64,000 nucleotides of DNA. Source: Rhodocyclales bacterium (GTDB lineage Bacteria > Pseudomonadota > Gammaproteobacteria > Burkholderiales > Rhodocyclaceae). A program made the translations under genes and the position numbers. The notes under the pieces were generated by a model, which was not told the DNA's origin, made no database searches, and worked only from the letters and a program-made list of their open reading frames with translations. Positions 1-64,000 of this stretch are shown here, piece by piece; position 1 is the first letter of the stretch; every line of letters begins with the position of its first letter. Where the stretch lies: NCBI GenBank assembly GCA_016214145.1, contig JACRPA010000010.1, positions 62,001 through 126,000 of the forward strand. The letters run 5' to 3'.

Positions 1-987
1 GCCGCCCTCGAAGCGCAGCGAGGTGCGGCCGCAGTCGCAGCGCGCGGTGGTGGTGCGCACGATGTCACCGGTGCGGTAGCGGACGATGGGGAAGCCCCAG
101 CGGCCGAGGTTGGTGATGACCAGCTCGCCGCGCTCGCCCTCCGCCACCGGCTTGCCGCTGGCCGGGTCGAGGATCTCGGCGATGAACTCGCTCTCGATGA
201 GATGGGTGCCGCCGGGCTGGGCCTGGCACTCGAAGGAATGCGCGCCGACTTCGGTGGCGCCGGCGTGGTCGAAGCACTTGGCGCGCCAGACATCCTCGAT
301 GCGCGCCTTGGTCGCCGGCACGTTGGCGCCGGGCTCGCCGGCATGCACCGTGGCCTTCATGGGAATGGTGGACAGATCGAAGCCGGTCTCGCGCGCCACC
401 TCCGCCAGGCGCAGGGCGTAGGTCGGCGTGCAGCAGAGCACGGTGGCGCCGGCCTCGCGCATGAGCTCGAGGCGCTGCGGCGAGTCGCGCCCGCCGCCGG
501 GAATCATCAGCGCGCCCAACTGGCGCGCGCCTTCGGTGGCGGCCCAGAAGCCGACGAAGGGGCCGAAGGAGAAGGCCATGAAGATGCGGTCGGCGGCGGT
601 GATGCCGGCGCCGGCCAGCACGTGGCCCCAGCAGCGGCCCCACCACTGCCAGCCGGCCTCGGTGTCGGGCACCTTGAGCGGCACGCCGGTGGTGCCGGAG
701 GTCTGGTGGAAGCGCACGTACTGCTCGACCGGATAGGTGAGGTTGTGGCCGAAGGGGCCGTGGGCGGCCTGGTCCTCCATCAGCTCGTGCTTGGTGGTGA
801 GCGGCAGGCGGGCGAGGTCGTCGAGCGAGCGGATGTCCTCGGGCGCCACGCCGGCGGCCTTCCACTTGTCCGTGTAGAAGCGGTTCCTGCCCCACAGTTC
901 GCGGGACATGGCCTGGAATTTGTCGAGTTGCAGCGCGGCGAGCTGCCCGCGCGGCAGGGTTTCGGTGCCTTGGTCGAAATAGGTCAT
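1..987 (-). CDS. PaaK-like phenylacetate-CoA ligase family protein (3' end outside window)
   Basis: An adenylate-forming acyl-CoA ligase that would activate an aromatic acid with ATP and CoA in the cytoplasm. About 329 residues are visible of the roughly 430 usual for PaaK; the C-terminus runs off the window. Visible are the phosphate-loop motif HQTSGTTGVPLKV near residue 95, HAGEPGA near 220, a GATEVG stretch near 245, and RYRTGDIVRT near the cut end, all typical of the PaaK group. The ATG at 987 gives MTYFDQGTETLPR, a normal PaaK start. It is the last visible gene of the phenol cluster. Because phenylphosphate carboxylase produces 4-hydroxybenzoate, a role as 4-hydroxybenzoate-CoA ligase is attractive, but this is inference; substrate cannot be read from sequence. 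Confidence 0.85.
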   Translation of the reverse strand, partial: MTYFDQGTETLPRGQLAALQLDKFQAMSRELWGRNRFYTDKWKAAGVAPEDIRSLDDLARLPLTTKHELMEDQAAHGPFGHNLTYPVEQYVRFHQTSGTTGVPLKVPDTEAGWQWWGRCWGHVLAGAGITAADRIFMAFSFGPFVGFWAATEGARQLGALMIPGGGRDSPQRLELMREAGATVLCCTPTYALRLAEVARETGFDLSTIPMKATVHAGEPGANVPATKARIEDVWRAKCFDHAGATEVGAHSFECQAQPGGTHLIESEFIAEILDPASGKPVAEGERGELVITNLGRWGFPIVRYRTGDIVRTTTARCDCGRTSLRFEGG

Positions 988-1031
988 AAGGGGGGAATCG
1001 AAAAAAAAGCCTCTCCGCTTTGTTCGGTCTG

Positions 1032-1493
1032 CTAGGTCTTGCTGTCGCGCATCTCCTTGTACACGGACTGCTCCATGGCCAGCATGGCTTCGCGCTGCCC
1101 GGCGGGCCAGACGTAGGACAGGGCGTTGGTCGCCACGCCCGGCCAGGACTGGTCCTTGGCGCCGATCACCTCCATCTCGAAGAGCTGGATGACGTAAGGC
1201 GCGGCGGCATCGAGGCGCGGCTTGAGCTGGCGCGCGCGTCCCTTGACGAGGAAAGCGACATCGCCCTGGCCGATGATCTGCAGCGCGGCCTGTCCGTTGC
1301 GCAGCAGGTTGGCCATGGTCGAGCCGCCCTCGTCGACGGCGAAGCGCAGCCGCCCGGCATCGAGCGCGACGATCCAGGAATACGCGGAAGTGGCGTAGCC
1401 GTCCGCGCCGGCGGTGAGCAGCAGGCCGGGCGCGCCGGGGCGCAGGCAGGCGACGAGCTTGTCGGGCATTTGCGGGGTGATGTTGCCGATCAT
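1032..1493 (-). CDS. pyridoxamine 5'-phosphate oxidase-like FMN-binding split-barrel protein
   Basis: 153 residues with the split-barrel pattern of PNPOx-like proteins: LLLTAGADGYATSAYSWIVAL, then RLRFAVDEGGSTMANLLRNGQAALQIIG and VAFLVKGRARQL. Members usually bind FMN, F420 or heme. The end (GQREAMLAMEQSVYKEMRDS) is helical. It follows the NUDIX gene by about 20 bases in the lower half of the phenol cluster, next to other flavin-related genes (UbiX, riboflavin kinase). The ATG at 1493 was chosen because the barrel starts just after it; the longer open frame upstream overlaps the NUDIX gene. The reaction is unknown. FMN binding is family knowledge, not shown here. Confidence 0.75.
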   Translation of the reverse strand: MIGNITPQMPDKLVACLRPGAPGLLLTAGADGYATSAYSWIVALDAGRLRFAVDEGGSTMANLLRNGQAALQIIGQGDVAFLVKGRARQLKPRLDAAAPYVIQLFEMEVIGAKDQSWPGVATNALSYVWPAGQREAMLAMEQSVYKEMRDSKT

Positions 1494-1508
1494 GGTTCCG
1501 TTCTCCTG

Positions 1509-1531
1509 AAAGTCAGTCCCGGCGCCACGGC
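1509..1531 (-). repeat. bipartite repeat GCCGT-N8-GACTGACTTT, copy 1
   Basis: Spacer GGCGCCGG. The NUDIX gene stop codon TGA lies inside the motif. Confidence 0.85.
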
Positions 1532-2028
1532 GCCGTTGCGTCGCGGATGACGCCGTAAAACCATTCGTCGATCGCCGCGCCGCTCGCCGGCGGCGGCTCC
1601 TGCGGCCATTCGTCCGGCGCGAAGAGGCCGGCCTCGATGGCATCGTCGCCTGCCGCCAGGACGCCGCCGATGACGTGGGCGCGGTAGGCGACGATCAGCA
1701 CGTTCACGTCGGCGCGCGAATACACGTCGAGCAGCCCGTCGAGCGCGATCTCCAGCCCCGTCTCTTCCCGCGCCTCGCGCAGCACCGCTTCGGGCACCGA
1801 CTCGCCCGTCTCGACATAGCCGGCCGGCGGCGCCCAGTAGCCGGCAAGCGGATCGGCCAGACGGCGGATCAGCACCAGCCTGCCTTCGTGTTCGATCAGC
1901 GCCATGCCCACCGGCGTCGGGTTGCGCCAGGCCACCGCGCCGCAGCGCTCGCATTGCTCGCGCAATTTGCCGTCGGCAAAAGTCAGTGCCACCAGTACGG
2001 CGCCGCAGTGCTGGCAGTGCCGCTGCAT
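1513..2028 (-). CDS. NUDIX hydrolase with N-terminal zinc ribbon
   Basis: 171 residues. The N-terminus has a zinc ribbon, C-x2-C (CQHC) and C-x2-C (CERC), then a complete Nudix box G-x5-E-x7-REAREETGL at about residues 70-92. The enzyme would hydrolyse a nucleoside diphosphate linked to another moiety. ATG at 2028 follows the riboflavin kinase stop by a few bases; a longer frame starting at 2055 would overlap that gene. Its place between riboflavin kinase/UbiX and an FMN-binding protein suggests a substrate such as FAD, or dimethylallyl diphosphate to give the dimethylallyl phosphate that UbiX uses. That is inference; housecleaning of nucleotides is the conservative alternative. Confidence 0.85.
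   Translation of the reverse strand: MQRHCQHCGAVLVALTFADGKLREQCERCGAVAWRNPTPVGMALIEHEGRLVLIRRLADPLAGYWAPPAGYVETGESVPEAVLREAREETGLEIALDGLLDVYSRADVNVLIVAYRAHVIGGVLAAGDDAIEAGLFAPDEWPQEPPPASGAAIDEWFYGVIRDATAPWRRD
1979..2001 (-). repeat. bipartite repeat GCCGT-N8-CACTGACTTT, copy 2
   Basis: Spacer ACTGGTGG, C in place of the first G. Inside the NUDIX coding region, read as V-L-V-A-L-T-F. Confidence 0.8.
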
Positions 2029-2032
2029 CCGT

Positions 2033-2440
2033 TCAACACACCACGCTGACGGCAACGCTGTCGCCGTCGCCCACGCCGAGCGCCTGGCGCATCGGCACGG
2101 CGGAGACGACCTCGAACTTGTCCGCCGGGTAGCCCGGCACCTCGGGGAACACCACCGCGCCGGTGATGCAGCCGCCGACCACGACGAGAAAGCACTTCGC
2201 CGCGCAGAAGCCGGCCTCGGGCGTGATGACGATGCCGGCCTCGCGCGCCATGACGCGCCGCGCCTCGTCCCAGTCCGGCCCGCTCATGTGCAGGTTGAAG
2301 GTGCCCGGGTAGGGCTCGAAGCCCAGCTTGGCGAGGAATTCGCGCCGCACCCACTCCAGCCGGGTGAAGTTCGCACCCTCGCCCAGGCCCGTGCAGGCCT
2401 CGCCGACCAGCAGCAGCGTTTCGGTTTCGGTCACCGTCAT
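2033..2440 (-). CDS. CTP-dependent riboflavin kinase (archaeal RibK/DUF120 type)
   Basis: 135 residues that match the archaeal CTP-dependent riboflavin kinase pattern: TGLGEGANF near the start, LGFEPYPGTFNL around residues 39-50, and a C-terminal half with FPEVPGYPADKFEVV followed by LGVGDGDSVAV. The family phosphorylates riboflavin to FMN with CTP. It is unusual outside archaea. ATG at 2440 is preferred over 2461 because GGGAG lies about 9 bases upstream of it. The gene lies between ubiX-like and NUDIX genes. FMN is the direct substrate of UbiX, so this enzyme probably feeds prenyl-FMN synthesis for the UbiD-type carboxylases (inference). Family call is strong; nucleotide donor not proven. 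Confidence 0.85.
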   Translation of the reverse strand: MTVTETETLLLVGEACTGLGEGANFTRLEWVRREFLAKLGFEPYPGTFNLHMSGPDWDEARRVMAREAGIVITPEAGFCAAKCFLVVVGGCITGAVVFPEVPGYPADKFEVVSAVPMRQALGVGDGDSVAVSVVC

Positions 2441-2474
2441 GGCCGCATCTCCCGCAAACATGGCATCAAGGTTC

Positions 2475-2533
2475 TGTAGGAGCCGCCTTGGCGGCGATAC
2501 GGCCGCCGCATCGCCAGCAAGCTGGCTCCTACA
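2475..2533. repeat. REP-like inverted pair (GTAGGAGC type)
   Basis: Two inverted units, TGTAGGAGCC...GGCGAT and ATCGCC...GGCTCCTACA, fill the gap between the riboflavin kinase and ubiX-like genes. Same head as the GTGGGAGC REPs elsewhere in the window. Probable transcribed hairpin within the operon. Confidence 0.8.
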
Positions 2534-2539
2534 GGCCCG

Positions 2540-3124
2540 CTATTTTTTCTTCAGCGCCTCCCGCTCCTCGTTGCCGGTCCAGCGCTTGAAGAGATCGAGG
2601 TCGAGGTCGAACTGGTCGAGCGCCTTGTTCACCGACTGCATGACGAGGTCCTCTATCGTCTTCGGCTTGTGGTAGAAGGCCGGCAGCGGCGGCACCAGCA
2701 CGGCGCCGCATTCGGTGACCTGCGTCATCAGGCGCAGGTGGCCGAGGTGCAGGGGCGTCTCGCGCAGCATCAGCACCAGCTTGCGCCGCTCCTTGAGGCA
2801 GACGTCGGCGGCGCGGATGAGCAGGTTGGTGTTGAAGGAGTTGGCGACGGCGGAAAGCGTCTTGATCGAGCACGGCGCGAGGACCATCCCGGCATGGCGG
2901 AAGGAACCCGAGGAGATGCAGGCGCCGACGTCGTTGATGTCGTGCACATGGGTGGCGAGGCGCTTGACGTCCTCCACCGAGTAGTCCGTCTCGTAGACGA
3001 TGGTGCGCTTGGCCGAATCGCTCATGACGAGATGCGTCTCCACGCCGGCCTTCTGCAGCACCTCCAGAATGCGGATGCCGTAAATGGCGCCGCTCGCCCC
3101 GGAAATTCCCACCACCAGTTTCAT
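2540..3124 (-). CDS. UbiX-like flavin prenyltransferase
   Basis: 194 residues of the UbiX/Pad1 family, which joins FMN and dimethylallyl phosphate into prenyl-FMN, the cofactor of UbiD-type (de)carboxylases. Visible: the N-terminal flavin loop GISGASGA (7-14), LVMSDSAKRTI (32-42), the SSGSF loop (71-75), APCSIKTLSAVANS (83-96) and the late RETPLHLGHLRLM motif. The ATG at 3124 overlaps the stop of the upstream ubiD-like gene by four bases, so the two are translationally coupled. It most likely makes cofactor for PpcA/PpcB and the third UbiD protein. Function in general ubiquinone synthesis is possible but less likely given the context. Confidence 0.92.
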   Translation of the reverse strand: MKLVVGISGASGAIYGIRILEVLQKAGVETHLVMSDSAKRTIVYETDYSVEDVKRLATHVHDINDVGACISSGSFRHAGMVLAPCSIKTLSAVANSFNTNLLIRAADVCLKERRKLVLMLRETPLHLGHLRLMTQVTECGAVLVPPLPAFYHKPKTIEDLVMQSVNKALDQFDLDLDLFKRWTGNEEREALKKK

Positions 3125-4473
3125 GACCCACCTCTGCTTATCGTTGCGGCCACTGCGCGCGCCCGGGCCACGGCGGCGGGCGGCATGGCGATCTTGTCGA
3201 AGGCCGCGCCTGCCCCACGCGTGGCATCGTAGCCCATCTTCGAGCCGGCGCCGCCGGCGGCGGAAGGATCGATGATGTAGCCTTCCATGCCGCCCAGGAT
3301 CACCGTGTCGCGGTCGGGCTGGAAGCGCGTGGCGAGCGCCCAGGCCACCTCGCGCGGATTGCGGATGTCCACGTCGTCGTCGACCACCGTCAGCACCTTC
3401 AGGCGGCGGTCGAGGGTCAGCGCCAGGTGGATCAGGCGGCGCACCTCGTGGCCCGGACAGTCCTTCACCGCGATCACCGCGGCGAAGCTGCAGGTGCCGG
3501 GCACCAGTTCCAGATCGACGACGCCGCGCACCAGGCCCTTCAGCTGGCCGAGCAGTTCCGCCCCGCCGGCGAGCGAGAGCAGCGTGTCGACGTCGGCCGT
3601 CCACGGCACCAGCGCCGGAAAGATGAAATCCCTGCGGTGCGTGACGGCGCTCGCCTCGATGACCGGGCTGACATTGGTGAAGTAGGCGCCGGTGTTCTCG
3701 CCGAAGGGCCCCTCCGGCTCGCGCACGCCGGGCAGGACATGGCCTTCGAGGACGACCTCGGCGCGCGCCGGCACCTCGACATCCACCGTCACGGCGCGGG
3801 CCAGTTCCACCGGCGCGCCGCGCAGGGCGCCGGCGATGTCCATCTTGTCGGGACCGAGCGGGCCGGTCTTCACCACCGAGGCGATGAGCAGGGCCGGATC
3901 GACGCCGAGCGCAATCGCGACTTCCAGCGGCCTGCCCTCGCGCTCGGCGTTGGCGAGGAACTGCGAGAGGGGCGGATTGGAAAACAGCACGCCGAAGCGG
4001 TTGCCGCCCTTGAACATCATGCGGTGGATGCCCATGCCGCGCTGGCCCGTTGCCGGATCGCGCGCCAGCACCACGCCGCAGGTGAGGAAGGGCGCGGCGT
4101 CCTTCTCATGGTGGGTGAGCAGCGGCAGCAGCGCCTGCACGTCGGCCGGCTGGCGATGCACCACCTCCTGTACCGGCGTCTCCCTGGCCTGCACCGGCGG
4201 CAGGCGCTGCCCGGTGCGTTCGACGTAGGTGTCGATGAGGCGATCCTCGGTCGTGCCGATGGCGCGCGCGGCGAGCCGGCGGCTGGAGAGCAGGTTACCG
4301 GCGATGCGCATGCCGGGCCGGCCCCTGACGTTCTCGAAGAGCACCGCGCGGCCGCTGGCCTGCACCTCGGCGAGCAGCGCGGCGATCTCGAACTGCGGAT
4401 CGAGCGGCTCGCGGACGCGGATCAGGTCGCTGCCGAGGTCGTCCAGAAAAGCCCTGAGGTCCGCGTAAGCCAT
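3121..4473 (-). CDS. UbiD-family decarboxylase (third UbiD homologue of the cluster)
   Basis: 450 residues of the UbiD family (prenyl-FMN dependent reversible (de)carboxylases). The catalytic stretch REPEGPFGENTGAY keeps both acidic residues of the E-G-P-F-G-E motif. Other family blocks are FENVRGRPGMRIAGNLLSS, CGVVLARDP, GIHRMMFKGG and the VTVVDDDVDI stretch near residue 365. It is about 30 residues shorter than PpcA and clearly divergent from PpcA and PpcB. It is coupled by ATGA overlap to ubiX-like. Possible roles are a non-oxidative hydroxybenzoate decarboxylase or an accessory to phenylphosphate carboxylase. Which one cannot be decided from sequence. Confidence 0.9.
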   Translation of the reverse strand: MAYADLRAFLDDLGSDLIRVREPLDPQFEIAALLAEVQASGRAVLFENVRGRPGMRIAGNLLSSRRLAARAIGTTEDRLIDTYVERTGQRLPPVQARETPVQEVVHRQPADVQALLPLLTHHEKDAAPFLTCGVVLARDPATGQRGMGIHRMMFKGGNRFGVLFSNPPLSQFLANAEREGRPLEVAIALGVDPALLIASVVKTGPLGPDKMDIAGALRGAPVELARAVTVDVEVPARAEVVLEGHVLPGVREPEGPFGENTGAYFTNVSPVIEASAVTHRRDFIFPALVPWTADVDTLLSLAGGAELLGQLKGLVRGVVDLELVPGTCSFAAVIAVKDCPGHEVRRLIHLALTLDRRLKVLTVVDDDVDIRNPREVAWALATRFQPDRDTVILGGMEGYIIDPSAAGGAGSKMGYDATRGAGAAFDKIAMPPAAVARARAVAATISRGGS

Positions 4474-4497
4474 GTTGGGAAGCGAATACTGAACTTG

Positions 4498-4568
4498 TTA
4501 TTCCCGCGAAAGCGGGAATCCAGAAGTCGCATGGATTCCGGGTTCCGCTGCGCGGCCCCGGAATGACG
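4498..4568. repeat. GTCATTCCCGC-type palindromic repeat
   Basis: Hairpin TTCCCGCGAAAGCGGGAA followed by a second, weaker arm ending in GGAATGACG. One of four such elements (others near 9.1, 29.1 and 49.2 kb). It separates ppcC from the ubiD-like gene. Confidence 0.8.
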
Positions 4569-4593
4569 GAGCTTCATTCACCGGCATGGGCCA

Positions 4594-4848
4594 TTACAGG
4601 TACTTCGCCGGCATGCGCTGCACGTCGCCGAGCACCTTGATGGAGAAGCGGCTCTTGCTCATCTGTCCCCGCCCGAGGCGCACCTGCAACTGGTCGGGGA
4701 ATTTCTTGAGGTCGCTCGACACCTGCGCCCTGACGCGCTTGTAGGTGTACTTGTGCAGGCCTGGGTTGAGCGTGCGGATGGTCAGCTCGATATCCTGGCC
4801 CTCGGCCAGCTCCGCTACGTCCATGACGAAAACTTCCCATTGGTTCAT
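4594..4848 (-). CDS. ppcC: phenylphosphate carboxylase, small 10-kDa subunit
   Basis: 84 residues, about 10 kDa, matching the size of the unique small (gamma) subunit of the Thauera/Aromatoleum enzyme. The chain is basic and strand-rich (ELTIRTLNPGLHKYTYKRV), with no recognisable catalytic motif. It lies 12 bases after ppcA. In the known enzyme the alpha, beta and gamma subunits form the core that exchanges CO2 with the carboxylate. The symbol rests on size, position and the four-gene set ppcB-D-A-C rather than on a motif. Confidence 0.85.
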   Translation of the reverse strand: MNQWEVFVMDVAELAEGQDIELTIRTLNPGLHKYTYKRVRAQVSSDLKKFPDQLQVRLGRGQMSKSRFSIKVLGDVQRMPAKYL

Positions 4849-4860
4849 CGTCGGTTCTCC

Positions 4861-6309
4861 TTATTTGACCGGCGGGTAGCCGTAGGCGGTCCAGTTGGAT
4901 GTGACCCGGTCCTGGATTTCCTGCGAGTACACGCTCTTGAACGACACCGTGGTCGGCACATCGTTCACCGGGTCCCAGTCCAGCGGCCAGAGGCAGTCGA
5001 ACAGCACCTTCGAGCCGATCGAGTACTTGCGCTCATGCGGCGTGGCGAAGGGATACAGCGGCGTGCCGGGCGCATTCCTGTAGATGTGGATGCCGTTGGC
5101 CGGATGGCAGCGCGTGCACAGGGCGTGGTAGACCTCGTTCCAGTTGTAGATGTCGGTCTTGTCGTCGACCACCACCACCATGTGGAACCAGGGGCCGAGC
5201 TTGCTGCCGAAGGCAAGCTGGGCGATCTGGCTGGCGATGCCGGAATAGGTCGGCTTCACGCCGACGATCATCATGTGGTGCGTCGAGCGCGGATGCATGT
5301 AGACGCCGGTGATCGGGATGCCCTGGCTCTTCAGCAGCTTCTCCAGCTCGAGGCCGAGCGAGAAGGAGCGCAGCAGTTGCCCCTCGTCCTGCGGCACGCC
5401 CATGTTGGAGATGGTCATCGTCGCGTTGTTGCGGTAGGTGATGCAGTTCACGCGGAAGGTGACGCGGAAGTCGCGCGGGCTGGTGCGGTAGCCGGTGTAC
5501 TCGCCGAAAGGGCCCTCCTCGACCTTGTAGTCGGGGCAGATCTCGCCTTCGATGATGATTTCGGCGTCGGCCGGCACTTCGAGGTCGTTGGTCTCGCACT
5601 TGACCAGCCGCGCCGGCTCGCCGGACAGCATGCCGACCAGTTCCGGCTCGGGAATCGGCGAGGGCGCGCAGGCCGCCATCGCCGCCAGGGGCGAGAGGCC
5701 GATGGCGGTGGCGAAGGGACAGCTCTCGCCGCGCGGCAGGTAGTACTCGTTGAGCGCCTTGCCGAGGTCGGAGAAGGGGAACACCGCGCCGGACATGGTG
5801 CGCGAGTCCCACATCATCTGCCGGTACATGCCCCAGTTCACGTCGCCGCGCACCGGGTGCTTCGTCACCACGGCGTGCCAGGTGCCGACGTAGCGGCCGC
5901 CGTCGCCGTCGTGCACCAGCGGCACCGGCAGCTTGCACAGGTCGACATCGGCGCCCCTGAGGATGTTCTCCTTGCAGGGCGCGTCCTTCCGGTCGACCAG
6001 CACCGGCTGAATCGGCTCGCTGTTGGTGCGCTTGAGATACTCCCTGCCGATTTCCGGCAGCGAGGACGCCGGGTCCATGCCGAGGGAAATGGCCATGCGG
6101 CGATAGGTGGACAGCGGCGCGCCGAAATAGGAGAAGCCGGGATAGTCCTTGATCTTCTCCATGAAGGGCGCCGGCGCCTCCAGCTCGCAGGCGCGGCGGA
6201 CGATGGCGCCCGCCTCGTTGTCCCAATCGACTTCCTGCCTGATGCGTACCGCGTCGCCGGACTTGATGCAGGCCTCGACGAATTCTCGATTGCTTCTGGG
6301 TGCCGCCAC
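4861..6309 (-). CDS. ppcA: phenylphosphate carboxylase, UbiD-like alpha subunit
   Basis: 482 residues, UbiD family. With PpcB it forms the catalytic core that carboxylates phenylphosphate to 4-hydroxybenzoate. Both glutamates of the EGPFGEYTGY motif are present. Further blocks are FMEKIKDYPGFSYFGAPLSTYRRMA, LVDRKDAPCKENIL, YVGTWHAVVTKHP and FHMVVVVDDKTDIYNWNEV. The start is taken as GTG at 6309 (VAAPRSNREF): AAGGAG lies about eight bases before it, while the longer frame begins inside ppcD. Order ppcB-ppcD-ppcA-ppcC is the one known from Aromatoleum. The alpha/beta naming follows that order and could be swapped if the reference order is misremembered. Confidence 0.92.
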   Translation of the reverse strand: MAAPRSNREFVEACIKSGDAVRIRQEVDWDNEAGAIVRRACELEAPAPFMEKIKDYPGFSYFGAPLSTYRRMAISLGMDPASSLPEIGREYLKRTNSEPIQPVLVDRKDAPCKENILRGADVDLCKLPVPLVHDGDGGRYVGTWHAVVTKHPVRGDVNWGMYRQMMWDSRTMSGAVFPFSDLGKALNEYYLPRGESCPFATAIGLSPLAAMAACAPSPIPEPELVGMLSGEPARLVKCETNDLEVPADAEIIIEGEICPDYKVEEGPFGEYTGYRTSPRDFRVTFRVNCITYRNNATMTISNMGVPQDEGQLLRSFSLGLELEKLLKSQGIPITGVYMHPRSTHHMMIVGVKPTYSGIASQIAQLAFGSKLGPWFHMVVVVDDKTDIYNWNEVYHALCTRCHPANGIHIYRNAPGTPLYPFATPHERKYSIGSKVLFDCLWPLDWDPVNDVPTTVSFKSVYSQEIQDRVTSNWTAYGYPPVK

Positions 6310-6320
6310 GTCTCGTCTCC

Positions 6321-6827
6321 TTAGATTTTTGAAAGGATCTTGTCCCACTTGCCCTGCGTCTTGAGGATCAGCTCGGCCACCTCGCGCACCGCGCCGTAGC
6401 CGCCGCGCGCCTGCGTCACGTACTCGGCGGCGTCCTTCACCTCCTGCACGGCGTCGGCCACCGCCACCGGAAAACCGACGCGCTTCATCATCGACAGGTC
6501 GACCAGGTCGTCGCCGACGTAGGCCACCTGGGCATCGGTGATGCCCATCTCCTTGATCATCACCTCGTAGGGCTCGGTCTTCTTCTTGATGCCCTCGTGG
6601 AAGTGCTTGATCCTCAGCTCCTCGGCGCGGTGGCGCACGGCGCCCGACTTCTTCGAGGTGATGATGGCGACGTCGACGCCGGTCATCTGCAGCGCAACCA
6701 CGCCGAAGCCGTCCTTGATGTCGAAGTTGCGTTGCTCCAGGCCGTTGTCGTCGATGACGATGCGGCCGTCCGTCATGACGCCGTCGACGTCGAGGATGAC
6801 CAGCTTGATGTCCTTGGCTTTTTCCAT
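6321..6827 (-). CDS. ppcD: phenylphosphate carboxylase, HAD-like delta subunit
   Basis: 168 residues, about 18 kDa, of the HAD phosphatase superfamily close to KdsC. The HAD motif I DVDGVMTDG (13-21) carries both aspartates, motif II is ITSKKS (57-62), and motif III/IV is YVGDDLVDLSMM. This is the phosphatase-like subunit that completes phenylphosphate carboxylation and drives release of phosphate. ATG at 6827 has an AAGGAAGG ribosome site just upstream; a longer frame from 6845 lacks one. KdsC itself is ruled out by the position between two ppc UbiD genes. Confidence 0.92.
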   Translation of the reverse strand: MEKAKDIKLVILDVDGVMTDGRIVIDDNGLEQRNFDIKDGFGVVALQMTGVDVAIITSKKSGAVRHRAEELRIKHFHEGIKKKTEPYEVMIKEMGITDAQVAYVGDDLVDLSMMKRVGFPVAVADAVQEVKDAAEYVTQARGGYGAVREVAELILKTQGKWDKILSKI

Positions 6828-6853
6828 GTTTCCTTCCTTATGCAACCGCTCCT

Positions 6854-6912
6854 TGTAGGTCGGCCTTTAGGCCGACATCGGCCGTGGTTGTCGGGCTGAA
6901 GCCCGACCTACA
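6854..6912. repeat. GTAGGTCGG inverted-repeat element
   Basis: Two hairpin units, TGTAGGTCGGCC..GGCCGAC and GTCGGGC..GCCCGACCTACA, head to head between ppcB and ppcD. Same family as elements near 21.8, 34.5, 45.7 and 57.3 kb. Confidence 0.85.
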
Positions 6913-6934
6913 ATCGACCCACGGCCCGACCTGT

Positions 6935-8353
6935 TCAACCAATGCCGTACTCGGCCCAGCGGCTCTTCACCTTGGCCAGCGTCGCCTCGTCGAACTTCAC
7001 CTCGACCGGCTTTTCCTTCCATTCGTAGGGGATGCAGGCGTCCATCAGGATGCGCGAGGTGGTGAGCTTGTCGGAGTTCGGATCGAGCGCCGGGTCGAGC
7101 GGCGTCGAGCGGCCGCGCTTGATGAGCTCGGTGCCGCGCATCGGGTCGTAGCGGCAGGACAGCGCCCAGATCACGCGCGGCAGGTCGTCGGCCATGATGT
7201 CATCGTCCACCGTGATGACGCCCTTCATGCCGTAGGAGCCGGTGTTGCTGGCCATCACCGCGTCGGCGACCTGGCGCGAGTGGCCGGGATAGGCCTGCTT
7301 GACCGACACCACCGTCCAGAAGCGGCCGGCCGATTCCGGCATGACGCACACCGACTGGATGCCGGGGATCTTCATTTTCTCCAGCTCGGTCCACAGCGTC
7401 GCCGTGCGCGTGAAGGCCAGCAGCATGTGCACGTCGGTGACCGGGCGGCCCTGCCCGGTGGCCCAGAGGATGGGGTTGTTGCGGTGGAGGATCTGCTTCA
7501 CCTCCAGCGCCGGCTTGCTGATCTGCTTGTACAGCTCGTCGGTGTAGTAGCCGGTGTACTCGGCGAAGGGGCCCTCGGGACGGAAATTGGCCGGATCGAT
7601 TTCGCCTTCCAGCACGATCTCGGCGCCGGCCGGGATCGGCAGGCCCGTCAGCGGCGCCATCAGGTACTCGGCCTGCTGGCCGCGCACCGTGCCGGTGATG
7701 TCGAAGTCGCTGGCGCCCTTGTGCATCAGCGTGCCGGCCATGAACAGCAGCGGGTCGCAGCCGATCACCGCCGCGGCGGGCATCTTCTTGCCCAGCTTGG
7801 CATACTTCTTCATGATGCGCTCGCCGCGCTTGCCCGGCAGGATCTGCACGCCGCAGGTCTTGTTGTCGAGCATCTGCATGCGGTAGGTGCCGAGGTTGGT
7901 CTCGCCCGTTTCCGGGTCCTTCAGCACGACGAACACCGTGGTGCCGATGTAGCGGCCGCCGTCGAGCGGGAAGAATTTCGGCACCGGGAACATGCTGAGG
8001 TCGACCTTGTCGCCGGAGATCACGTTCTCCAGGATCGGGCCGTCCTTGACCTCCTTCGCCTTGATGAGGCCCTCGGCGCTGATCGATTTCTTCATCCAGG
8101 CCTGGGCCGACTGGCAGATCGAGTAGTCGTGCGGCAGCCCGAGCATGATGGCCAAGCGCTTGGTGGTGGCGAAGGCGCCGGTGAACACCGGCGTCTTGTA
8201 GCCGCCGACGTTCTCGAAGAACAGCGCCGGGCCCTTCTTCTCCTCGGTCAGCTTGGAGATGTGGGAAATCTCCATGTTCCAGTCCACCTCGGCCTTGACG
8301 CGGTGCAGCTCGCCGGCGGCCTCGCACTGGTTGATGAAATATCTCAGATCCAT
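6935..8353 (-). CDS. ppcB: phenylphosphate carboxylase, UbiD-like beta subunit
   Basis: 472 residues, UbiD family, starting MDLRYFINQCEAAGEL. Conserved blocks include PALFFENVGGYKTPVFTG, KEVKDGPILENVISGDKVDL, GGRYIGTTVFVVLKDPETGE and GVITVDDDIMADDLPRV. The catalytic block reads RPEGPFAEYTGYY, so both glutamates are kept while the intervening Gly is Ala. First gene of the ppcB-D-A-C run, 20 bases after ppsC. It acts with PpcA on phenylphosphate and needs prenyl-FMN or a related state of the family. ATG at 8353; the longer open frame upstream belongs to ppsC. Confidence 0.92.
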   Translation of the reverse strand: MDLRYFINQCEAAGELHRVKAEVDWNMEISHISKLTEEKKGPALFFENVGGYKTPVFTGAFATTKRLAIMLGLPHDYSICQSAQAWMKKSISAEGLIKAKEVKDGPILENVISGDKVDLSMFPVPKFFPLDGGRYIGTTVFVVLKDPETGETNLGTYRMQMLDNKTCGVQILPGKRGERIMKKYAKLGKKMPAAAVIGCDPLLFMAGTLMHKGASDFDITGTVRGQQAEYLMAPLTGLPIPAGAEIVLEGEIDPANFRPEGPFAEYTGYYTDELYKQISKPALEVKQILHRNNPILWATGQGRPVTDVHMLLAFTRTATLWTELEKMKIPGIQSVCVMPESAGRFWTVVSVKQAYPGHSRQVADAVMASNTGSYGMKGVITVDDDIMADDLPRVIWALSCRYDPMRGTELIKRGRSTPLDPALDPNSDKLTTSRILMDACIPYEWKEKPVEVKFDEATLAKVKSRWAEYGIG

Positions 8354-8373
8354 TTCCTTTTCGCTCCTGTGGG

Positions 8374-9060
8374 TCAATGACTGGTTTTTTCTTCGGGCAG
8401 CGCCTCGACCGACTCGATGACGCGGAAGCCGGCGGCTTCCAGCACGGCCACCACCTTCCTCACCTCGGCGGCGTGGAAGCGGACGATGACCTTCTTGTGG
8501 CGGGCTGCGCAGTCTCCGCCGTTCTCGCCGCGGGCGATCGGGTAGATGGCCTGCACCTCGGCGCCGGCGCCCTCGACGAGGTCGGCGATGCGGCCGATGG
8601 TGCCGGGCTTGAGCTCCATCGGGCCGAGGGTGATCCCGCAGCGCCGTTCCCAGGCGCCGAGGAAATGCGCGGCGAGGGAGAAGATTTCCCGCGAGGAGAT
8701 GACGCCGACCACCTGGCCGCCGTCCATCACCGGGAACTGGGCGATGCCGAGCTCCTGGCCCTGGCGCAGGCAATCCTCCATGGTGTCGGTGGCGATCACC
8801 GTGGCCGGGTTGCGCACCATGATGTCCTTCACCTTGAGGCGGTTGGCGAAGAAACTGTATTCGTCGGCGCTCTGCGTGCGGGCGACGAAGTGCGCCGCCT
8901 GCAGGCAGTGCGCGCGCGTGATCACGCCGCGCAGGCGGCCGTCGTCGACGACGGGCAGGGCCTGCAGGTTGTGCTCGGAGAGAATCCGCTTGGCTTCGGA
9001 CAGCAGCGTGTCGCCGTTCACCAGCGTCGGGTTGCGTTGCATCCAGTTGCGTACGATCAC
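8374..9060 (-). CDS. ppsC: phenylphosphate synthase, CBS-domain stimulatory subunit
   Basis: 228 residues, about 24 kDa, the size of protein 3 of phenylphosphate synthase. Two CBS motifs span roughly residues 5-55 and 75-135 (ALPVVDDGRLRGVITR; AQFPVMDGGQVVGVISSRE). A C-terminal ACT-like segment follows (GTIGRIADLVEGAGAEVQAIYP ... VLEAAGFRVIESVEAL). The family subunit stimulates phenol phosphorylation several fold and may sense an adenine nucleotide. Start taken as GTG at 9060, with GGAG six bases upstream; the ATG 15 bases further in lacks a site and the longer frame runs into the upstream repeat. Confidence 0.88.
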   Translation of the reverse strand: MIVRNWMQRNPTLVNGDTLLSEAKRILSEHNLQALPVVDDGRLRGVITRAHCLQAAHFVARTQSADEYSFFANRLKVKDIMVRNPATVIATDTMEDCLRQGQELGIAQFPVMDGGQVVGVISSREIFSLAAHFLGAWERRCGITLGPMELKPGTIGRIADLVEGAGAEVQAIYPIARGENGGDCAARHKKVIVRFHAAEVRKVVAVLEAAGFRVIESVEALPEEKTSH

Positions 9061-9079
9061 AAGAAGCTCCGAATAATTC

Positions 9080-9152
9080 GTCGTCCCCGCGGAAGCGGGG
9101 ACCCATACGCGAGTTGAGCGGCACAATGGATTCCCGCTTTCGCGGGAATGAC
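9080..9152. repeat. GTCATTCCCGC-type palindromic repeat
   Basis: Left hairpin CCCCGCGGAAGCGGGG and right hairpin CCCGCTTTCGCGGG flank a spacer, closing with GGGAATGACG. It lies in the ppsB-ppsC gap and may form an intra-operon processing hairpin. Confidence 0.85.
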
Positions 9153-9191
9153 GTTGCTGCTGTGGAAGTTGTCTGTCATATCAAAGCTCGA

Positions 9192-10328
9192 CTAAGAGAC
9201 TTTCTTGCCGGTCAGCAGGCTGGAGAGGATGTAGTCCATCGCCGTTGTCGCCTTGCCCGGCGCGGCCTCCTCGGCCTTGCGCTTTTCGCTCCACACGGTT
9301 TCCGGCCGCGCCTGCAGGATGAAGATGTTGCCGCCGGCGGGCAGGTCCTTGTCCACCGCCCACTCGATGTCCATCGGCCGGCCGTAGTGCTTCTCGATGG
9401 CCTTGCCCATGCGCGCCAGCTCGATGATTTCATCGTCGATGAGGGACTGCACGCTCTGCCGCTCGAAGGGCGTCTCGATCTTGACCGACTTCTGCGTCCT
9501 GGCATCCACCGTGTAGGTGATCTCCTTGCTGCAGATAGTGCGCTCGAGGATGTCGAGGGCGACCTTGTTCACCACGAAATGGTCCGGCGTCACCTCGCCC
9601 GACACGACCGATTCGCCGAAACCGAAGTTCGAATCGATGGCGATGACGGAGCGGTCGCCGTTGGCCGGGTGCAGCGTGAACATGACGCCGGCGGTGTAGG
9701 AGTTGGCCATCTTCTGGAAGCCGACGGAGAGGGCCACGTCCTCGTGCGGGAAGCCCATGCGGATGCGGTAGGCGATGGCGCGCGCGGTGAACAGGCTGGA
9801 GATGCAGCGGCGGGCGTGGTGCAGCAGATCGTCCACGCCGCGGATCCACAGGTAGGTGTCCTGCTGACCGGCGAAGCTGGCGCCGGGCAGGTCCTCGGCG
9901 GTGGCGCTGGAGCGCACCGCCACCGGGACGGCCGGCACCATGCAGCGCACCGACAGCTTGCGGTAATACTCCGCGATGGAATCCTCGAGATCCCAGGCGA
10001 AGGGATGCGCCTCGATCATTTCGCGGATTTCCCGGCTGGCCGATTCCAGCCGGTCGAGATCGTCGTGGCCGAGCCCTTCGAGCATGCCCGGCAGCGCCCC
10101 GCCCACGCCGGCTTCGCGCATGAAGCGCGCGTAGCCGTGGGTGGTGAGGGCGAAGCCCGGCGGCACGCGCACGCCGGCGTTGATCAGCTCGCCGAGCGAA
10201 GAGCACTTGCCGCCGACCAGCGCGACGTCCTCCTTGCAGACTTCCTCGAACCAGCACAGCTCCGGGGCTGAAGACTGCCCAGCCCCGGAAGCCGTGTCGA
10301 TGCGTGTTGCTTTTGCTGCTGTTGCCAT
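9192..10328 (-). CDS. ppsB: phenylphosphate synthase, ATP-binding subunit (PEP synthase N-terminal type)
   Basis: 378 residues resembling the ATP-grasp N-terminal part of PEP synthase/pyruvate phosphate dikinase: LVGGKCSSLGEL, VPPGFALTTHGY, then AVRSSATAEDLPGASFAGQ at about residues 140-158, and ILQARPETVW near the end. It binds ATP and passes the beta-phosphate to the histidine of PpsA, which phosphorylates phenol. ATG at 10328 is preferred; an in-frame TTG 18 bases upstream lies inside the GGGAG ribosome site region. The gene starts 22 bases after ppsA. A full PEP synthase is excluded since the C-terminal PEP-binding part is absent. Confidence 0.93.
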   Translation of the reverse strand: MATAAKATRIDTASGAGQSSAPELCWFEEVCKEDVALVGGKCSSLGELINAGVRVPPGFALTTHGYARFMREAGVGGALPGMLEGLGHDDLDRLESASREIREMIEAHPFAWDLEDSIAEYYRKLSVRCMVPAVPVAVRSSATAEDLPGASFAGQQDTYLWIRGVDDLLHHARRCISSLFTARAIAYRIRMGFPHEDVALSVGFQKMANSYTAGVMFTLHPANGDRSVIAIDSNFGFGESVVSGEVTPDHFVVNKVALDILERTICSKEITYTVDARTQKSVKIETPFERQSVQSLIDDEIIELARMGKAIEKHYGRPMDIEWAVDKDLPAGGNIFILQARPETVWSEKRKAEEAAPGKATTAMDYILSSLLTGKKVS

Positions 10329-10350
10329 TGTTGCGTCTGCTCCCAAAACG

Positions 10351-12186
10351 TCAGCGCGAGACCGTGATGGCGCCGGTGGAACCGTCGACGCGGATCATCA
10401 TGCCCGTCTGGATGATCTTCGTCGCGTGGCCGGTGCCGACCACCGCCGGCATGCCGTACTCGCGGCAGACGATCGCCGCGTGGCTCATCACCCCGCCGAC
10501 GTCGGTGACGCAGGCCTTGATCTTGGCGAAGGCCGGCGCCCAGGATGGCGACGTGGTCGGCGCGACAAGGATCTCGCCTTCCTGCAGCAGACGGATGTCG
10601 TCGACGGTGCGGCAGACGCGCGCCTTGCCCTCGACGATGCCGGGACTGCCGGCGAAACCCTTGAATTCCTTCACCGTGGACGGGTCCTTCACCTCCGCCA
10701 CCGCGGCCCAATCGGCCAGCGAGCTGTTGGTGACGCCCCACAGCACAATGGTGAAGGGTTCCTGGATCACCTCCGGCGCGGTGCCGATGGCGGGCGGCGC
10801 ATTCCACTCCTTGAACTTCTGCATGACGCCCTTGCGCCACTCGACTTCCTTCGGCCAGGTCTGCGTGCCGCGCGGCGTGACGCCGGTGGCCCAGGCGGTG
10901 ACGACGTCCCACAGCGCCTGCTTGATCTCGTCGCGGCGCAGCAGCCAGATGTCCTCGACGTCGGCGATGACGCCGTGCTCCTTCATGATGGCGCCGACCT
11001 CGCGCATCTTGTTCCAGAACACCGAATGGAACCAGTGCTCGACGTAGAAGAGGTGGTTCTCGACGTAGGGGAACACCGTCTTGGCGCAGCCGAGCAGCTC
11101 GTCGAACTGCTTGAGGTCCTCGGGCTTCTCGATGAGGCCGCGGTACTCGGCGGTGATGCGGTCGCGCTCGGCGCGCACCTTCTCGGTCGGACGCTCGATG
11201 TTGACGCCCTGCTTGACCTTCTGGATGTAGGTCTGGATGCCGGACAGCGGCACGTTCATCTGGTCGTTCCAGGAACGATCATGGTGGAACCAGCCGGTGC
11301 CGGTGGACACCTGGAACCAGGGCTCGCGCGACAGGTTGAGCGAGGTCAGCCACTCGACGCCCTTCGGCAATTTCTTCAGCGCCGCCTCGACCTCGGTCCA
11401 TTCCTGGCTGAAGCAGACCGCGGCGTCCACGCCCAGCTCGATGGCCCGCTTGGCGAGCTTCTTCAGCTCCTCGTCGGGCTGGTACATGATGACGTCGATG
11501 CCGGAGATCATCTGCGTCACGCGCTGCGCCGGGATGCTCGGGAAGAGCTTTTGCGCGAAGTCGAGGAAGAAGACGTAGGCGGCATAGCCGAGGTTGAGGA
11601 ACTCGAAGTGGTACTGCCAGCACTTGATGCCGAGGTTGATCAGGTCATCGTAGTTCTTCAGCAGGTGGTAGCCCTTCGACTCGCCGAGGGCGTCGGTGAC
11701 GACCGAGATGTCCTCCATGTCGGCCAGGCGCGGAATCTCCAGCGCCTCGAGCTCGCGGATGGTGGCCTCCATCTTCACTTTCCACTTGGCCTCCAGCGCG
11801 TCCCAGTTCTTGTAGTAGTGGCCGGCGCGCTCCATGAAATGCGGCACGCGGCTGCCGATCTCCTCCGGATTCTTCACCGGCACCGGCGAGATGTAGACGT
11901 AGCCGTTGATCATGCGGTGGTCGACGCCGCGCACCGGCGGCACCATGAAGATGCGGTTGTTGTACTGCGACAGGGCGAGGAACCAGGCCTCGTCCCAGAT
12001 GGTGTCGAAGGGATACAGCGGCTCCGGGTAATGCAGGCCGTCGTAGAACCAGAAGGTCTCCTTCTCGTACTGGTTGCGGACGGGGTCGTCGGTGACGAAC
12101 TGGTACTGGTACGGATACATGCGCTCCCAGCCTTCGGTGCCGGGAATCGTCTTGGCCTTCACGTCGTGCGGAACGGGAAATTTCAT
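10351..12186 (-). CDS. ppsA: phenylphosphate synthase, phosphohistidine subunit
   Basis: 611 residues, about 70 kDa. The first 480 residues form a domain found in phenylphosphate synthases and relatives; the C-terminus is the swivelling PEP-utiliser domain, with DVGGVMSHAAIVCREYG carrying the phosphorylated histidine. Counting from the ATG at 12186 that histidine is residue 569, the position reported for the Thauera aromatica enzyme, which also supports the start. A GGAGGAG site lies just upstream of the ATG. The long open frame extending to 12903 is an artefact crossing the promoter. The protein takes phosphate from PpsB/ATP and gives it to phenol. First gene of the operon, behind a sigma54 promoter. 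Confidence 0.95.
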   Translation of the reverse strand: MKFPVPHDVKAKTIPGTEGWERMYPYQYQFVTDDPVRNQYEKETFWFYDGLHYPEPLYPFDTIWDEAWFLALSQYNNRIFMVPPVRGVDHRMINGYVYISPVPVKNPEEIGSRVPHFMERAGHYYKNWDALEAKWKVKMEATIRELEALEIPRLADMEDISVVTDALGESKGYHLLKNYDDLINLGIKCWQYHFEFLNLGYAAYVFFLDFAQKLFPSIPAQRVTQMISGIDVIMYQPDEELKKLAKRAIELGVDAAVCFSQEWTEVEAALKKLPKGVEWLTSLNLSREPWFQVSTGTGWFHHDRSWNDQMNVPLSGIQTYIQKVKQGVNIERPTEKVRAERDRITAEYRGLIEKPEDLKQFDELLGCAKTVFPYVENHLFYVEHWFHSVFWNKMREVGAIMKEHGVIADVEDIWLLRRDEIKQALWDVVTAWATGVTPRGTQTWPKEVEWRKGVMQKFKEWNAPPAIGTAPEVIQEPFTIVLWGVTNSSLADWAAVAEVKDPSTVKEFKGFAGSPGIVEGKARVCRTVDDIRLLQEGEILVAPTTSPSWAPAFAKIKACVTDVGGVMSHAAIVCREYGMPAVVGTGHATKIIQTGMMIRVDGSTGAITVSR

Positions 12187-12286
12187 TTCGCTTACTCCTC
12201 CAGTCGGTGATCGTTTGGATTTGAACCACTTGTGACCAACTTTGCCGGGCATGCTTTGTGCGCCGGTTATGCGTGGAACGGCTATC

Positions 12287-12301
12287 GCAAGCCATGTGCC
12301 A
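12287..12301 (-). promoter_or_regulatory. sigma54 promoter (-24/-12) of the pps-ppc operon
   Basis: On the minus strand TGGCAC-N5-TTGC, with GG and GC exactly 10 bases apart, a perfect match to the RpoN consensus. It lies about 100 bases upstream of the ppsA ATG and faces it. The activator gene and rpoN are both in the window. Confidence 0.9.
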
Positions 12302-12369
12302 TCTGCGCCGCAACATGCCGCCAGGGTGGCCCGGCCAGGCAGGTGCCGCATGGAGAAAAACGCGATTTC

Positions 12370-12392
12370 GCCGTATCCGGGAGACTGACTTT
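12370..12392 (+). repeat. bipartite repeat GCCGT-N8-GACTGACTTT, copy 3
   Basis: Spacer ATCCGGGA. It lies between the sigma54 promoter and the putative upstream activator sites. Confidence 0.85.
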
Positions 12393-12440
12393 TTTCTGCG
12401 GCGCAGCAGAATGAGGGGCCGGTCTCCAGCCTGCATCGCT

Positions 12441-12497
12441 TGATGATTTGATAAAAACGGAATCTGAATTGGAGTAGGATTTGATCAATTGATCCAA
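12441..12497. promoter_or_regulatory. putative XylR/DmpR-type upstream activating sequences
   Basis: The palindrome TTGATCAATTGATC at 12481-12494 closely matches the known XylR/DmpR binding core. A half-like TGATGATTTGATA lies at 12441-12453. Distance to the -24 element is about 140-190 bases, normal for sigma54 enhancers. A further palindrome ATTTGGTCAAAT at 12563-12574, close to the activator start codon, could serve autoregulation. Confidence 0.7.
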
Positions 12498-12598
12498 TCA
12501 AGGCATTTTTGCCGGCGAACGGGAGGGTGCCGGCAGAGACAGGCCCGAACCAGCGCTTCACCATTTGGTCAAATCGCCGGCTGGGCCGAGGAGGAGGA

Positions 12599-14341
12599 AT
12601 GAGAAAACTGACTTCCGTCGCCAAGGCGGCCGGCGATCTGCGTTCGCATGTGCACTTTGATGCCGAAACCGGCCTGATCTGGCTGAACGAAAACCGCATG
12701 CTGCTGGTGCATGCCGAGGCGCAGGCGCTGCTGCGCAAGGAACTCATCGACACGCTGGGCATGGAGCGAGCGCGCGGCCTGCTCACGCGCATGGGATACG
12801 CCTCGGGCACGCGCGACGCCGAGCTGGCGCGCAAGCAGTCGCAGAGCGCCGACGACATGGCAGCCTTCATGACCGGCCCCAAGCTGCACACGCTGGAAGG
12901 CATCGTGCGCGTGACGCCGATCCGCCTCGAGATGGACCGGCCGCGCGGCGCCTTTTACGGCGAATTCCTCTGGGAACATTCCTGGGAGGGCCAGTGGCAC
13001 CGCCACTACTTCGGCATCCACCACGAGCCGGTGTGCTGGACGCAGATCGGCTACGCCTCGGGCTACACCTCGGCCTTCATGGGCCGGCGCATCCTCTACA
13101 AGGAAGTCGAGTGCGTCGGCGCCGGCGACAACAACTGCCGCATCGTCGGCAAACCGATCGAGGAGTGGGAGGACGCCGACGCGCAGATGCGCTACTACAA
13201 CCCGGAATCGATCGCCGACCAGCTCATCGACCTGCAGACCCAGGTCACCCATCTGCGCTCCTCGATCGGCGAGAAGGAGACCCTGCCTGAGCACATGATC
13301 GGCGTCTCGCCCGGCTTCCGCGCCGCCTACGGCCTGCTCAAGCAGGCGGCGGACAGCCAGATCCCGGTGCTGCTGCTCGGTGAAACGGGCGTCGGCAAGG
13401 AGGTCTTCGCCCGCTGCCTGCACGAAATGAGCCCGCGCGCCGGCGCCGCCTTCGTTGCGGTGAACTGCGCGGCCATCCCGCAGGAGCTGGTCGAGTCCGA
13501 GCTCTTCGGCGTCGAGAAGGGCGCCTACACCGGCGCCCAGTCGGCGCGCCCCGGGCGCTTCGAGCGCGCCGACGGCGGCACCCTGATGCTCGACGAGGTC
13601 GGCGACCTGCCGCTCTCGGCGCAGGCCAAGTTGCTGCGCGTGCTGCAGGAACACGAGATCGAGCGCCTCGGCGACGCCAGGCCGCGCAAGGTGAACGTGC
13701 GCGTGATCGCCGCCACCAACGCCGATCTCGCCAGGCTGGTGAAGGACGGCAAGTTCCGCCTCGACCTCTACTACCGGCTCAACGCCTACCAGATCCACAT
13801 CCCGCCGCTGCGCGAGCGCAAGGAGGACATCTCGCCGCTGTCGAAGGCCTTCCTGGAAAAGTACGCGACCATCCACGGCAAGCGCCTGCGCGGCTTCACC
13901 GACAAGGCCAAGCGCTCGCTGCTCTCCTACAACTGGCCGGGCAACATCCGCGAACTGCAGAACGTCATCGAGCGCAGCGTCATCCTCGCGCCGCACGGCT
14001 CGCGCATCGAGGCCGAGCACCTGTTCCTCGCCGAGCGGGACCGCCAGCCGCCCGAACTCGGGCTGGACGCCCGCGGAACGCTGCACGCGCAGGGCTGGCA
14101 GCCGGGCGAGAAACTGTGCGAGTCGGTGCTCAACGGCGTGTTCACCCTCGACGAGGTGGAGTCGATGCTGCTGGAGGCGGCGGTGACGAAAGCCAGCGGC
14201 AACCTCTCCTCGGCGGCGCGCCTGCTCGGCATCACCCGCCCGCAGCTCGCCTACCGGCTGAAGCGCATGAAGGAAGGCGACAAGCAGGAAAAAGCGGCCG
14301 CGCCGGAGAGCAAGCCGGCAAAGACTGGCGTGGCCGTCTGA
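12599..14341 (+). CDS. XylR/DmpR-type sigma54-dependent activator of phenol genes
   Basis: 580 residues. An N-terminal XylR_N sensor (about 15-115) and a V4R domain (about 120-190, GFYGEF-like block then CVGAGDNNCRIVG) would bind the aromatic effector. A short linker leads to the AAA+ domain with Walker A GETGVGKE, the sigma54 contact loop as GAYTGA instead of GAFTGA, Walker B GGTLMLDEVGD and arginine-finger region. A Fis-type helix-turn-helix follows (SSAARLLGITRPQLAYRLKRM). The ATG at 12599 sits directly behind GAGGAGG. Divergent to ppsA and next to its enhancer sites, it should activate the operon with phenol. The conservative Phe-to-Tyr change is found in active members. Confidence 0.93.
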   Translation: MRKLTSVAKAAGDLRSHVHFDAETGLIWLNENRMLLVHAEAQALLRKELIDTLGMERARGLLTRMGYASGTRDAELARKQSQSADDMAAFMTGPKLHTLEGIVRVTPIRLEMDRPRGAFYGEFLWEHSWEGQWHRHYFGIHHEPVCWTQIGYASGYTSAFMGRRILYKEVECVGAGDNNCRIVGKPIEEWEDADAQMRYYNPESIADQLIDLQTQVTHLRSSIGEKETLPEHMIGVSPGFRAAYGLLKQAADSQIPVLLLGETGVGKEVFARCLHEMSPRAGAAFVAVNCAAIPQELVESELFGVEKGAYTGAQSARPGRFERADGGTLMLDEVGDLPLSAQAKLLRVLQEHEIERLGDARPRKVNVRVIAATNADLARLVKDGKFRLDLYYRLNAYQIHIPPLRERKEDISPLSKAFLEKYATIHGKRLRGFTDKAKRSLLSYNWPGNIRELQNVIERSVILAPHGSRIEAEHLFLAERDRQPPELGLDARGTLHAQGWQPGEKLCESVLNGVFTLDEVESMLLEAAVTKASGNLSSAARLLGITRPQLAYRLKRMKEGDKQEKAAAPESKPAKTGVAV

Positions 14342-14342
14342 G

Positions 14343-14813
14343 ATGGGCGCATCGCTTCGCGAGCGCGTGCTCGCCTTCCTCGCCGAGCACCATGTGCTGA
14401 CACTGTCGACCGTCGGCGCCGACGGCCCCTGGGCGGCGGCGGTGTTCTACGCCCACGACGACCTGAAACTGTACTTCCTCTCCTCGCCGACCTCGCGCCA
14501 CGCCGAATGCCTCGCCGCCGATCCGCGCGTGGCGGCGACCATCCAGCGCGACTACGACGACTGGCCCGGCATCCGCGGCCTGCAGCTCTCCGGCACGGCG
14601 CGCGCCGTCGCGCCCGCGGACGAGGCGCGCGTGCGCGCCCTCTACCAGCAGCGCTACCCCCTCGTCGGCGGCGGCGCCGGCGTGCCGCGCGCGATCATGG
14701 AAGCGCTGAACAAAATCCGCTGGTACGAACTGGTGCCGGAGGATATCTGGCTCATCGACAACACGCTGGGCTTCGCCCATCGCGAACACCTGTCGCCGTC
14801 CTGCGGCGACTGA
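14343..14813 (+). CDS. pyridoxamine 5'-phosphate oxidase-family protein
   Basis: 156 residues with a split-barrel FMN-binding pattern: LAEHHVLTLSTVGADGPWAAAVFY, then LKLYFLSSPTSRHAECLAADPRVAATIQRDYDDW and GLQLSGTARAV. It is close to the YhbP-like branch. The ATG at 14343 is one base after the activator stop, so the two are cotranscribed. It is a second split-barrel protein in the phenol region, unrelated in detail to the one at 1.0-1.5 kb. The stop codon falls in a copy of the bipartite repeat. Function unknown. Confidence 0.8.
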   Translation: MGASLRERVLAFLAEHHVLTLSTVGADGPWAAAVFYAHDDLKLYFLSSPTSRHAECLAADPRVAATIQRDYDDWPGIRGLQLSGTARAVAPADEARVRALYQQRYPLVGGGAGVPRAIMEALNKIRWYELVPEDIWLIDNTLGFAHREHLSPSCGD

Positions 14814-14817
14814 CTTT
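14795..14817 (+). repeat. bipartite repeat GCCGT-N8-GACTGACTTT, copy 4
   Basis: Spacer CCTGCGGC. It contains the stop codon of the preceding gene and marks the left edge of the low-GC accessory block. The right edge has a near-identical copy (20534-20556). Confidence 0.85.
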
Positions 14818-14968
14818 TCTACAGCTTGAGGCCGAGCGGCTTGCGGCCGCTTCTCGGCCGAAGAGGACGTCCGGGTTTCGATCTGCTTAGTCCGCTGTAT
14901 CATGAGCGGACACTAAAAAGAGTAGGAGCCGATCTTTCATGTGTGTTCCAATCCGGTACCGATCTCGC

Positions 14969-16381
14969 TCACACACTCTTATGAATCGCTTCAGCCAGCG
15001 CTCGACGTTTTTGTACTAACGCAAGATGCTCTGCGTAGAATTCTTTCTCGTCTTCCACCGATTGCTCAAGCAGTGAGACTAACTCCTTCTCGGCCTTAGG
15101 CAAGGTTAGCCAGGGCACGTCATCCTCCGCAGTCAGGAGGCGGCGTGCCAGGAAGATATCCAGTTCTAGGCGATACTTAGCATCCAGCACGTCAGGACGT
15201 TCAGTATGGATCAGATGATAGCCAAGCTGTCTTAGTCTTGCGTCTTCAAATCGGCCGACGATTGCAGCCCGCTTTTCCCATGGAGCCGCGTGGAACTCGG
15301 CAAACAAATGCTGATCGTCTTCCGGGAAGAAACTGTCGTAGAGTTGCTTTTCAACGTGCGGAGACCGCTGTTCCACTACCTTTGATGATTCGAGTAACGT
15401 GACCAAGCGATCACAAAAATCATCGTTGCTCTGAAGTACGTCTACCCGTCGTTCCAGTTCGTCGTAGTGAGGAGCCTTGTCCAAGACGAAAGCTGGCGCA
15501 GTTTCGTACGGCATCAGCATAGGACTTGCGTTGCAGCGCACAGATCGAACGGCTTTTGGCTGCGCGCCGATACGGCTGAGTAGGTCGATATCGTCCAGCT
15601 CCATCAGTTCGTCGGGGGCGACTGAGAGGTCGTAAATGTAATAACTCGCAGAGTTAGTTGCGCTCTGGCGCAGTCCGGTTGCCAAGCACGAAAACGGCTT
15701 TCCAAAATAGAAGTCTGAAAAGCTGAAGATCGGCTCTGAAGACACATAATCGATAGCCGCAGCTTTATTGCTGAAGCGCATAAATGACGACCATACTTCC
15801 GGGGCATTTCCCAATAGAAGGCGACAAATAAAAATGGTCGCCTCAACGTCCGCCAACGCATCATGTGCATATTGGTGGTTATAGCCGTTAGCGGACGCCA
15901 CTGCTTCTAGCTTGAAACTGGGCCGGCCTTTTGCTCCCTTCGGAATACGTATCGCCTCTGGACAAAAGAGGTGAGTCGCTTGTGTCATTCGCAACACGTC
16001 CGAGCGACTATTGCCGTTCGTGTTCGTCAGATACGGCACATGCAATGTCTTGTAGAATGAGGATCGAAGCAGGTGTTCATCGAACTCAATAGAGTTGTAG
16101 CCGAGAAACATGGACGGGGACCAAACCGATAGCTTTTGCTGGATGCGGCACATCATCTCGTAGTGGGATGGGAGGCTCGGATCTACAAGCTGTGCAGCTT
16201 TAACGCCGGTTATCCGCATTGCCCCGGGAGAGGGGACGACGTTTGGAAGTATTCGACTCCGTATTTCGAATCGGTCGATCTCGTTTAGCTCATCGTCTGT
16301 ATAGATTGCCGCGAATTGCAGGATTTGGTCGAACGTCGTTTCGATTCCAGTCGTTTCTGTATCGTAGAAAACGTATCCCAT
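14969..16381 (-). CDS. sbcB: exonuclease I (SbcB-like 3'-5' ssDNA exonuclease)
   Basis: 470 residues, close to the 475 of E. coli ExoI. DEDDh motifs are visible: FYDTETTG at 5-12, YNSIEFDEHLL near 95, and HDALADVEAT near 175. The SH3-like and C-terminal domains follow (PFSCLATG ..., LELDIFLARRLL near the end). It degrades single-stranded DNA 3' to 5'. Here it is not in a repair operon but in a lower-GC block beside a ubiquitin-like operon and XRE/ImmA genes, so it may be horizontally acquired and defence-linked (inference). A chromosomal second copy could exist elsewhere. Confidence 0.88.
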   Translation of the reverse strand: MGYVFYDTETTGIETTFDQILQFAAIYTDDELNEIDRFEIRSRILPNVVPSPGAMRITGVKAAQLVDPSLPSHYEMMCRIQQKLSVWSPSMFLGYNSIEFDEHLLRSSFYKTLHVPYLTNTNGNSRSDVLRMTQATHLFCPEAIRIPKGAKGRPSFKLEAVASANGYNHQYAHDALADVEATIFICRLLLGNAPEVWSSFMRFSNKAAAIDYVSSEPIFSFSDFYFGKPFSCLATGLRQSATNSASYYIYDLSVAPDELMELDDIDLLSRIGAQPKAVRSVRCNASPMLMPYETAPAFVLDKAPHYDELERRVDVLQSNDDFCDRLVTLLESSKVVEQRSPHVEKQLYDSFFPEDDQHLFAEFHAAPWEKRAAIVGRFEDARLRQLGYHLIHTERPDVLDAKYRLELDIFLARRLLTAEDDVPWLTLPKAEKELVSLLEQSVEDEKEFYAEHLALVQKRRALAEAIHKSV

Positions 16382-16554
16382 AAATCCCCCTGGCGGTTTG
16401 ACCGTCTGCTACCTACATATATGCCATCATCGTGCCTCGAACAAATCTGAATATCAAGGAGGGATGTAGCAGTCGAACGGCAGCCACTACCGAAAACAAA
16501 AAAAGCGCGAAGAATTTCGCGCCCTTCTGTGCACCCGGGAAGGGGAGACCTAGC

Positions 16555-17073
16555 CTATCCTCGCATTTTATATTCAAGCATTTGCTTACTAACACGGAAC
16601 TTCTTCGCCAGTTTCTCCAATGGTTCGGGATCGTCAATATCGAAAGTGCTGTTCGCTAACAGATCGTCGATGAGGAACGATGGTAGCAATAGCTCCGCAG
16701 CGAACTTGTTGGCCTCAATTTCTATTGCATCCGTTCCAGTCGACGAGTTGGTGTCCCGCATGAGAATCTTGAACTGTTTATCGACGTGAACTTCACTGGA
16801 CAACAGTTCCCTGTGCAACATGTAATGCCCAAGCTCATGCGCAATTGTGAAGCGCTGTCGATTCGGGTGGTGCAACGCATTCACTCCGATAATTGGAGCA
16901 CCGTCCTTCACATACACCATTCCCGAGAGTTCCTCGTCTAACGGTGAAAACCGCAGTTGTACGCCAAGCGCCTTAGCGATCTTCTCAACCGGGATAGGTG
17001 CACTGCGAATACCCTGGGATTCAAGAAGCTCGCGCGCTACGTTTCTGGGGTCTTGCTTTCGCCGAATATTCAT
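16555..17073 (-). CDS. ImmA/IrrE-type zinc metallopeptidase
   Basis: 172 residues with the HExxH motif in RFTIAHELGHYML at about residues 77-89 and a second metal ligand region ANKFAAELLLP near 130. This family cleaves XRE-type repressors of mobile elements. The start is uncertain: ATG at 17073 (MNIRRKQDP) is used, GTG at 17082 is the alternative. Either way the gene overlaps the 3' end of the XRE gene by 50-60 bases in another frame, so the pair is coupled. Likely a derepression switch for the adjacent accessory genes. Confidence 0.9.
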   Translation of the reverse strand: MNIRRKQDPRNVARELLESQGIRSAPIPVEKIAKALGVQLRFSPLDEELSGMVYVKDGAPIIGVNALHHPNRQRFTIAHELGHYMLHRELLSSEVHVDKQFKILMRDTNSSTGTDAIEIEANKFAAELLLPSFLIDDLLANSTFDIDDPEPLEKLAKKFRVSKQMLEYKMRG

Positions 17074-17422
17074 CACCTTCACCCGATTGGTTGGTCTCGC
17101 CCTCTGATCCCATAAGCATTAAGCGGGCAACTTGCTCTTTCTGCTGCGTATTCAGCCCTGCAGGCAGTGGAAGCTTTCCGAGGTCGGAATTAGGAATTGG
17201 ATTCTTAAGGGCGAGTAGAAAATCCCCTGGCTCAAGGTCGAGCGCGGCAGCCAAGATGTAGAGCTGATGAACCAGCACATTTTGGCGACCAGTCTCAATG
17301 CTGGCCAGTGACGCCCGCGACATTGCAAGTCGCTTGGCGAGCTTTTCCTGCGTGAACCGCAGTTGCTTCCTGCGACTCTTTATCAGCGACCCAATGTGCT
17401 TATAGATCAGCTCGCTTTTCAT
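17021..17422 (-). CDS. XRE-family transcriptional repressor
   Basis: 133 residues with an N-terminal Cro/C1 helix-turn-helix (LRFTQEKLAKRLAMSRASLASIETGRQN, about 21-48). The tail is hydrophilic and probably flexible, a usual target for ImmA cleavage. It is transcribed away from the ubiquitin-like operon; the intergenic region holds two palindromes that may be its operators. ATG at 17422 has a TTGACA box about 30 bases upstream on the same strand. Probable autoregulator and repressor of the divergent operon. Confidence 0.88.
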   Translation of the reverse strand: MKSELIYKHIGSLIKSRRKQLRFTQEKLAKRLAMSRASLASIETGRQNVLVHQLYILAAALDLEPGDFLLALKNPIPNSDLGKLPLPAGLNTQQKEQVARLMLMGSEGETNQSGEGDEYSAKARPQKRSARAS

Positions 17423-17452
17423 TGGAAAAGTATGTCATAGCAGCACTCGTAT

Positions 17453-17512
17453 TGTCAATATTGATCACATTGTGATTATAAAGCACGGTGGTACTGTGCT
17501 TATTACTTGACA
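17453..17512. promoter_or_regulatory. divergent promoter/operator region of the XRE gene and ubiquitin-like operon
   Basis: Minus-strand TTGACA (17453-17458 as TGTCAA) faces the XRE gene. Plus-strand TTGACA (17507-17512), with a weak TGTAAA 16 bases on, faces the Ubl gene. Palindromes ATCACA-T-TGTGAT (17464-17476) and AAGCAC-N9-GTGCTT (17481-17501) lie between them, placed to let one repressor block both promoters. Confidence 0.6.
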
Positions 17513-17629
17513 ATCTGCGTTATGGCTCTGTAAAGTGATGGCCGTGAACAGAGCCAGAAGTGTGCCAATACCGCTGAGCTATTTCTGGGGACCTAAAACG
17601 TAATTGCTCAAATCCGCAAGGAGACAGCC

Positions 17630-18100
17630 ATGAAGAAACTGATGATTGAACTCGAATCGAAAGGCAAGATCGCTCAACTTGAGCTCGATGAGCCAAGCGT
17701 CGAACGGCTCGTGCAGTTGGCAAGGCAGCATGACGGCGACGAGAATGCGCTTGTTTTCGAGAAGGGCAAGGACGAGCAACTGCATAGCGTCGACGGTAGG
17801 AACGCAATTTCGGTTGTTGTACACCGGTGTAAAAAGGTCTCGGTAAGCGTAAATTTCGAGCACCGCACGGAAACCGAGATGTTTCCCCCGGCCGCAACCA
17901 TCTTCCGTGTTCTCCGCTGGGCCATCGGTCACAAGGCGTTCAACCTTGACGAGACAGCGCGCGCCAAGGCGAACCTTATGATCGCCGGCCAAGAATCGCC
18001 ACTCCCGCGAGAGGACTCTCTTGCCAAGTACGTCTCCGGCGATACATGCAGCTTGACCCTAGAACTCACGTTGAGGGATTTCACGAATGGAGCTGAATGA
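17630..18100 (+). CDS. tandem ubiquitin-like protein (BilA-like candidate)
   Basis: 156 residues that read as two beta-grasp domains: residues 1-68 (LMIELESKGKIAQLEL, helix SVERLVQLARQH) and 69-156 (VSVSVNFEHRTE, helix ATIFRVLRWAIGH, then NLMIAGQ and a last strand SLTLELTLRD). Two fused Ubl domains recall ISG15 and the BilA proteins of the Bil antiphage systems. The C-terminus is TNGAE, so a conjugatable glycine would be exposed only after removal of two residues, a job the JAMM protease next door could do. An AAGGAG site precedes ATG 17630. No direct motif proves Ubl identity; the call rests on predicted strand order and the E2/JAMM/E1 neighbours. Confidence 0.68.
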   Translation: MKKLMIELESKGKIAQLELDEPSVERLVQLARQHDGDENALVFEKGKDEQLHSVDGRNAISVVVHRCKKVSVSVNFEHRTETEMFPPAATIFRVLRWAIGHKAFNLDETARAKANLMIAGQESPLPREDSLAKYVSGDTCSLTLELTLRDFTNGAE

Positions 18101-18593
18101 CCAAAGCCCTGACCGGAAAACGCTTGAGGTGCACCTAGGAGCTGTCAGGTTTCTAGTCGGCCAGGAACAAGGGCGTTGGGAAATGCTCCAGATTGACTTC
18201 CCCCACCTCTACGTTCGCATTAAGGGAACTGACCCTGAAACGGGTAGCTCAACCACGCAGGACTTCCACCTGCTCTGTGATGGTTATCCACTGCCAGGTC
18301 CATTCGTCGAGCGGTGGGATTTTGCCCAAGGCTGCCGCCCATCTCCTCCTAAAGCCGGTTGCTGTTCGCCTGGTTTTTGCGACGCCCTAAAGGACTGGGA
18401 TCATGAAAATCGTCATGGCGGAATCTACCGAGCATGGCAGCGCTACGCAGCGGTTCACAACGACTGGGCGAACAAACGGCCGGACGAAGCGTGGCATCAG
18501 AACAGACAAATTGCGTTTATTTTGGAGAAGCTCCATGAGCTCGTGGTTGAGCAGGCTGTTTGGTTGGGTATTAGGCAGCAGCAAGCAGCCTAG
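18087..18593 (+). CDS. E2-like ubiquitin-conjugating protein (BilB-like candidate)
   Basis: 168 residues. The first half has the E2 order of strands: LEVHLGAVRFLVG, WEMLQIDFPHLYVRI, DFHLLCDGYPLPGPFVERWD, ending in a GYP-x-x-GP turn like the YPxxPP of E2 enzymes. Cysteines follow in CCSPGFCDALKDW; the last is the best candidate for the active site. The C-terminal half is helical (RAWQRYAAVHNDW; ILEKLHELVVEQ). It overlaps the Ubl gene by 14 bases and the JAMM gene by 59 bases. It would accept the Ubl from the E1-like protein and pass it to a target. Assignment is by fold pattern and operon context only. Confidence 0.62.
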   Translation: MELNDQSPDRKTLEVHLGAVRFLVGQEQGRWEMLQIDFPHLYVRIKGTDPETGSSTTQDFHLLCDGYPLPGPFVERWDFAQGCRPSPPKAGCCSPGFCDALKDWDHENRHGGIYRAWQRYAAVHNDWANKRPDEAWHQNRQIAFILEKLHELVVEQAVWLGIRQQQAA

Positions 18594-19053
18594 GCTCGTC
18601 TGCGAGCGGCGCATATGGTCCGCTGGCGTGGAAGAGTTGAGGCGGCGAACACTTGGCGGCCGTCGAGAGAGTGGTGCTTTTTTGCTTGGACGCGACGAGG
18701 ATGGCACAAAGCGGATCCTCGAGTTTGTCTTTTACGACGATATCGATCCGGATGCTCTTAGGTCAGGAATTGTACATTTCGCTGGCGCAAGGCTCTCAAG
18801 GTTATGGGCCATCTGCCGAACTCGGGGCTTTGGTGTGGTAGCCGACGTGCACGTTCATCCGGGCGGATACCAGCAAAGCCCGTCCGACCAAGCCGATCCG
18901 GTTATACCACGCGCTGGACATCTAGCCATTATCCTTCCGCACTTCGCGAGTCGAGAAGCAGTGCCCGGCAGCATCGGCATGTACGAATACTGCGGCAATG
19001 GGCGCTGGCTCACTCACACATCGTTAGGTCGAGCATTTTTCACCCTGCACTAA
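18535..19053 (+). CDS. JAMM/MPN+ metalloprotease (BilD-like deconjugase candidate)
   Basis: 172 residues. The metal site HVHPGGYQQSPSDQAD (HxHP-x7-S-x2-D) is complete, with an upstream acidic residue in RRESGAFLLG or the FVFYDD stretch. ATG at 18535 is chosen because GGAG lies seven bases upstream; the longer frame would overlap most of the E2-like gene. JAMM proteases next to E1 and Ubl genes remove or mature ubiquitin-like proteins. Here it probably trims the TNGAE tail of the Ubl or reverses conjugation. The N-terminal 25 residues (MSSWLSRLFGWVLG) are hydrophobic and might associate with the membrane. Confidence 0.85.
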   Translation: MSSWLSRLFGWVLGSSKQPRLVCERRIWSAGVEELRRRTLGGRRESGAFLLGRDEDGTKRILEFVFYDDIDPDALRSGIVHFAGARLSRLWAICRTRGFGVVADVHVHPGGYQQSPSDQADPVIPRAGHLAIILPHFASREAVPGSIGMYEYCGNGRWLTHTSLGRAFFTLH

Positions 19054-19057
19054 CGCC

Positions 19058-20398
19058 ATGACGAGACATCTCAAGCTCTCCAGAGTAGCCAAGGCCATTA
19101 CCGATTCCGAAGGAACTCGGTTTGAAGAGGCTGAGCGGCGGCTGACTCAAGTACGACTCGCCATCGTTGCGAGTGACCGGTCGCGGGCCTCGGCTGCGGG
19201 ACAGGCCGCACTGCTAACGGCCGTTGCGACAGGGGTCAAGGTCTTTATGCACGTCGTCTTGGTCTCAACAATGGATATTGCTTTGCGCCGTCCGATTCCA
19301 GGTGCCACTACCCTGGCGTCCGCCGCAATAATCCTAGGTGCTGAGCTTTCCCCCGAAATACCGGCCGGGACCAGTCATGTAATTACCATGGAGCCAAACC
19401 AAAGCCATTACGCCTTTGCGGTTTGTTGCTGGTGGGATCGGTGGCGTTGTGGCGTTCGCCCAAGCTGGGATACCGCGCAATCAGGGGAAGATTGGAATCC
19501 CATTGTCGGAACCTTCTCCGCCGCGATCGCCGTGCGCGAAGTGTTCGCCAATGTACTCGGAAGGCGGCTTCATGCACGATCAACGACAATTTCGCTATGG
19601 GAACCGTGGTCAGAAGATAACGCTGCTCCAGGCCCAGACACAATTTATGTTCCTCGGCGAATTTGGATCGTCGGACTCGGCCACCTCGGCCAAGGCTTTC
19701 TTTGGAACCTCGGAATGTTGCCAGCGTATGGTGAGATGCTCGTTCTACAGGACTACCAGTTTGCAGGAGTGGAAAACGAGGCAACTGGTCTCCTGACGAA
19801 GACATCGAGCATCGGCCTAAGGAAGACACGAGTCGCCGCTCAGTGGATCGAGAAGCTTGGATGGAAGACAGAATTGGTCGAACGCAAGTTCGCGAATACA
19901 ACGGCAATTTCGGATGATGACCCGCCTATCGTTGTTGCGGGTCTCGACAAGCCGGAACCTCGGTTGGACATCTTAAAAGCTGGCTTTTCCTACATGGTCG
20001 ACTGTGGGGTCGGCCACGGTCCGATTGACTTCGAGTCGTGCCAAATTCGGGTATTACCCCGCGGTGCGCAGTCGAGTTGGAATCACTCACCTCCACCGCC
20101 TCGTACGTCGTGCCTCATGGACAAGGAACCCTACCGAGTTATCGCCGCGTCCGATCAATGCGGCGCATTCCAATTGGCAGACGCTAGCGTAGCCGTTCCG
20201 TTTGTAGGGGCCGCCGTAGGTGCTCTTTCTCTTGCTCAAGTTCTACGCATCGCATCCATGAATGCAACATCACCCCTACTTCAGTTGGAACTTTCCGCCC
20301 CAGAACTGAATTCCGTTAGTCCACTGGGACCTGAGCCGAGTACCAACATTGGAGGCGTGCGCACTGCCTTAAAGACGGGCGAGTTCATACAAGGCTGA
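19058..20398 (+). CDS. ThiF/E1-like Ubl-activating enzyme (BilC-like candidate)
   Basis: 446 residues. The second half is a ThiF-type adenylating domain: RRIWIVGLGHLGQGFLWNL (Rossmann loop GLGHLG) at about residues 207-225, VLQDYQFAGVENEATGLL, GLRKTRVAAQWI and VAVPFVGAAVGALSLAQVL. A possible catalytic cysteine is in PPRTSCLMD or SDQCGAF. The first 200 residues form a separate domain without recognised motifs, as in other bacterial E1s of this kind. Starts four bases after the JAMM gene. It would adenylate the Ubl C-terminus and load it on the E2-like protein. GC and codon use are clearly lower than in the flanks. Confidence 0.85.
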   Translation: MTRHLKLSRVAKAITDSEGTRFEEAERRLTQVRLAIVASDRSRASAAGQAALLTAVATGVKVFMHVVLVSTMDIALRRPIPGATTLASAAIILGAELSPEIPAGTSHVITMEPNQSHYAFAVCCWWDRWRCGVRPSWDTAQSGEDWNPIVGTFSAAIAVREVFANVLGRRLHARSTTISLWEPWSEDNAAPGPDTIYVPRRIWIVGLGHLGQGFLWNLGMLPAYGEMLVLQDYQFAGVENEATGLLTKTSSIGLRKTRVAAQWIEKLGWKTELVERKFANTTAISDDDPPIVVAGLDKPEPRLDILKAGFSYMVDCGVGHGPIDFESCQIRVLPRGAQSSWNHSPPPPRTSCLMDKEPYRVIAASDQCGAFQLADASVAVPFVGAAVGALSLAQVLRIASMNATSPLLQLELSAPELNSVSPLGPEPSTNIGGVRTALKTGEFIQG

Positions 20399-20533
20399 GG
20401 CGATCGGAGCGCGGATTTTCATATACGCTGGCCGCTCTGGAATCCATAGCGGGCGCAATGGAGCGAAACACCTGAGTCGGCTTTGGCCGAGAACCGGAAG
20501 AACTCGGCGTTCCGCCCTTGCGGATAGTTATTC

Positions 20534-20556
20534 GCCGTCCTGCGGAGACTGACTTT
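20534..20556 (+). repeat. bipartite repeat GCCGT-N8-GACTGACTTT, copy 5
   Basis: Spacer CCTGCGGA. Right boundary of the accessory block; differs at one base from copy 4 over some 26 bases. It lies in the gap between the E1-like gene and toxin-antitoxin pair 1. Confidence 0.85.
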
Positions 20557-20571
20557 TCAATGGGGAGCCGG

Positions 20572-20856
20572 CTACCACCGTGTGGGCGGTTTGCGGGAGA
20601 TGTGGAAGATGCGAAGTATCTGGATTTCGCTCGCACGAACCCGGTACGGGACAATGTAGCGCGTCTTGGTGACGACCAGTTCGCGCGTGCCTGCGACGCG
20701 GCCGGGACGGCCCATCGCAGGGTTGTCGATCAACAGGGCGACTGAGGAAAGAATGCGGCGAACCACCAGGCGGGCTGCCGCCGGATCATCGGCAGCGATA
20801 TAGCTTGCTTCGTCGTCCAGGTTTCTCAGTGCCGTACGCAGCCACCTAAGCCGCAT
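20572..20856 (-). CDS. RelE/ParE-superfamily toxin
   Basis: 94 residues. Typical ParE pattern: W-L-R-T-A-L-R-N-L start, helix ARLVVRRILSSVALL, then DNPAMGRPGRVAGTRELVV, RYIVPYRV and a last strand IQILRIFHISR. It overlaps the 3' end of the antitoxin gene by 11 bases, the usual coupling. Start at 20856 (MRLRWLRT) fits the family length; longer in-frame starts would overlap further. Target is either gyrase (ParE) or mRNA on ribosomes (RelE); not decided. Confidence 0.9.
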   Translation of the reverse strand: MRLRWLRTALRNLDDEASYIAADDPAAARLVVRRILSSVALLIDNPAMGRPGRVAGTRELVVTKTRYIVPYRVRASEIQILRIFHISRKPPTRW

Positions 20857-21094
20857 CGGCATCCCACTTGCGGAATACCGCCTGCGCTTCGGCGTCGCTG
20901 GCGAACTCGCCGGCATTGGCCTCGGCAAGCGCGGCCTGAGTCTCCCGAATCTGCCACTCGTTCAACTCAACGTATTCCCGGATGGCGTCCGCCGCCAGAA
21001 ACGATTTGCTGCGATGGGTAACCGTAGCAAGGCGGTCGAGGCGGTCCTTGATCGCCGGTTCCAGACGGATGGTTACGGTGGTTGAGGCAGACAT
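20846..21094 (-). CDS. ribbon-helix-helix antitoxin
   Basis: 82 residues. The N-terminal RHH (TTVTIRLEPAIKDRLDRLATVTHRSKSFLAADAIREYV) binds DNA and the C-terminal acidic tail would hold the toxin. ATG at 21094 (MSASTTVT) is chosen; the frame open to 21142 includes the promoter. A TGTATT-N11-AATACA inverted repeat at 21116-21138, just upstream, is a likely operator for autoregulation. Confidence 0.9.
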   Translation of the reverse strand: MSASTTVTIRLEPAIKDRLDRLATVTHRSKSFLAADAIREYVELNEWQIRETQAALAEANAGEFASDAEAQAVFRKWDADAA

Positions 21095-21115
21095 GATGTC
21101 ACCCTGCGATTGCTG

Positions 21116-21138
21116 TGTATTCGAATGTGCACAATACA
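21116..21138. promoter_or_regulatory. putative operator of toxin-antitoxin pair 1
   Basis: Inverted repeat TGTATT / AATACA about 20 bases upstream of the antitoxin start codon, AT-rich as expected of the promoter. Confidence 0.5.
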
Positions 21139-21221
21139 ACACACCGAACCCTGTTTCAACCTGGCGGCTGCATGAGACAAGCGCCAGACATCGAGGGTTT
21201 CTCGCACCGCGAGGACCTGGC

Positions 21222-21244
21222 GCCGTCCCGAGGCGACTGACTTT
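21222..21244 (+). repeat. bipartite repeat GCCGT-N8-GACTGACTTT, copy 6
   Basis: Spacer CCCGAGGC. Located exactly between the two toxin-antitoxin pairs, ending four bases before the operator of pair 2. Confidence 0.85.
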
Positions 21245-21247
21245 ATT

Positions 21248-21263
21248 GCTATACTTGTATAGC
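21248..21263. promoter_or_regulatory. operator/promoter of toxin-antitoxin pair 2
   Basis: Perfect palindrome GCTATAC-TT-GTATAGC, containing the -10-like TATACT, 24 bases upstream of the antitoxin ATG. Typical of RHH antitoxin autoregulation. Confidence 0.75.
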
Positions 21264-21287
21264 GCTTACCGGATCAGGAGAACCGAC

Positions 21288-21494
21288 ATGCTCGCCATCA
21301 GACTGTCTGAAACAATCGAGGAACGCCTCAACGCGCTGGCCAGCGAGACCGGCCGCACCAAGACCGCGCTGGCGCGGGAAGCGATCCTGGAATACATCGA
21401 CGACCTGGAAGACTATTACCTCGCCGAGGCTCGCGCGCGGCAAAATCGCAAAACCATTCCCTTAGCGGAAGTGGAGCGCAAGCTTGGCCTTTGA
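21288..21494 (+). CDS. ribbon-helix-helix antitoxin of RelBE-type pair
   Basis: 68 residues: MLAIRLSETIEERLNALASETGRTKTALAREAI is a complete RHH domain; the tail (LEDYYLAEARARQNRKTIPLAEVERKLGL) is the toxin-binding part. GGAG is eight bases upstream of ATG 21288. The gene overlaps the toxin start. Confidence 0.92.
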   Translation: MLAIRLSETIEERLNALASETGRTKTALAREAILEYIDDLEDYYLAEARARQNRKTIPLAEVERKLGL

Positions 21495-21753
21495 GATCGA
21501 GTTCGATCCGGAAGCCGTGAAAGACCTGAAAAAGCTGGATCGCCCCATTCAGCAACGCATCGTCGGGTTCCTGAAGCAGCGCGTGGCCACACTGAACAAT
21601 CCGCGCGACATCGGGGAGGCCCTCGCCGGAGCGAAACTGGGCAGCTACTGGAAATACCGTGTCGGCGATTGGCGCATTATTTGCGACATTCAGGACCGCC
21701 GCATCGTCGTTCGTGTTTTGCGCATCGGCAACCGGCGAGAGGTTTATCGCTGA
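21484..21753 (+). CDS. RelE-family toxin
   Basis: 89 residues, RelE fold: FEIEFDPEAVKDLKKLDRPIQQRI, AGAKLGSYWKYRVGDWRIICDI, VVRVLRIGNRREVYR. The conserved basic and aromatic residues of ribosome-dependent RNases (K, R, WKYRVGDWRI, R near the end) are present. The start is a TTG at 21484, overlapping the antitoxin by 11 bases; no ATG fits the conserved N-terminus. Confidence 0.92.
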   Translation: MAFEIEFDPEAVKDLKKLDRPIQQRIVGFLKQRVATLNNPRDIGEALAGAKLGSYWKYRVGDWRIICDIQDRRIVVRVLRIGNRREVYR

Positions 21754-21783
21754 TCAGTTAAAACCGTTTTTCCTCCCCTGCAC

Positions 21784-21806
21784 GCCGTACTGCAGGGACT
21801 GACTTT
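21784..21806 (+). repeat. bipartite repeat GCCGT-N8-GACTGACTTT, copy 7
   Basis: Spacer ACTGCAGG. Closes the toxin-antitoxin block; followed 14 bases later by a GTAGGTCGG element. Confidence 0.85.
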
Positions 21807-21819
21807 TTCCGGCTGCATG

Positions 21820-21878
21820 TGTAGGTCGACCTTCAGGCCGACAACAGCGGCCCATGTCGGGCTGAAGCCCGACCTACA
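21820..21878. repeat. GTAGGTCGG inverted-repeat element
   Basis: Two facing hairpin units. The stop codon of the SDR gene lies within its right end, so the element may act as that gene's terminator. Confidence 0.85.
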
Positions 21879-22635
21879 CCTTCAGCCCGCGCGGCTTGCG
21901 GCCGGCGCGCCTGAAGAGGCGGTCGTACAGGATGTTGGGCATCAGCTTCATGGCGCGGGCGACGAGGGCCATCTGCCAGGGGACGACGGCATAGGCGCGG
22001 CCGGCGTCGATGACGCGGGCGATGCGCCGCGCCGCGACGTCGGCCGGCAGGATGAAGGGCATGCGGTACTTGTTCACCGCCGTCAGCGGCGTGGCGACGT
22101 AGCCGGGGCAGACGGTGACGACCTTCACGCCGCTCGATCGCAGCTCCACGCGCAGCGCTTCCAGGTAGGTGATGGCGGCGGCCTTCGAGGCGCTGTAGGC
22201 GCCGGCGCCGGGAATGCCGCGCATGCCGGCCACCGAGGAAATGCCGACGAGGCGGCCGCGGCCGGCCTCGCGCATCGGCACGATGAAGGGCTGGAAGGTG
22301 GCGGCGATCCCGACGACGTTGGTCTGCAGGACGCGGCCGAAGACCGCGATGTCCTCGGCGTGCTCGGTCAGCGTGCCGACGGAGACGCCGGCATTGGCGA
22401 TGACGATGTCGGGCGCGCCGAAGCGCGCCATGAAGTCGCGCGCCGCTTCCTGCATGGCCTTCGCGTCGACGACATCGGCGGGATAAAGGGCGGGGGAACC
22501 CGGCAGCGTGCGCGCGACTTCGGCGAGGACTTCGGCGCGGCGCGCCACCAGGCCGAGCTGCGCGCCCCGGCCGGCATAGTGCGCGGCGAGCGCCGCGCCG
22601 ATGCCGGAGGAGGCGCCGGTGATGAAGACACGCAT
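21874..22635 (-). CDS. short-chain dehydrogenase/reductase
   Basis: 253 residues of the classical SDR family: NAD(P)-binding FITGASSGIGAA at 4-15, NAGVS near 90, catalytic Ser in GISSVAGM, and GAYSASKAAA (Y-x3-K) near 150. R13-like ARRAEVL after strand 2 suggests NADP. The C-terminal part (ARAMKLMPNILYDRLFRRAGRK) resembles DltE/YqjQ-type membrane-associated SDRs. Start at 22635 (MRVFITG) is preferred to 22656 by family alignment. Substrate unknown. Confidence 0.9.
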   Translation of the reverse strand: MRVFITGASSGIGAALAAHYAGRGAQLGLVARRAEVLAEVARTLPGSPALYPADVVDAKAMQEAARDFMARFGAPDIVIANAGVSVGTLTEHAEDIAVFGRVLQTNVVGIAATFQPFIVPMREAGRGRLVGISSVAGMRGIPGAGAYSASKAAAITYLEALRVELRSSGVKVVTVCPGYVATPLTAVNKYRMPFILPADVAARRIARVIDAGRAYAVVPWQMALVARAMKLMPNILYDRLFRRAGRKPRGLKV

Positions 22636-22651
22636 GAAAGACTGCACCGCT

Positions 22652-22744
22652 TTCAACGCAGAGATCGCAGAGACGCAGAGGGCACAGAGAAAAACAAAAT
22701 TGAAATCTCTGCGGTCTCTGCGTCTCTGCGTCCTCTGCGTTGAA
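22652..22744. repeat. long inverted repeat of CGCAGAG units
   Basis: TTCAACGCAGAG ... and its complement CTCTGCGTTGAA bracket runs of CGCAGAGA/TCTCTGCG. It is a MITE-like palindrome filling the gap between the SDR and dsbA genes and probably a strong hairpin for either strand. Confidence 0.8.
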
Positions 22745-22752
22745 GGAGGTTG

Positions 22753-23388
22753 TTATTTTTTCTTGCCGCGCTCGGCGCGCGCCTTGGCGATCAGCTCGTC
22801 GAGGGTCTTCATCAGCCCTTCCGGGCTGCCGGCCATGGAGACCGAGGTCACGTATTTCCCATCCACCACGAGCGTGGGCACGCCGGTGATGTCGAAGGAC
22901 TGGGTCAGCAGGACGGCGCGCTTGGTCTTGCTCTGCACCGAGAAGGATTTCCAGGCCTCGTTGAACTTGGCGCGGTCGACGCCCTTCTTCGCCATCCATT
23001 CGAGCTGGATCTTTTCGTCGTTGAAGTTCACGCGGTCGATATGGACGGCGTCGAACACTTCGCCGTGCAGGCGGTCGAGCAGGCCGAGGGCTTCCAGCGT
23101 GTAGTAGGTGCGCGCGTTCGGCATCCAGCGTTCGGTGGGGACCGCCGGGATGCGGCGGAATTCCACGTCCTTCGGCAATTTGGCCGTCCACTTCTTGAGG
23201 AAGGGTTCGAGATCGAAACAGTGCGAGCAGCCGTACCAGAAGAACTCGACGACTTCGATCTTTTCACCGGATTCGACCGCCTGCGGGTTTGCCAGCGGCT
23301 TGTAGGAGGGCTTTCCCTGGGCGGCGGCGGTGCCGGCGGCCAGCGCGAGGGAAAGTCCAATGAGGCCCAGCCATTTCTTCAGGTGCAT
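22753..23388 (-). CDS. dsbA: periplasmic thiol:disulfide oxidoreductase DsbA
   Basis: 211 residues. Signal peptide MHLKKWLGLIGLSLALAAGTAAA, mature chain starting at about 25, thioredoxin fold with active site FFWYGCSHC (CSHC) near residue 57, and the cis-proline loop GVPTLVVDGKY near 165. It introduces disulfides into exported proteins. ATG at 23388. It lies 16 bases after the SPOR gene and is the last of an argS-SPOR-dsbA run. DsbD, the reducing-branch transporter, is at 34.9 kb. Confidence 0.93.
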   Translation of the reverse strand: MHLKKWLGLIGLSLALAAGTAAAQGKPSYKPLANPQAVESGEKIEVVEFFWYGCSHCFDLEPFLKKWTAKLPKDVEFRRIPAVPTERWMPNARTYYTLEALGLLDRLHGEVFDAVHIDRVNFNDEKIQLEWMAKKGVDRAKFNEAWKSFSVQSKTKRAVLLTQSFDITGVPTLVVDGKYVTSVSMAGSPEGLMKTLDELIAKARAERGKKK

Positions 23389-23404
23389 GATTTCTCCTGG
23401 TTGT

Positions 23405-24010
23405 TTAGTTGGCGACGTCCTTGGTGTCCTTGCCGTCCTTGACTCTGACAACGCTGGCCTGGATTCCGTTCTGCGCCAGCAGCGTGCGCGTCCTGGCCAT
23501 TTCGTCGGGATTGGCGTAGGGACCGATGCGCACGCGGTGCATGACGCCCTTCTCGGGCAGGGTCACCTGCTGCACGCTGGCCTCCACCCCCATTAACGCC
23601 AGGCGGGCCTTCAGGTTGTCCGCGTCGGCCGGTTTCTGGAAGGCGCCGGCCTGGAGGAAGAGCGCCTCGCCGGCGGGCGCCGGGGCGGCGGGCGCCGGCA
23701 GGGGCGCGGCCTGCGGCACCGGCTCCTCGCTGCCGGGAAGGATCTTGTAGAACTCGAAGCGCGGTTTTTCCGGCACCTTGTCGCCGGGCTTGCCCGGCAG
23801 GGGCTGCGGGGCGCCGGGTGCGGCGGCGGCCTTGGCGGGATCGGCCTTGGCCTCGCCGGCCTTCTCGGCCGCCGGCTTGCCGACCTTGGCCTGGAAGGGC
23901 AGCGGCGTCTTGTTGAGGTACCAGACGACACCGGCGGCAACGACGACGCCGACGACCAGGCCGATGAACAGGCCGAGGAGGGTGCCGCCGCCCTGATTGC
24001 GTGAGTTCAT
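23405..24010 (-). CDS. SPOR-domain membrane protein
   Basis: 201 residues: short cytoplasmic start, one transmembrane helix (LLGLFIGLVVGVVVAAGVVWYL, about 11-32), a long Ala/Pro/Lys linker, and a C-terminal SPOR domain (FLQAGAFQKPADADNLKARLALMG ... HRVRIGPYANPDEM). Such FtsN-like proteins bind denuded peptidoglycan at the septum. ATG 24010, directly after argS, a common argS-ftsN-like-dsbA arrangement. Confidence 0.9.
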   Translation of the reverse strand: MNSRNQGGGTLLGLFIGLVVGVVVAAGVVWYLNKTPLPFQAKVGKPAAEKAGEAKADPAKAAAAPGAPQPLPGKPGDKVPEKPRFEFYKILPGSEEPVPQAAPLPAPAAPAPAGEALFLQAGAFQKPADADNLKARLALMGVEASVQQVTLPEKGVMHRVRIGPYANPDEMARTRTLLAQNGIQASVVRVKDGKDTKDVAN

Positions 24011-24018
24011 ATGCGCCT

Positions 24019-25800
24019 TTACATGGATTCCGGTGCGCTGACGCCAATGATGGCCAGGCCGCTGCGCAGCGCCTGGCGCACCGCCAGGCACAGCGCCAGG
24101 CGCGCATCGCGCAGCTTCCCGTCGTCGACGAGGAAGCGCTCGGCATTATAGTAACTGTGGAATTCGCCGGCCAGATCCTTCAGGTAGAAGGCGATGAGGT
24201 GCGGCGCATGGTCGCGCGCGGCGTTCTCCACCGCTTCCGGGAACTCCGCCAGCCGTGCGCAGAGCGCCAGCTCGCGTTCGTTGCCCAGCGGCGCCAGGTC
24301 GGCGCACCCCAAGAGTACTTCTTCAGGGTGGCTTCGCCCACCCTTCAGGGCGCCGGCCAGCCGCGTCTCGTCGCCGCCCCACTGCGCCAGCACGGAACAG
24401 ACGCGGGCGTGGGCGTACTGGATGTAGTACACCGGATTCTCGTTGCTCTGCGACTTGGCCAGATCGAGGTCGAAGTCGAGGTGCTGGTCGGATTTGCGCA
24501 GCACGTAGAAGAAGCGGCAGGCGTCGTTGCCGACCTCGCCGCGCAGCTCGCGCAGGGTGACGAACTCGCCGGAGCGGGTGCTCATCGAGGTCTTCTGGCC
24601 GTCGCGGTAGAGCACGGCGAACTGCACCAGCGCGACCTCCAGCCGATCGTCGTCGAGGCCGAGCGCCTTCAACGCGCCCTTGACGCGCGGGATGTAGCCG
24701 TGGTGGTCGGCGCCCCAGATGTCGACGATGCGGTCGAAGCCGCGCTCGTACTTGTTCAGGTGATAGGCGATGTCCGAGGCGAAATAGGTGTACAGGCCGT
24801 TCTCGCGCTGCACGACGCGGTCCTTCTCGTCGCCGAACTCGGTGGAGCGGAACCACTTCGCGCCGTCCTGCAGGTAGACATGGCCGTTCTTCTCGAGCAG
24901 CGCGATCGCCTTGTCCACCAGCCCGGTGTCGAACAGCGACTTCTCCGAGAACCAGTGGTCGAAGTGCACGCCGAACTCGGCGAGGTCCTCGCGGCTATCG
25001 CCGAGCTGCTCGGTCAGCGCGAAGTTGTGCACATAGGCGTAGTCGTCGCCGAGCAGGCGCTTGGCGTTGGCGATCAGCGCGTCGAGGTGCGCCTCGGCAT
25101 CCGTCGCCGCGTCCGGCGCGCCTTCCATCACCGCGCCGGTGTCGCGCCGGTAGCGCGTGCCGTGCGCCTTGTGGATGGCGCGGCCCATGTCGCGCACGTA
25201 GTCGCCCTGGTAGGCGTTCTTCGGGAACGGGACGGTCGAGCCGTGCAGCTCGAGGTAGCGCAGCCAGGTCGACAGCGCGAGGATGTCCATCTGGCGTCCG
25301 GCGTCGTTCACGTAGAACTCGCGCGTCACCTGGTAGCCGGCGAAATCAAGCAGGCTGGCGAGGCTGGCGCCGTAGGCCGCGCCGCGGCCGTGGCCGACGT
25401 GCAGCGGGCCGGTCGGATTGGCCGAGACGAACTCGACCTGCACTTTTTTCCCGCCGCCCAGCGCGCTGCGGCCGAAATCGGCGCCCTGCGCCAGCACCGC
25501 GCGCACCACCTGCAGCTTGGCCGCCGGGGCGAGCGTGAAATTGATGAAGCCGGCGCCGGCCACCTCGGCCTTGGCCACCAGCGGCGACTTCGGCAATTCG
25601 GCCAGCAGCCGGCCGGCGATGTCGCGCGGGTTGAGCTTGAGCGGCTTGGCCAGCTGCAGGGCAAGGTTGGTCGCAAAATCGCCGTGCGAGGCCTGCTTGG
25701 GCCGATCGAGCAGAATGACTGAGTCGCGGCTGTCCGGCGCCACGCTGTCCAGCGCCGCGCGCAGCAAGGCCGTCAGTTCGGATCGGATGTCTGTTGCCAT
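24019..25800 (-). CDS. argS: arginyl-tRNA synthetase
   Basis: 593 residues, class I synthetase. HIGH-type motif NPTGPLHVGHGRG near 122, DIWGADHHGYIPRVK near 335, a KMSKS-equivalent GQKTSMSTR near 380, and the C-terminal anticodon-binding helical domain. ATG 25800. About 15 extra residues (LKGGRSHPEEVLLGC) occur near residue 487 where relatives go straight to the next helix. The DNA there holds a small hairpin (AGGGTGG/CCACCCT at 24325-24344), so a repeat element seems to have been accepted in frame. Confidence 0.95.
   Translation of the reverse strand: MATDIRSELTALLRAALDSVAPDSRDSVILLDRPKQASHGDFATNLALQLAKPLKLNPRDIAGRLLAELPKSPLVAKAEVAGAGFINFTLAPAAKLQVVRAVLAQGADFGRSALGGGKKVQVEFVSANPTGPLHVGHGRGAAYGASLASLLDFAGYQVTREFYVNDAGRQMDILALSTWLRYLELHGSTVPFPKNAYQGDYVRDMGRAIHKAHGTRYRRDTGAVMEGAPDAATDAEAHLDALIANAKRLLGDDYAYVHNFALTEQLGDSREDLAEFGVHFDHWFSEKSLFDTGLVDKAIALLEKNGHVYLQDGAKWFRSTEFGDEKDRVVQRENGLYTYFASDIAYHLNKYERGFDRIVDIWGADHHGYIPRVKGALKALGLDDDRLEVALVQFAVLYRDGQKTSMSTRSGEFVTLRELRGEVGNDACRFFYVLRKSDQHLDFDLDLAKSQSNENPVYYIQYAHARVCSVLAQWGGDETRLAGALKGGRSHPEEVLLGCADLAPLGNERELALCARLAEFPEAVENAARDHAPHLIAFYLKDLAGEFHSYYNAERFLVDDGKLRDARLALCLAVRQALRSGLAIIGVSAPESM
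24308..24356. repeat. small hairpin element inside argS
   Basis: AGGGTGG-CTTCGC-CCACCCT with flanking CTTC/TTCAG, embedded in the coding frame and matching the extra residues of ArgS. No other copy in the window. Confidence 0.45.
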
Positions 25801-25906
25801 TGCGTGTTCCATGAAAGGGCGAATTATACCCGCCGGACGCAGGCGGGCTGCTCGGCTGGCCGCCAAATACAGTTAAAATCAACGCTTTCCCAATCACCAG
25901 TCCATC

Positions 25907-27430
25907 TTGCGCATCTTCCGCCTCCTCAGGATCGTCAGCGTCGGCATCCGTTTCGGCCTCGACCAGCTGGTGCTCGACCAGCCGCGCACCGAGCGCCTGG
26001 CGCGCCTGCTGCGCTTCGGTTTTTTCTGGCGCGATCTGTCGGTGCCGCGCGCGGTGCGGCTGCGCCTGGCGCTGGAGGCGCTGGGGCCGATCTTCGTCAA
26101 GTTCGGCCAGGTGCTGTCCACGCGGCGCGACCTGCTGCCGGTCGACATCGCCGACGAACTGGCGAAGCTGCAGGACCAGGTGCCGCCCTTCCCCTCGGCG
26201 CAGGCGGCGGCCGAGCTGGAACGCGCCCTGGGCCGGCCGGTGTCCGAGGTGTTCGCCGCCTTCGAACCCGATCCGGTGGCGAGCGCCTCGGTGGCGCAGG
26301 TGCACTTCGCCACCCTGCCGGACGGACGCGAGGTGGCGGTGAAAATCCTGCGGCCCGACATCGGCCGCGTCATCGCCCACGACGTGGCGCTGCTCGACGC
26401 GGCGGCCGGGCTGATCGAAATGCTGTGGCCGGACGGCCGCCGCCTGAAGCCGCGCGAGGTGGTGGCGGAGTTCGCCAAGCACCTCGAAGACGAGCTGGAC
26501 CTGATGCGGGAAGCCTCCAACTGCTCGCAGCTGCGGCGCAACTTCCTGCATTCGCCGCTGCTGGCGGTGCCGGAGGTGCACTGGGACTGGTGCTCGACCT
26601 CGGTGATGGTGATGGAGCGCATGCACGGCACGCCGGTCGGCCAGACCGAGGCGCTGCGGGCTTCAGGCGTCGACCTGAAGGCCCTCTCCCGCGCCGGCGT
26701 GGAAATCTTCTTCACCCAGGTGTTCCGCGACGGCTTTTTCCACGCCGACATGCACCCGGGCAACATCCTCGTCACGCCGGCCGGGCAGTACGTCGCGCTC
26801 GACTTCGGCATCATGGGCACGCTGACCGAGGTGGACCAGAACTACCTGGCGCAGAACTTCCTCGGTTTCTTCCGCCGTGATTACAAGATGGTGGCGCAGG
26901 CCCACATCGACGCCGGCTGGGTGCCGGCCGACACGCGCATCGACGAGTTCGAGGCCGGCATCCGCGCCGTCTGCGAGCCGGTGTTCGACCGGCCGCTGAA
27001 AGACATCTCCTTCGGCAAGACGCTGCTGCGCCTGTTCCAGACCGGGCGCCGCTTCAACGTCGAGATCCAGCCGCAGCTGGTGATGCTGCAGAAGACCCTG
27101 CTCAACATCGAGGGCCTGGGCCGCCAGCTCGACCCGGAGCTGGACCTGTGGACCACGGCCAAGCCCTTCCTCGAACGCTGGATGCAGGAGCGCGTCGGCC
27201 TGAAGGGACTGCTGAACAATGTGAAGCGCGAGGCGCCGCAATGGGCCGCGCTGCTGCCGCAGCTGCCGCGCCTGCTGCACGAGGCGCTCGACCGGAAACC
27301 GCTTGCCGATCTGCGCGCTGAAGTGGCGCGGCTGCAGGAGGAGGAGCGGCGGCAGACCTTCTGGATGAGGGTGGCGGCCGGGCTGCTCGCCGCCGTGCTT
27401 CTGGTGCAGATGGTTTCGCTCGGCGGATAA
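25907..27430 (+). CDS. ubiB: UbiB-family protein kinase-like protein
   Basis: 507 residues, ABC1/ADCK/UbiB family needed for ubiquinone synthesis. KxGQ motif [14 protein letters not shown] near 65, Ala-rich loop [23 protein letters not shown] (catalytic Lys), [10 protein letters not shown] (ExD), [13 protein letters not shown] and [10 protein letters not shown] (DFG). Two hydrophobic helices end the chain ([17 protein letters not shown]). The start is TTG at 25907; no ATG suits the conserved N-terminus. Stands alone, divergent from argS. Confidence 0.93.
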
Positions 27431-27443
27431 CCATGAGCCCGCA

Positions 27444-27506
27444 TGTGGGAGCGGCGTCCACGCCGCGATATCGGCGCCAATTCGCGGCGTGGACGCCGCT
27501 CCCACA
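27444..27506. repeat. REP pair (GTGGGAGCGGC type), head to head
   Basis: TGTGGGAGCGGCGTCCACGCC and its complement face each other around a short spacer: a BIME-like unit after ubiB. The same family flanks the RAYT transposase at 33.1-33.7 kb. Confidence 0.88.
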
Positions 27507-27519
27507 GTGCGGGTTTCGC

Positions 27520-27525
27520 TATAAT
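27520..27525 (+). promoter_or_regulatory. -10 box TATAAT before the symporter
   Basis: A consensus -10 hexamer with no clear -35; it would start transcription inside bipartite repeat copy 8, about 30 bases before the ATG. Confidence 0.45.
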
Positions 27526-27527
27526 TC

Positions 27528-27550
27528 GCCGTCCCCTGCAGACTGACTTT
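27528..27550 (+). repeat. bipartite repeat GCCGT-N8-GACTGACTTT, copy 8
   Basis: Spacer CCCCTGCA. Forms most of the leader of the symporter gene. Confidence 0.85.
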
Positions 27551-27562
27551 TGACCGGCCGCC

Positions 27563-29056
27563 ATGCTGCTCACCTTCGTCATCCTCTACCTGCTGGTGTC
27601 GATCGGCATCGGCCTCGTCGCCGCCACGCGCGTCAAGAACACCAAGGACTTCGCCGTCGCCGGCCGCCACCTGCCGCTGCCGGTGGTCACCGCCACGGTG
27701 TTCGCCACCTGGTTCGGCGCGGAAGCGGTGTTCGGCGTCTCGGCGACCTTCGTCAAGGACGGCCTGCGCGGCGTGGTGGCCGACCCCTTCGGCTCCTCGC
27801 TGTGCCTGGTCATCGCCGGCTTCTTCTTCGCCACCCAGCTCTACAAGCTGAACATCCTCACCATCGGCGACTACTACCGCATGCGCTACAACCGCACGGT
27901 GGAGGTCATCACCACGCTGTGCATCGTAGCTTCCTACCTGGGCTGGGTGTCGGCGCAGATCAAGGCGCTCGGCCTGATCTTCAGCGTGGTCACCGACGGC
28001 GCCGTCAGCCCGGAGGCGGGCATGGTCATCGGCGCGGCCATCGTGTTGACCTACACCACCTTCGGCGGCATGTTCGCGGTGGCGGTGCTCGATTTCGTGC
28101 AGATGGGCGTCATCATGGGCGGCATGCTCTACATCGGCTACGTGGTCTCCGGCATGACCGGCGGCGTGGCGCCGGTGATCGAGCACGCGCGCGCCGCCGG
28201 CAAGCTGGACTTCTTCCCGCCGCCCGACGCGGCGATGTGGCTGACCTTCATCGGCGCCTGGGTGACCATGATGCTCGGCTCGATCCCGCAGCAGGACGTC
28301 TTCCAGCGCATCACCTCGGCGAAGAGCGCGGGGGTCGCCGTCGGCGGCTCGATCCTCGGCGGCTCGACCTACTTCCTGTTCACCTTCGTGCCGATGTTCA
28401 TCGCCTATTCGGCGACGCTGATCGACCCGGCGGTGTTCAACGAGCTGCTGGAGAAGGACTCGCAGCTGATCCTGCCGACGCTGGTGCTCACCCACATGCC
28501 GGTGTTCGCCCAGGTGGTGTTCTTCGGCGCGGTGCTCTCGGCCATCATGAGCTGCTCCTCGGCGACGCTGCTGGCGCCCTCGGTGACCTTCGCCGAGAAC
28601 GTCGTCAAGGGCTTCTTCCCGCACATGGGCGACCACCGCTTCCTGTGGCTGATGCGCTTCACCATCGTCTGCTTCGCCGGCGTGGTGCTGGCCTTCGCGC
28701 TGAACTCGCAGTCGTCGATCTTCAAGATGGTGGAGAGCGCCTACAAGGTGACGCTGGCCGGCGCCTTCGTGCCGCTGTTCTTCGGCGCCTTCTGGAAGCG
28801 CTCGACGACGCAGGGCGCCCTCTTCGCCACCATCGCCGGGCTGGGCAGCTGGCTGATGGTGGAATTCCTCGTCGCCGAAAGCCTGGTGCCGCCGCAGCTG
28901 ATCGGCCTCTTCGTCTCGGCCGGCGGCATGATTCTCGGCTCGCTGCTGCCGCAGTGGGTCGGCCGCCCGACCCACGCGCCGGCCATCCACGGCCACCACG
29001 CCGCGGCGCAGACGCACCACGTGCCGCACGACGGCGAACATCCGCACAAGCACTAA
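27563..29056 (+). CDS. sodium:solute symporter family protein
   Basis: 497 residues, about 13 hydrophobic segments, SSS family (PutP/ActP-like). Typical: TKDFAVAGRHLPLPVVTATVFATWFGAEAVFG at the first helices, TIGDYYRMRYNRTVEV, YTTFGGMFAVAVLDFVQ and LSAIMSCSSATLLAPSVTFAENV. The tail after residue 475 is histidine-rich (HAPAIHGHHAAAQTHHVPHDGEHPHKH in part), perhaps metal-binding or simply cytosolic. Substrate unknown. Single gene between repeats. Confidence 0.92.
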   Translation: MLLTFVILYLLVSIGIGLVAATRVKNTKDFAVAGRHLPLPVVTATVFATWFGAEAVFGVSATFVKDGLRGVVADPFGSSLCLVIAGFFFATQLYKLNILTIGDYYRMRYNRTVEVITTLCIVASYLGWVSAQIKALGLIFSVVTDGAVSPEAGMVIGAAIVLTYTTFGGMFAVAVLDFVQMGVIMGGMLYIGYVVSGMTGGVAPVIEHARAAGKLDFFPPPDAAMWLTFIGAWVTMMLGSIPQQDVFQRITSAKSAGVAVGGSILGGSTYFLFTFVPMFIAYSATLIDPAVFNELLEKDSQLILPTLVLTHMPVFAQVVFFGAVLSAIMSCSSATLLAPSVTFAENVVKGFFPHMGDHRFLWLMRFTIVCFAGVVLAFALNSQSSIFKMVESAYKVTLAGAFVPLFFGAFWKRSTTQGALFATIAGLGSWLMVEFLVAESLVPPQLIGLFVSAGGMILGSLLPQWVGRPTHAPAIHGHHAAAQTHHVPHDGEHPHKH

Positions 29057-29096
29057 TCCGGGCAAGCGACTCATGCGCCCGCAATGCAGTGAGCTC

Positions 29097-29157
29097 GTCA
29101 TTCCCGCGGAAGCGGGAATCCATACGCTGCGTGGATTCCCGCTTCCGCGGGAATGAC
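29097..29157. repeat. GTCATTCCCGC-type element, perfect 61-base palindrome
   Basis: Arms of 26 bases (GTCATTCCCGCGGAAGCGGG ... ) are perfectly complementary around a nine-base loop TACGCTGCG. It should form a very strong hairpin and can terminate the symporter transcript. Confidence 0.9.
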
Positions 29158-29169
29158 GGGTTCCGCGTC

Positions 29170-29691
29170 ATGACGGCGCCGCCATGGTTCCCCGCATTCA
29201 AGATCGCGATCTACTCGCTGCTCGCGGCCAACCTCGCCCTCTACGTCCTGCTCGGCCGCCCGAGCGAAATCGTCGACGCGGCGGCCTGGCTCGTCCTGCT
29301 GGTGCTGTTCGAGATCGAGACGGCGCACGGCGGGCGGCTGACGGCGCGGCAACGGCAAATCATCCACGTCCTGCGCCTCGCCGCCGCAGCCGGCGTGCTG
29401 GCGGCGGCGGTCGGCTACCTGCTCGAGTCGGAATGGCTCGACGCGGCGAACGCCTGGCTGTGGCTGGCCGTGGTGGCGCTGCTCGAAGTCGAGGTGCGCG
29501 CCGCCGAGGCGGTTGAACGGCGGCGCGAAACCTTCCTGATCGCCGCCGTGGCGCTCTATTCGGCCCTGCTCATGCTGGTGCCGGTCTGGCTCTGGCGGGG
29601 CGAGTGGCTGGATGCCTGGGACGCGACGCTGTGGCTGGCGGCCTTCTTCGCCATCGAGCTGAATGTGCTGGGGTATGCTGCGCAATCATGA
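29170..29691 (+). CDS. small integral membrane protein
   Basis: 173 residues with about five hydrophobic helices: IAIYSLLAANLALYVLLG, AAAWLVLLVLFEIET, LRLAAAAGVLAAAVGYLLE, ANAWLWLAVVALLEVEV and FLIAAVALYSALLMLVPVWLW, plus a last one. Repeated acidic ends (FEIET, LEVEV, AIELN) suggest internal duplication. It overlaps the VanZ-like gene by ATGA. No function can be given. Confidence 0.8.
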   Translation: MTAPPWFPAFKIAIYSLLAANLALYVLLGRPSEIVDAAAWLVLLVLFEIETAHGGRLTARQRQIIHVLRLAAAAGVLAAAVGYLLESEWLDAANAWLWLAVVALLEVEVRAAEAVERRRETFLIAAVALYSALLMLVPVWLWRGEWLDAWDATLWLAAFFAIELNVLGYAAQS

Positions 29692-30749
29692 CCCGTCGCC
29701 AGGACAGCCACCTCGCGCTCTATCTCGCCATCGCCTATGCGCTGCTGATCGCCTATGCCAGCCTGCACCCCTTCGCCGGCTGGCGCGACAACGGCGCGCC
29801 AGCCTTCGCCTATCTCTCGGCGGCCTGGCCGCGCTACTACACCGGCTTCGACCTGGCGGTGAACGTCATCGCCTACGTGCCGCTCGGCTTCCTGCTCGTG
29901 CCGGCGCTGCAGACGCGGCTGGGCATCGCGGCGGCGGCGCTCCTCGCCGCGCTGGCCGGCGGCGGCCTCAGCCTGGCGCTGGAAACGCTGCAGAATTTCC
30001 TGCCCAGCCGCGTGCCCTCCAATATCGACCTGGCCTGCAACGCCATCGGCGCGATGATCGGCGCGGCGGCGGGCATGAACTGGGGGCGCGAATTGATCGA
30101 CGGCGGCCGCCTGCATCGTCTGCGCGTCAAGCTCGTCCTGGGCGGCCATGGCGCGGATTTCGGCCTGGTGCTGCTCGGCCTGTGGCTGCTCGCCCAGCTC
30201 AACCCGGAACTGCTGCTGTTCGGCACGGGCGACCTGCGGGCGCTGCTCGAACTGCCGCCGCTGCCCTATTCCGCGCAGCGCTTCGCCGTCATCGAGGCCG
30301 GCGTGGCCGCGGCCGGCACGCTGGCGGCCGGGCTCATCGCCTGGTCGCTGCTGCGCCTGCAGCACCGCGGCCTGCTGGTCGCGCTGCTGCTGCCGCCGCT
30401 GGCCGTGAAGGCCTTCGCCAGCGCAGTGCTGGTCAACGCCGCGCAATTCGCCCACTGGATCACGCCGGGCAACATCGGCGGACTCGCCTTCGGCATGCTC
30501 GCGCTGCTGGCCGCGACCTGGCTGCCGCCGCTGGCGCAGCGCATGCTGGCGGCGCTGGCCCTGCTCTTCGCCACGGCGCTGGTGAACCTGGCGCCGGAGA
30601 ATCCCTATCTCGCCGCCTCGCTGGCCGTCTGGCAGCAGGGGCACTTCCTCAATTTCAACGGGCTCACCAAGCTGGTCTCCAGCCTGTGGCCCTTCGCCGC
30701 GCTGCCCTACCTGATGCTGCCGCGGCCGAAGCAAGGGGAACACGTATGA
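29688..30749 (+). CDS. VanZ-family membrane protein
   Basis: 353 residues, some nine membrane helices. The VanZ core is ASLHPFAGWRD ... FDLAVNVIAYVPLGFLL ... ALETLQNFLPSRVPSNIDLACNAIGAMIGA within the first 130 residues. The rest is an extra hydrophobic domain. Overlaps the preceding gene by four bases and the MazG-like gene by four, a tight operon. VanZ proteins have been linked to cell-envelope traits, but the role here is unknown. Confidence 0.85.
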   Translation: MTRRQDSHLALYLAIAYALLIAYASLHPFAGWRDNGAPAFAYLSAAWPRYYTGFDLAVNVIAYVPLGFLLVPALQTRLGIAAAALLAALAGGGLSLALETLQNFLPSRVPSNIDLACNAIGAMIGAAAGMNWGRELIDGGRLHRLRVKLVLGGHGADFGLVLLGLWLLAQLNPELLLFGTGDLRALLELPPLPYSAQRFAVIEAGVAAAGTLAAGLIAWSLLRLQHRGLLVALLLPPLAVKAFASAVLVNAAQFAHWITPGNIGGLAFGMLALLAATWLPPLAQRMLAALALLFATALVNLAPENPYLAASLAVWQQGHFLNFNGLTKLVSSLWPFAALPYLMLPRPKQGEHV

Positions 30750-31096
30750 GCGATCCGTTGGTCGAACTGCGCGACCGGCTGCGCGCCTTCACGCGCGAGC
30801 GCGAGTGGGACCGCTACCACACGCCGAAGAACCTGGCGATGGCGCTGATCGTGGAAGCGGCCGAACTGGCCGAGCATTTCCAGTGGCTGACGCCGGAGCA
30901 AAGTCAGTCCCCGGAGGACGGCAAGCGCGAGAAAATCCGCGAGGAGCTGGCCGACGTGCTGATCTATCTGGTGGAACTGGCCGACACGCTGGAGGTCGAC
31001 CTGATCGCCGCCGCCCGCGACAAGATCGAAAAGAACGCGCTGAAATACCCTGTCGACAAGGCGCGCGGCAACGCGAAGAAATACGACGAACTATGA
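30746..31096 (+). CDS. MazG-like nucleotide pyrophosphohydrolase
   Basis: 116 residues of the all-alpha NTP pyrophosphatase group (dCTPase/RS21-C6-like). Metal-binding helices: ALIVEAAELAEHFQWL (E-x3-E) and KIREELADVLIYLVELAD (EE-x3-D). It hydrolyses non-canonical or surplus (d)NTPs to monophosphates. Starts within the VanZ stop (ATGA). The loop EQSQSPEDGK is encoded by bipartite repeat copy 9. Confidence 0.92.
   Translation: MSDPLVELRDRLRAFTREREWDRYHTPKNLAMALIVEAAELAEHFQWLTPEQSQSPEDGKREKIREELADVLIYLVELADTLEVDLIAAARDKIEKNALKYPVDKARGNAKKYDEL
30900..30922 (-). repeat. bipartite repeat GCCGT-N8-GACTGACTTT, copy 9
   Basis: Spacer CCTCCGGG. Inside the MazG-like coding region, antisense to the gene; no insertion relative to the usual loop length is evident. 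Confidence 0.85.
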
Positions 31097-31146
31097 CCGA
31101 AGGAAATCCCGGGGGATAATCGGGCATTCCCTGGAGAGAGCCTCAA

Positions 31147-31455
31147 ATGAGCCATTTCAAGCATCACGTCTTCTTCTGCTGCAACCAGCGCGAGGCCGGC
31201 GCCACCTGCTGCAACAACCACGGCGCTTCCGAAATGAAGGACTACGCCAAGGACCGCGTCGCCGCGCTCGGCCTGAAAGGCAAGGGCAAGGTGCGCATCA
31301 ACTCGGCCGGCTGCCTCGACCGCTGCGACGACGGCCCGGTGATCGTGGTGTATCCCGAAGGCACCTGGTACACCTACGTCGACAAGACGGACATCGACGA
31401 GATCGTCGAGGAGCACCTGGTCAACGGCCGCGTCGTCGAGCGCCTGAAAATCTGA
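31147..31455 (+). CDS. thioredoxin-like [2Fe-2S] ferredoxin
   Basis: 102 residues. Cysteine pattern FFCCNQREAGATCC near the start and SAGCLDRCDDGP near 56-60 matches the thioredoxin-fold [2Fe-2S] ferredoxins (Fd4 type). VIVVYPEGTWYTYVDKTDIDEIVEEHL is the conserved second half. It is a soluble electron carrier, partner unknown. It overlaps the next gene by one base. Confidence 0.92.
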   Translation: MSHFKHHVFFCCNQREAGATCCNNHGASEMKDYAKDRVAALGLKGKGKVRINSAGCLDRCDDGPVIVVYPEGTWYTYVDKTDIDEIVEEHLVNGRVVERLKI

Positions 31456-32192
31456 TGTCGCGTCACGAGCGCGTCCTGCTCGACGGGCCGGCCGGCGCGG
31501 TCGAAGTCTTCGTCGAGGCGCCACTTCAGCCGGCGCCGGGCCGCCCCAAGCCGGCTGAGTCGTACGCCATGGAGCGAAGCGAACAACCGTCACCCCCTTC
31601 CCCGGGAAGGGGGCCGGGGGGATGGCCCATCGAGGGCATCGCGCTGATCGCCCACCCGCACCCGCTCTACGGCGGCACGGCGGACAACAAGGTGGTCACC
31701 ACGCTGGCGAAAGCCTTCCGCGACCTGGGCTGCGCCACGCTGCGCCCCAACTTCCGCGGCGTCGGCGCCTCGGAAGGCAGCCACGACCACGGCATCGCCG
31801 AAACCGACGACCTTGCCGCGGTGCATGCCTACGCCCGCACGCGCTTCGGCGCGAACCTGCCGTTCTTCCTCGGCGGCTTCTCCTTCGGCGCCTACGTGAT
31901 CACCCGTCTGGCGCAGCGGCTCGCCCAGGCCGGCGATCCGGCGCGGCGCCTGGTGCTGGTCGGCACCGCTTCAGGCTACGTCGAGGGCGCGCGCAGCTAC
32001 GTCACCGAAGCGGTCGCGTCCGACAGCATCGTCATCCACGGCGACCGCGACGAAACCGTGCCGCTCGGCAACGTCCTGGCCTGGGCCGAGCCGCTCGACC
32101 TGGCGGTCAGCGTGGTACCCGGCGCCGACCACTTCTTCCACCGCAAGCTGCACGTGATCCGCCGCATCATCGAGTCGCAATGGAAACCCTGA
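31455..32192 (+). CDS. alpha/beta hydrolase with in-frame repeat insertion
   Basis: 245 residues. Family motifs [39 protein letters not shown], nucleophile in [18 protein letters not shown] and catalytic His in GADHFFH place it with the CPBP/dienelactone-like small hydrolases that often follow this ferredoxin. Residues 28-56 ([15 protein letters not shown], then PSPPSPGRG) are foreign to the family and are encoded by a dispersed repeat (31538-31621). The overlap with the ABC gene start suggests an operon. Confidence 0.88.
31538..31621 (+). repeat. GRPK-type dispersed repeat, inside the hydrolase gene
   Basis: GGGCCGCCCCAAG at the left, then a variable middle, then TCACCCCCTTCCC hairpin with GGGAAGGGGG. 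Translates as GRPK...[14 protein letters not shown]. Other copies near 38.4, 53.5 and 57.9 kb. Confidence 0.88.
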
Positions 32193-33103
32193 GCGTCAGC
32201 GGACTGCGCAAGTCCTACGGCGACATTGCCGTCCTGGCGGGACTGACTTTCGAGCTGCGCCCCGGGGAATGCTACGGCCTGCTCGGCCCGAACGGCGCCG
32301 GCAAGACCACCACGCTGCGCTGCGCCCTCGGCCTGACCCGGCCCGACGCGGGCGAGATCCGCCTGTCCGGCCTGCCGGTGCCGGAACGCGCGCGCGAAGC
32401 GCGCATGCGCGTCGGCATCGTGCCGCAGATGGACAACCTCGATCCGGATTTCACGGCGGCGGAGAACCTGCTGGTGTATGGCCGCTACTTCGGCCTGGCC
32501 GAGCGCACGGTGCGTGAGCGCATCCCGCGCCTGCTCGACTTCGCCGGGCTGGCCGGCCGCGCCGACGCGAAAATCAACACGCTCTCCGGCGGCATGAAGC
32601 GGCGGCTGACGCTGGCGCGCGCACTGGTGAACGACCCGGACGTGCTGTTCCTCGACGAGCCGACCACCGGCCTCGACCCGCAGGCGCGCCACCTGATCTG
32701 GGAGCGCCTGAAACAATTGCTGCAGCAGGGCAAGACGGTGCTGCTGACGACGCACTTCATGGACGAGGCCGAGCGCCTCTGCCACCGCCTCGCCATCATG
32801 GATCGCGGTCGCTTCATCGCCGAGGGCTCGCCGCGCGAGGTGATCGCCGCGCACATCGAGCCGGAGGTGGTGGAGGTGTATGGCGAACCGGGCGAGACCA
32901 GCGCCGCGGATTGGGCCAAAGCCGAAGCGGCGCAGTTCGCCACCCGCGTCGAGGTCACCGGCGAGACGGCCTTCTGCTACCTGACCGAATCGCGCCCCCT
33001 GCTGCGCCACCTCGCCGGCCGGCAGGGCCTGCGCTACCTGCACCGGCCGGCGAACCTGGAAGACGTTTTCCTCAAGCTGACGGGGAGGGAGTTGCGTGAT
33101 TAA
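32180..33103 (+). CDS. ABC transporter ATPase, NodI-like
   Basis: 307 residues. Walker [10 protein letters not shown]-loop PQMDN, signature [15 protein letters not shown], Walker [16 protein letters not shown]-loop TTHFMDEAE. The extra C-terminal 70 residues and the sequence [15 protein letters not shown] are like NodI/DrrA exporters. Its permease lies 570 bases downstream, separated by a transposase and REPs. It overlaps the hydrolase by 13 bases. Exported substrate unknown; a polyketide/lipo-oligosaccharide type is only suggested by the family. Confidence 0.92.
32228..32250 (+). repeat. bipartite repeat GCCGT-N8-GACTGACTTT, copy 10
   Basis: Spacer CCTGGCGG. Within the ABC ATPase gene, read as I-A-V-L-A-G-L-T-F, a position where relatives have similar residues. 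Confidence 0.85.
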
Positions 33104-33112
33104 ACCGCTGCA

Positions 33113-33138
33113 ATCGCGGCCGGTAGGCCGCTCCCACA
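33113..33138 (-). repeat. REP sequence left of the RAYT gene
   Basis: Complement of TGTGGGAGCGGCCTACCGGC-CGCGAT; a short palindrome with the GTGGGAG head. Forms an inverted pair with the REP at 33156. Confidence 0.9.
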
Positions 33139-33155
33139 ACACCGGCCGGCCTTCA

Positions 33156-33181
33156 TGTGGGAGCGGCCTACCGGCCGCGAT
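33156..33181 (+). repeat. REP sequence at the start of the RAYT gene
   Basis: TGTGGGAGCGGCC-TACCGGCCGCGAT; its last bases belong to the transposase start codon, so element and gene are physically joined. Confidence 0.9.
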
Positions 33182-33632
33182 GCCGCGCAGCGGCGACCTG
33201 CGCAAAGGACGTTTCTCGGAAGCCGGGCGCGCCTATCACATCACCGCGGTCACAAACGAACGACAACCGCTATTCGCCGATTTACTGACGGGCAGGACAG
33301 TAGTCCGCACATTGATGTACCTCGACAAGCAGGGGCATACGAACACCTGGGCTTTTGTTGTGATGCCGGATCATCTGCATTGGCTCTTCAGCCTTAACGA
33401 CTGCGCTACGCTGGCAAAGGTGATGCATGCCGCCAAGGGATACTCCGGGCTTTCGGTCAACAAGCTGCTTGGCCGGACAGGCGCCGTCTGGCAGGGGGGT
33501 TACCACGACCATGCTGTTCGGGGCGAGGAAGACCTGCTGGAACTTGCGCGCTATGTCGTTGCCAACCCAGTTCGGGCCGGACTGGTTGCGCGTCTTGCAG
33601 ACTACTCCTTGTGGGACGCCAGCTGGTTATGA
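33180..33632 (+). CDS. REP-associated tyrosine transposase (RAYT, Y1_Tnp)
   Basis: 150 residues, IS200-like HUH superfamily. Metal-binding motif VMPDHLHWLF (H-L-H) near 60-69 and the catalytic tyrosine in LARYVVANPVRAGLV near 120. AYHITAVTNERQPLF at the start and GGYHDHAVRGEEDL are typical RAYT blocks. It would cut and join the REP sequences that flank it. ATG at 33180 is the last base triplet of a REP. The gene sits between the two genes of an ABC exporter, so it likely entered that operon with its REPs. Domesticated single-copy behaviour is usual for RAYTs. Confidence 0.93.
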   Translation: MPRSGDLRKGRFSEAGRAYHITAVTNERQPLFADLLTGRTVVRTLMYLDKQGHTNTWAFVVMPDHLHWLFSLNDCATLAKVMHAAKGYSGLSVNKLLGRTGAVWQGGYHDHAVRGEEDLLELARYVVANPVRAGLVARLADYSLWDASWL

Positions 33633-33640
33633 GCGCTGCC

Positions 33641-33667
33641 GATCGCGGCCGGTAGGCCGCTCCTACA
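33641..33667 (-). repeat. REP sequence right of the RAYT gene
   Basis: Inverted copy with head TGTAGGAGCGGCC, closing the RAYT unit six bases before the permease ATG. Confidence 0.88.
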
Positions 33668-33673
33668 TCAACC

Positions 33674-34453
33674 ATGAACCACTTCCGCCCGCCCTCCCTC
33701 AGCCTGCGCTTCATCCCGGTGTGGCGGCGCAATTTCCTCGTCTGGCGCAAGCTGGCGATTCCGTCGATCCTCGGCAACCTGGCCGATCCGATGGTCTACA
33801 TGCTGGGGCTGGGCTACGGCATCGGCACGCTGCTGCCGGAGGTGGGCGGCGTGCCCTATATCGCCTTTCTCGCCGCCGGCGCGGTGTGCTTCTCGACCAT
33901 GAACAGCGCCACCTTCGAGACGCTCTACTCGGCCTTCTCGCGCATGCAGGTGCAGAAGACCTGGGAGGCCATCCTCAACGCGCCGGTGTCGCTCGACGAC
34001 CTGGTGCTGGGCGAGCTGGTGTGGGCGGCGAGCAAGGCCTGCCTCTCCGGCGCGGCGATCCTGGCGGTGGCCGCCGCGCTGGGCCTGATCCACTCGCCGC
34101 TGGCGCTGTGGGCGCTGCCGCTGGTGTTCCTCGCCGGCCTGACTTTCGCCGCGCTCGGCCTGGTCATGACGGCGCTGGCGCCGAGCTTCGATTTCTTCAT
34201 GTACTACTTCACCCTGTTCATCACGCCGATGACGCTGCTCTCGGGGGTGTTTTTTCCGGTGGAGCAGCTGCCCGCCGCCTTCCAGGCCATATCGTCGCTG
34301 CTGCCGCTGTCGCATGCGGTGAAGCTGACGCGGCCGCTGTTCCTGGGCGAAGTGCCGGCGCAGGCGTGGCTGCATATCGCCGTGCTGGTCGGCTACACGC
34401 TTGCCGCTTTCTGGCTGGCGCTCGGTCTGGCGCGGCGGCGGCTGCTCAGGTAG
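33674..34453 (+). CDS. ABC-2 type permease, NodJ-like
   Basis: 259 residues with six hydrophobic segments, beginning FIPVWRRNFLVWRKLAIPSILGNLADPMVYMLGLGYGIG. The conserved LLSGVFFPVEQLP region near 195 and SLLPLSHAVKLTRPLFLG are characteristic of NodJ/DrrB permeases. Partner of the ATPase at 32.2 kb; together an exporter. The RAYT insertion between them could affect coupling. Confidence 0.92.
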   Translation: MNHFRPPSLSLRFIPVWRRNFLVWRKLAIPSILGNLADPMVYMLGLGYGIGTLLPEVGGVPYIAFLAAGAVCFSTMNSATFETLYSAFSRMQVQKTWEAILNAPVSLDDLVLGELVWAASKACLSGAAILAVAAALGLIHSPLALWALPLVFLAGLTFAALGLVMTALAPSFDFFMYYFTLFITPMTLLSGVFFPVEQLPAAFQAISSLLPLSHAVKLTRPLFLGEVPAQAWLHIAVLVGYTLAAFWLALGLARRRLLR

Positions 34454-34520
34454 GTCGGGCTTCAGCCCGACAGCGGCGGCCGATGGGGGCCATCCCTGTC
34501 GGGCTGAAGCCCGACCTACA
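34450..34520. repeat. GTAGGTCGG inverted-repeat element
   Basis: Facing units GTAGGTCGGGCTTCAGCCCGAC and its complement, overlapping the stop of the permease gene and lying before cutA. Confidence 0.88.
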
Positions 34521-34536
34521 GTAGAATCTGCGGCAT

Positions 34537-34857
34537 ATGGACACCCTCCTGGTCATCACCAACCTGCCCGACGCGGAAAGTGCACGGGCGCTCGCCACGA
34601 CGCTGGTCGAGCAGCGCGTCGCCGCCTGCGTGAACATCCTGGCGCCCTGCCTTTCGATATACCGCTGGGAGGGCAAGGTCGAGGACGCCGAGGAGGTGCC
34701 GCTGCTGATCAAGACCAGCGCGGCGCGCTACGCCGCGCTGGAGGAGGCGATCCGCGCCTACCACCCCTACGAACTTCCGGAGATCGTGGCTGTCCGAATC
34801 GACAAGGGATTGCCCGACTACCTTGCCTGGGTGGCGGCCGCGACCGCCGCCCAATGA
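34537..34857 (+). CDS. cutA: CutA1-like divalent-ion tolerance protein
   Basis: 106 residues, trimeric ferredoxin-like fold family: VITNLPDAESARALATTLVEQRVAACVNIL, SIYRWEGKVEDAEEVPLLIKT and HPYELPEIVAVRIDKGLPDYLAWV are the canonical blocks. Linked to copper tolerance in E. coli, mechanism uncertain. Eleven bases before dsbD, the usual cutA-dsbD pairing. Confidence 0.95.
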   Translation: MDTLLVITNLPDAESARALATTLVEQRVAACVNILAPCLSIYRWEGKVEDAEEVPLLIKTSAARYAALEEAIRAYHPYELPEIVAVRIDKGLPDYLAWVAAATAAQ

Positions 34858-34867
34858 AGACGCCTCC

Positions 34868-36637
34868 ATGATCCGCCGACTGACGCTCCTGCTCCTGCTT
34901 TGCCTGTCCTGCCTGCCGCTGTCCGCCTCCGCCGCCGAGGAGCTGCTTGAAGTGGACAAGGCCTTCCGGATCTCCGCCCGCGCCGTCGATGCCGCCACCC
35001 TGGAGGTGCGCTACGACATCGCCAAGGGCTATTACATGTACCGCGACAAGTTCCGCCTCGCGCTGGAACCGGCCGACGCGAAGGCCGGCGCGCCGCAGTT
35101 CCCGCCGGGCAAGATCAAGAAGGACGAGTTCTTCGGCGACGTCGAGACCTACCGCAAGGAAGTCGTCATTCTGCTGCCCTTCACGGCACCGGCCGGCACG
35201 GAGGCCGTCACCCTGAAGGCGACTTCACAGGGCTGCGCCGACATCGGCGTGTGCTACCCGCCCAACCCGCAGACGCTGCAGGTGCAGCTGGCCGCGATGA
35301 GCCTGGCGCCCGGCAGGGCAGGCGAAGCCGCCCCCGCCACTCAGGACGAATCCTCGCAGCTGGCCGGTCTGCTGAAGAACGCCGGCTTCTGGCTCATCCT
35401 CACCACCTTCTTCGGCGCCGGCATCCTGCTGGCGCTGACGCCCTGCGTGTTCCCGATGTACCCGATCCTGTCGGGCATCATCGTCGGCCACGGCCATCAC
35501 ATCTCCAAGGGCCGCGCCTTCGTCCTCTCGATGGCCTACGTGCTGGGCATGGCCGTCACCTATGCCGCCGCCGGCGTCGCCGCCGGCCTGTCCGGCTCGA
35601 TGCTCTCGGCCGCGCTGCAGAACGCCTGGGTGCTGGGCGGCTTCGCGCTGGTGTTCGTCGCGCTGTCGCTGTCGATGTTCGGTTTCTACGAGATGCAGAT
35701 GCCGGCCTTCCTGCAAAGCAAGCTGTCGGAGGAATCCGGCCGCGTCAAAAGCGGCTCCCTGCACGGCGTCGCCGCCATGGGCGCGCTCTCGGCGCTGATC
35801 GTCGGACCCTGCGTGGCGGCGCCGCTGGCCGGCGCGCTGCTCTACATCGCGCAGACGCGCGACGCCGTCCTCGGCGGCGCGGCGCTGTTCGCCATGGCGC
35901 TCGGCAAGGGCGTGCCGCTGGTGGCGGTCGGCGTGTCGACGCGCTCGCTGCTGCCGCATGCCGGGCCGTGGATGGATTCGGTGAAGAAATTCTTCGGCGT
36001 GCTGCTGCTCGGTCTGGCCATCTGGCTGGTGTCGCCGGTGCTGCCGGCCTGGGCGCACCTGCTGGCCTGGGGCGCGCTGGCCATCGGCACGGCGATCTTC
36101 CTGCGCGCCATCGACCCGCTGCCGCCGCAGGCGCACAACGCGGCGCGCTTCTGGAAGGGCGTCGGCATGGTGCTGCTGCTCCTCGGCGCTTCGCTGGTGG
36201 TTGGCGCCGTGGGCGGCAGCCGCGATCCGCTCGCACCGCTCGGCTTCCTGCGCAGCGCCGCGAAGGCCGAGGGCGAGCACGTCGCCTTCGAGCGCGTGAA
36301 GACGGCGGCGGAGCTGGAGGCGCGCCTCGCCTCGGCCGACCGGCCGGTGATGCTGGATTTCTACGCCGACTGGTGCGTCTCCTGCAAGGAAATGGAGAAG
36401 TACACCTTCACGGACGCGCGCGTGGCGGCGAAGATGCGGCAGATGACCCTGCTGCAGGTGGATGTCACCGCCAACTCGGACGAGGACAAGGCGCTCCTGA
36501 AGCGCTTCGGCCTGTTCGGCCCGCCCGGCATCATCTTCTTCGACCGCCAGGGCAAGGAGCGGCAGGGGCTGCGCGTCGTCGGCTACCAGCCGGCGGAGGC
36601 CTTCCTCAAGGTGGTGAATGCCGCCCTGGGCGGTTGA
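34868..36637 (+). CDS. dsbD: thiol:disulfide interchange protein DsbD
   Basis: 589 residues. Signal peptide MIRRLTLLLLLCLSCLPLSASA; periplasmic alpha domain with CADIGVC; eight-helix core with TPCVFPMYPIL and GPCVAAPLAG cysteines; C-terminal thioredoxin-like domain with DFYADWCVSCKEME. It moves electrons from cytoplasmic thioredoxin to the periplasm for DsbC/DsbG and cytochrome c maturation. ATG 34868 gives the signal peptide; the frame from 34823 lies in cutA. Confidence 0.96.
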   Translation: MIRRLTLLLLLCLSCLPLSASAAEELLEVDKAFRISARAVDAATLEVRYDIAKGYYMYRDKFRLALEPADAKAGAPQFPPGKIKKDEFFGDVETYRKEVVILLPFTAPAGTEAVTLKATSQGCADIGVCYPPNPQTLQVQLAAMSLAPGRAGEAAPATQDESSQLAGLLKNAGFWLILTTFFGAGILLALTPCVFPMYPILSGIIVGHGHHISKGRAFVLSMAYVLGMAVTYAAAGVAAGLSGSMLSAALQNAWVLGGFALVFVALSLSMFGFYEMQMPAFLQSKLSEESGRVKSGSLHGVAAMGALSALIVGPCVAAPLAGALLYIAQTRDAVLGGAALFAMALGKGVPLVAVGVSTRSLLPHAGPWMDSVKKFFGVLLLGLAIWLVSPVLPAWAHLLAWGALAIGTAIFLRAIDPLPPQAHNAARFWKGVGMVLLLLGASLVVGAVGGSRDPLAPLGFLRSAAKAEGEHVAFERVKTAAELEARLASADRPVMLDFYADWCVSCKEMEKYTFTDARVAAKMRQMTLLQVDVTANSDEDKALLKRFGLFGPPGIIFFDRQGKERQGLRVVGYQPAEAFLKVVNAALGG

Positions 36638-36706
36638 TGGGTCTCAAACACCGTCAGGCGGATCGCGGGTAAAATCCGTGTTTCCTTGTATTCACCTTCT
36701 CCCAAC

Positions 36707-37297
36707 GTGTTTTCCGGAATCGTCGCCGCCGTCGGCAGGATCGCCCATCTGCAAGCCCTGGAGAAAGGCCTGCGCCTGACCGTCGAGGCGCCCGGCCTCG
36801 ATCTCTCCGACGTGGCCCCGGGCGACTCGATCGCCCACGGCGGGGTCTGCCTGACCGTCATCGAGAAGGCCGGCGCCGCCTACAAGGTGGACGTCTCGCG
36901 CGAGACGCTGGACTGCACCGTCGGCCTGGACGCGCCCGGCGAGGTGAACCTGGAGAAGGCGCTGCGCCTGGCCGACCGCCTCGGCGGCCACCTGGTGACG
37001 GGCCACGTGGACGGCGTCGGCGAGGTGCTCAAGTTCGAGCGCATCGGCGAGAGCCACGAGCTGCTGGTCCGCGCGCCGAAGCCGCTGGCGAAGTACATCG
37101 CGCGCAAGGGCTCGATCACGGTGGACGGCGTCAGCCTGACGGTGAACCGTGTCGCGGGGACTGACTTTTCCATCAACCTGATTCCGCATACGGTGACGGT
37201 GACGACGCTCAAGCGCCTGCAGGCCGGCAGCCGGGTCAATCTCGAAATCGACCTCGTCGCCCGCTACATCGAGCGCATGATGACCGCGGAAAACTGA
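36707..37297 (+). CDS. ribE: riboflavin synthase alpha chain
   Basis: 196 residues in two homologous barrels: MFSGIVAAVGRI ... DSIAHGGVCLTVIE and then GGHLVTGHVDGVGEV ... SITVDGVSLTVNRV ... NLIPHTVTVTTL. It dismutates two lumazines to riboflavin. The start is GTG at 36707, where the family begins MFTGIV. A TAAAAT hexamer lies about 40 bases upstream. First gene of ribE-ribB-ribH. Residues G-T-D-F are encoded by bipartite repeat copy 11. No FMN riboswitch fits in the 69-base leader. Confidence 0.95.
   Translation: MFSGIVAAVGRIAHLQALEKGLRLTVEAPGLDLSDVAPGDSIAHGGVCLTVIEKAGAAYKVDVSRETLDCTVGLDAPGEVNLEKALRLADRLGGHLVTGHVDGVGEVLKFERIGESHELLVRAPKPLAKYIARKGSITVDGVSLTVNRVAGTDFSINLIPHTVTVTTLKRLQAGSRVNLEIDLVARYIERMMTAEN
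37146..37168 (+). repeat. bipartite repeat (A)CCGT-N8-GACTGACTTT, copy 11
   Basis: Spacer GTCGCGGG; first base A instead of G. Inside ribE, with no length change in the protein. Confidence 0.8.
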
Positions 37298-37300
37298 TAT

Positions 37301-38407
37301 ATGACAGCCCTCTCCCCCATCAAGGACATCATCGCCGACATCCGCGACGGCCGCATGGTCGTGCTGGTCGACGAGGAGGACCGCGAGAACGAGGGCGACC
37401 TCGTCCTCGCCGCCGAGTTCGTCACGCCCGAGGCGATCAACTTCATGGCCAAGCACGGCCGCGGCCTGATCTGCCTGACGCTGACCGAGGCGCGCTGCCG
37501 CCAGCTCAACCTGCCGCTGATGGTGCGCGACAACCGCTCGCCGCACGGCACCGCCTTCACGCTCTCCATCGAGGCGGCCGAGGGCGTCACCACCGGCATC
37601 TCGGCGCACGACCGCGCCCGCACCGTGCAGGCGGCCGTGGCCAAGCGCGCCCAGCCGAGCGACATCGTCCAGCCCGGCCACATCTTCCCGCTCATGGCGC
37701 AGAACGGCGGCGTGCTGGTGCGCGCCGGCCACACCGAGGCCGGCTGCGACCTCGCCCAGCTGGCGGGCTGCGAACCGGCGGCCGTGATCTGCGAGATCCT
37801 CAAGGACGACGGCACCATGGCGCGGCTGCCCGACCTCGTCGAGTTCGCCAGGGCGCACGGCCTGAAGATCGGCGCCATCGCCGACCTGATCCACTACCGC
37901 AACGAGAACGAGACCCTGGTGGAGCGCATCGCGGAAAAGGATGTCGCCTGCGCCCACGGCGAATTCCATCTCATCGGCTATCGCGACAAGACCAGCGGCG
38001 ACGTGCACCTCGCCCTGGTGAAGGGCAGGATCGACCCAAAGGGGGAGACCCTGGTGCGCGTGCACGAGCCGATCACCGTGCTGGACTTCCTCGACTGCCA
38101 GAGCGACCGCCACAGCTTCAGCGTGGATCGCGCCATGCGCACGATCGCCAAGCACGGCAGCGGCGTCATCGTGCTGCTGCGGCGCGCCAGTTCGACGCCC
38201 GATCTCCTCGCCGCGCTGCAGAGCGAGGGCGAGGCGGCGCGCCCGGCCGCCAAGTGGGACCCGCGCCTGTACGGCATCGGCGCGCAGATCCTGCGCGACC
38301 TCGGCGTACGCCGCATGAAGCTGCTCGCCAGCCCGCGCAAGATGCCGAGCATGGCGGGCTTCCAGCTCGAGATCACGGGCTATCTCAGCCCTGAAGACGC
38401 AAAATGA
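37301..38407 (+). CDS. ribB: 3,4-dihydroxy-2-butanone 4-phosphate synthase with degenerate GTP cyclohydrolase II domain
   Basis: 368 residues. The first 205 are a complete DHBP synthase (VVLVDEEDRENEGDLVLAAE; HTEAGCDL; RNENETL). The last 160 resemble GTP cyclohydrolase II, but the zinc-binding cysteines and RVHSEC-type motif are missing: VRVHEPITVLDFLDCQSDRHS stands there. So the protein should supply only the DHBP step; GTP cyclohydrolase II activity must come from another gene. Such RibB-X fusions are common in betaproteobacteria and alphaproteobacteria. Four bases after ribE. Confidence 0.93.
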   Translation: MTALSPIKDIIADIRDGRMVVLVDEEDRENEGDLVLAAEFVTPEAINFMAKHGRGLICLTLTEARCRQLNLPLMVRDNRSPHGTAFTLSIEAAEGVTTGISAHDRARTVQAAVAKRAQPSDIVQPGHIFPLMAQNGGVLVRAGHTEAGCDLAQLAGCEPAAVICEILKDDGTMARLPDLVEFARAHGLKIGAIADLIHYRNENETLVERIAEKDVACAHGEFHLIGYRDKTSGDVHLALVKGRIDPKGETLVRVHEPITVLDFLDCQSDRHSFSVDRAMRTIAKHGSGVIVLLRRASSTPDLLAALQSEGEAARPAAKWDPRLYGIGAQILRDLGVRRMKLLASPRKMPSMAGFQLEITGYLSPEDAK

Positions 38408-38410
38408 CAG

Positions 38411-38520
38411 CCTTCCCCCTGCCCCCCTTCCCAAGGAAGGGGGTAACGATGGTTCAGCCGCTGTGCGGCTTCCATATTGTTGACTTCCGCCCTCCTTGGG
38501 GCGGCCCGGTGGAGGGCTGA
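38411..38520 (-). repeat. GRPK-type dispersed repeat between ribB and ribH
   Basis: Hairpin CCCCCTTCCCAAGGAAGGGGG, variable middle, and GGGGCGGCCC at the far end; intergenic copy ending one base before the ribH ATG. It may carry the ribH ribosome site (GGAGGGCTGAC). Confidence 0.85.
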
Positions 38521-38521
38521 C

Positions 38522-38995
38522 ATGGCGCGCTACGACGACATCGACGAATTCGAACCCGACCTGAAGGGCGCCGGCCTGCGCATCGGCATCGCCATGAGCC
38601 GCTTCAACATCGACGTGAGCGAAGGCCTGCTCGGCGGCTGCACGGAGGAGCTGAAGCGCCTCGGCGTGCGCGGCGCCGACACGCGGATCGTCACCGCGCC
38701 CGGCGCGCTGGAGCTGCCGCTGGTGCTGCAGACGATGGCGCAGAGCGGGCGCTTCGACGCGCTGGTGGCGCTCGGCTGCGTCATCCGCGGCGAGACATAC
38801 CACTTCGAGATCGTCTCCAACGAATCCGCCCGCGGCATCACCGACGTGCAGCTCGCCACCGGCGTGCCGATCGCCAACGGCGTGCTCACCACCGAGAACG
38901 ACGACCAGGCGCTGGCGCGCATGGTGCAGAAGGGCATGGAAGCCGGCCAAACTGCGGTGGAGATGGCAAACCTGCAGCGCTTTCTGAAAAAATGA
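38522..38995 (+). CDS. ribH: 6,7-dimethyl-8-ribityllumazine synthase
   Basis: 157 residues. [55 protein letters not shown] and [15 protein letters not shown] are the standard lumazine synthase blocks, including the catalytic His in THF-like YHFE. Penultimate step of riboflavin synthesis. ATG 38522, GGAGGG about seven bases upstream in the repeat. Confidence 0.96.
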
Positions 38996-39010
38996 GCCCG
39001 GGAAAGACCT

Positions 39011-39096
39011 TTCACCACGGCGCGCACGGCGGTCACGGCGATAACAATGCCTGTCCTTTGCCTTTGCGCCGTGTCGCCGTGTTCGCCGTGGTTCAA
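39011..39096. repeat. MITE-like inverted repeat (CACCACGGCG type)
   Basis: TTCACCACGGCG at the left pairs with CGCCGTGGTTCAA at the right; inner part CACGGCG runs and CTTTGCCTTTG. Fills the ribH-nusB gap. Confidence 0.75.
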
Positions 39097-39110
39097 GCAG
39101 GGTTTCCGGA

Positions 39111-39572
39111 ATGAAATCGCCTCGAAGACGCGCCCGCGAATTCGCGCTGCAGGGACTCTACCAGTGGCAGCTCTCCGGCAATGACGTGCCGGCCGTGGAG
39201 GCGCATCTGGCCGCCGCGGCCGGCTTCGAGAAGATCGACCGCGCCCTGTTCGACCTGCTGCTGAAGGGCGCGATTGCCGAAGCGGCGGAGCTGCAGGCGC
39301 TCATCGCGCCGCAGCTGGATCGCCCCTACGCCGAGCTCTCGCCGGTCGAGCGCGCCATCCTGCTGCTCGCCACCTTCGAACTGAAGCGGCATCTGGATGC
39401 GCCCTACAAGGTGGTGATCAACGAGGCCATCGAGCTGGCCAAGAGCTACGGCGGCACGGACGGCCACAAGTATGTAAACGGCGTGCTGGACAAGCTCGCC
39501 GTACTGATGCGGCCCGCAGAGGCTGCGCGACCTGTCCGAAGCAGGAAACCGGACATCAAGGAGGAGTCATGA
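39111..39572 (+). CDS. nusB: transcription antitermination factor NusB
   Basis: 153 residues, all-helical: [19 protein letters not shown], then [15 protein letters not shown] and [32 protein letters not shown], the family hallmark. Binds boxA RNA with NusE for rRNA antitermination. Standard ribH-nusB order; a repeat intervenes. Confidence 0.96.
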
Positions 39573-39802
39573 ACGAGAAATCCACCGAACGCCCCCATCC
39601 CCAGACGGCGGAGGACAAGCATCCGAAGCACTACGCTGCCGACTGGTGGATCTACGTGGTGCTGGCCCTGTTCATCGGCGGCCTGGTCTTTCTGACTTAC
39701 GCCGTGATGCTGCGCGGCGAGATCATGGCCGAGTTCGGCAAACCGGGCAGCAAGGCCGCTCCGCCGGCGAGCACGGCGCCGGCCTCCGCCGAAAAAAAGT
39801 AG
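39569..39802 (+). CDS. small single-pass membrane protein
   Basis: 77 residues: hydrophilic start with His/Lys, one helix [23 protein letters not shown] (about 26-48), then a Pro/Ala tail ending EKK. Overlaps nusB by four bases (ATGA) with GGAGG just upstream, so it is translated. No known function. Confidence 0.78.
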
Positions 39803-39822
39803 TCTCGCTTCGGAAGCCAACT

Positions 39823-40782
39823 GTGCCTTCCGAATTCGAACTGATCGCCCGTCACTTCACCCGCTCCGTCCGGCACACCGTGCTGGGCGTCGGCGACGAC
39901 GGCGCCATTGTGCGCCCGTCGCCCGGCATGGACCTGGTGGTATCCACCGACATGCTGGTCGCCGGTACGCATTTCCTGCCCGATGCCGATGCCGAGGCGC
40001 TGGGCTGGAAATCCCTCGCCGTAAACCTTTCCGACCTCGCCGCCATGGGCGCGCAACCGCGCTGGGCCGTGGTGGCGGCGGCCCTGCCGGAACCCGATGA
40101 AACCTGGATCGCCGCCTTCGCGCGCGGCTTCTTCGCCGCCGCCGCGGCCTTCGACGTCGACGTGATCGGCGGCGACACGACGCGCGGGCCGCTCAACATC
40201 GCGCCGACCGTGTTCGGCGAAGTGCCGCAAGGGCAGGCGCTCACCCGTGCCGGCGCGCAGGCGGGCGACGAGCTCTGGGTTTCGGGCGCGCCCGGGCGCG
40301 CGGCGCTGGGACTCGCCCACCGCCTGGGAAAAGTCAGTCTCCACGACACGGCGATGGCGCCCTGCCTGGCCGCGCTGGATCGCCCGCAACCCCGGGTCGG
40401 GCTCGGACTCGCCCTGCGCGGCCTGGCCAGCGCCGCCATCGACGTCTCCGACGGCCTGCTCGCCGACATCGGCCACATCCTGGAACGCTCCGCCCTGGCG
40501 GCCGACATCGAATCCGCCCGCCTGCCGCGCGCGGCGTTCGAGGCCTGCGCCGACGCCGCGCTGGCGCAGGGCTGCCTGCTCGCCGGCGGCGACGACTACG
40601 AGCTGGCCTTCAGCGCCCCGGCCGCGCGGCGCGGGGACATCGAGGCGCTGTCCGCGAGACTCGGCCTGCCGCTGACGCGCATCGGCAGCCTGCGGGCGGG
40701 GCCGGCCGGCGAACTGATCCTGCGCGATGCCGCCGGCCAGCCGATGCCCGTCGGCCGGCGCGGCTTCGACCATTTCGCATGA
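39823..40782 (+). CDS. thiL: thiamine-monophosphate kinase
   Basis: 319 residues. FELIARHF, GVGDDGAIVRP, STDMLVAGTHFL, NLSDLAAMGAQPRW, IGGDTTRGPLNI and IDVSDGLLADIGHI are diagnostic. It makes thiamine diphosphate from thiamine monophosphate. The start is GTG at 39823 (MPSEFELI), with GGAAG nine bases upstream; this matches the family N-terminus better than any ATG. Confidence 0.95.
   Translation: MPSEFELIARHFTRSVRHTVLGVGDDGAIVRPSPGMDLVVSTDMLVAGTHFLPDADAEALGWKSLAVNLSDLAAMGAQPRWAVVAAALPEPDETWIAAFARGFFAAAAAFDVDVIGGDTTRGPLNIAPTVFGEVPQGQALTRAGAQAGDELWVSGAPGRAALGLAHRLGKVSLHDTAMAPCLAALDRPQPRVGLGLALRGLASAAIDVSDGLLADIGHILERSALAADIESARLPRAAFEACADAALAQGCLLAGGDDYELAFSAPAARRGDIEALSARLGLPLTRIGSLRAGPAGELILRDAAGQPMPVGRRGFDHFA
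40330..40352 (-). repeat. bipartite repeat GCCGT-N8-GACTGACTTT, copy 12
   Basis: Spacer GTCGTGGA. Inside thiL, antisense to the gene, read there as K-V-S-L-H-D-T-A. Confidence 0.85.
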
Positions 40783-40812
40783 CCTGTTTGGCGACAATGT
40801 TCAGCAGTACTT

Positions 40813-40876
40813 GTGGGAGCGGCGTTCTCGCCGCGATTGCAGCCGCCGATATCGCGGCGAGGACGCCGCTCCCACA
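40813..40876. repeat. REP pair (GTGGGAGCGGC type), head to head
   Basis: TGTGGGAGCGGCGTTCTCGCC and its complement around a short spacer, in the thiL-pgpA gap. Very like the pair at 27.4 kb. Confidence 0.88.
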
Positions 40877-40930
40877 TGGCGTTTCAAGACTGTTCGCATG
40901 CTGGCCGAAGCCGATGGCAAAGCAACCCGC

Positions 40931-41413
40931 ATGAAACCCGACCTGAAGTTCCTCTTCGCCCACCCGGCGCATTTCATCGCCCTTGGCTTCGGCAGCGGCC
41001 TCTCGCCGGTGGCGCCGGGCACCGCCGGCACGCTGGCCGCCTGGCTGCTGTTTCCCTTCATCAAGCCGACTTTTTCCGATGCCGGCTTCCTGGCCTTTCT
41101 CGTCGCCGCCTTCGTCGTCGGCGTCTTCGCCGCAAGCCGAACCGGCCGTGACCTGGGCGTGTCGGACCACGGTTCCATCGTCTGGGACGAGATCGTGCCT
41201 TTCTGGCTGGTGCTGCTGATGACGCCGGCGGGATTTCTCTGGCAACTGGCCGCCTTCATCTGGTTCCGCTTCTTCGACATCACCAAGCCGCAGCCGGCGC
41301 GCTGGATCGACGGCCACATGAAGCACGGCTTCGGCGTCATGCTCGACGACGTCGTGGCGGCCGGCTACACCCTGCTGGTGCTCGCTCTCTTCAAGGTGCT
41401 GTTCAATGGATAA
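40931..41413 (+). CDS. pgpA: phosphatidylglycerophosphatase A
   Basis: 160 residues. GFGSGLSPVAPGTAGTLAAW at the start, VWDEIVPFWLVL, RFFDITKPQPARWID and GFGVMLDDVVAAGY are the PgpA motifs; four hydrophobic stretches. It dephosphorylates PGP to phosphatidylglycerol in the inner membrane. The start is uncertain: ATG 40931 (MKPDLKFLF) is used; ATG 40898 would add 11 residues. Neither has a clear ribosome site. Confidence 0.92.
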   Translation: MKPDLKFLFAHPAHFIALGFGSGLSPVAPGTAGTLAAWLLFPFIKPTFSDAGFLAFLVAAFVVGVFAASRTGRDLGVSDHGSIVWDEIVPFWLVLLMTPAGFLWQLAAFIWFRFFDITKPQPARWIDGHMKHGFGVMLDDVVAAGYTLLVLALFKVLFNG

Positions 41414-41921
41414 GGATCTCGAAGATCTGTCGGTTCGCGTCGGCGCCGCATTGCTTGAACGCAAGCTGATGCTTGCCTGCGCGGAATCCTGCACGGGCGG
41501 CTGGGTATCCGAGGTGGTCACGGCCACGGCGGGCAGCTCGCAGTGGTTCGAGCGCGGCTTCATCACCTATTCCAACGCCGCCAAGCAGGAACTGCTCGGA
41601 GTGCGGGCGGAAACCTTGCGGGCGGACGGGGCGGTCAGCGAGGCCGTGGTGCGCGAGATGGCGGCCGGCGCGCTCAGGCGCAGCCATGCCCAGGCGGCGC
41701 TGGCGATTTCGGGCGTTGCCGGCCCGACGGGTGGCTCACCGGGTAAGCCAGTGGGCACCCTATGCTTCGCCTGGGTCCTGCGGGGCGGAGAGCCGACCGC
41801 CGAAACGCTGCACTTTCCCGGCGACCGCGAGGCGGTGCGCAAGCAATCGGTGATCCATGCCCTGCAAGGACTGCTCCGGAAGCTCGATGAAGCAAGCACT
41901 AACATACGTGTAACAGATTGA
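41406..41921 (+). CDS. pncC: CinA C-terminal domain protein, nicotinamide-nucleotide amidase
   Basis: 171 residues covering only the amidase domain: LACAESCTGGWVSEVVTATAGSSQWFERGFITYSNAAK, SGVAGPTGG and GTLCFAWV. It deamidates NMN in pyridine nucleotide recycling. Overlaps pgpA by eight bases and precedes recA, as in many bacteria. Confidence 0.94.
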   Translation: MDKDLEDLSVRVGAALLERKLMLACAESCTGGWVSEVVTATAGSSQWFERGFITYSNAAKQELLGVRAETLRADGAVSEAVVREMAAGALRRSHAQAALAISGVAGPTGGSPGKPVGTLCFAWVLRGGEPTAETLHFPGDREAVRKQSVIHALQGLLRKLDEASTNIRVTD

Positions 41922-42010
41922 TTTAATATTTATTTATTTGTTGGCTTGCGGTCGAGTCGGCCCGGCAAAGACTGTGCCATAATTCAACCGAATCTGACTG
42001 GGGAAACACT

Positions 42011-43029
<1,019 letters not shown>

Positions 43030-43033
<4 letters not shown>

Positions 43034-43460
43034 ACAGCGACCTGAAAAACAAGGCGCTGCGAATGCTCGCCCGGCGCGAGCATTCCCGCGCCGAACTGAC
43101 CCGAAAACTATCCGACGACGGCAGCCAGGAAGAAATCCAAGCCGTGCTCGATCGACTGGAACAAACCGGACTGCTTTCCGACGCGCGCTTCGCCGAGTCC
43201 TTCGTCTCGTCGCGCGCGGCGCGCGTCGGCAACGCCCGGCTGCGGCACGACCTGCGCGCGAAGGGCGTCGCCGACGACCTCGTCGCCGCGGCGCTGCCCG
43301 CCGAAGCCGACAGCGAGATCGGGCGGGCGCGCGAAGTCTGGCGGCGCAAGTTCGACGCGCCCCCGGGCGATCGCAACGAATTTGCGCGGCAGGCGCGCTT
43401 CCTGCAGAGCCGCGGCTTTGCCGCCGACATCATCCGCAAGGTGCTCAAGGAAACAGCAGA

Positions 43461-43464
<4 letters not shown>
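43030..43464 (+). CDS. recX: RecA regulator RecX
   Basis: 144 residues of three-helix repeats: [40 protein letters not shown] and [18 protein letters not shown]. It caps and inhibits RecA filaments. The start is TTG at 43030, overlapping the recA stop; no ATG is available in the conserved region. Confidence 0.93.
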
Positions 43465-44183
<719 letters not shown>

Positions 44184-44222
44184 ACAACAACTCTGGCTCT
44201 TGCCGACCTTCCCTGTCGGTCG

Positions 44223-45647
44223 ATGAAACAAACCCTTCAGCTCAAGCTCTCGCAGCACCTCGCGCTGACGCCGCAGCTGCAGCAGTCGATACGCCTGCTG
44301 CAGCTGTCGACGCTCGAACTGAACCAGGAAATCGACACTTTCCTGCAGGACAACCCGCTGCTCGAACGCGAGGAGGAGCCGGCACCCGAAGCCGCGGTTT
44401 ACTCGTCTTCGGGCGACGCGCTGCAGGCCCCCGCCGAATCGCTCGACGGTGGCATGCCGGAGCCGAATTTCGGCGACAGCAGCCCCGCCGACTGGCTCGG
44501 CGAAGGCGGCGGCGCTTCCTCTTCGCGCGACGACCGCAACGACGACGAGCCATCCTACGCGGAGATACAGGCGGCCGTCACTTCGCTGCGCGACCACCTG
44601 GGTTCGCAACTGGCCATGATGCCGCTCTCCGAGCGCGACAGCAGCCTGGTGCGGCTATTGATCGAGGCTCTCGACGACGACGGTTACCTCGCGCAAAGCC
44701 TGGAGGAGCTGGTCGAGATGCTGCCGGCGGAACTGGAAGTCGACATCGACGAACTGCAGATCGCCCTCAAGCACCTGCAGAACTTCGATCCGCCCGGCAT
44801 CGGCGCGCGCAGCGCCTCGGAATGCCTGGCGCTGCAGCTGGCCAGCCTGCCGTCATCCAGGACCTGCGACATGGCCCTGAAAATCGTGCGCAACCACCTC
44901 GACCAGCTGGCGGCCCGCGATTACGTGAGATTGCGCAAGGCGGTCGCCTGCAGCGAGGACGAGCTGCGCGAGGCCCAGGCGCTGATCCGTTCGCTCAATC
45001 CCCGTCCCGGCGCGCAGTTCTCGCCCGCCGATACGCGCTATGTCGTCCCCGACGTGGTGGTGCGCAAGGTGCGCGGCCAGTGGACCGTCTCGCTCAATGC
45101 CGACGCCATGCCGCGCCTGCGCATCAACCGCCTCTACGCGAACATCCTGCAGGGCCAGCGCGGTTCCGGCCTCGCCAGCCAGTTGCAGGAAGCCAAGTGG
45201 CTGATCAAGAACGTGCAGCAGCGCTTCGAGACGATCCAGCGCGTTTCCCAGGCGATCGTGGACCGGCAGCGCCAGTTCTTCGAGCACGGCGAGGTGGCGA
45301 TGCGGCCGCTCACCCTGCGCGAGATCGCCGACCAGCTCGGCCTGCACGAATCGACCATTTCGCGCGTGACGACGCAGAAATACATGGCCACGCCGCGCGG
45401 CGTATATGAACTGAAGTATTTCTTCGGCAGCCACGTCGCCACCGAGGCCGGCGGCGCGGCCTCCTCGACGGCCATCCGGGCGCTCATCAAGCAGCTGGTC
45501 GGCGCCGAGGACGGCAAGAAGCCGCTGTCGGACGCCCAACTGGCCGACATCCTCGGCCAGCAGGGCATCGTGGTGGCGCGGCGCACCGTCGCCAAGTACC
45601 GCGAGGCGCTGAGCATTCCGCCGGTCAACCTGAGGAAGTCGATTTAA
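44223..45647 (+). CDS. rpoN: RNA polymerase sigma-54 factor
   Basis: 474 residues. Region [33 protein letters not shown] (Q-rich), acidic region II, core-binding region, HTH near [21 protein letters not shown], and the RpoN box [12 protein letters not shown] near the end. It directs -24/-12 promoters such as the one found before ppsA. The partner activator is at 12.6 kb. Confidence 0.97.
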
Positions 45648-45656
45648 TTGCCGTTA

Positions 45657-45714
45657 GTAGGTCGGGCTTCAGCCCGACATCAACCGCCACTGTCGGCCTG
45701 AAGGCCGACCTACA
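45657..45714. repeat. GTAGGTCGG inverted-repeat element
   Basis: Facing units in the rpoN-hpf gap, GTAGGTCGGGC...GCCCGAC and GTCGGCC...GGCCGACCTACA. Confidence 0.88.
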
Positions 45715-45729
45715 TAGAAGGGAGCCATC

Positions 45730-46050
45730 ATGAACATCAACATCACCGGGCATCACCTCGAAGTCACGCCGGCCATCCACGACTATGTCACCGGCAAGCT
45801 CGATCGCGTCATCCGGCACTTCGACCACGTTACCGCGGTGCACGTCATCCTGTCGGTGGAGAAGCTGCGGCAGAAGGCGGAGGTGACGGTGCATGTGCGC
45901 GGCAAGGACATCTTCGTCGAAGCCCAGGACGAAAACCTGTACGCCAGCATCGATGCCCTGGCGGACAAGCTCGACCGCCAGGTGCTCAAGCACAAGGAAA
46001 AAAAGGCCGAGCACGCGCACGAGGCGCTCAAGCGGCAGGTGGTCGAATAG
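45730..46050 (+). CDS. hpf: ribosome hibernation promoting factor
   Basis: 106 residues, short HPF: MNINITGHHLEVTPAIHDYVTGKLDRVIRHFDHVTAVHVIL, then basic strands and helix ENLYASIDALADKLDRQVLKHKEK. It binds the 30S subunit in stationary phase. GAAGGGAG precedes the ATG. Conserved rpoN-hpf-ptsN order. Confidence 0.95.
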   Translation: MNINITGHHLEVTPAIHDYVTGKLDRVIRHFDHVTAVHVILSVEKLRQKAEVTVHVRGKDIFVEAQDENLYASIDALADKLDRQVLKHKEKKAEHAHEALKRQVVE

Positions 46051-46065
46051 GCCGGAATTGGCCTC

Positions 46066-46083
46066 GCCCCGCGTGGGGCTTTC
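46066..46083 (+). terminator. possible terminator after hpf
   Basis: GCCCC-GCGT-GGGGC hairpin followed by TTT only, so weak. A TATAAT hexamer at 46088-46093 shortly after could restart transcription for ptsN. Confidence 0.35.
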
Positions 46084-46174
46084 CCGGTATAATCCGCCGC
46101 CTAGCCCCACAGGACAGCCCTCCAGCCGCTTCCGCCAGCACGCCCCCACAGCCATTCTCCCGGCCCGCAACAGC

Positions 46175-46660
46175 ATGAACCTGATCGCCAAGCTCCTGCC
46201 CCTCTCCAACGTCCAGGTCGACCTCGATGCCAGCAGCAAGAAGCGCGTTTTCGAGCAGGCGGGGATCATGTTCGAGAACAACCAGGGCATCGGTCGCAGC
46301 ACGGTGTTCGACAGCCTTTTCGCACGCGAAAAACTCGGCTCGACCGGGCTCGGGCAGGGCGTCGCCATCCCGCACGGCCGCATCAAGGGGCTGAAGGAGG
46401 CGGTCGGAGCCTTCCTGCGGCTGGCCGCCCCGGTGCAATTCGATGCCCCGGACGGCAAGCCGGTCAGTTTCCTGTTCGTGCTTCTGGTGCCGGAACAGGC
46501 CACCGAACAGCATTTGCAGATTCTCTCGGAGCTGGCGCAGCTGTTTTCCGATCGCGCCTTCCGCGAGCAGCTGGCAGCCGCAACGGACGCGGCCGCCATT
46601 CACGCTCTTTTCACCGGCTGGGAACCCCATGCGGCAGGCGAACGTCGCGCAGCTGTTTGA
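46175..46660 (+). CDS. ptsN: nitrogen-PTS EIIA component
   Basis: 161 residues. Phosphorylated His in GVAIPHGRIKGL near 68-79; KKRVFEQAGIMFENNQGI near the start and VPEQATEQHLQILSELAQLFSD. A regulatory phosphoprotein of the PTS-Ntr relay, not a sugar transporter. ATG 46175. Overlaps hprK by 32 bases. Confidence 0.95.
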   Translation: MNLIAKLLPLSNVQVDLDASSKKRVFEQAGIMFENNQGIGRSTVFDSLFAREKLGSTGLGQGVAIPHGRIKGLKEAVGAFLRLAAPVQFDAPDGKPVSFLFVLLVPEQATEQHLQILSELAQLFSDRAFREQLAAATDAAAIHALFTGWEPHAAGERRAAV

Positions 46661-47573
46661 TTACCACCGGGAACGGCTGCAGCTGCTGCGGGTAAGCGGC
46701 AATCTCGACGCGCCCATCGCCATCAACCACCTGCATGCCTCGCCGGCGGACCTGGTCGGCCACCTCAACCTGATCCATCCCGACCGCATCCAGGTCATCG
46801 GCGCCCCGGAAATCAACTGGGCGACCAAGCAGCACGCAATCCGCGTCTCCCGCCACATGGAGGAGATCATCGCCGCCCACCCGCCGGCCGTTATCGTGGC
46901 CGACGGCTGCGCGATACCCGCCTCCGTGCGGGAAGCCTGCGAAAAATCCGATACGGCGCTCTTCTCCACCCCGCAATCGGCCGCAATCGTCATCGACCTG
47001 CTGCGCCTGTGGCTGTCGCGCCAGCTGGCCGAGACAGTGGAGCTGCACGCCGTCATGATGGATGTGCTCGGCATGGGCGTGCTCATCACCGGCGATTCCG
47101 GCGTCGGCAAGAGCGAACTGGCGCTGGAGCTCATCTCGCGCGGACATGGCCTGGTGGCCGACGACATCGTCGAGATCGCGCGCGTGTCGCCCAACGCCCT
47201 GGAAGCGCGCTGTCCGCCGATGCTCAAGGATTTCCTCGAAGTGCGCGGTCTCGGCGTGCTGAACATCCGCACCGTTTTCGGCGAAACCGCCTGTCGGCGC
47301 AAGATGAAGCTGAAGCTGGTCGTCAATCTGCTGCGGCCGCTGAAAGGCGCGGTGGAGATCGACCGCCTGCCGCTGGGCGCCGAAACCCACGAAATCCTCG
47401 GCGTGCAGGTGCGCAAGGTGAGCATTCCCGTGGCGGCCGGCCGCAACCTGGCGGTGCTGCTGGAAGCCGCCGTGCGCTCGACCATCCTGCTGCTGCGCGG
47501 CATCGACAGCACCCTGGAGTTCGTCGAGCGGCACAAGCAGGCAATGGGCGACGGCGAGGACGCCGGCGGCTAA
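46629..47573 (+). CDS. hprK: HPr kinase/phosphorylase
   Basis: 314 residues. N-terminal MurF-like domain, then P-loop GDSGVGKSELALELISRGH (155-173), DDIVEIARVSP, and the capping motif LEVRGLGVLNIRTVFGE. It phosphorylates Ser46 of HPr. HPr and EI genes are not in the window. Confidence 0.96.
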   Translation: MRQANVAQLFDYHRERLQLLRVSGNLDAPIAINHLHASPADLVGHLNLIHPDRIQVIGAPEINWATKQHAIRVSRHMEEIIAAHPPAVIVADGCAIPASVREACEKSDTALFSTPQSAAIVIDLLRLWLSRQLAETVELHAVMMDVLGMGVLITGDSGVGKSELALELISRGHGLVADDIVEIARVSPNALEARCPPMLKDFLEVRGLGVLNIRTVFGETACRRKMKLKLVVNLLRPLKGAVEIDRLPLGAETHEILGVQVRKVSIPVAAGRNLAVLLEAAVRSTILLLRGIDSTLEFVERHKQAMGDGEDAGG

Positions 47574-47686
47574 GCAGGGCGCAGGCCTGCCTGCAAATCT
47601 CATAGGGCCGTCCTGCGCGGTTGTACGGGGGCTTGTTTTTTGCCACAATCATTCCCCTTGCATTGCGCTTCCCGGGAGGCATCTCC

Positions 47687-48346
47687 ATGCGTCGCACCCG
47701 TTTGCCGCTCGCCGTCCTGTCCGCACTGACTTTGGCCCTGACGTGCGGCAGCGCCAGCGCCTTCAAATTTTCCGAGGAAGAGGAAAAGGCCAAAACCGAG
47801 GACCAGGCCCGCGCCCAGCGCATCGGCCAGCTCGTCTCGACGCCCTGCAAGCAGCAACTGAAGAACCAGAAGATCATGCTGGTGATCGCCGAGCGCACGG
47901 CGAACGGCTACAACACCACGCAGAGCCGCTACGGCCCGCACTTCCAGGCCATCAATCACCGCCTGCGCGCCCTCGGCCTGAAGACCACCACCCAGGAGGA
48001 GATCCGGGCGCAGATCGCCCAGGCGGAACTCGAAGCGCATTTCCGCAACGACCCGGATGCCGCCATCAATGCCTCGAAGAAGCTCGGCGCCAATTTCATC
48101 CTGCGCGGCCTGATCACGACGCAGACCGGCATCAACCCGGTGCTGAAGATCAACGAGGTCGCCGTGCACATGGGCTTCACGCTCGTCTCCTCCGGCGGCA
48201 AGACGATTTCCAGCGTCGCGGCCAAAGCCGACTCCTATTCCGGCACCGACACGCTCGGCATGGCGCTCACCCTGGTGAACGAAGAGGCCGACGAAGCGGT
48301 CGCCCGGCTCTACAATGACTACTGTCGCATCGCTGCCAAAAAATAA
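47687..48346 (+). CDS. exported protein of unknown function
   Basis: 219 residues with signal peptide MRRTRLPLAVLSALTLALTCGSASA, cleaved near 25. The mature part begins with a charged stretch (FKFSEEEEKAKTEDQARAQR), then alternating strands and helices (KIMLVIAER; SRYGPHFQAINHRLRALGLK; KLGANFILRGLITT). It has no motif I recognise, though the layout (nucleation of a varied periplasmic domain next to a CsgG-like protein) suggests the two act together. ATG 47687 gives the signal peptide. The signal peptide codons include bipartite repeat copy 13. Confidence 0.8.
   Translation: MRRTRLPLAVLSALTLALTCGSASAFKFSEEEEKAKTEDQARAQRIGQLVSTPCKQQLKNQKIMLVIAERTANGYNTTQSRYGPHFQAINHRLRALGLKTTTQEEIRAQIAQAELEAHFRNDPDAAINASKKLGANFILRGLITTQTGINPVLKINEVAVHMGFTLVSSGGKTISSVAAKADSYSGTDTLGMALTLVNEEADEAVARLYNDYCRIAAKK
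47711..47733 (+). repeat. bipartite repeat GCCGT-N8-CACTGACTTT, copy 13
   Basis: Spacer CCTGTCCG; C at the first core base. Encodes A-V-L-S-A-L-T-L of a signal peptide. Confidence 0.8.
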
Positions 48347-48358
48347 ACGGGAACCGAC

Positions 48359-49156
48359 ATGAACACGACGCTTCGCATCCTTGGACTATCGCTGTACGCG
48401 CTGGCCATCCCGGCCCTCGCCCAACCCACCTTCGAGAGTCCTTCGCCGACCCAGGGCAGCAGCACCTCCCAGAAGGCCAACGAAATGGCCGACAAGGGCC
48501 TGTACAAGCCGGTCGAGTACGCCAACGCCGGCAAGCCGGGGCCGGCGATCATCGTCATCCCGGGCGAAGTGAAGAGCAACAACGCCAACTTCGCGCAGAA
48601 ATTCGGCCCCAACAACATCGCCGATTTCGCCGAACTGGAACTGTCCAAGGCCAACTTCAAGGTGCTTGAACGGACCAATCTCGGACCGCTGCTGCAGGAA
48701 TTCCAGCTCGCCTACAACCTCGGCGATCCGCAGGCTGCGCGCAAGATGCTGCAGAAGGGCAAGCTGAAGACCACCAAGTGGATCATCAAGTTCGACATCC
48801 TCAAGGCCGAGCAGGTGGCCCAGGCCCAGCAGGGTTTCGACGGGCGGCCGATCGGCGCGCTGCTCGGCATCTTCGGCGGCGGCCGCGGCGGCGCGGCGGC
48901 GGAAACCGTGGTCGGCTCCGTCCAGACCGGCGAATCGACCGGGGTGTGGATCATCGGCATGCGCTGGAAGCTCATCGATGCCAACACGACCGAGCAGGTC
49001 GCGCAGGGATATACGGAGGAAAAGATGGAGCTCGGCGCAAAATCCTCCTCCGTCATGGGCTTCTCGGGCGGCGAGGCCGGCGGCCTGACGCTGGACGGCA
49101 TGGTGCAGCGCCTGGTGCAGAAGAACGTCTGGGAAATCGATTCGAAGCACAAGTGA
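48359..49156 (+). CDS. CsgG-like exported protein
   Basis: 265 residues; signal peptide MNTTLRILGLSLYALAIPALA. The body resembles the CsgG/curli-assembly family: IIVIPGEVKSNNANFAQKFG, IADFAELELSKANFKVLERTNLGPLLQEF, GVWIIGMRWKLIDANTTEQV and a final helix LDGMVQRLVQKNVWEI. There is no lipobox, unlike CsgG itself, so it may be soluble in the periplasm. Twelve bases after the preceding exported-protein gene and followed by a kinase whose extracytoplasmic part may contact it. Confidence 0.78.
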   Translation: MNTTLRILGLSLYALAIPALAQPTFESPSPTQGSSTSQKANEMADKGLYKPVEYANAGKPGPAIIVIPGEVKSNNANFAQKFGPNNIADFAELELSKANFKVLERTNLGPLLQEFQLAYNLGDPQAARKMLQKGKLKTTKWIIKFDILKAEQVAQAQQGFDGRPIGALLGIFGGGRGGAAAETVVGSVQTGESTGVWIIGMRWKLIDANTTEQVAQGYTEEKMELGAKSSSVMGFSGGEAGGLTLDGMVQRLVQKNVWEIDSKHK

Positions 49157-49168
49157 CGGCCGCAGGCC

Positions 49169-49237
49169 GTCATCCCCGCGGAAGCGGGGATCCACGCCCT
49201 GGATTCCGGCTCGGCGCTTCGCGCCGTCCGGAATGAC
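49169..49237. repeat. GTCATTCCCGC-type palindromic repeat
   Basis: GTCATCCCCGCGGAAGCGGGGATCC and a second arm ending CGGAATGACG, between the CsgG-like gene and the kinase. Confidence 0.85.
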
Positions 49238-49253
49238 GCGATCGGAGAACGGC

Positions 49254-51602
49254 ATGACTGAACTGAAGAAGCTCGGCAAGTACGAGATCCGCCGCGAACT
49301 GGGACAAGGCGCCATGGGCATCGTCTACGAAGGCTTCGACCCGATGATCACCCGCCGCGTGGCGCTGAAGACCGTGCGCCGCGACCAGCTCGACCGCGCC
49401 GAGGTCGAGGAGATCCTCGCCCGCTTCAAGCGCGAGGCGCAGGCGGCCGGCCGCCTCAGCCATCCCAACATCGTGTCGATCTACGAATACGGCGAAGACA
49501 ACGGCACCGCCTTCATCGCCATGGAATTCGTCGAAGGACGCGAGCTGAAGGAGCATTTCGACGCCAACGAACGCTTCCCGATGGCGGAAATCGTGCGCAT
49601 CATGGGCCAGCTGCTCGACGCGCTCGACTTTTCCCACAAGAACGGCGTCGTGCACCGCGACATCAAGCCCTCCAACATCATCCTGCTCAAGGACGGCAGC
49701 GTGAAGGTGGCCGACTTCGGCATCGCCCGCGTCGAGTCCTCCAACCTGACGCAGGCCGGCTCCGTGCTCGGCACGCCCAGCTACATGTCGCCCGAGCAGT
49801 TCATGGGCCAGACCGTCGACGGCCGCTCCGACCTCTTCTCGGCCGGCGTCATCCTCTACCAGTTCCTCACCGGCGAGAAACCCTTCACCGGCGCGCTCAC
49901 CACCATCATGCACAAGGTGCTGAAGGAGGAGCCGGCCGCCCCCTCGGAACTCAACGTGCAGGTGCCGCGCCCCTTCGACGCCCTGATCCGCAAGGCGCTG
50001 GCCAAGCGCCCCGATGAGCGCTTCCAGAACGGCCGCGAGTTCACCCTTGCCCTGAAGATGGCCGCGGCCGGCCAGGCCGTGCCGGGAGGCGGCGACGCCA
50101 CCCTGGTCAACGATGCCGAATCGACGCTGGTGAATGCAGCGGAGCAGACCATCGCCACAGTGAAGCCCGCCGCGGCTGCGCCCCCCGCGCCCCCCGCGTC
50201 CGCCCCGGCGCCAACAAAAAAATCCTCGCAGGGCCTGGCCCTGGCGATTGTCGGCGGCGTCGCGGTCGTCGGCCTGGGCGCCGCCGCCTATGTATTCCTC
50301 GGCAAGGGCGGCGCCACGCCGCCGGCCGCAACGCCCGCGCCGCAGGCCGCCGCCGCGGCATCCGCCATGACGAGCGCCGCGCCTGCCGCCAACGCCGGCA
50401 TCATGACGATCAGCGCCCTCGGGCTGGCCGACCCCTCCGATCCGCGCTACCAGCAGGACAAGGGTGGGGATGCGGGCCTGCTCAACGCCGACCTGCGCGA
50501 GGACGCCCGCCGCCAACTGGTCGAAAAGGCCGTCACCCTCTACATCGAGCAGAACTCCCTGTCGAAGAACTACGCCCTGGTGCGCGACAAGCTGCTGGCG
50601 AAGAGCGGCACCTTCATCCAGGCCGTGCTGGAGGAGCAGCAACCGCAACTGGGCAAGGACGGCCTCATGTCGCTGACGACCCGCGCCACGGTGCGCGTGC
50701 GCGACGTGCAGAAATCGCTCAACCAGATGTCGGCAGACGAGCGCATTGAATTCATCCGCAACAACGGCGACCCGGGAATCTCGGTGGCCATCACCGCCAA
50801 GAGCGCCGAGACCGATCCCGCCGCGCCGGCGCAACGCTCGCCGGTGGCGGAGAATCTCCTCAAGGAGCGCATCAAGTCCTTCGGCTTCCGCCTGTGGAAC
50901 GACGACATGGCGAAGGACGGCAAGGGCGGCGCCGACTTCGCCGTCACCGGCGAGGCGAAGTTCAAGAAGCTCTCGGCCAAGCTCGCCGCTTCCGGCATCA
51001 CGGTGGAGAAGTTCGTCCTTACCTCATGGACGGTCAAAGCCACCGACAAGAAAAGCGGCGAGGAGATCTACTACAACACGCAGATCCCGGAGAAGACCAG
51101 CTGGGCGACGGAGGACGAGGCGCTGCGCGACATCGGCAAGCTGATCGGCGAGGAATTCTCCAAGGGCTTCTTCCTCGCCCATTTCCACTTCAGCGGCCAG
51201 AAGGTGCGCCTCAAGCTGCAGGGTCTGCCGAACAAGGACACCGCGCGGATGCTGATGCACGAACTGAACGGCCTGCGCAGCGTGCTGGCGGCCAATCTGG
51301 CCTCGAGCAGCTCAGGCGATGCCGTCTTCGACATCGAGCTGTCCGGCGGCCTGGCCAACCCGATCGAACTGGTCGAGGCGGGCATTCTCAAGCCGCTCAA
51401 CCGCAAGCTGGGCAAGCAATGCTTCAATGCCGGCACTGGCAGCGGCAGCGAAGTCGTCGTCATGCTGGAAGCCGGCTGCAAGGAAGCCGCGGTCATGTCC
51501 CGCTTCGACACCCTGCCGCCGGCGGCGCTGATCGAGGCGCCGCAAACGCGGCGCGAAGCCGTGGTGAAGAACCCCGAGACGCTGAAGAAAATCAGCATAT
51601 AA
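49254..51602 (+). CDS. membrane-anchored Ser/Thr protein kinase (PknB type)
   Basis: 782 residues. Kinase domain about 9-265: G-loop LGQGAMGIVYEG, catalytic Lys in RVALKTV, VVHRDIKPSNII, VADFGIARVE, TPSYMSPEQ. An Ala/Pro linker leads to one transmembrane helix (GLALAIVGGVAVVGLGAAAYVFL, about 325-347). The remaining 400 residues are extracytoplasmic with no named domain but repeated alpha/beta units, perhaps a sensor related to the two exported proteins upstream. ATG 49254. Transcription ends in the strong terminator at 51.6 kb. Confidence 0.93.
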   Translation: MTELKKLGKYEIRRELGQGAMGIVYEGFDPMITRRVALKTVRRDQLDRAEVEEILARFKREAQAAGRLSHPNIVSIYEYGEDNGTAFIAMEFVEGRELKEHFDANERFPMAEIVRIMGQLLDALDFSHKNGVVHRDIKPSNIILLKDGSVKVADFGIARVESSNLTQAGSVLGTPSYMSPEQFMGQTVDGRSDLFSAGVILYQFLTGEKPFTGALTTIMHKVLKEEPAAPSELNVQVPRPFDALIRKALAKRPDERFQNGREFTLALKMAAAGQAVPGGGDATLVNDAESTLVNAAEQTIATVKPAAAAPPAPPASAPAPTKKSSQGLALAIVGGVAVVGLGAAAYVFLGKGGATPPAATPAPQAAAAASAMTSAAPAANAGIMTISALGLADPSDPRYQQDKGGDAGLLNADLREDARRQLVEKAVTLYIEQNSLSKNYALVRDKLLAKSGTFIQAVLEEQQPQLGKDGLMSLTTRATVRVRDVQKSLNQMSADERIEFIRNNGDPGISVAITAKSAETDPAAPAQRSPVAENLLKERIKSFGFRLWNDDMAKDGKGGADFAVTGEAKFKKLSAKLAASGITVEKFVLTSWTVKATDKKSGEEIYYNTQIPEKTSWATEDEALRDIGKLIGEEFSKGFFLAHFHFSGQKVRLKLQGLPNKDTARMLMHELNGLRSVLAANLASSSSGDAVFDIELSGGLANPIELVEAGILKPLNRKLGKQCFNAGTGSGSEVVVMLEAGCKEAAVMSRFDTLPPAALIEAPQTRREAVVKNPETLKKISI

Positions 51603-51637
51603 AAACCGAAGGCCCCTCGCAGGGGCCTTCGGTTTTT
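51601..51637. terminator. bidirectional rho-independent terminator
   Basis: AAAAACCGAAGGCCCCT-CGC-AGGGGCCTTCGGTTTTT: perfect 17-base stem with A-tract and T-tract on either side. It serves the kinase gene and the convergent cyclase gene. Confidence 0.95.
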
Positions 51638-51651
51638 CGGCTGCGCCGTTC

Positions 51652-52551
51652 TCAGCCGACCCTGAACTCGACGATTTCGACCCCCTCGTCGTAAGCGTGG
51701 CCGAAACTGATGCGCCCCTTGCTGCGCAGGATGACCTCCTCGCGCTTGAGGGCGAACTCCGCCTCGCCGTCGAAGGTGACGTAGGTGCCGTTGGTGCTCT
51801 GGTCGATGAGCACGAACTTGTCGCGCCGCCGCTCGATGCGGGCATGGGTGCGCGAAGCGCGGCGATCGTTGATGATGATGTCGCAGGCCGCATCGCGCCC
51901 CAGCGAGAAGACGCCATGGCCGGCATCGAGGGTCATCTCATCCCCGCCGTGCCGCACCGTCAGCAGCGCGGCAACGGGCGCCGGCGCGACGCTGGCGGAT
52001 TTCATGGTGAGATCGTCGGATTCCTGCCAGAGCACCTCGCTGACCTGCACGTCCCCCGCCTTGCCCTTGACCGACAGAGCGTCGATCTCGCGCGTGGACT
52101 GCCGCAGCAACGTCGGCAGGGCGCCGACCGTCTCGCCGGTGGTGATGATCTGCCCGGCCTTGGCCAGCCCGGCCATGCGCGCCGCCGTGTTGACCGTGTC
52201 GCCGAACACGTCCTTGGCATCCTCGATGGCAAGACCGAAATGAAAACCGATGCGAATGGAAAGCTTGATGCCGCGCACCGGCGGCAGGTCGTCCACACGC
52301 TGCTGCATGGAGCAGGCGGCATCCATGCCGGCTTCGGCCGTGTCGAACACCGCCATCACTTCGTCGCCGATGGTCTTGATGACGCGGCCCTTGAACTGCT
52401 CGGTGGCGCGCGTCATGCGGTTGATGCAACGCTCGACGGCGTGCAGCGCCTCCTTGTCGCCCAGCTTCTCGTACAGCCGGGTGCTGCCGGAAACGTCGGC
52501 GAAAAGCACGCAGAGGTTGCGTTCGACTTTGCTGCTCACTTTGGCATTCAT
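51652..52551 (-). CDS. class III nucleotidyl cyclase with C-terminal FHA domain
   Basis: 299 residues. Cyclase domain (10-180): LCVLFADVSGSTRLYEKLGD with the first metal Asp, IGDEVMAVF, and DVFGDTVNTAARM. C-terminal FHA domain (about 205-299): FSLGRDAACDIIINDRRASRTHARIERR ... DQSTNGTYV. It likely makes cAMP and docks on phosphothreonine, a plausible partner of the convergent kinase. Purine specificity not determined. ATG 52551. Confidence 0.93.
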   Translation of the reverse strand: MNAKVSSKVERNLCVLFADVSGSTRLYEKLGDKEALHAVERCINRMTRATEQFKGRVIKTIGDEVMAVFDTAEAGMDAACSMQQRVDDLPPVRGIKLSIRIGFHFGLAIEDAKDVFGDTVNTAARMAGLAKAGQIITTGETVGALPTLLRQSTREIDALSVKGKAGDVQVSEVLWQESDDLTMKSASVAPAPVAALLTVRHGGDEMTLDAGHGVFSLGRDAACDIIINDRRASRTHARIERRRDKFVLIDQSTNGTYVTFDGEAEFALKREEVILRSKGRISFGHAYDEGVEIVEFRVG

Positions 52552-52593
52552 ACGGACGCTGTGATCCCTGACTCCCTTTGACGGCGAATCATA

Positions 52594-53508
52594 TCAAACC
52601 CCCTCTCCGCCGCGAAGCGGAATTATGGCGGAATCATCGAATTCCTCGGGGTCGAAGGCGCGGTCGCCTTCCGGATCGGGCCGGCCGGTGGTTTTCAGGT
52701 TGCGGAAATCGTACAGCTTAGGGTCGGCCAGGTGCGAGGGAGCGACATTGCCGAGCGCGGCAAAGATCTTCTCCACCCGGCCGGGAAAGCGCTTGTCCCA
52801 CTCGCGCAGCAGCGCCTTGGTTTCCTTGCGCTTCAACTGTTCCTGCGAACCGCACAGGTCGCAGGGGATGATGGGGAAGCGCCGCAGCGCCGCCCAGGCC
52901 TCGAGGTCGCGCTCGCGGCAGTAGGCAAGCGGGCGGATGACGATGTGGCGGCCGTCGTCGGACACCAGCTTGGGCGGCATGGCCTTCAGCTTGCCGCCGT
53001 AGAACAGGTTGAGGAACAGCGTCTCGAGGATGTCGTCGCGGTGGTGGCCGAGGGCGATCTTGGTGGCGCCGAGCTCGCCGGCGACGCGGTAGAGCACGCC
53101 GCGGCGCAGCCGCGAGCAGAGCGAGCAGGTGGTCTTGCCCTCGGGGATGACCCTTTTGACCACCGAGTAGGTGTCCTGCTCCTCGATGTGGAAGGGCACG
53201 CCCAGTTGTTCGAGGTACGCGGGCAGCACTTCGGCCGGAAAGCCCGGCTGCTTCTGGTCGAGGTTCACGGCGACGAGATCGAAGCGCACCGGCGCGATCT
53301 CGCGCAGTTGCAGCAGGATGTCGAGGAGCGCGTGGCTGTCCTTGCCGCCGGACAGGCAGACCATGACGCGATCGCCGTCCTCGATCATGTTGAAGTCGGC
53401 GATGGCCTGGCCGACATTGCGGCGCAGGCGCTTGGCCAGCTTGTTGGCTTCGTGGCGTTCCTTATCCCCCAGCTCGGGGGACAGCAGGGCCTCCAGGTAG
53501 GCGCTCAT
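52594..53508 (-). CDS. ttcA: tRNA 2-thiocytidine biosynthesis protein TtcA
   Basis: 304 residues. PP-loop [15 protein letters not shown] near 50, [10 protein letters not shown] and CDLCGSQEQ cysteine pairs for the [4Fe-4S] cluster, [26 protein letters not shown]. It thiolates C32 of certain tRNAs. Start at 53508 (MSAYLEALL) matches the family; the open frame continues upstream through a repeat element, so an in-frame ATG inside the repeat (MEPRSG) could add 22 residues. Confidence 0.95.
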
Positions 53509-53513
53509 ACCAC

Positions 53514-53611
53514 CATCCCCCCGCCCCCTTCCCGCGGAAGGGGGTGACGGTCGTTCGCCGCTACGCGGCTCCATGTCGTTGGCTGCGCCGACCTTGGGGC
53601 GGCCCGGCGGA
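53514..53611 (-). repeat. GRPK-type dispersed repeat upstream of ttcA
   Basis: Hairpin CCCCCTTCCCGCGGAAGGGGG, variable middle, GGGGCGGCCC end. Its GRPK...PSPPSAGRG reading frame is continuous with ttcA, in the same phase as in the two hydrolase genes. Confidence 0.88.
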
Positions 53612-53617
53612 CAGCGC

Positions 53618-54367
53618 TCACAGCGCCACGCTCCTGCCGCCATCCACCGCCAGGATCTGGCCCGTGACGTAGGGCGCGTCGGCGAGCAGGAAACGAACGG
53701 CGCGGGCAATGTCGGCCGGGTCGCCGCAGCGCTTGAGCAGGGTGCGCGAAACGACGTTGGCCTGGGCCGCGGCGTCGAAGGAGCCGTCCTCCGGCCACAG
53801 GATCGGCCCGGGGGCGATGCCGTTCACCCGCACGTGCGGCGCCAGTTCCAGGGCCAGCGCCCGGGTCAGCCCGGCCAGGCCGGCCTTGGCGGCGCAGTAG
53901 AGCGCATGGTTCTTCAGCGGCCGCTCGGCGTGGATGTCGGTGATGTTCACGATGGCGCCGCGCGCGACGGCCAGATGCGGTGCCGCCGCCTGGGCCAGGA
54001 ACAAGGGGGCCTTGAGGTTGGTGCCGAGGAGGTCGTCCCATTCGCGCTCGCCGATGCTGCCGATAGGCGTGGCGAAGAAGCTGGAGGCGTTGTTCACCAG
54101 GGCGTCGAGCCGGCCGAAATGCTCGGCGACGTCGGCGACCAGCCTGGGCAGGTGGTCCGTCTCCAGCAAGTCGGCCTGGAAGGCCAGCGCCGAGCCGGGC
54201 CGGGCGGCATTGAACTCGGCGACGAGCGCCTGGGCCTCGGCGGCCGCGCTGCGGTAGTGCAGGGCCAGGCTGGCGCCATCGGCATGAAGGGTGCGCGCGA
54301 TCTCGGCGCCGACGCGGCGCGCGGCGCCGGTGATCAGCACCACTTTGCCTTCCAGACTGGGATTCAT
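53618..54367 (-). CDS. SDR family protein, pteridine reductase-like
   Basis: 249 residues. [23 protein letters not shown] (TGAxRR-G, the arginine-containing variant of FolM/PTR1), YRS after strand 2 for [23 protein letters not shown] and [20 protein letters not shown]. Probably reduces dihydropterins or a related substrate. Directly upstream of ttcA with the repeat between them. ATG at 54367. Confidence 0.9.
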
Positions 54368-54423
54368 GGATGCCTCGCGGGAATTTGCGAATTCTAGCGG
54401 AATCGGGCACATTCGGCCCCGCC

Positions 54424-55572
54424 ATGAGTTTGCCCCTGCCAGATACTGCCGCCGCTGAAAGCAGCGCCCGCCTAGTTGCGCGCATCGTCGCAGAAATTGA
54501 TAAGGCCGGCGGCTGGATTCCCTTCTCCCGCTTCATGGAGCTGGCGCTCTACGCGCCCGGCCTCGGCTACTACAGTGGCGGCGCGCGCAAATTCGGCGGC
54601 GCCGGCGATTTCGTCACCGCGCCCGAGCTCTCGCCGCTGTTCGCCCAAACCCTCGCCGCCCAGGTGGCGCAGCTCATGGCGGCGAGCGCGCCGCACCTCC
54701 TGGAGGCCGGCGCCGGCAGCGGCGCCCTGGCGCTCGGCCTGCTGCTGGAACTGGAACGGCGCGGCGCGCTGCCCGAGCACTACGACATCCTCGAACTCTC
54801 CGGCGAATTGCGCGCGCGGCAGCAGGAGACCCTCGCCCGCGGCGCCCCGCACCTGGCCGGGCGGGTCCGCTGGCTGGACGCCCTGCCGGAGAGTTTCAGC
54901 GGCGCGGTCGTCGCCAACGAGCTGCTCGACGCGCTGCCGGTCGATATCGTCGCCTGGCGCGAGGAGGGCATTTTCGAGCGCGGCGTGGCGCTGGAGGACG
55001 GCGCCTTCGCCTGGCGGGAGCGCCCCGCCGCGGGCGCGCTGCTCGCCGTGTCGCAGGGACTGACTTTTGTCCGGCCGCCCTATGTCTCGGAGATCAACCT
55101 CGCCGCGCGCGCCTGGATCGCCGAGTGGGGCCGCATCCTGCAGTGCGGCGCCCTGCTGCTGATCGACTACGGCTTCCCGCAGCGCGAGTACTACCATCCG
55201 CAGCGCGCCGAAGGCACGCTGATGTGCCACTACCGCCACCACGCCCACGGCGACCCGTTCTGGCTGCCCGGCCTCAACGACATCACCGCCCACGTCGACT
55301 TCACCGCCGTCGCCGAAGTCGGCCACGACGCCGGACTGGATGTGCTCGGCTACACCAGCCAGGCGCAATTCCTCCTCAACTGCGGCCTGGCGCAGTTGCT
55401 GGAACAGCGACAGGCGGACGGTGCGACGGCCTACGCCGCGCTCGCCTCCGGCGCGCAAAAGCTCATCAGCCCCGCCGAGATGGGCGAGCTGTTCAAGGTG
55501 CTGGCACTGGGGAAGGGAATCGGCGAGCCCTTGCTCGGGTTCGCGCATGGCGATCGCTGCCACGCGCTCTGA
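54424..55572 (+). CDS. SAM-dependent methyltransferase, NDUFAF7/MidA family
   Basis: 382 residues: IPFSRFMELALYAPGLGYYSGGARKFG near the start, DFVTAPELSPLF, SAM loop LLEAGAGSGALALGLL, VVANELLDALPVDIV and LLIDYGFPQREYYHPQRAEGTLMCHYRHH are the family blocks. Mitochondrial relatives methylate an arginine of complex I; bacterial targets are unknown. Divergent from the SDR. Contains bipartite repeat copy 14. Confidence 0.93.
   Translation: MSLPLPDTAAAESSARLVARIVAEIDKAGGWIPFSRFMELALYAPGLGYYSGGARKFGGAGDFVTAPELSPLFAQTLAAQVAQLMAASAPHLLEAGAGSGALALGLLLELERRGALPEHYDILELSGELRARQQETLARGAPHLAGRVRWLDALPESFSGAVVANELLDALPVDIVAWREEGIFERGVALEDGAFAWRERPAAGALLAVSQGLTFVRPPYVSEINLAARAWIAEWGRILQCGALLLIDYGFPQREYYHPQRAEGTLMCHYRHHAHGDPFWLPGLNDITAHVDFTAVAEVGHDAGLDVLGYTSQAQFLLNCGLAQLLEQRQADGATAYAALASGAQKLISPAEMGELFKVLALGKGIGEPLLGFAHGDRCHAL
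55045..55067 (+). repeat. bipartite repeat GCCGT-N8-GACTGACTTT, copy 14
   Basis: Spacer GTCGCAGG. In the methyltransferase gene, read as L-A-V-S-Q-G-L-T-F. Confidence 0.85.
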
Positions 55573-55717
55573 TCTGCCCGCCCTAAGTTTTCGAAAGGCT
55601 GTATGGGCGACAAGGCATATGCCTTCAGTGATATTTACACGTCATGCGCATCGGCATACCATGCGCTCGCTGCCTCACACCTGTTGTCGTTGACCTGAAC
55701 CCGAGGGTGATCCATTG

Positions 55718-56110
55718 ATGGGCACAGAACTATCACGAACGCGCTGGGCACTTGCCGGTTTGGCTGCTTTGCCGATGGCGTACCTGTTGCAGGGCCTTTT
55801 TTCAGTTGGCGACCAATCGCCGGAAAGCAGAGCATTCGCAACCATCGGCTACCACACTCTGCGCAAACAATACGACGGGATTCCCCAGATGCGAGTTGTT
55901 ACCGCATTTATTGGCCCCACCCAGTGCTCGTTCTGGAATTTCGAGGCAACCTGGGGGCGGTGCGTGGCAGTAAGTATTTATGTCCGCGACTTCAGACCGG
56001 AGCATCAGACCGTCGTTGATACGCAAGCAAGGCTTTTAGGCGAACAATTAAGCAAGCCCTGTACATTGCTGCCCGTCCTGAATCTGCCTGATACCCACAA
56101 CCTATCCTAG
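55718..56110 (+). CDS. hypothetical exported protein
   Basis: 130 residues. A hydrophobic N-terminal segment (WALAGLAALPMAYLLQGLFSV, about 10-30) may be an uncleaved anchor or signal. Two cysteines (QCSF, RCVAV) and a third near the end are in the periplasmic part. Base composition is lower in GC than neighbours, and the 55.6-57.3 kb patch has no conserved order, suggesting transfer. An in-frame TTG directly precedes the ATG. No family recognised. Confidence 0.55.
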   Translation: MGTELSRTRWALAGLAALPMAYLLQGLFSVGDQSPESRAFATIGYHTLRKQYDGIPQMRVVTAFIGPTQCSFWNFEATWGRCVAVSIYVRDFRPEHQTVVDTQARLLGEQLSKPCTLLPVLNLPDTHNLS

Positions 56111-56277
56111 GCCCTCGGCTGCGAGGCCAGCAGAAAAACCTTCAAACTGAAGATCGGAGTAACGGCAGTGAGGGTTAGCAATGAAAATACCAATCCGTCC
56201 AACCCATATATGTGGCGTGCATACGAACACCAGCACCTTCACACATACGTATTGCGGGGAGAAACCGGAAAACCAAA

Positions 56278-56535
56278 ATGAACGTGATTGAAGTTGCTGG
56301 GCTGGTATTGATGGGGATCGGCGTGGCTGGTGTAATTGCGAGGCCGCTGCCACCGGGCGGATTTCGTGGCCTGCGCAGCTTATTGGGGGAATATCAAACC
56401 GAAAAGGACAAGGGAAATGTTCCGGGTCCCGACGCCCAGGATGCAAATATTTATTTCGTGGGGAAGTTGATCAGCATCGGCTTGTTCACCTTGGGAGGTC
56501 TCGCATGGCTGATCGGCTTTCTGGGCAGGCCATGA
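56278..56535 (+). CDS. small two-helix membrane protein
   Basis: 85 residues: helix IEVAGLVLMGIGVAGVIARPL at 4-24, a polar loop (EYQTEKDKGNVPGPDAQDANI), and helix LISIGLFTLGGLAWLIGFLG near the C-terminus. A GGGGAGAAA site lies about 15 bases upstream. Unknown function; lies in the AT-richer patch. Confidence 0.6.
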   Translation: MNVIEVAGLVLMGIGVAGVIARPLPPGGFRGLRSLLGEYQTEKDKGNVPGPDAQDANIYFVGKLISIGLFTLGGLAWLIGFLGRP

Positions 56536-56761
56536 AACCACTTGCGTGGTTTTCTGGCGGTCTTTGGGCGACCAGCTCGATCAGCGGAGGGAAGACGCAA
56601 GGGTTTGTCGCGGCAATCACAACCGTCAGCGATCAGGCTGCCGGGACACCCGCCCGCTTGCCTGCCACAACACCTTGCATCCTCCCAACTTCCTCGCTGC
56701 TTGAATGAATTAACGGCTCAGGACGTTTTTGGTTGAACTGATTCTGCTGTAGGAACCTGTC
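56536..56761. other. stretch without a credible gene
   Basis: Only overlapping short open frames with no coding character (TTGCG- and CCACC-rich). With the truncated thioesterase remnant next to it, 56.5-56.9 kb looks like decayed sequence. Confidence 0.6.
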
Positions 56762-56836
56762 CTACTTGTCCAGCCAGCGGGTCGGAATGGCGAGGAAGTG
56801 GGGGTAGGCGGAGCGGATGTCGAGCGGGGAAGTCAT
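56762..56836 (-). pseudogene. remnant of an acyl-CoA thioesterase (N-terminus only)
   Basis: Reads MTSPLDIRSAYPHFLAIPTRWLDK then stop. PHF-x4-TRW-x-D is the start of 4-hydroxybenzoyl-CoA thioesterase-like proteins, which go on with D-x-YGHVNN; here the frame ends at once, so the catalytic Asp region is lost. The rest of the gene is not found nearby. Confidence 0.6.
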
Positions 56837-56885
56837 GGCGCGCATTGTAGCGGCTGTCGCCGCCACAACGCGCTTGAAACCCTGT

Positions 56886-57092
56886 CTACTCCTGGCAGAG
56901 GTAGACGTTGCGCAGGAAGGCGTCGGCGTCCCGTTCGTCCGCCACATGATCGTGCCGCGCCGACACCGCTACCTGCAGGGCCAGGCTGGCTTCGGGCTGC
57001 GGCAGCCAGTTGGAGAGGAGCACTTCCTCGCCATACTCTTCCCGCAGTTCGATGATCTTTTTTCCCGTGCTCATTTCCGTAGTGATGACCAT
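56886..57092 (-). CDS. small conserved-looking protein of unknown function
   Basis: 68 residues, MVITTEMSTGKKIIELREEYGEEVLLSNW, ending DAFLRNVYLCQE. GGAGG lies six bases upstream of the ATG, and codon use fits the host. No motif recognised; acidic and soluble. It precedes the thioesterase remnant on the same strand by about 50 bases. Confidence 0.6.
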   Translation of the reverse strand: MVITTEMSTGKKIIELREEYGEEVLLSNWLPQPEASLALQVAVSARHDHVADERDADAFLRNVYLCQE

Positions 57093-57258
57093 GATGACCT
57101 CCGCGCAACGCGTCTCGGCATCGGGACGTCAACTTGGATAACGACGGGGAAAGGAAAAAGTTGAATGCCGGCGAAAAATTTTTAGCTGGGACGCGAATCG
57201 CAGTAATGCCCCTTTGAAAGACAGGGTCTTATTCCATTTCCATTTCAATCCGGTTATT

Positions 57259-57330
57259 TGTAGGTCGGGCTTTAGCCCGATGACCGAAGGAAATTCCCGT
57301 GGGACATGTCGGCCTGAAGGCCGACCTACA
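57259..57330. repeat. GTAGGTCGG inverted-repeat element
   Basis: TGTAGGTCGGGC...GCCCGA and GTCGGCC...GGCCGACCTACA separated by an unrelated 25-base spacer, before the hydrolase stop codon. Confidence 0.88.
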
Positions 57331-57356
57331 ATTGCAGCATTGGTCGAGAAATGGAA

Positions 57357-58265
57357 TTACAGTCCCTGCCCGCCCAGCCAGTCGAGGAGACGGCCGGCCA
57401 CCCGCGCCCAGTCGCGCTCCAGCATGAGGCCGTGGCCCATGCCGTCAAAGATTTCCGCCTCGACGCCGTAATGGCGGGCGGTCATCTCGACCTGGGAAGA
57501 CGGGATCAGGGTGTCGTGCTCGCCGCCCAGCACCAGCAGCGGCGGCAGGTTCATGCGGCTTTTCAGCGGCAGGTTGAACAGGGTCATGTCCCAGATGGCG
57601 CGGTGCGACTCCGGCTGCATGCGCTTGTACCAGCGAAGCAGGTCGGCCGTTTCCACCGGCTGGGAGAACATGGCCGTGCGCAGGGTATCCAGCGCCACCT
57701 GCCCGCCGCCGAGCAGGCGGTTGAGGTCGTTCATGAGGCCGGGTTTCTGGAAGGCCAGGCCGAGCGCCGCCGCCCACAATCCCTGCGGCGGCACCGAGGC
57801 GAGCAGGGCCAGGCCGGCCGCCTCGCTGGACCTTCCCCCCACCCCCCTTCCCGAGGAAGGGGGTGACGATTGCTCGCCGCCATTCGGCTCGGAGAGGCTG
57901 GCTGCGCCGCCCTTGGGGCGGCCCTGCGGACGGCGCTCCAGGTACTTCTGCGCCACGAAACCGCCCATCGAATGGCCGATCAGCACCGGCGGCGCCGGCA
58001 GCTGGGCGGCCACCGCCGCGACGTCCCGCACGTAATGGTCGATGCCGAAGCTGTCCAGCCGCTCGCGTCCGGGCGAGCTGCCGTGGCCGGACACGCTCAG
58101 CGCATGGCAGGCATAGCCGTTCTCGGCGAAAAAAGGCAGGAAATGCTCGTCCCAGCACCAGGCGGCGGCATAGGCGCCGTGGATGAAGAGCAGCGGCGTG
58201 GGTCGGGTTTTGCCATTCGGCTGGCGGCTGATGACTTCCAGTCCGCCGAAGCGCGTACCGGTCAT
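57357..58265 (-). CDS. alpha/beta hydrolase with in-frame repeat insertion
   Basis: 302 residues. PLLFIHGAYAAAWCW oxyanion region, LSVSGHGSSPGRERLDSFGIDHYVRDV, nucleophile IGHSMGGFVAQ, LGGEHDTLIP (Asp) and DGMGHGLMLERDW (His). Residues about 115-145 (GRPKGGAASLSEPNGGEQ, then SSPPSSGRGVGG) interrupt the helix after the nucleophile strand and come from a dispersed repeat (57831-57930). It overlaps the GST gene by four bases. Substrate unknown; it could be a lipase/esterase. Confidence 0.9.
   Translation of the reverse strand: MTGTRFGGLEVISRQPNGKTRPTPLLFIHGAYAAAWCWDEHFLPFFAENGYACHALSVSGHGSSPGRERLDSFGIDHYVRDVAAVAAQLPAPPVLIGHSMGGFVAQKYLERRPQGRPKGGAASLSEPNGGEQSSPPSSGRGVGGRSSEAAGLALLASVPPQGLWAAALGLAFQKPGLMNDLNRLLGGGQVALDTLRTAMFSQPVETADLLRWYKRMQPESHRAIWDMTLFNLPLKSRMNLPPLLVLGGEHDTLIPSSQVEMTARHYGVEAEIFDGMGHGLMLERDWARVAGRLLDWLGGQGL
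57831..57930 (-). repeat. GRPK-type dispersed repeat inside the hydrolase gene
   Basis: Contains CCCCCCTTCCCGAGGAAGGGGG hairpin and GGGGCGGCCC end, translated in the same phase as the copy in the hydrolase at 31.5 kb. Confidence 0.9.
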
Positions 58266-58891
58266 TTCGGCACGGCCATGCCGCGCTGCACGGCCGGACG
58301 GTTGGCGACGGCCTTGAACCAGCGCAGGACGTTCGGGTAGCTGGACAGGGCGACGTCGTGCCACTCGTGGCGCGCCACCCAGGGGAAGGTCGCCATGTCG
58401 GCGATCGAGTACTCGTCGGCGAGGTATTCGTGCTGCGACAGGCGGGCGTTCAGCACGCCGTAGAGCCGCGCCGTTTCCCTGGTGTAGCGGCCGATGGCGT
58501 AATCTACCTTCTCCGGGGCGTAGCGCAGGAAATGGTGGGTCTGGCCGAACATCGGCCCGACGCCGCCCATCTGGAACATCAGCCACTGCAGGGCCTCGTA
58601 CTTGCCGCGCACCGAGGCGGGCAGGAAGCGGCCGGTCTTGCCGGCGAGATACACCAGGATGGCGCCGGATTCCATCATGCGCATCGGCCGCTTTTTCGTC
58701 CCTTCGTCGGGCCCGTCGGGGTCGACGATGGACGGAATTTTTCCATTCGGGTTGATGGCAAGGTAGGCGGGCGCGAACTGCTCGCCCTGCGTGATGTCGA
58801 TCTTGTGCACCCGGTAGGGCAGGCCGCATTCCTCCAGCATGATGGAAACCTTGCGGCCGTTGGGCGTACCCCATGTGTATAGTTCGATCAT
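58262..58891 (-). CDS. glutathione S-transferase family protein
   Basis: 209 residues. Thioredoxin-like N-terminal domain (IELYTWGTPNGRKVSIMLEECGLPY; NPNGKIPSIVDPDG; RMMESGAILVYLAGK, the GSH-binding ESxAI) and alpha-helical C-terminal domain (YSIADMATFPWV N-capping box). Close to YghU/YfcG (Nu-class) disulfide reductases, with T/N in the active-site TPNG. ATG 58891. Confidence 0.93.
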   Translation of the reverse strand: MIELYTWGTPNGRKVSIMLEECGLPYRVHKIDITQGEQFAPAYLAINPNGKIPSIVDPDGPDEGTKKRPMRMMESGAILVYLAGKTGRFLPASVRGKYEALQWLMFQMGGVGPMFGQTHHFLRYAPEKVDYAIGRYTRETARLYGVLNARLSQHEYLADEYSIADMATFPWVARHEWHDVALSSYPNVLRWFKAVANRPAVQRGMAVPK

Positions 58892-58904
58892 TGCGTACCT
58901 TTCC

Positions 58905-59822
58905 TCACTGCCGATGCTGAAGTGGCTGATTGCCCTGCTGATCACGGTCCTGATTGCCGGCGTCTTCCTGCCGCGGCTGGCCGCCTTCCTGCGCATCGGC
59001 CGCCTGCCGGGGGACGTCAGCTTCCGCTTTCGCGGGCGCCTCTGCCACTTTCCCTTCGGCACCACCCTGCTGCTCTCCCTGCTGGCGACGCTGCTGTTCC
59101 GCCTGCTGTAAGGTCATTTCGAATTCCTGCCAGCCCTGCGGCGTCCACTGGAACAGCCGGCGCGAGACCGGACGGCCCTGGTGCCGCTCCACGGTCTCCA
59201 CGGTGGAACGCAGTTGGTCGATCTTCTCCGGCTCCTGGGTCGACGTGAACACCACCACGTCGCGCGTCGGCATGCCGAGGATGAGCAGGTCGCCATGCTT
59301 CAGGGTCAGTTCCGCCCAGCGCCAGTGCAGCAGGACGCGGCTGGCCGCATAGCCGTCCGTGGTTTCGATCACGTTCAGCCAGGGCAGCTTGCCGACCTGC
59401 TTGATGGCGATCTCGCCGTGCGCGCGGTCGAGGTTGGCCAGGGCGCGCTGGTGCAGCCGATCCGGATCCATGCCCCAGGATTCCATCATGCCGTGCGAGA
59501 CCAGTTGCGCGCCTTCCTTGTATTCGAGGGCATACATGATCTGCACGTCGGCGAGGAAATCGCGCACCACCAGGGAATTGTCTTCGTACCAGGGGCCGGG
59601 ATTCTCCATGTCGCGGCTCATGCGCGCCAACTGCACGGCGAAGCGCTTGCGCGCCTGGTCCATGTAGCGCTTGCCGATCAGCACAGGCCGCAGGGCCGCC
59701 AGCGCCTCCTCGGCGCTGCGCGCCGGCGCGGTTTCCGCCGGCTTCTCCGGCACGGGCGGCGTCTCTTCTGCCCGCGCCGGCAGGGCAAGGAACGCCAGGA
59801 ATGCAATGAGCGGCAGCCTCAT
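58905..59822 (-). CDS. DUF1444-like exported protein
   Basis: 305 residues; signal peptide MRLPLIAFLAFLALPARA. The core (about 35-235) resembles the DUF1444 family: LRPVLIGKRYMDQARKRFAVQL, LVVRDFLADVQIMYALE, LGMDPDRLHQRALANLDR-type block, GYAASRVLLHWRWAELTLKHGDLLILGMPTRDVVVF. The last 65 residues are Gln/Glu/Ala-rich and low complexity, and are antisense to the DUF2905 gene, so the true functional end may be near 59120. ATG at 59822, inside bipartite repeat copy 15's flank. Function unknown. Confidence 0.82.
   Translation of the reverse strand: MRLPLIAFLAFLALPARAEETPPVPEKPAETAPARSAEEALAALRPVLIGKRYMDQARKRFAVQLARMSRDMENPGPWYEDNSLVVRDFLADVQIMYALEYKEGAQLVSHGMMESWGMDPDRLHQRALANLDRAHGEIAIKQVGKLPWLNVIETTDGYAASRVLLHWRWAELTLKHGDLLILGMPTRDVVVFTSTQEPEKIDQLRSTVETVERHQGRPVSRRLFQWTPQGWQEFEMTLQQAEQQRRQQGEQQGGAEGKVAEAPAKAEADVPRQAADAQEGGQPRQEDAGNQDRDQQGNQPLQHRQ
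58914..59111 (+). CDS. DUF2905 small membrane protein
   Basis: 65 residues: LKWLIALLITVLIAGVFLPRLAAFLRIGRLPGDVSFRFRGRLCHFPFGTTLLLSLLATLLF. Two helices flank the conserved RIGRLPGDV/FPFGT stretch diagnostic of DUF2905. Complete within the family's length, so it is real although it lies fully antisense to the tail of the DUF1444-like gene. Confidence 0.88.
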   Translation: MLKWLIALLITVLIAGVFLPRLAAFLRIGRLPGDVSFRFRGRLCHFPFGTTLLLSLLATLLFRLL

Positions 59823-59823
59823 G

Positions 59824-59846
59824 AAAGTCAGTCCCCGGAAGACGGC
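59824..59846 (-). repeat. bipartite repeat GCCGT-N8-GACTGACTTT, copy 15
   Basis: Spacer CTTCCGGG. Contains the cca stop codon and ends two bases inside the DUF1444-like start codon region. Confidence 0.85.
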
Positions 59847-61048
59847 GATTTCCTCAGCGCGGCCACGCGCGCCTCGTGGATGCGGTGCGCAATCTGCGTT
59901 TTGTCGTCCGTGGCGGCGGCGATGGCGCCGGCATCCACTCCCTGCACGGCGGCGAGGGCCCGCCGCAGGATGTCGCCCGCCGGCCACGGCCTGTCCTCCC
60001 AGCCGGGCCGGCCGCGGAAATCGCCTTCGCAAGCCTCCAGCAATTGTCCGAAGCGCTCCGGACGGCGCAGGGCGTCCGCCCGCTCGAACAGCCTGACGAC
60101 GGTCGCCGGCCGCAGGACGGCTGCATCGTGGATCACGCCGTGCTCGCGCGCCGCCAGCACGGCCAGGTCGCGGCAATCGGCCGGCGCGCGCAGCCGCCCG
60201 GAAACGGCCTCGGCCAGCGCCACGCCCTTCGCCTCGTGGCCGTGGTGATGCGGCCATTCCGCCTGTGGCGTCTCGCCCTTGCCGAGGTCGTGCAGCAGGG
60301 CGGCATAGCGCACCGCCAGCGGAAAGCGGCGCATCGCCGCCTGGTCGACGACGCGCAGGATGTGCGCGCCGGTGTCGATCTCGGGATGGTGCTCGGCCGG
60401 CTGCGGCACGCCGAACAGGCGGTCGAGCTCCGGCAGCACCTTCGCCAGCGCGCCGCAGGCGCGCAGCGCCTCGAGCATGCGCGAGGGCCGCGCCTCCATC
60501 AGGCCGCGCGAAAGCTCCTGCCAGACGCGCTCCGGCACCAGGTGGTCGACCTCGCCGTTGTCCGCCATCAGGCGCATCAGCGCGAGGGTTTCCTCCGCCA
60601 CATGGAAGTCCGGAAAGCGCGCGGCGAAACGCGCCACGCGCAGCACGCGCACCGGATCCTCGGCGAAGGCCGGCCCGACGTGGCGCAGCACGCGCGCCGC
60701 CAGGTCGGCCTGCCCGCCGAAGGGATCGACCAGGCTGCCGTCCTCGGCGCTGGCGATGGCGTTGATGGTGAGGTCGCGCCGCGCCAGGTCTTCCTCCAGC
60801 GTCACGTCGGGCTCGGCATGGAAGACGAAGCCCTTGTAGCCCGGCGCCGTCTTGCGCTCGGTGCGCGCCAGGGCGTATTCCTCGCGGCTGTCGGGATGGA
60901 GGAAGACGGGAAAATCCTTGCCGACGGGCTTGAAGCCGCGCGCCAGCATCTCCTCCGGCGTCGCGCCGACGACGACATGGTCGTGGTCCTGCACGGGCAG
61001 GCCGAGCAGCCGATCGCGCACCGCGCCGCCGACGACATAGGTTTTCAT
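59828..61048 (-). CDS. cca: CCA tRNA nucleotidyltransferase
   Basis: 406 residues, class [15 protein letters not shown] at 4-16, [69 protein letters not shown] and a C-terminal HD domain ([18 protein letters not shown]). It adds CCA to tRNA and has phosphohydrolase activity. ATG 61048. Preceded by an NDUFA9-like gene and slt as in other betaproteobacteria. Confidence 0.97.
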
Positions 61049-61052
61049 CTGT

Positions 61053-62006
61053 TCAGCGATGCGCCTTGAGGCGATAGCCGTAATAGCGGTAGCGCGGCGT
61101 GCTGGCCGCCAGGTACTCCGGCGCCACCGCTTCCAGCGCGGTCGGCGTCGCGCCGAAGGGCAGCAGGTCGCCGCCCGGGCAGACGCTGTCGACATCCATC
61201 GAATCGAGGTTGTCCACCGACATCGGCGGATTCGGCAGCAATTCGAGCAGGCCGGCCTGGATGCGGGCCAGCGCCTCGGGCAGGGCGAGGATCGGCCGCG
61301 GCTTGCCGATCTGCCGGCCGACGTAGCGCACCAGATCGGCCAGCGTGTAGACGCGCGGGCCGCAGCAGCAGTAAGCCTGGCCGAAGGCGTCGCGGCGATC
61401 GAGGCAGGCGACGATCGCCTGCGCCACGTCCTCCACGTACACCGGCTGGAAACGCGCCTGCGCGCTGCCTAGCGGCATCACCGGCGCCAGGCGCTGCAAG
61501 GAAGCGAACAAGTTGAGGAAGGAATCGTCCGGGCCGAAAATGACCGAGGGCCGGAAGATCGTCAGGTCGAGCGCCGCGCCCGCTTCTCGCAGGGCGGCCT
61601 CGCCCGCCCCCTTGGAACGCAGGTACTGGCTGGGGCCGTTGCTGTCCGCATTCAGGGCGGAGACATGGATCACCCGGCGCACGCCGGCGGCGCGGCAGGC
61701 GACCGCGATCCTGCGCGGCAGGTCGACGTGCGCCCGGGCGAAATCCGGCCCGTAGGGCAGACCATAGCGGCTGTGCAGGATGCCGACGAGATTGATCACC
61801 GCGTCCTGGCCGGCAAGCAGTTCGGCCAGCCGGGCGTCATCGTGCACATCGGTTTCGACCACTTCCACGGTGGGCAGGACGAGAAGGCGCCGGGCGCGCT
61901 CGCGGTGCCGCGTCGGCACGGTCAGGCGGTGGCCTTGCGCGGCCAGCCGCTGGGCGACGTGGCCGCCCAGGAAGCCGGAGCCGCCGATCAGGAGAATGTT
62001 TTTCAT
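61053..62006 (-). CDS. NAD(P)-dependent epimerase-like protein, NDUFA9 type
   Basis: 317 residues, atypical [59 protein letters not shown] (Y-x3-K as YLRSK), [14 protein letters not shown] and [13 protein letters not shown]. Homologous to the complex I accessory subunit NDUFA9. Five bases upstream of cca. Role in bacteria unknown. Confidence 0.92.
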
Positions 62007-62073
62007 GGCTGGTTAGGGAAACAAGCTCGGGCAGGAATTCTAGCAGTCAAGGCACCGGCGCCAGAAGCGGGTT

Positions 62074-64000
62074 CTAGGGCAGGTCTTCGATCTTCGTCGC
62101 GTCGTTGCCGTTCTTCGGCCCGATGGTGCCGAGCCGCGTCTTCAGCGACTGCGGCCGGCCGTCGAACAGGGCCGAGTAGTACACCGCATTGCTCATCACC
62201 TTCTTGACGTAGTCGCGCGTCTCGTTGAAGGGGATCGTCTCGGCGTAGATGGCGCCCTCGATGGGCTTCACGTCGCGCCACTTGCGCGCCCGGCCCGGCC
62301 CGGCATTGTAGGCGGCGGAAGCCAGCACCGGATGGCTGTCCAATTCATCCAGCACCATCTTGAGGTAGTTGGTGCCGAGGGTCACATTGACGTCGGTGTC
62401 GTTGGTCCTGCCCGGGTGGAAATCCTTCAGGCCAATCTTCTTCGCCACCCAGCTGGCCGTCTTCGGCATCAACTGCATCAGGCCCTTGGCGCCCACCACC
62501 GACTTGGCGTTGGTGATGAAGCGGCTCTCCTGACGCATCAGTCCGTAGACCCAGCCCTGGTCGAGTTGCAGCGCCTTCGCCTTCGGCTCGACGTGCTCGC
62601 GGAAGGGCGCCAGGTAGCGCATCGAGTAGTCGTGTTGCGCCAGCGTGCGGTCGGCGGTGTTGATGGCGCGGTCGAAGATTTCCTGCCGGTTGGCGAACTC
62701 CGCCGCCGCCAGCAGTTTCGCGTCGTCCATGCCGCGCACCGTCCAGTTCCATTCGCGGATGCCCTCGATGCGCATGTCGGTGCGAAACAGCGCGATGGCG
62801 CGGCGGATGCCCGGCAGGGCGGCGACCGCCTTGACTTCCTCGCTGGCCGGTTTCTGCGCCTGGGGCGGCAACTGTATCGGGCGGCCGAGCTCGTCATCGG
62901 CCAGGTTGCCGTAGAAATTCGGCTGGCCGGCAATGCGCTGAAACAGCGTCCGCGCCTCCTCCTGCCGGCCGAGCGCCTCATGGGCGCGGCCGAGCCAGTA
63001 GATCCAGTCCGGCTGTGCCTGCAGGGCCTTCGGCATCTGCTCGATGGCCTCGTGCACCATGGCCCAGTTCAGCGCCCGCAGCGCGGCGCGCGCCTTCCAG
63101 GCCAACTGTTCGTCGGAGAGCGGCGCAGTGCCGGCCTGGGCATACCAACCCAATGCTTCGGGCAGGTGCCTCAACGCGCCCTGCCAGCCGAGCTGGCCGT
63201 AGATGTAGCCGCGGTCCGCCGCGGAGAACTTGTCCTTGATGCCCTCCCACTGCTGCGCCGCCTGGACCGGATCGTTGCGCGCCATGCGCTGCACGGCGAA
63301 GAGGGCCATCTCGCGGCCCTGACGGCTTGAGGCAAAGCCGGACGGCAACAGCGCCAGGTGGCGCAGCGGCTTGTCGGCGATGGTATCGAGGGTCCTGGCG
63401 GCAAGCGCCTGGTTCGCCGGCAGATAGGCCGCAGTGATCTTCGCCGCGCCGAGCTTCTTCGCTTCCAGCAGGCGGCGCATCCGCTCCCAGATGTCGTCGG
63501 CGCCGAGGCGCCTGTCGGCAATCAGCTGCTCCATCAGGGGAATGCAGGATTCGGGCAATTCGGCGGCGACGAACCAGAGCGGCCGCGCCTCGTCCAGCGC
63601 GCCGAGATCGGCCAGGCGCAGGCGGTTCTGCAGGGCGTAGCAGGTGATTTCCTGGTCGGTCTGGACGAGCGGCGGGTATTCCGCATCGAAGGCATCCCAC
63701 TCGCGGCGCTTGCCCAGCACCTTGAGCCATTCGCCGCGCAGCTTGTCGGCCAGGTAGCTGCCGGACTGGCGCGCCAGAAAGTCGCGCAGCTCGTCGCTGC
63801 CGGCCTCCTGCAGGCGCAGGCTGAGCAGCCAGTATTCGACGTAGGGTTCGAGTTCGTGGCCGCGCACCGCCTCGAGCTGTTTGGCAATCTTGGCGCGGTC
63901 GCCGCGCTGGACGGCGTCCCGCGCGGCAAGCACGCGGTCGTCCCCGCTTGCCGCATGGAGTGCCGAGGCCGCAAATCCCATCAGCAGGGCGCACAGCAGA
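62074..64000 (-). CDS. slt: soluble lytic murein transglycosylase (5' end outside window)
   Basis: At least 635 residues of a Slt70-like enzyme. The visible start LLCALLMGFAASALHAA is the end of a signal peptide, so the true start lies beyond the window. The long alpha-superhelical U domain (residues 20-430) precedes the SLT catalytic domain: GLMRQESRFITNAKSVVGAKGLMQLMPKTASWV with catalytic Glu in RQESRF, then AAYNAGPGRARKW and ETIPFNETRDYVKKV. It cleaves peptidoglycan to 1,6-anhydro products in the periplasm. Followed by the NDUFA9-like gene. Confidence 0.95.
   Translation of the reverse strand, partial: LLCALLMGFAASALHAASGDDRVLAARDAVQRGDRAKIAKQLEAVRGHELEPYVEYWLLSLRLQEAGSDELRDFLARQSGSYLADKLRGEWLKVLGKRREWDAFDAEYPPLVQTDQEITCYALQNRLRLADLGALDEARPLWFVAAELPESCIPLMEQLIADRRLGADDIWERMRRLLEAKKLGAAKITAAYLPANQALAARTLDTIADKPLRHLALLPSGFASSRQGREMALFAVQRMARNDPVQAAQQWEGIKDKFSAADRGYIYGQLGWQGALRHLPEALGWYAQAGTAPLSDEQLAWKARAALRALNWAMVHEAIEQMPKALQAQPDWIYWLGRAHEALGRQEEARTLFQRIAGQPNFYGNLADDELGRPIQLPPQAQKPASEEVKAVAALPGIRRAIALFRTDMRIEGIREWNWTVRGMDDAKLLAAAEFANRQEIFDRAINTADRTLAQHDYSMRYLAPFREHVEPKAKALQLDQGWVYGLMRQESRFITNAKSVVGAKGLMQLMPKTASWVAKKIGLKDFHPGRTNDTDVNVTLGTNYLKMVLDELDSHPVLASAAYNAGPGRARKWRDVKPIEGAIYAETIPFNETRDYVKKVMSNAVYYSALFDGRPQSLKTRLGTIGPKNGNDATKIEDLP

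What the first reader, a model, noticed from the sequence alone, without database searches (positions are those of the whole stretch)
1509..59846. A bipartite 23-base motif, GCCGT-N8-(G/C)ACTGACTTT, occurs 15 times with a fixed spacer
I found copies at 1509, 1979, 12370, 14795, 20534, 21222, 21784, 27528, 30900, 32228, 37146, 40330, 47711, 55045 and 59824. In every copy exactly eight bases separate the two blocks, although the eight bases vary (consensus near CCTGCGGG). One copy has A for the first G, two have C for the first core G. A 10-base string such as GACTGACTTT is expected about 0.1 times in this much DNA. Ten copies are on the plus strand and five on the minus; about half lie inside conserved genes (ribE, thiL, mazG-like, ABC ATPase) with no apparent change in protein length, so the sequence seems to replace rather than insert. 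Three copies contain a gene's stop codon. This looks like a recognised site: a DNA-uptake signal, a chromosome-organising or recombination site, or a two-part protein or methylase target. I know of no described element of this form.
Basis: seen in the sequence. Interest (0 to 1): 0.87.

Follow-up and report, generated by a model that had tools for sequence, protein, structure and literature searches.

The report
Split DNA-uptake-type signal in Rhodocyclaceae
A 23-base two-part DNA word is repeated about 360 times across this environmental bacterium's genome, occurs in nearly all the congeners examined and is spelled in a different "dialect" in a related genus, and it most likely marks the cell's own DNA for uptake, like the signals known until now only in two other bacterial families.

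Summary
In detail: 15 copies at the stated places, 14 exact. Genome-wide there are 361 exact copies against 1 for the reversed pattern. Only one arm spacing is used: 103 copies in 864 kb against 0-2 at each of 24 others.

The genome belongs to the genus of Ca. Desulfobacillus denitrificans (Rhodocyclaceae). The motif occurs 15-397 times in 15 of 16 genomes of that genus and not in G009. G185, of a second genus, has the same arms and spacing with a different middle and 3' flank: a dialect. Elsewhere counts are low, a few genomes excepted. Copies tend to stay at the same places in relatives while the middle varies, favour convergent intergenic gaps and one reading frame, sometimes form inverted-pair hairpins and show no replication-strand polarity.

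Best explanation (0.72): a DNA-uptake (self-recognition) signal read by type IV minor pilins, which would be the third family with one. The arms hold the two halves of the Neisseria DUS, GCCGT and CTGA, exactly 10 bases, about one helical turn, apart. Uptake is untested, and the ComP-family pilin also occurs in genomes lacking the motif.

The parts
1509..1531 (-). motif copy GCCGT-N8-GACTGACTTT; contains the stop codon of the called gene 1513-2028 (-)
1979..2001 (-). motif copy (CACTGACTTT form), inside called gene 1513-2028, same strand, frame 0
12370..12392 (+). motif copy, intergenic (divergent called genes)
14795..14817 (+). motif copy; contains the stop codon of called gene 14343-14813
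20534..20556 (+). motif copy, intergenic by my caller, next to a stretch without called genes
21222..21244 (+). motif copy, intergenic
21784..21806 (+). motif copy, intergenic between convergent called genes; weak hairpin with its flank (z -1.89)
27528..27550 (+). motif copy, intergenic; arms intact at the same place in several congeners, eroded in G009
30900..30922 (-). motif copy, inside called gene 30746-31096, opposite strand; intact in several congeners
32228..32250 (+). motif copy, inside an ABC-transporter ATPase gene (called 32180-33103), frame 0; arms kept in several congeners while the middle varies
37146..37168 (+). motif copy with A for the first G, inside called gene 36707-37297
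40330..40352 (-). motif copy, inside called gene 39823-40782, opposite strand
47711..47733 (+). motif copy (CACTGACTTT form), inside called gene 47687-48346, frame 0
55045..55067 (+). motif copy, inside called gene 54535-55572, frame 0
59824..59846 (-). motif copy; contains the stop codon of the called gene 59828-61048 (-)

Best explanation
The motif, full form C-GCCGT-(V Y Y R C G G R G)-ACTGACTTT-T, is a DNA-uptake signal of the Neisseria DUS kind. Inferred mechanism: free DNA from close relatives carries many copies; a DNA-binding minor pilin at the type IV pilus tip, most likely the ComP-family pilin of the minor-pilin cluster (perhaps with FimT), grips the two arms on one face of the helix; the pilus retracts; the strand enters through ComEC and recombines. 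Biased uptake, followed by recombination that restores mutated copies, spreads and keeps the motif genome-wide (molecular drive). Shown: abundance, fixed spacing, lineage and dialect pattern, placement biases, conservation at orthologous sites, presence of ComEC and a ComP-family pilin. Inferred: pilin binding, uptake and drive. The arms look like the two halves of the Neisseria DUS (GCCGT|CTGAA) moved one helical turn apart.
For: 361 exact copies against control 1 in 3.42 Mb. Spacing unique: GCCGT-N10-CTGAC 144 against 0-8 at the 21 other spacings tested. Both strands alike: 175 and 174. ACTGACTTT has the highest over-representation score of the 9-mers in the G000 and G002 samples (46 seen against 0.4 and 0.2 expected). 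Lineage: 15 of 16 genus genomes carry 15-397 copies. A dialect in another genus (one genome, G185) has the same arms and spacing, a different middle and flank. Placement: 34 of 103 copies intergenic against about 11.5% expected (p 7e-9); 18 of 34 intergenic copies between convergent genes against 15% expected from C3 (p 4e-7); 31 of 35 same-strand coding copies in frame 0 (p 2e-11). Inverted partner core within 60 bp upstream of 6 of 123 copies (0.73 expected; 0 downstream; the six copies lie at four places); two such places fold into strong hairpins (z -8.6 and -5.1). Orthologs: arms 94-95% identical against middle 78% and flanks 81-88%. ComEC in 15 of 16 genus genomes; one ComP_DUS-family pilin in each of 18 genomes searched, 0 of 14 control genomes. 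In IMG/VR 40 contigs hold the G-form pattern, none more than two copies.
Against: No uptake or binding data exist. ComEC and the ComP-family pilin also occur in G009, which has no copy, and the pilin occurs in G121, G033, G117, G214 and G258, which have 0-2, so the machinery does not track the motif. Density (about 1 per 9.5 kb) is below the thousands of copies given for DUS and USS genomes in PMC3630211, though PMC12616744 says hundreds or thousands. One-mismatch copies are unevenly spread: 43 in 864 kb against 103 exact, 20 of the 43 being A-to-G at position 15, and none at seven arm positions, where drift should leave some. Depletion from foreign-looking DNA is not seen with crude proxies in C3: the lowest-GC and lowest-coverage tenths have above-average density, the next GC band few. 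Other competence genes (comEA, dprA, pilQ and so on) were not looked for. The dialect rests on one genome. Sharing GCCGT and CTGA with DUS was noticed afterwards and may be chance.
Confidence: 0.72

Rival explanations
1. A chromosome-organising or segregation site: a cytoplasmic DNA-binding protein uses the copies as anchors across the chromosome (in the manner of Noc, SlmA or MatP sites).
For: Hundreds of copies, Poisson spacing along 800 kb (CV 0.98 against 0.99 random), both orientations, conserved positions.
Against: The motif is not palindromic, unlike Noc, SlmA and MatP sites (recalled); in G002 copies occur in 15 of 17 sampled 20-kb stretches around the chromosome, so no ori or ter domain shows at that sampling; one species of the genus has none (G009); inverted terminator-like pairs and dialects are not expected.
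Confidence: 0.12
2. A polar site read by a translocase or repair enzyme (KOPS- or Chi-like).
For: Asymmetric, abundant, partly intragenic.
Against: No bias to the G-rich strand: 36 of 89 in C3 and 22 of 36 in G002 (together 58 of 125, p 0.47). Local GC skew is a rough guide to the replication arm. Total information is 35.5 bits, far above an 8-base Chi or KOPS (lengths recalled).
Confidence: 0.03
3. A restriction-modification or defence self-mark: a modified or protected two-part site.
For: Two-part with a fixed gap, like type I recognition sites.
Against: 14 highly conserved bases plus a constrained middle is about twice a type I site (recalled); such sites are not normally enriched or kept at orthologous places; placement favours convergent gaps. 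Modification was not tested.
Confidence: 0.04
4. A dispersed repeat or transposon remnant.
For: Many copies; a few stand as inverted pairs.
Against: Little or no shared sequence outside positions -1 to 24; orthologous genes differ at the site by substitutions and small gaps, none of the alignments shown having a clean 23-base gap; no viral contig with more than two copies.
Confidence: 0.03

Closest known systems
DNA uptake sequence (DUS) of Neisseriaceae, read by the minor pilin ComP (PMC3630211, passages; PMC12616744, abstract and Introduction)
   Same: Genome-wide enrichment; lineage dialects with a conserved core; intragenic copies and inverted intergenic pairs able to form hairpins; a TGA in one frame; both DUS halves, GCCGT and CTGA, present; a ComP_DUS-family minor pilin encoded. 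The geometry of the pairs, GCCGT ends facing each other, agrees with DUS pairs as I recall them.
   Different: The halves are 10 bases apart rather than adjacent; after CTG comes ACTTTT instead of AA; about 25 positions instead of 10-13; about 360 copies instead of thousands. The contiguous 10-mer GCCGTCTGAA occurs once in 864 kb, like its reversed control.
Uptake signal sequence (USS) of Pasteurellaceae (PMC12616744, Introduction)
   Same: Long discontinuous motif, genome-wide, with dialects, tied to uptake by type IV pili.
   Different: Unrelated sequence: Hin-USS 1 and Apl-USS 0 in 864 kb, below reversed controls of 8 and 14; here both halves are strictly conserved, whereas the outer USS parts are less conserved AT-rich tracts.

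Membership tests
DNA uptake sequences (DUS/USS kind, general) | Hundreds to thousands of copies genome-wide in both orientations, far above chance | tested here: met
   361 against control 1 in G000; 175/174 by strand
DNA uptake sequences (DUS/USS kind, general) | Lineage-bound dialects that share a core | tested here: met
   G185 dialect GSCGT-ACCRCSACG-ACTGACTTT-C, one genome; genus distribution
DNA uptake sequences (DUS/USS kind, general) | Inverted pairs forming terminator-like hairpins, intergenic bias | tested here: met
   pairs are few: 6 of 123 copies, at four places
DNA uptake sequences (DUS/USS kind, general) | Raises binding, uptake and transformation of DNA that carries it | not testable with these tools
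   Needs an uptake assay
DNA uptake sequences (DUS/USS kind, general) | Accumulates in core rather than foreign DNA | tested here: inconclusive
   GC and gene-call proxies in C3 show no clear depletion; core and accessory genes were not compared
Neisseriaceae DUS proper | Contiguous 10-12-mer of the GCCGTCTGAA type | tested here: not met
   1 copy in 864 kb, equal to the reversed control; only this dialect was counted; the halves occur 10 bases apart
Neisseriaceae DUS proper | Core CTG kept in all dialects | tested here: met
   CTG lies in the right arm in G000 and in G185; in both the arm was used to collect copies, but the k-mer scans find it unaided
Neisseriaceae DUS proper | Read by the minor pilin ComP | tested here: inconclusive
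   ComP_DUS-family pilin present, but also in genomes without the motif; binding untested
Pasteurellaceae USS proper | Core AAGTGCGGT or ACAAGCGGT enriched | tested here: not met
   1 and 0 copies in 864 kb
KOPS/Chi-like polar sites | Strong leading-strand bias | tested here: not met
   58 of 125 copies on the G-rich strand, with local GC skew as proxy

The most novel reading that the evidence does not exclude
A genome-wide self-mark read by an asymmetric two-part DNA reader for something other than DNA uptake, for example a chromosome-anchoring or recombination-guiding system with no described counterpart, able to evolve genus dialects.
Probability: 0.15. Interest if true: 0.9.

Novelty: new variant of a known kind. 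Interest (0 to 1): 0.82.

Why it matters
[quoted passage not shown] A third family would show that the trait is more widespread, in organisms such as the bioreactor bacterium Ca. Desulfobacillus denitrificans (PMC8402940, search listing). If the halves really are those of the Neisseria DUS set one helical turn apart, it gives a natural variant for testing how ComP-type pilins read DNA. Patchy presence within and between genera, with a possible loss in G009, offers a system for studying how such signals begin and die. It would also predict which DNA these bacteria can be transformed with.

Tried and rejected
Rfam on the window: 0 matches. Viral origin: the G-form pattern is in 40 listed IMG/VR contigs, 39 with one copy and one with two; I computed no chance expectation for that collection. 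Replication polarity, regular spacing and domain restriction: not seen. Covariation in the middle (321 copies, not independent): the strongest pairs are mostly neighbouring columns, a few up to six apart, with no helix-like pattern. A different dialect in G009: the k-mer scan of 354 kb finds other repeats (GTAGGCTGGG, poly-G), nothing related. Receptor tracking by presence or absence failed: the ComP_DUS pilin is in all 18 genomes searched. PDB sequence searches with the ComP-like pilin and the FimT-like pilin listed other pilins and pseudopilins only. The genus tree from nine genes was unrooted and partly weakly supported, so I do not say whether G009 is basal; loss in G009 rests on an eroded intergenic copy and on 11 two-mismatch sites in 377 kb against a mean of 1.6 at other spacings. 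Structure prediction was not tried: my pilin sequences came from a tool that its description does not list as an accepted source. My notebook gives the encoded peptide wrongly; one search gives it as A-V-x-x-x-L-T-F/L.
Full report
OBSERVATION. ACTGACTTT occurs 15 times in the window, at these 15 places and no other. With up to one mismatch the count is 519 against 3.

ANATOMY. In 864 kb (800 kb of contig C3 plus the window) 103 exact copies give roughly (T)C-GCCGT-V-Y-Y-R-C-S-G-R-G-ACTGACTTT-T, with little or no shared sequence beyond positions -1 to 24. Of 25 spacings tested (0-24) only 9 is used: 103 copies against 0-2; counted from GCCGT to CTGAC the gap is 10, 144 copies against 0-8 at the 21 other spacings tested. 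There are 43 one-mismatch copies, 20 of them A-to-G at position 15; seven of 14 arm positions have none. Total information is about 35.5 bits over 123 copies that include the A15G form. The middle preferences hold in the 34 intergenic copies alone, so they are not only a coding effect.

PLACEMENT. Genes were called with a simple script of mine, not a standard annotator. Of 103 copies 61 are inside genes, 8 at edges and 34 intergenic; random 23-mers would be 79-86% inside and 11-18% intergenic. Of the 34 intergenic copies 18 lie between convergent genes; that orientation makes up 15% of C3's intergenic placements. Of 35 same-strand coding copies 31 are in one frame; in the C3 copies it reads A-V-x-x-x-L-T-F/L. 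In 3 of 15 window copies and in 4 C3 copies among those at gene edges the motif contains the gene's own stop codon. Spacing along C3 is Poisson. Orientation does not follow GC skew: 58 of 125. Six of 123 copies, at four places, have an inverted partner core within 60 bp upstream; none has one downstream; 0.73 expected. Two of these places were folded and form strong hairpins followed by T's, while the window copy 21784 with its flank does so only weakly, z -1.89.

LINEAGE. A consensus 23-mer search of named genomes gave 46 stretches; 42 are from records titled Ca. Desulfobacillus denitrificans (AP021857), Sulfuritalea sp. PRO1, Rhodocyclaceae or Betaproteobacteria. AP021857 has the same length as G002, a genome of the window's genus. 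Within that genus 15 of 16 genomes, G000 included, have 15-397 copies and G009 has none; G009 has 6 copies with one mismatch against a control of 1. The low counts in G012 (15) and G013 (38) come from fragmented assemblies. In 395 family genomes (pattern CGT-N9-ACTGACTTT, my estimate of chance about 0.15 per genome) enrichment outside the genus is limited to four of six genomes of genus g90 (80-275 copies; the other two have 1 and 2), G061 (24; its genus-mate G121 has 0), G315 (19) and G326 (5); the rest have 0-3. Of 399 genomes across the order only G475 stands out (12 copies, 5 of the 10 listed on one contig, possibly contamination), the others outside the genus having 0-2. Of 369 across the class 9 besides G000 have 1-2 copies. 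One search reads G185's form from 43 ACTGACTTT sites in 301 kb, at least one of them without a left arm: GSCGT-ACCRCSACG-ACTGACTTT-C. That is the same design with a different middle and flank: a dialect. ACTGACTTT also tops the unaided 9-mer scan there.

EVOLUTION. Across a 20-kb syntenic region, 44 copies from the held sequences of 16 genus genomes were compared with orthologous sites in other genomes, giving 275 comparisons after dropping hits in the same genome, below 72% identity or not spanning 40 bp on each side. 166 of 275 are intact; 8 more show no arm mismatch but failed the string check. By target genome, G009 has 0 of 21 intact, G012 0 of 12, G013 0 of 24, and the other 13 genomes 166 of 218. 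In the 195 comparisons without a gap in the motif (80 with a gap set aside), the left arm is 95.4% identical, the right arm 93.7%, the middle 77.6% and the flanks 81.4% and 88.1%. These comparisons are not independent, and they are conditioned on the query having the motif. In the alignments shown differences are substitutions and small gaps, not clean insertion of 23 bases; for example the intergenic site 27528 is intact in several species, with different middles, and eroded in G009. G009 has 11 two-mismatch sites in 377 kb against a mean of 1.6 at other spacings, which suits decay after loss but could also be pre-existing near-matches.

MACHINERY. ComEC is in 15 of 16 genus genomes (the miss, G012, is 81% complete). 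Pilin-type N-termini are in 16 of 16. The window genome's minor-pilin cluster holds a 138-residue pilin that matches Pfam ComP_DUS above its cut-off (E 5.9e-9), a GspH-domain pilin of the FimT kind (the FimT label is mine) and PilW. One ComP_DUS pilin was found in each of 18 genomes searched, motif-bearing or not, and in 0 of 14 control genomes. The machinery therefore permits the uptake reading but does not prove it.

COMPARISON WITH THE KNOWN. The Neisseria DUS is GCCGTCTGAA with core CTG (PMC3630211, passages). The present motif has GCCGT, 10 bases, then CTGAC. That is the two DUS halves one helical turn apart, a likeness noticed after the fact that could be chance. It works like a DUS but fails the test for DUS proper (contiguous 10-mer) and for USS. 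PMC12616744 (abstract and Introduction) says only Neisseriaceae and Pasteurellaceae are known to recognise uptake sequences. Searches for 'DNA uptake sequence' or 'uptake sequence' with Rhodocyclaceae, Burkholderiales or Rhodocyclales terms found no paper, and two 10-base strings of the motif occur in 81 papers, of which the 15 listed look unrelated by title. PMC8402940 on Ca. D. denitrificans has none of the words competence, uptake, transformation, pili, repeat or motif in its main text (word search only).

VERDICT. A real recognition sequence kept by selection or drive (near certain, by inference from the above); a DNA-uptake signal of a new two-part form (0.72); receptor most likely a ComP-family minor pilin (a weaker inference).

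Noticed in passing
G009 sample loci L211-L230: G009 lacks the motif but carries another abundant repeat, GTAGGCTGGG (39 copies in 354 kb), and G-runs; G000 has a GTAGGTCGGGCT repeat. These look like common dispersed hairpin repeats (recalled), unrelated to the motif.
   Followed up: no
L043, L065, L068, L069: Contigs titled Bacteroidia, uncultured Acidobacteria, Phycisphaerae and Pseudomonadota carry the consensus 23-mer; L065 and L069 match held genus DNA at 72-74% over part of their length, so mis-binned Rhodocyclaceae contigs are likely; L043 and L068 matched nothing held.
   Followed up: partly
G475 contigs C45 and C8; G1119 contig C39: Clustered copies on single contigs of distant genomes, suggesting contamination or recent transfer.
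   Followed up: no
window 14900-20500: A stretch where my gene caller finds no typical genes and no relative is listed as aligning, the list being capped; motif copies at 14795 and 20534 stand at its ends. Possibly accessory DNA.
   Followed up: no
G000 C3 743106-745448: The called comEC gene itself carries two motif copies, at 743146 and 745333 on the minus strand.
   Followed up: no
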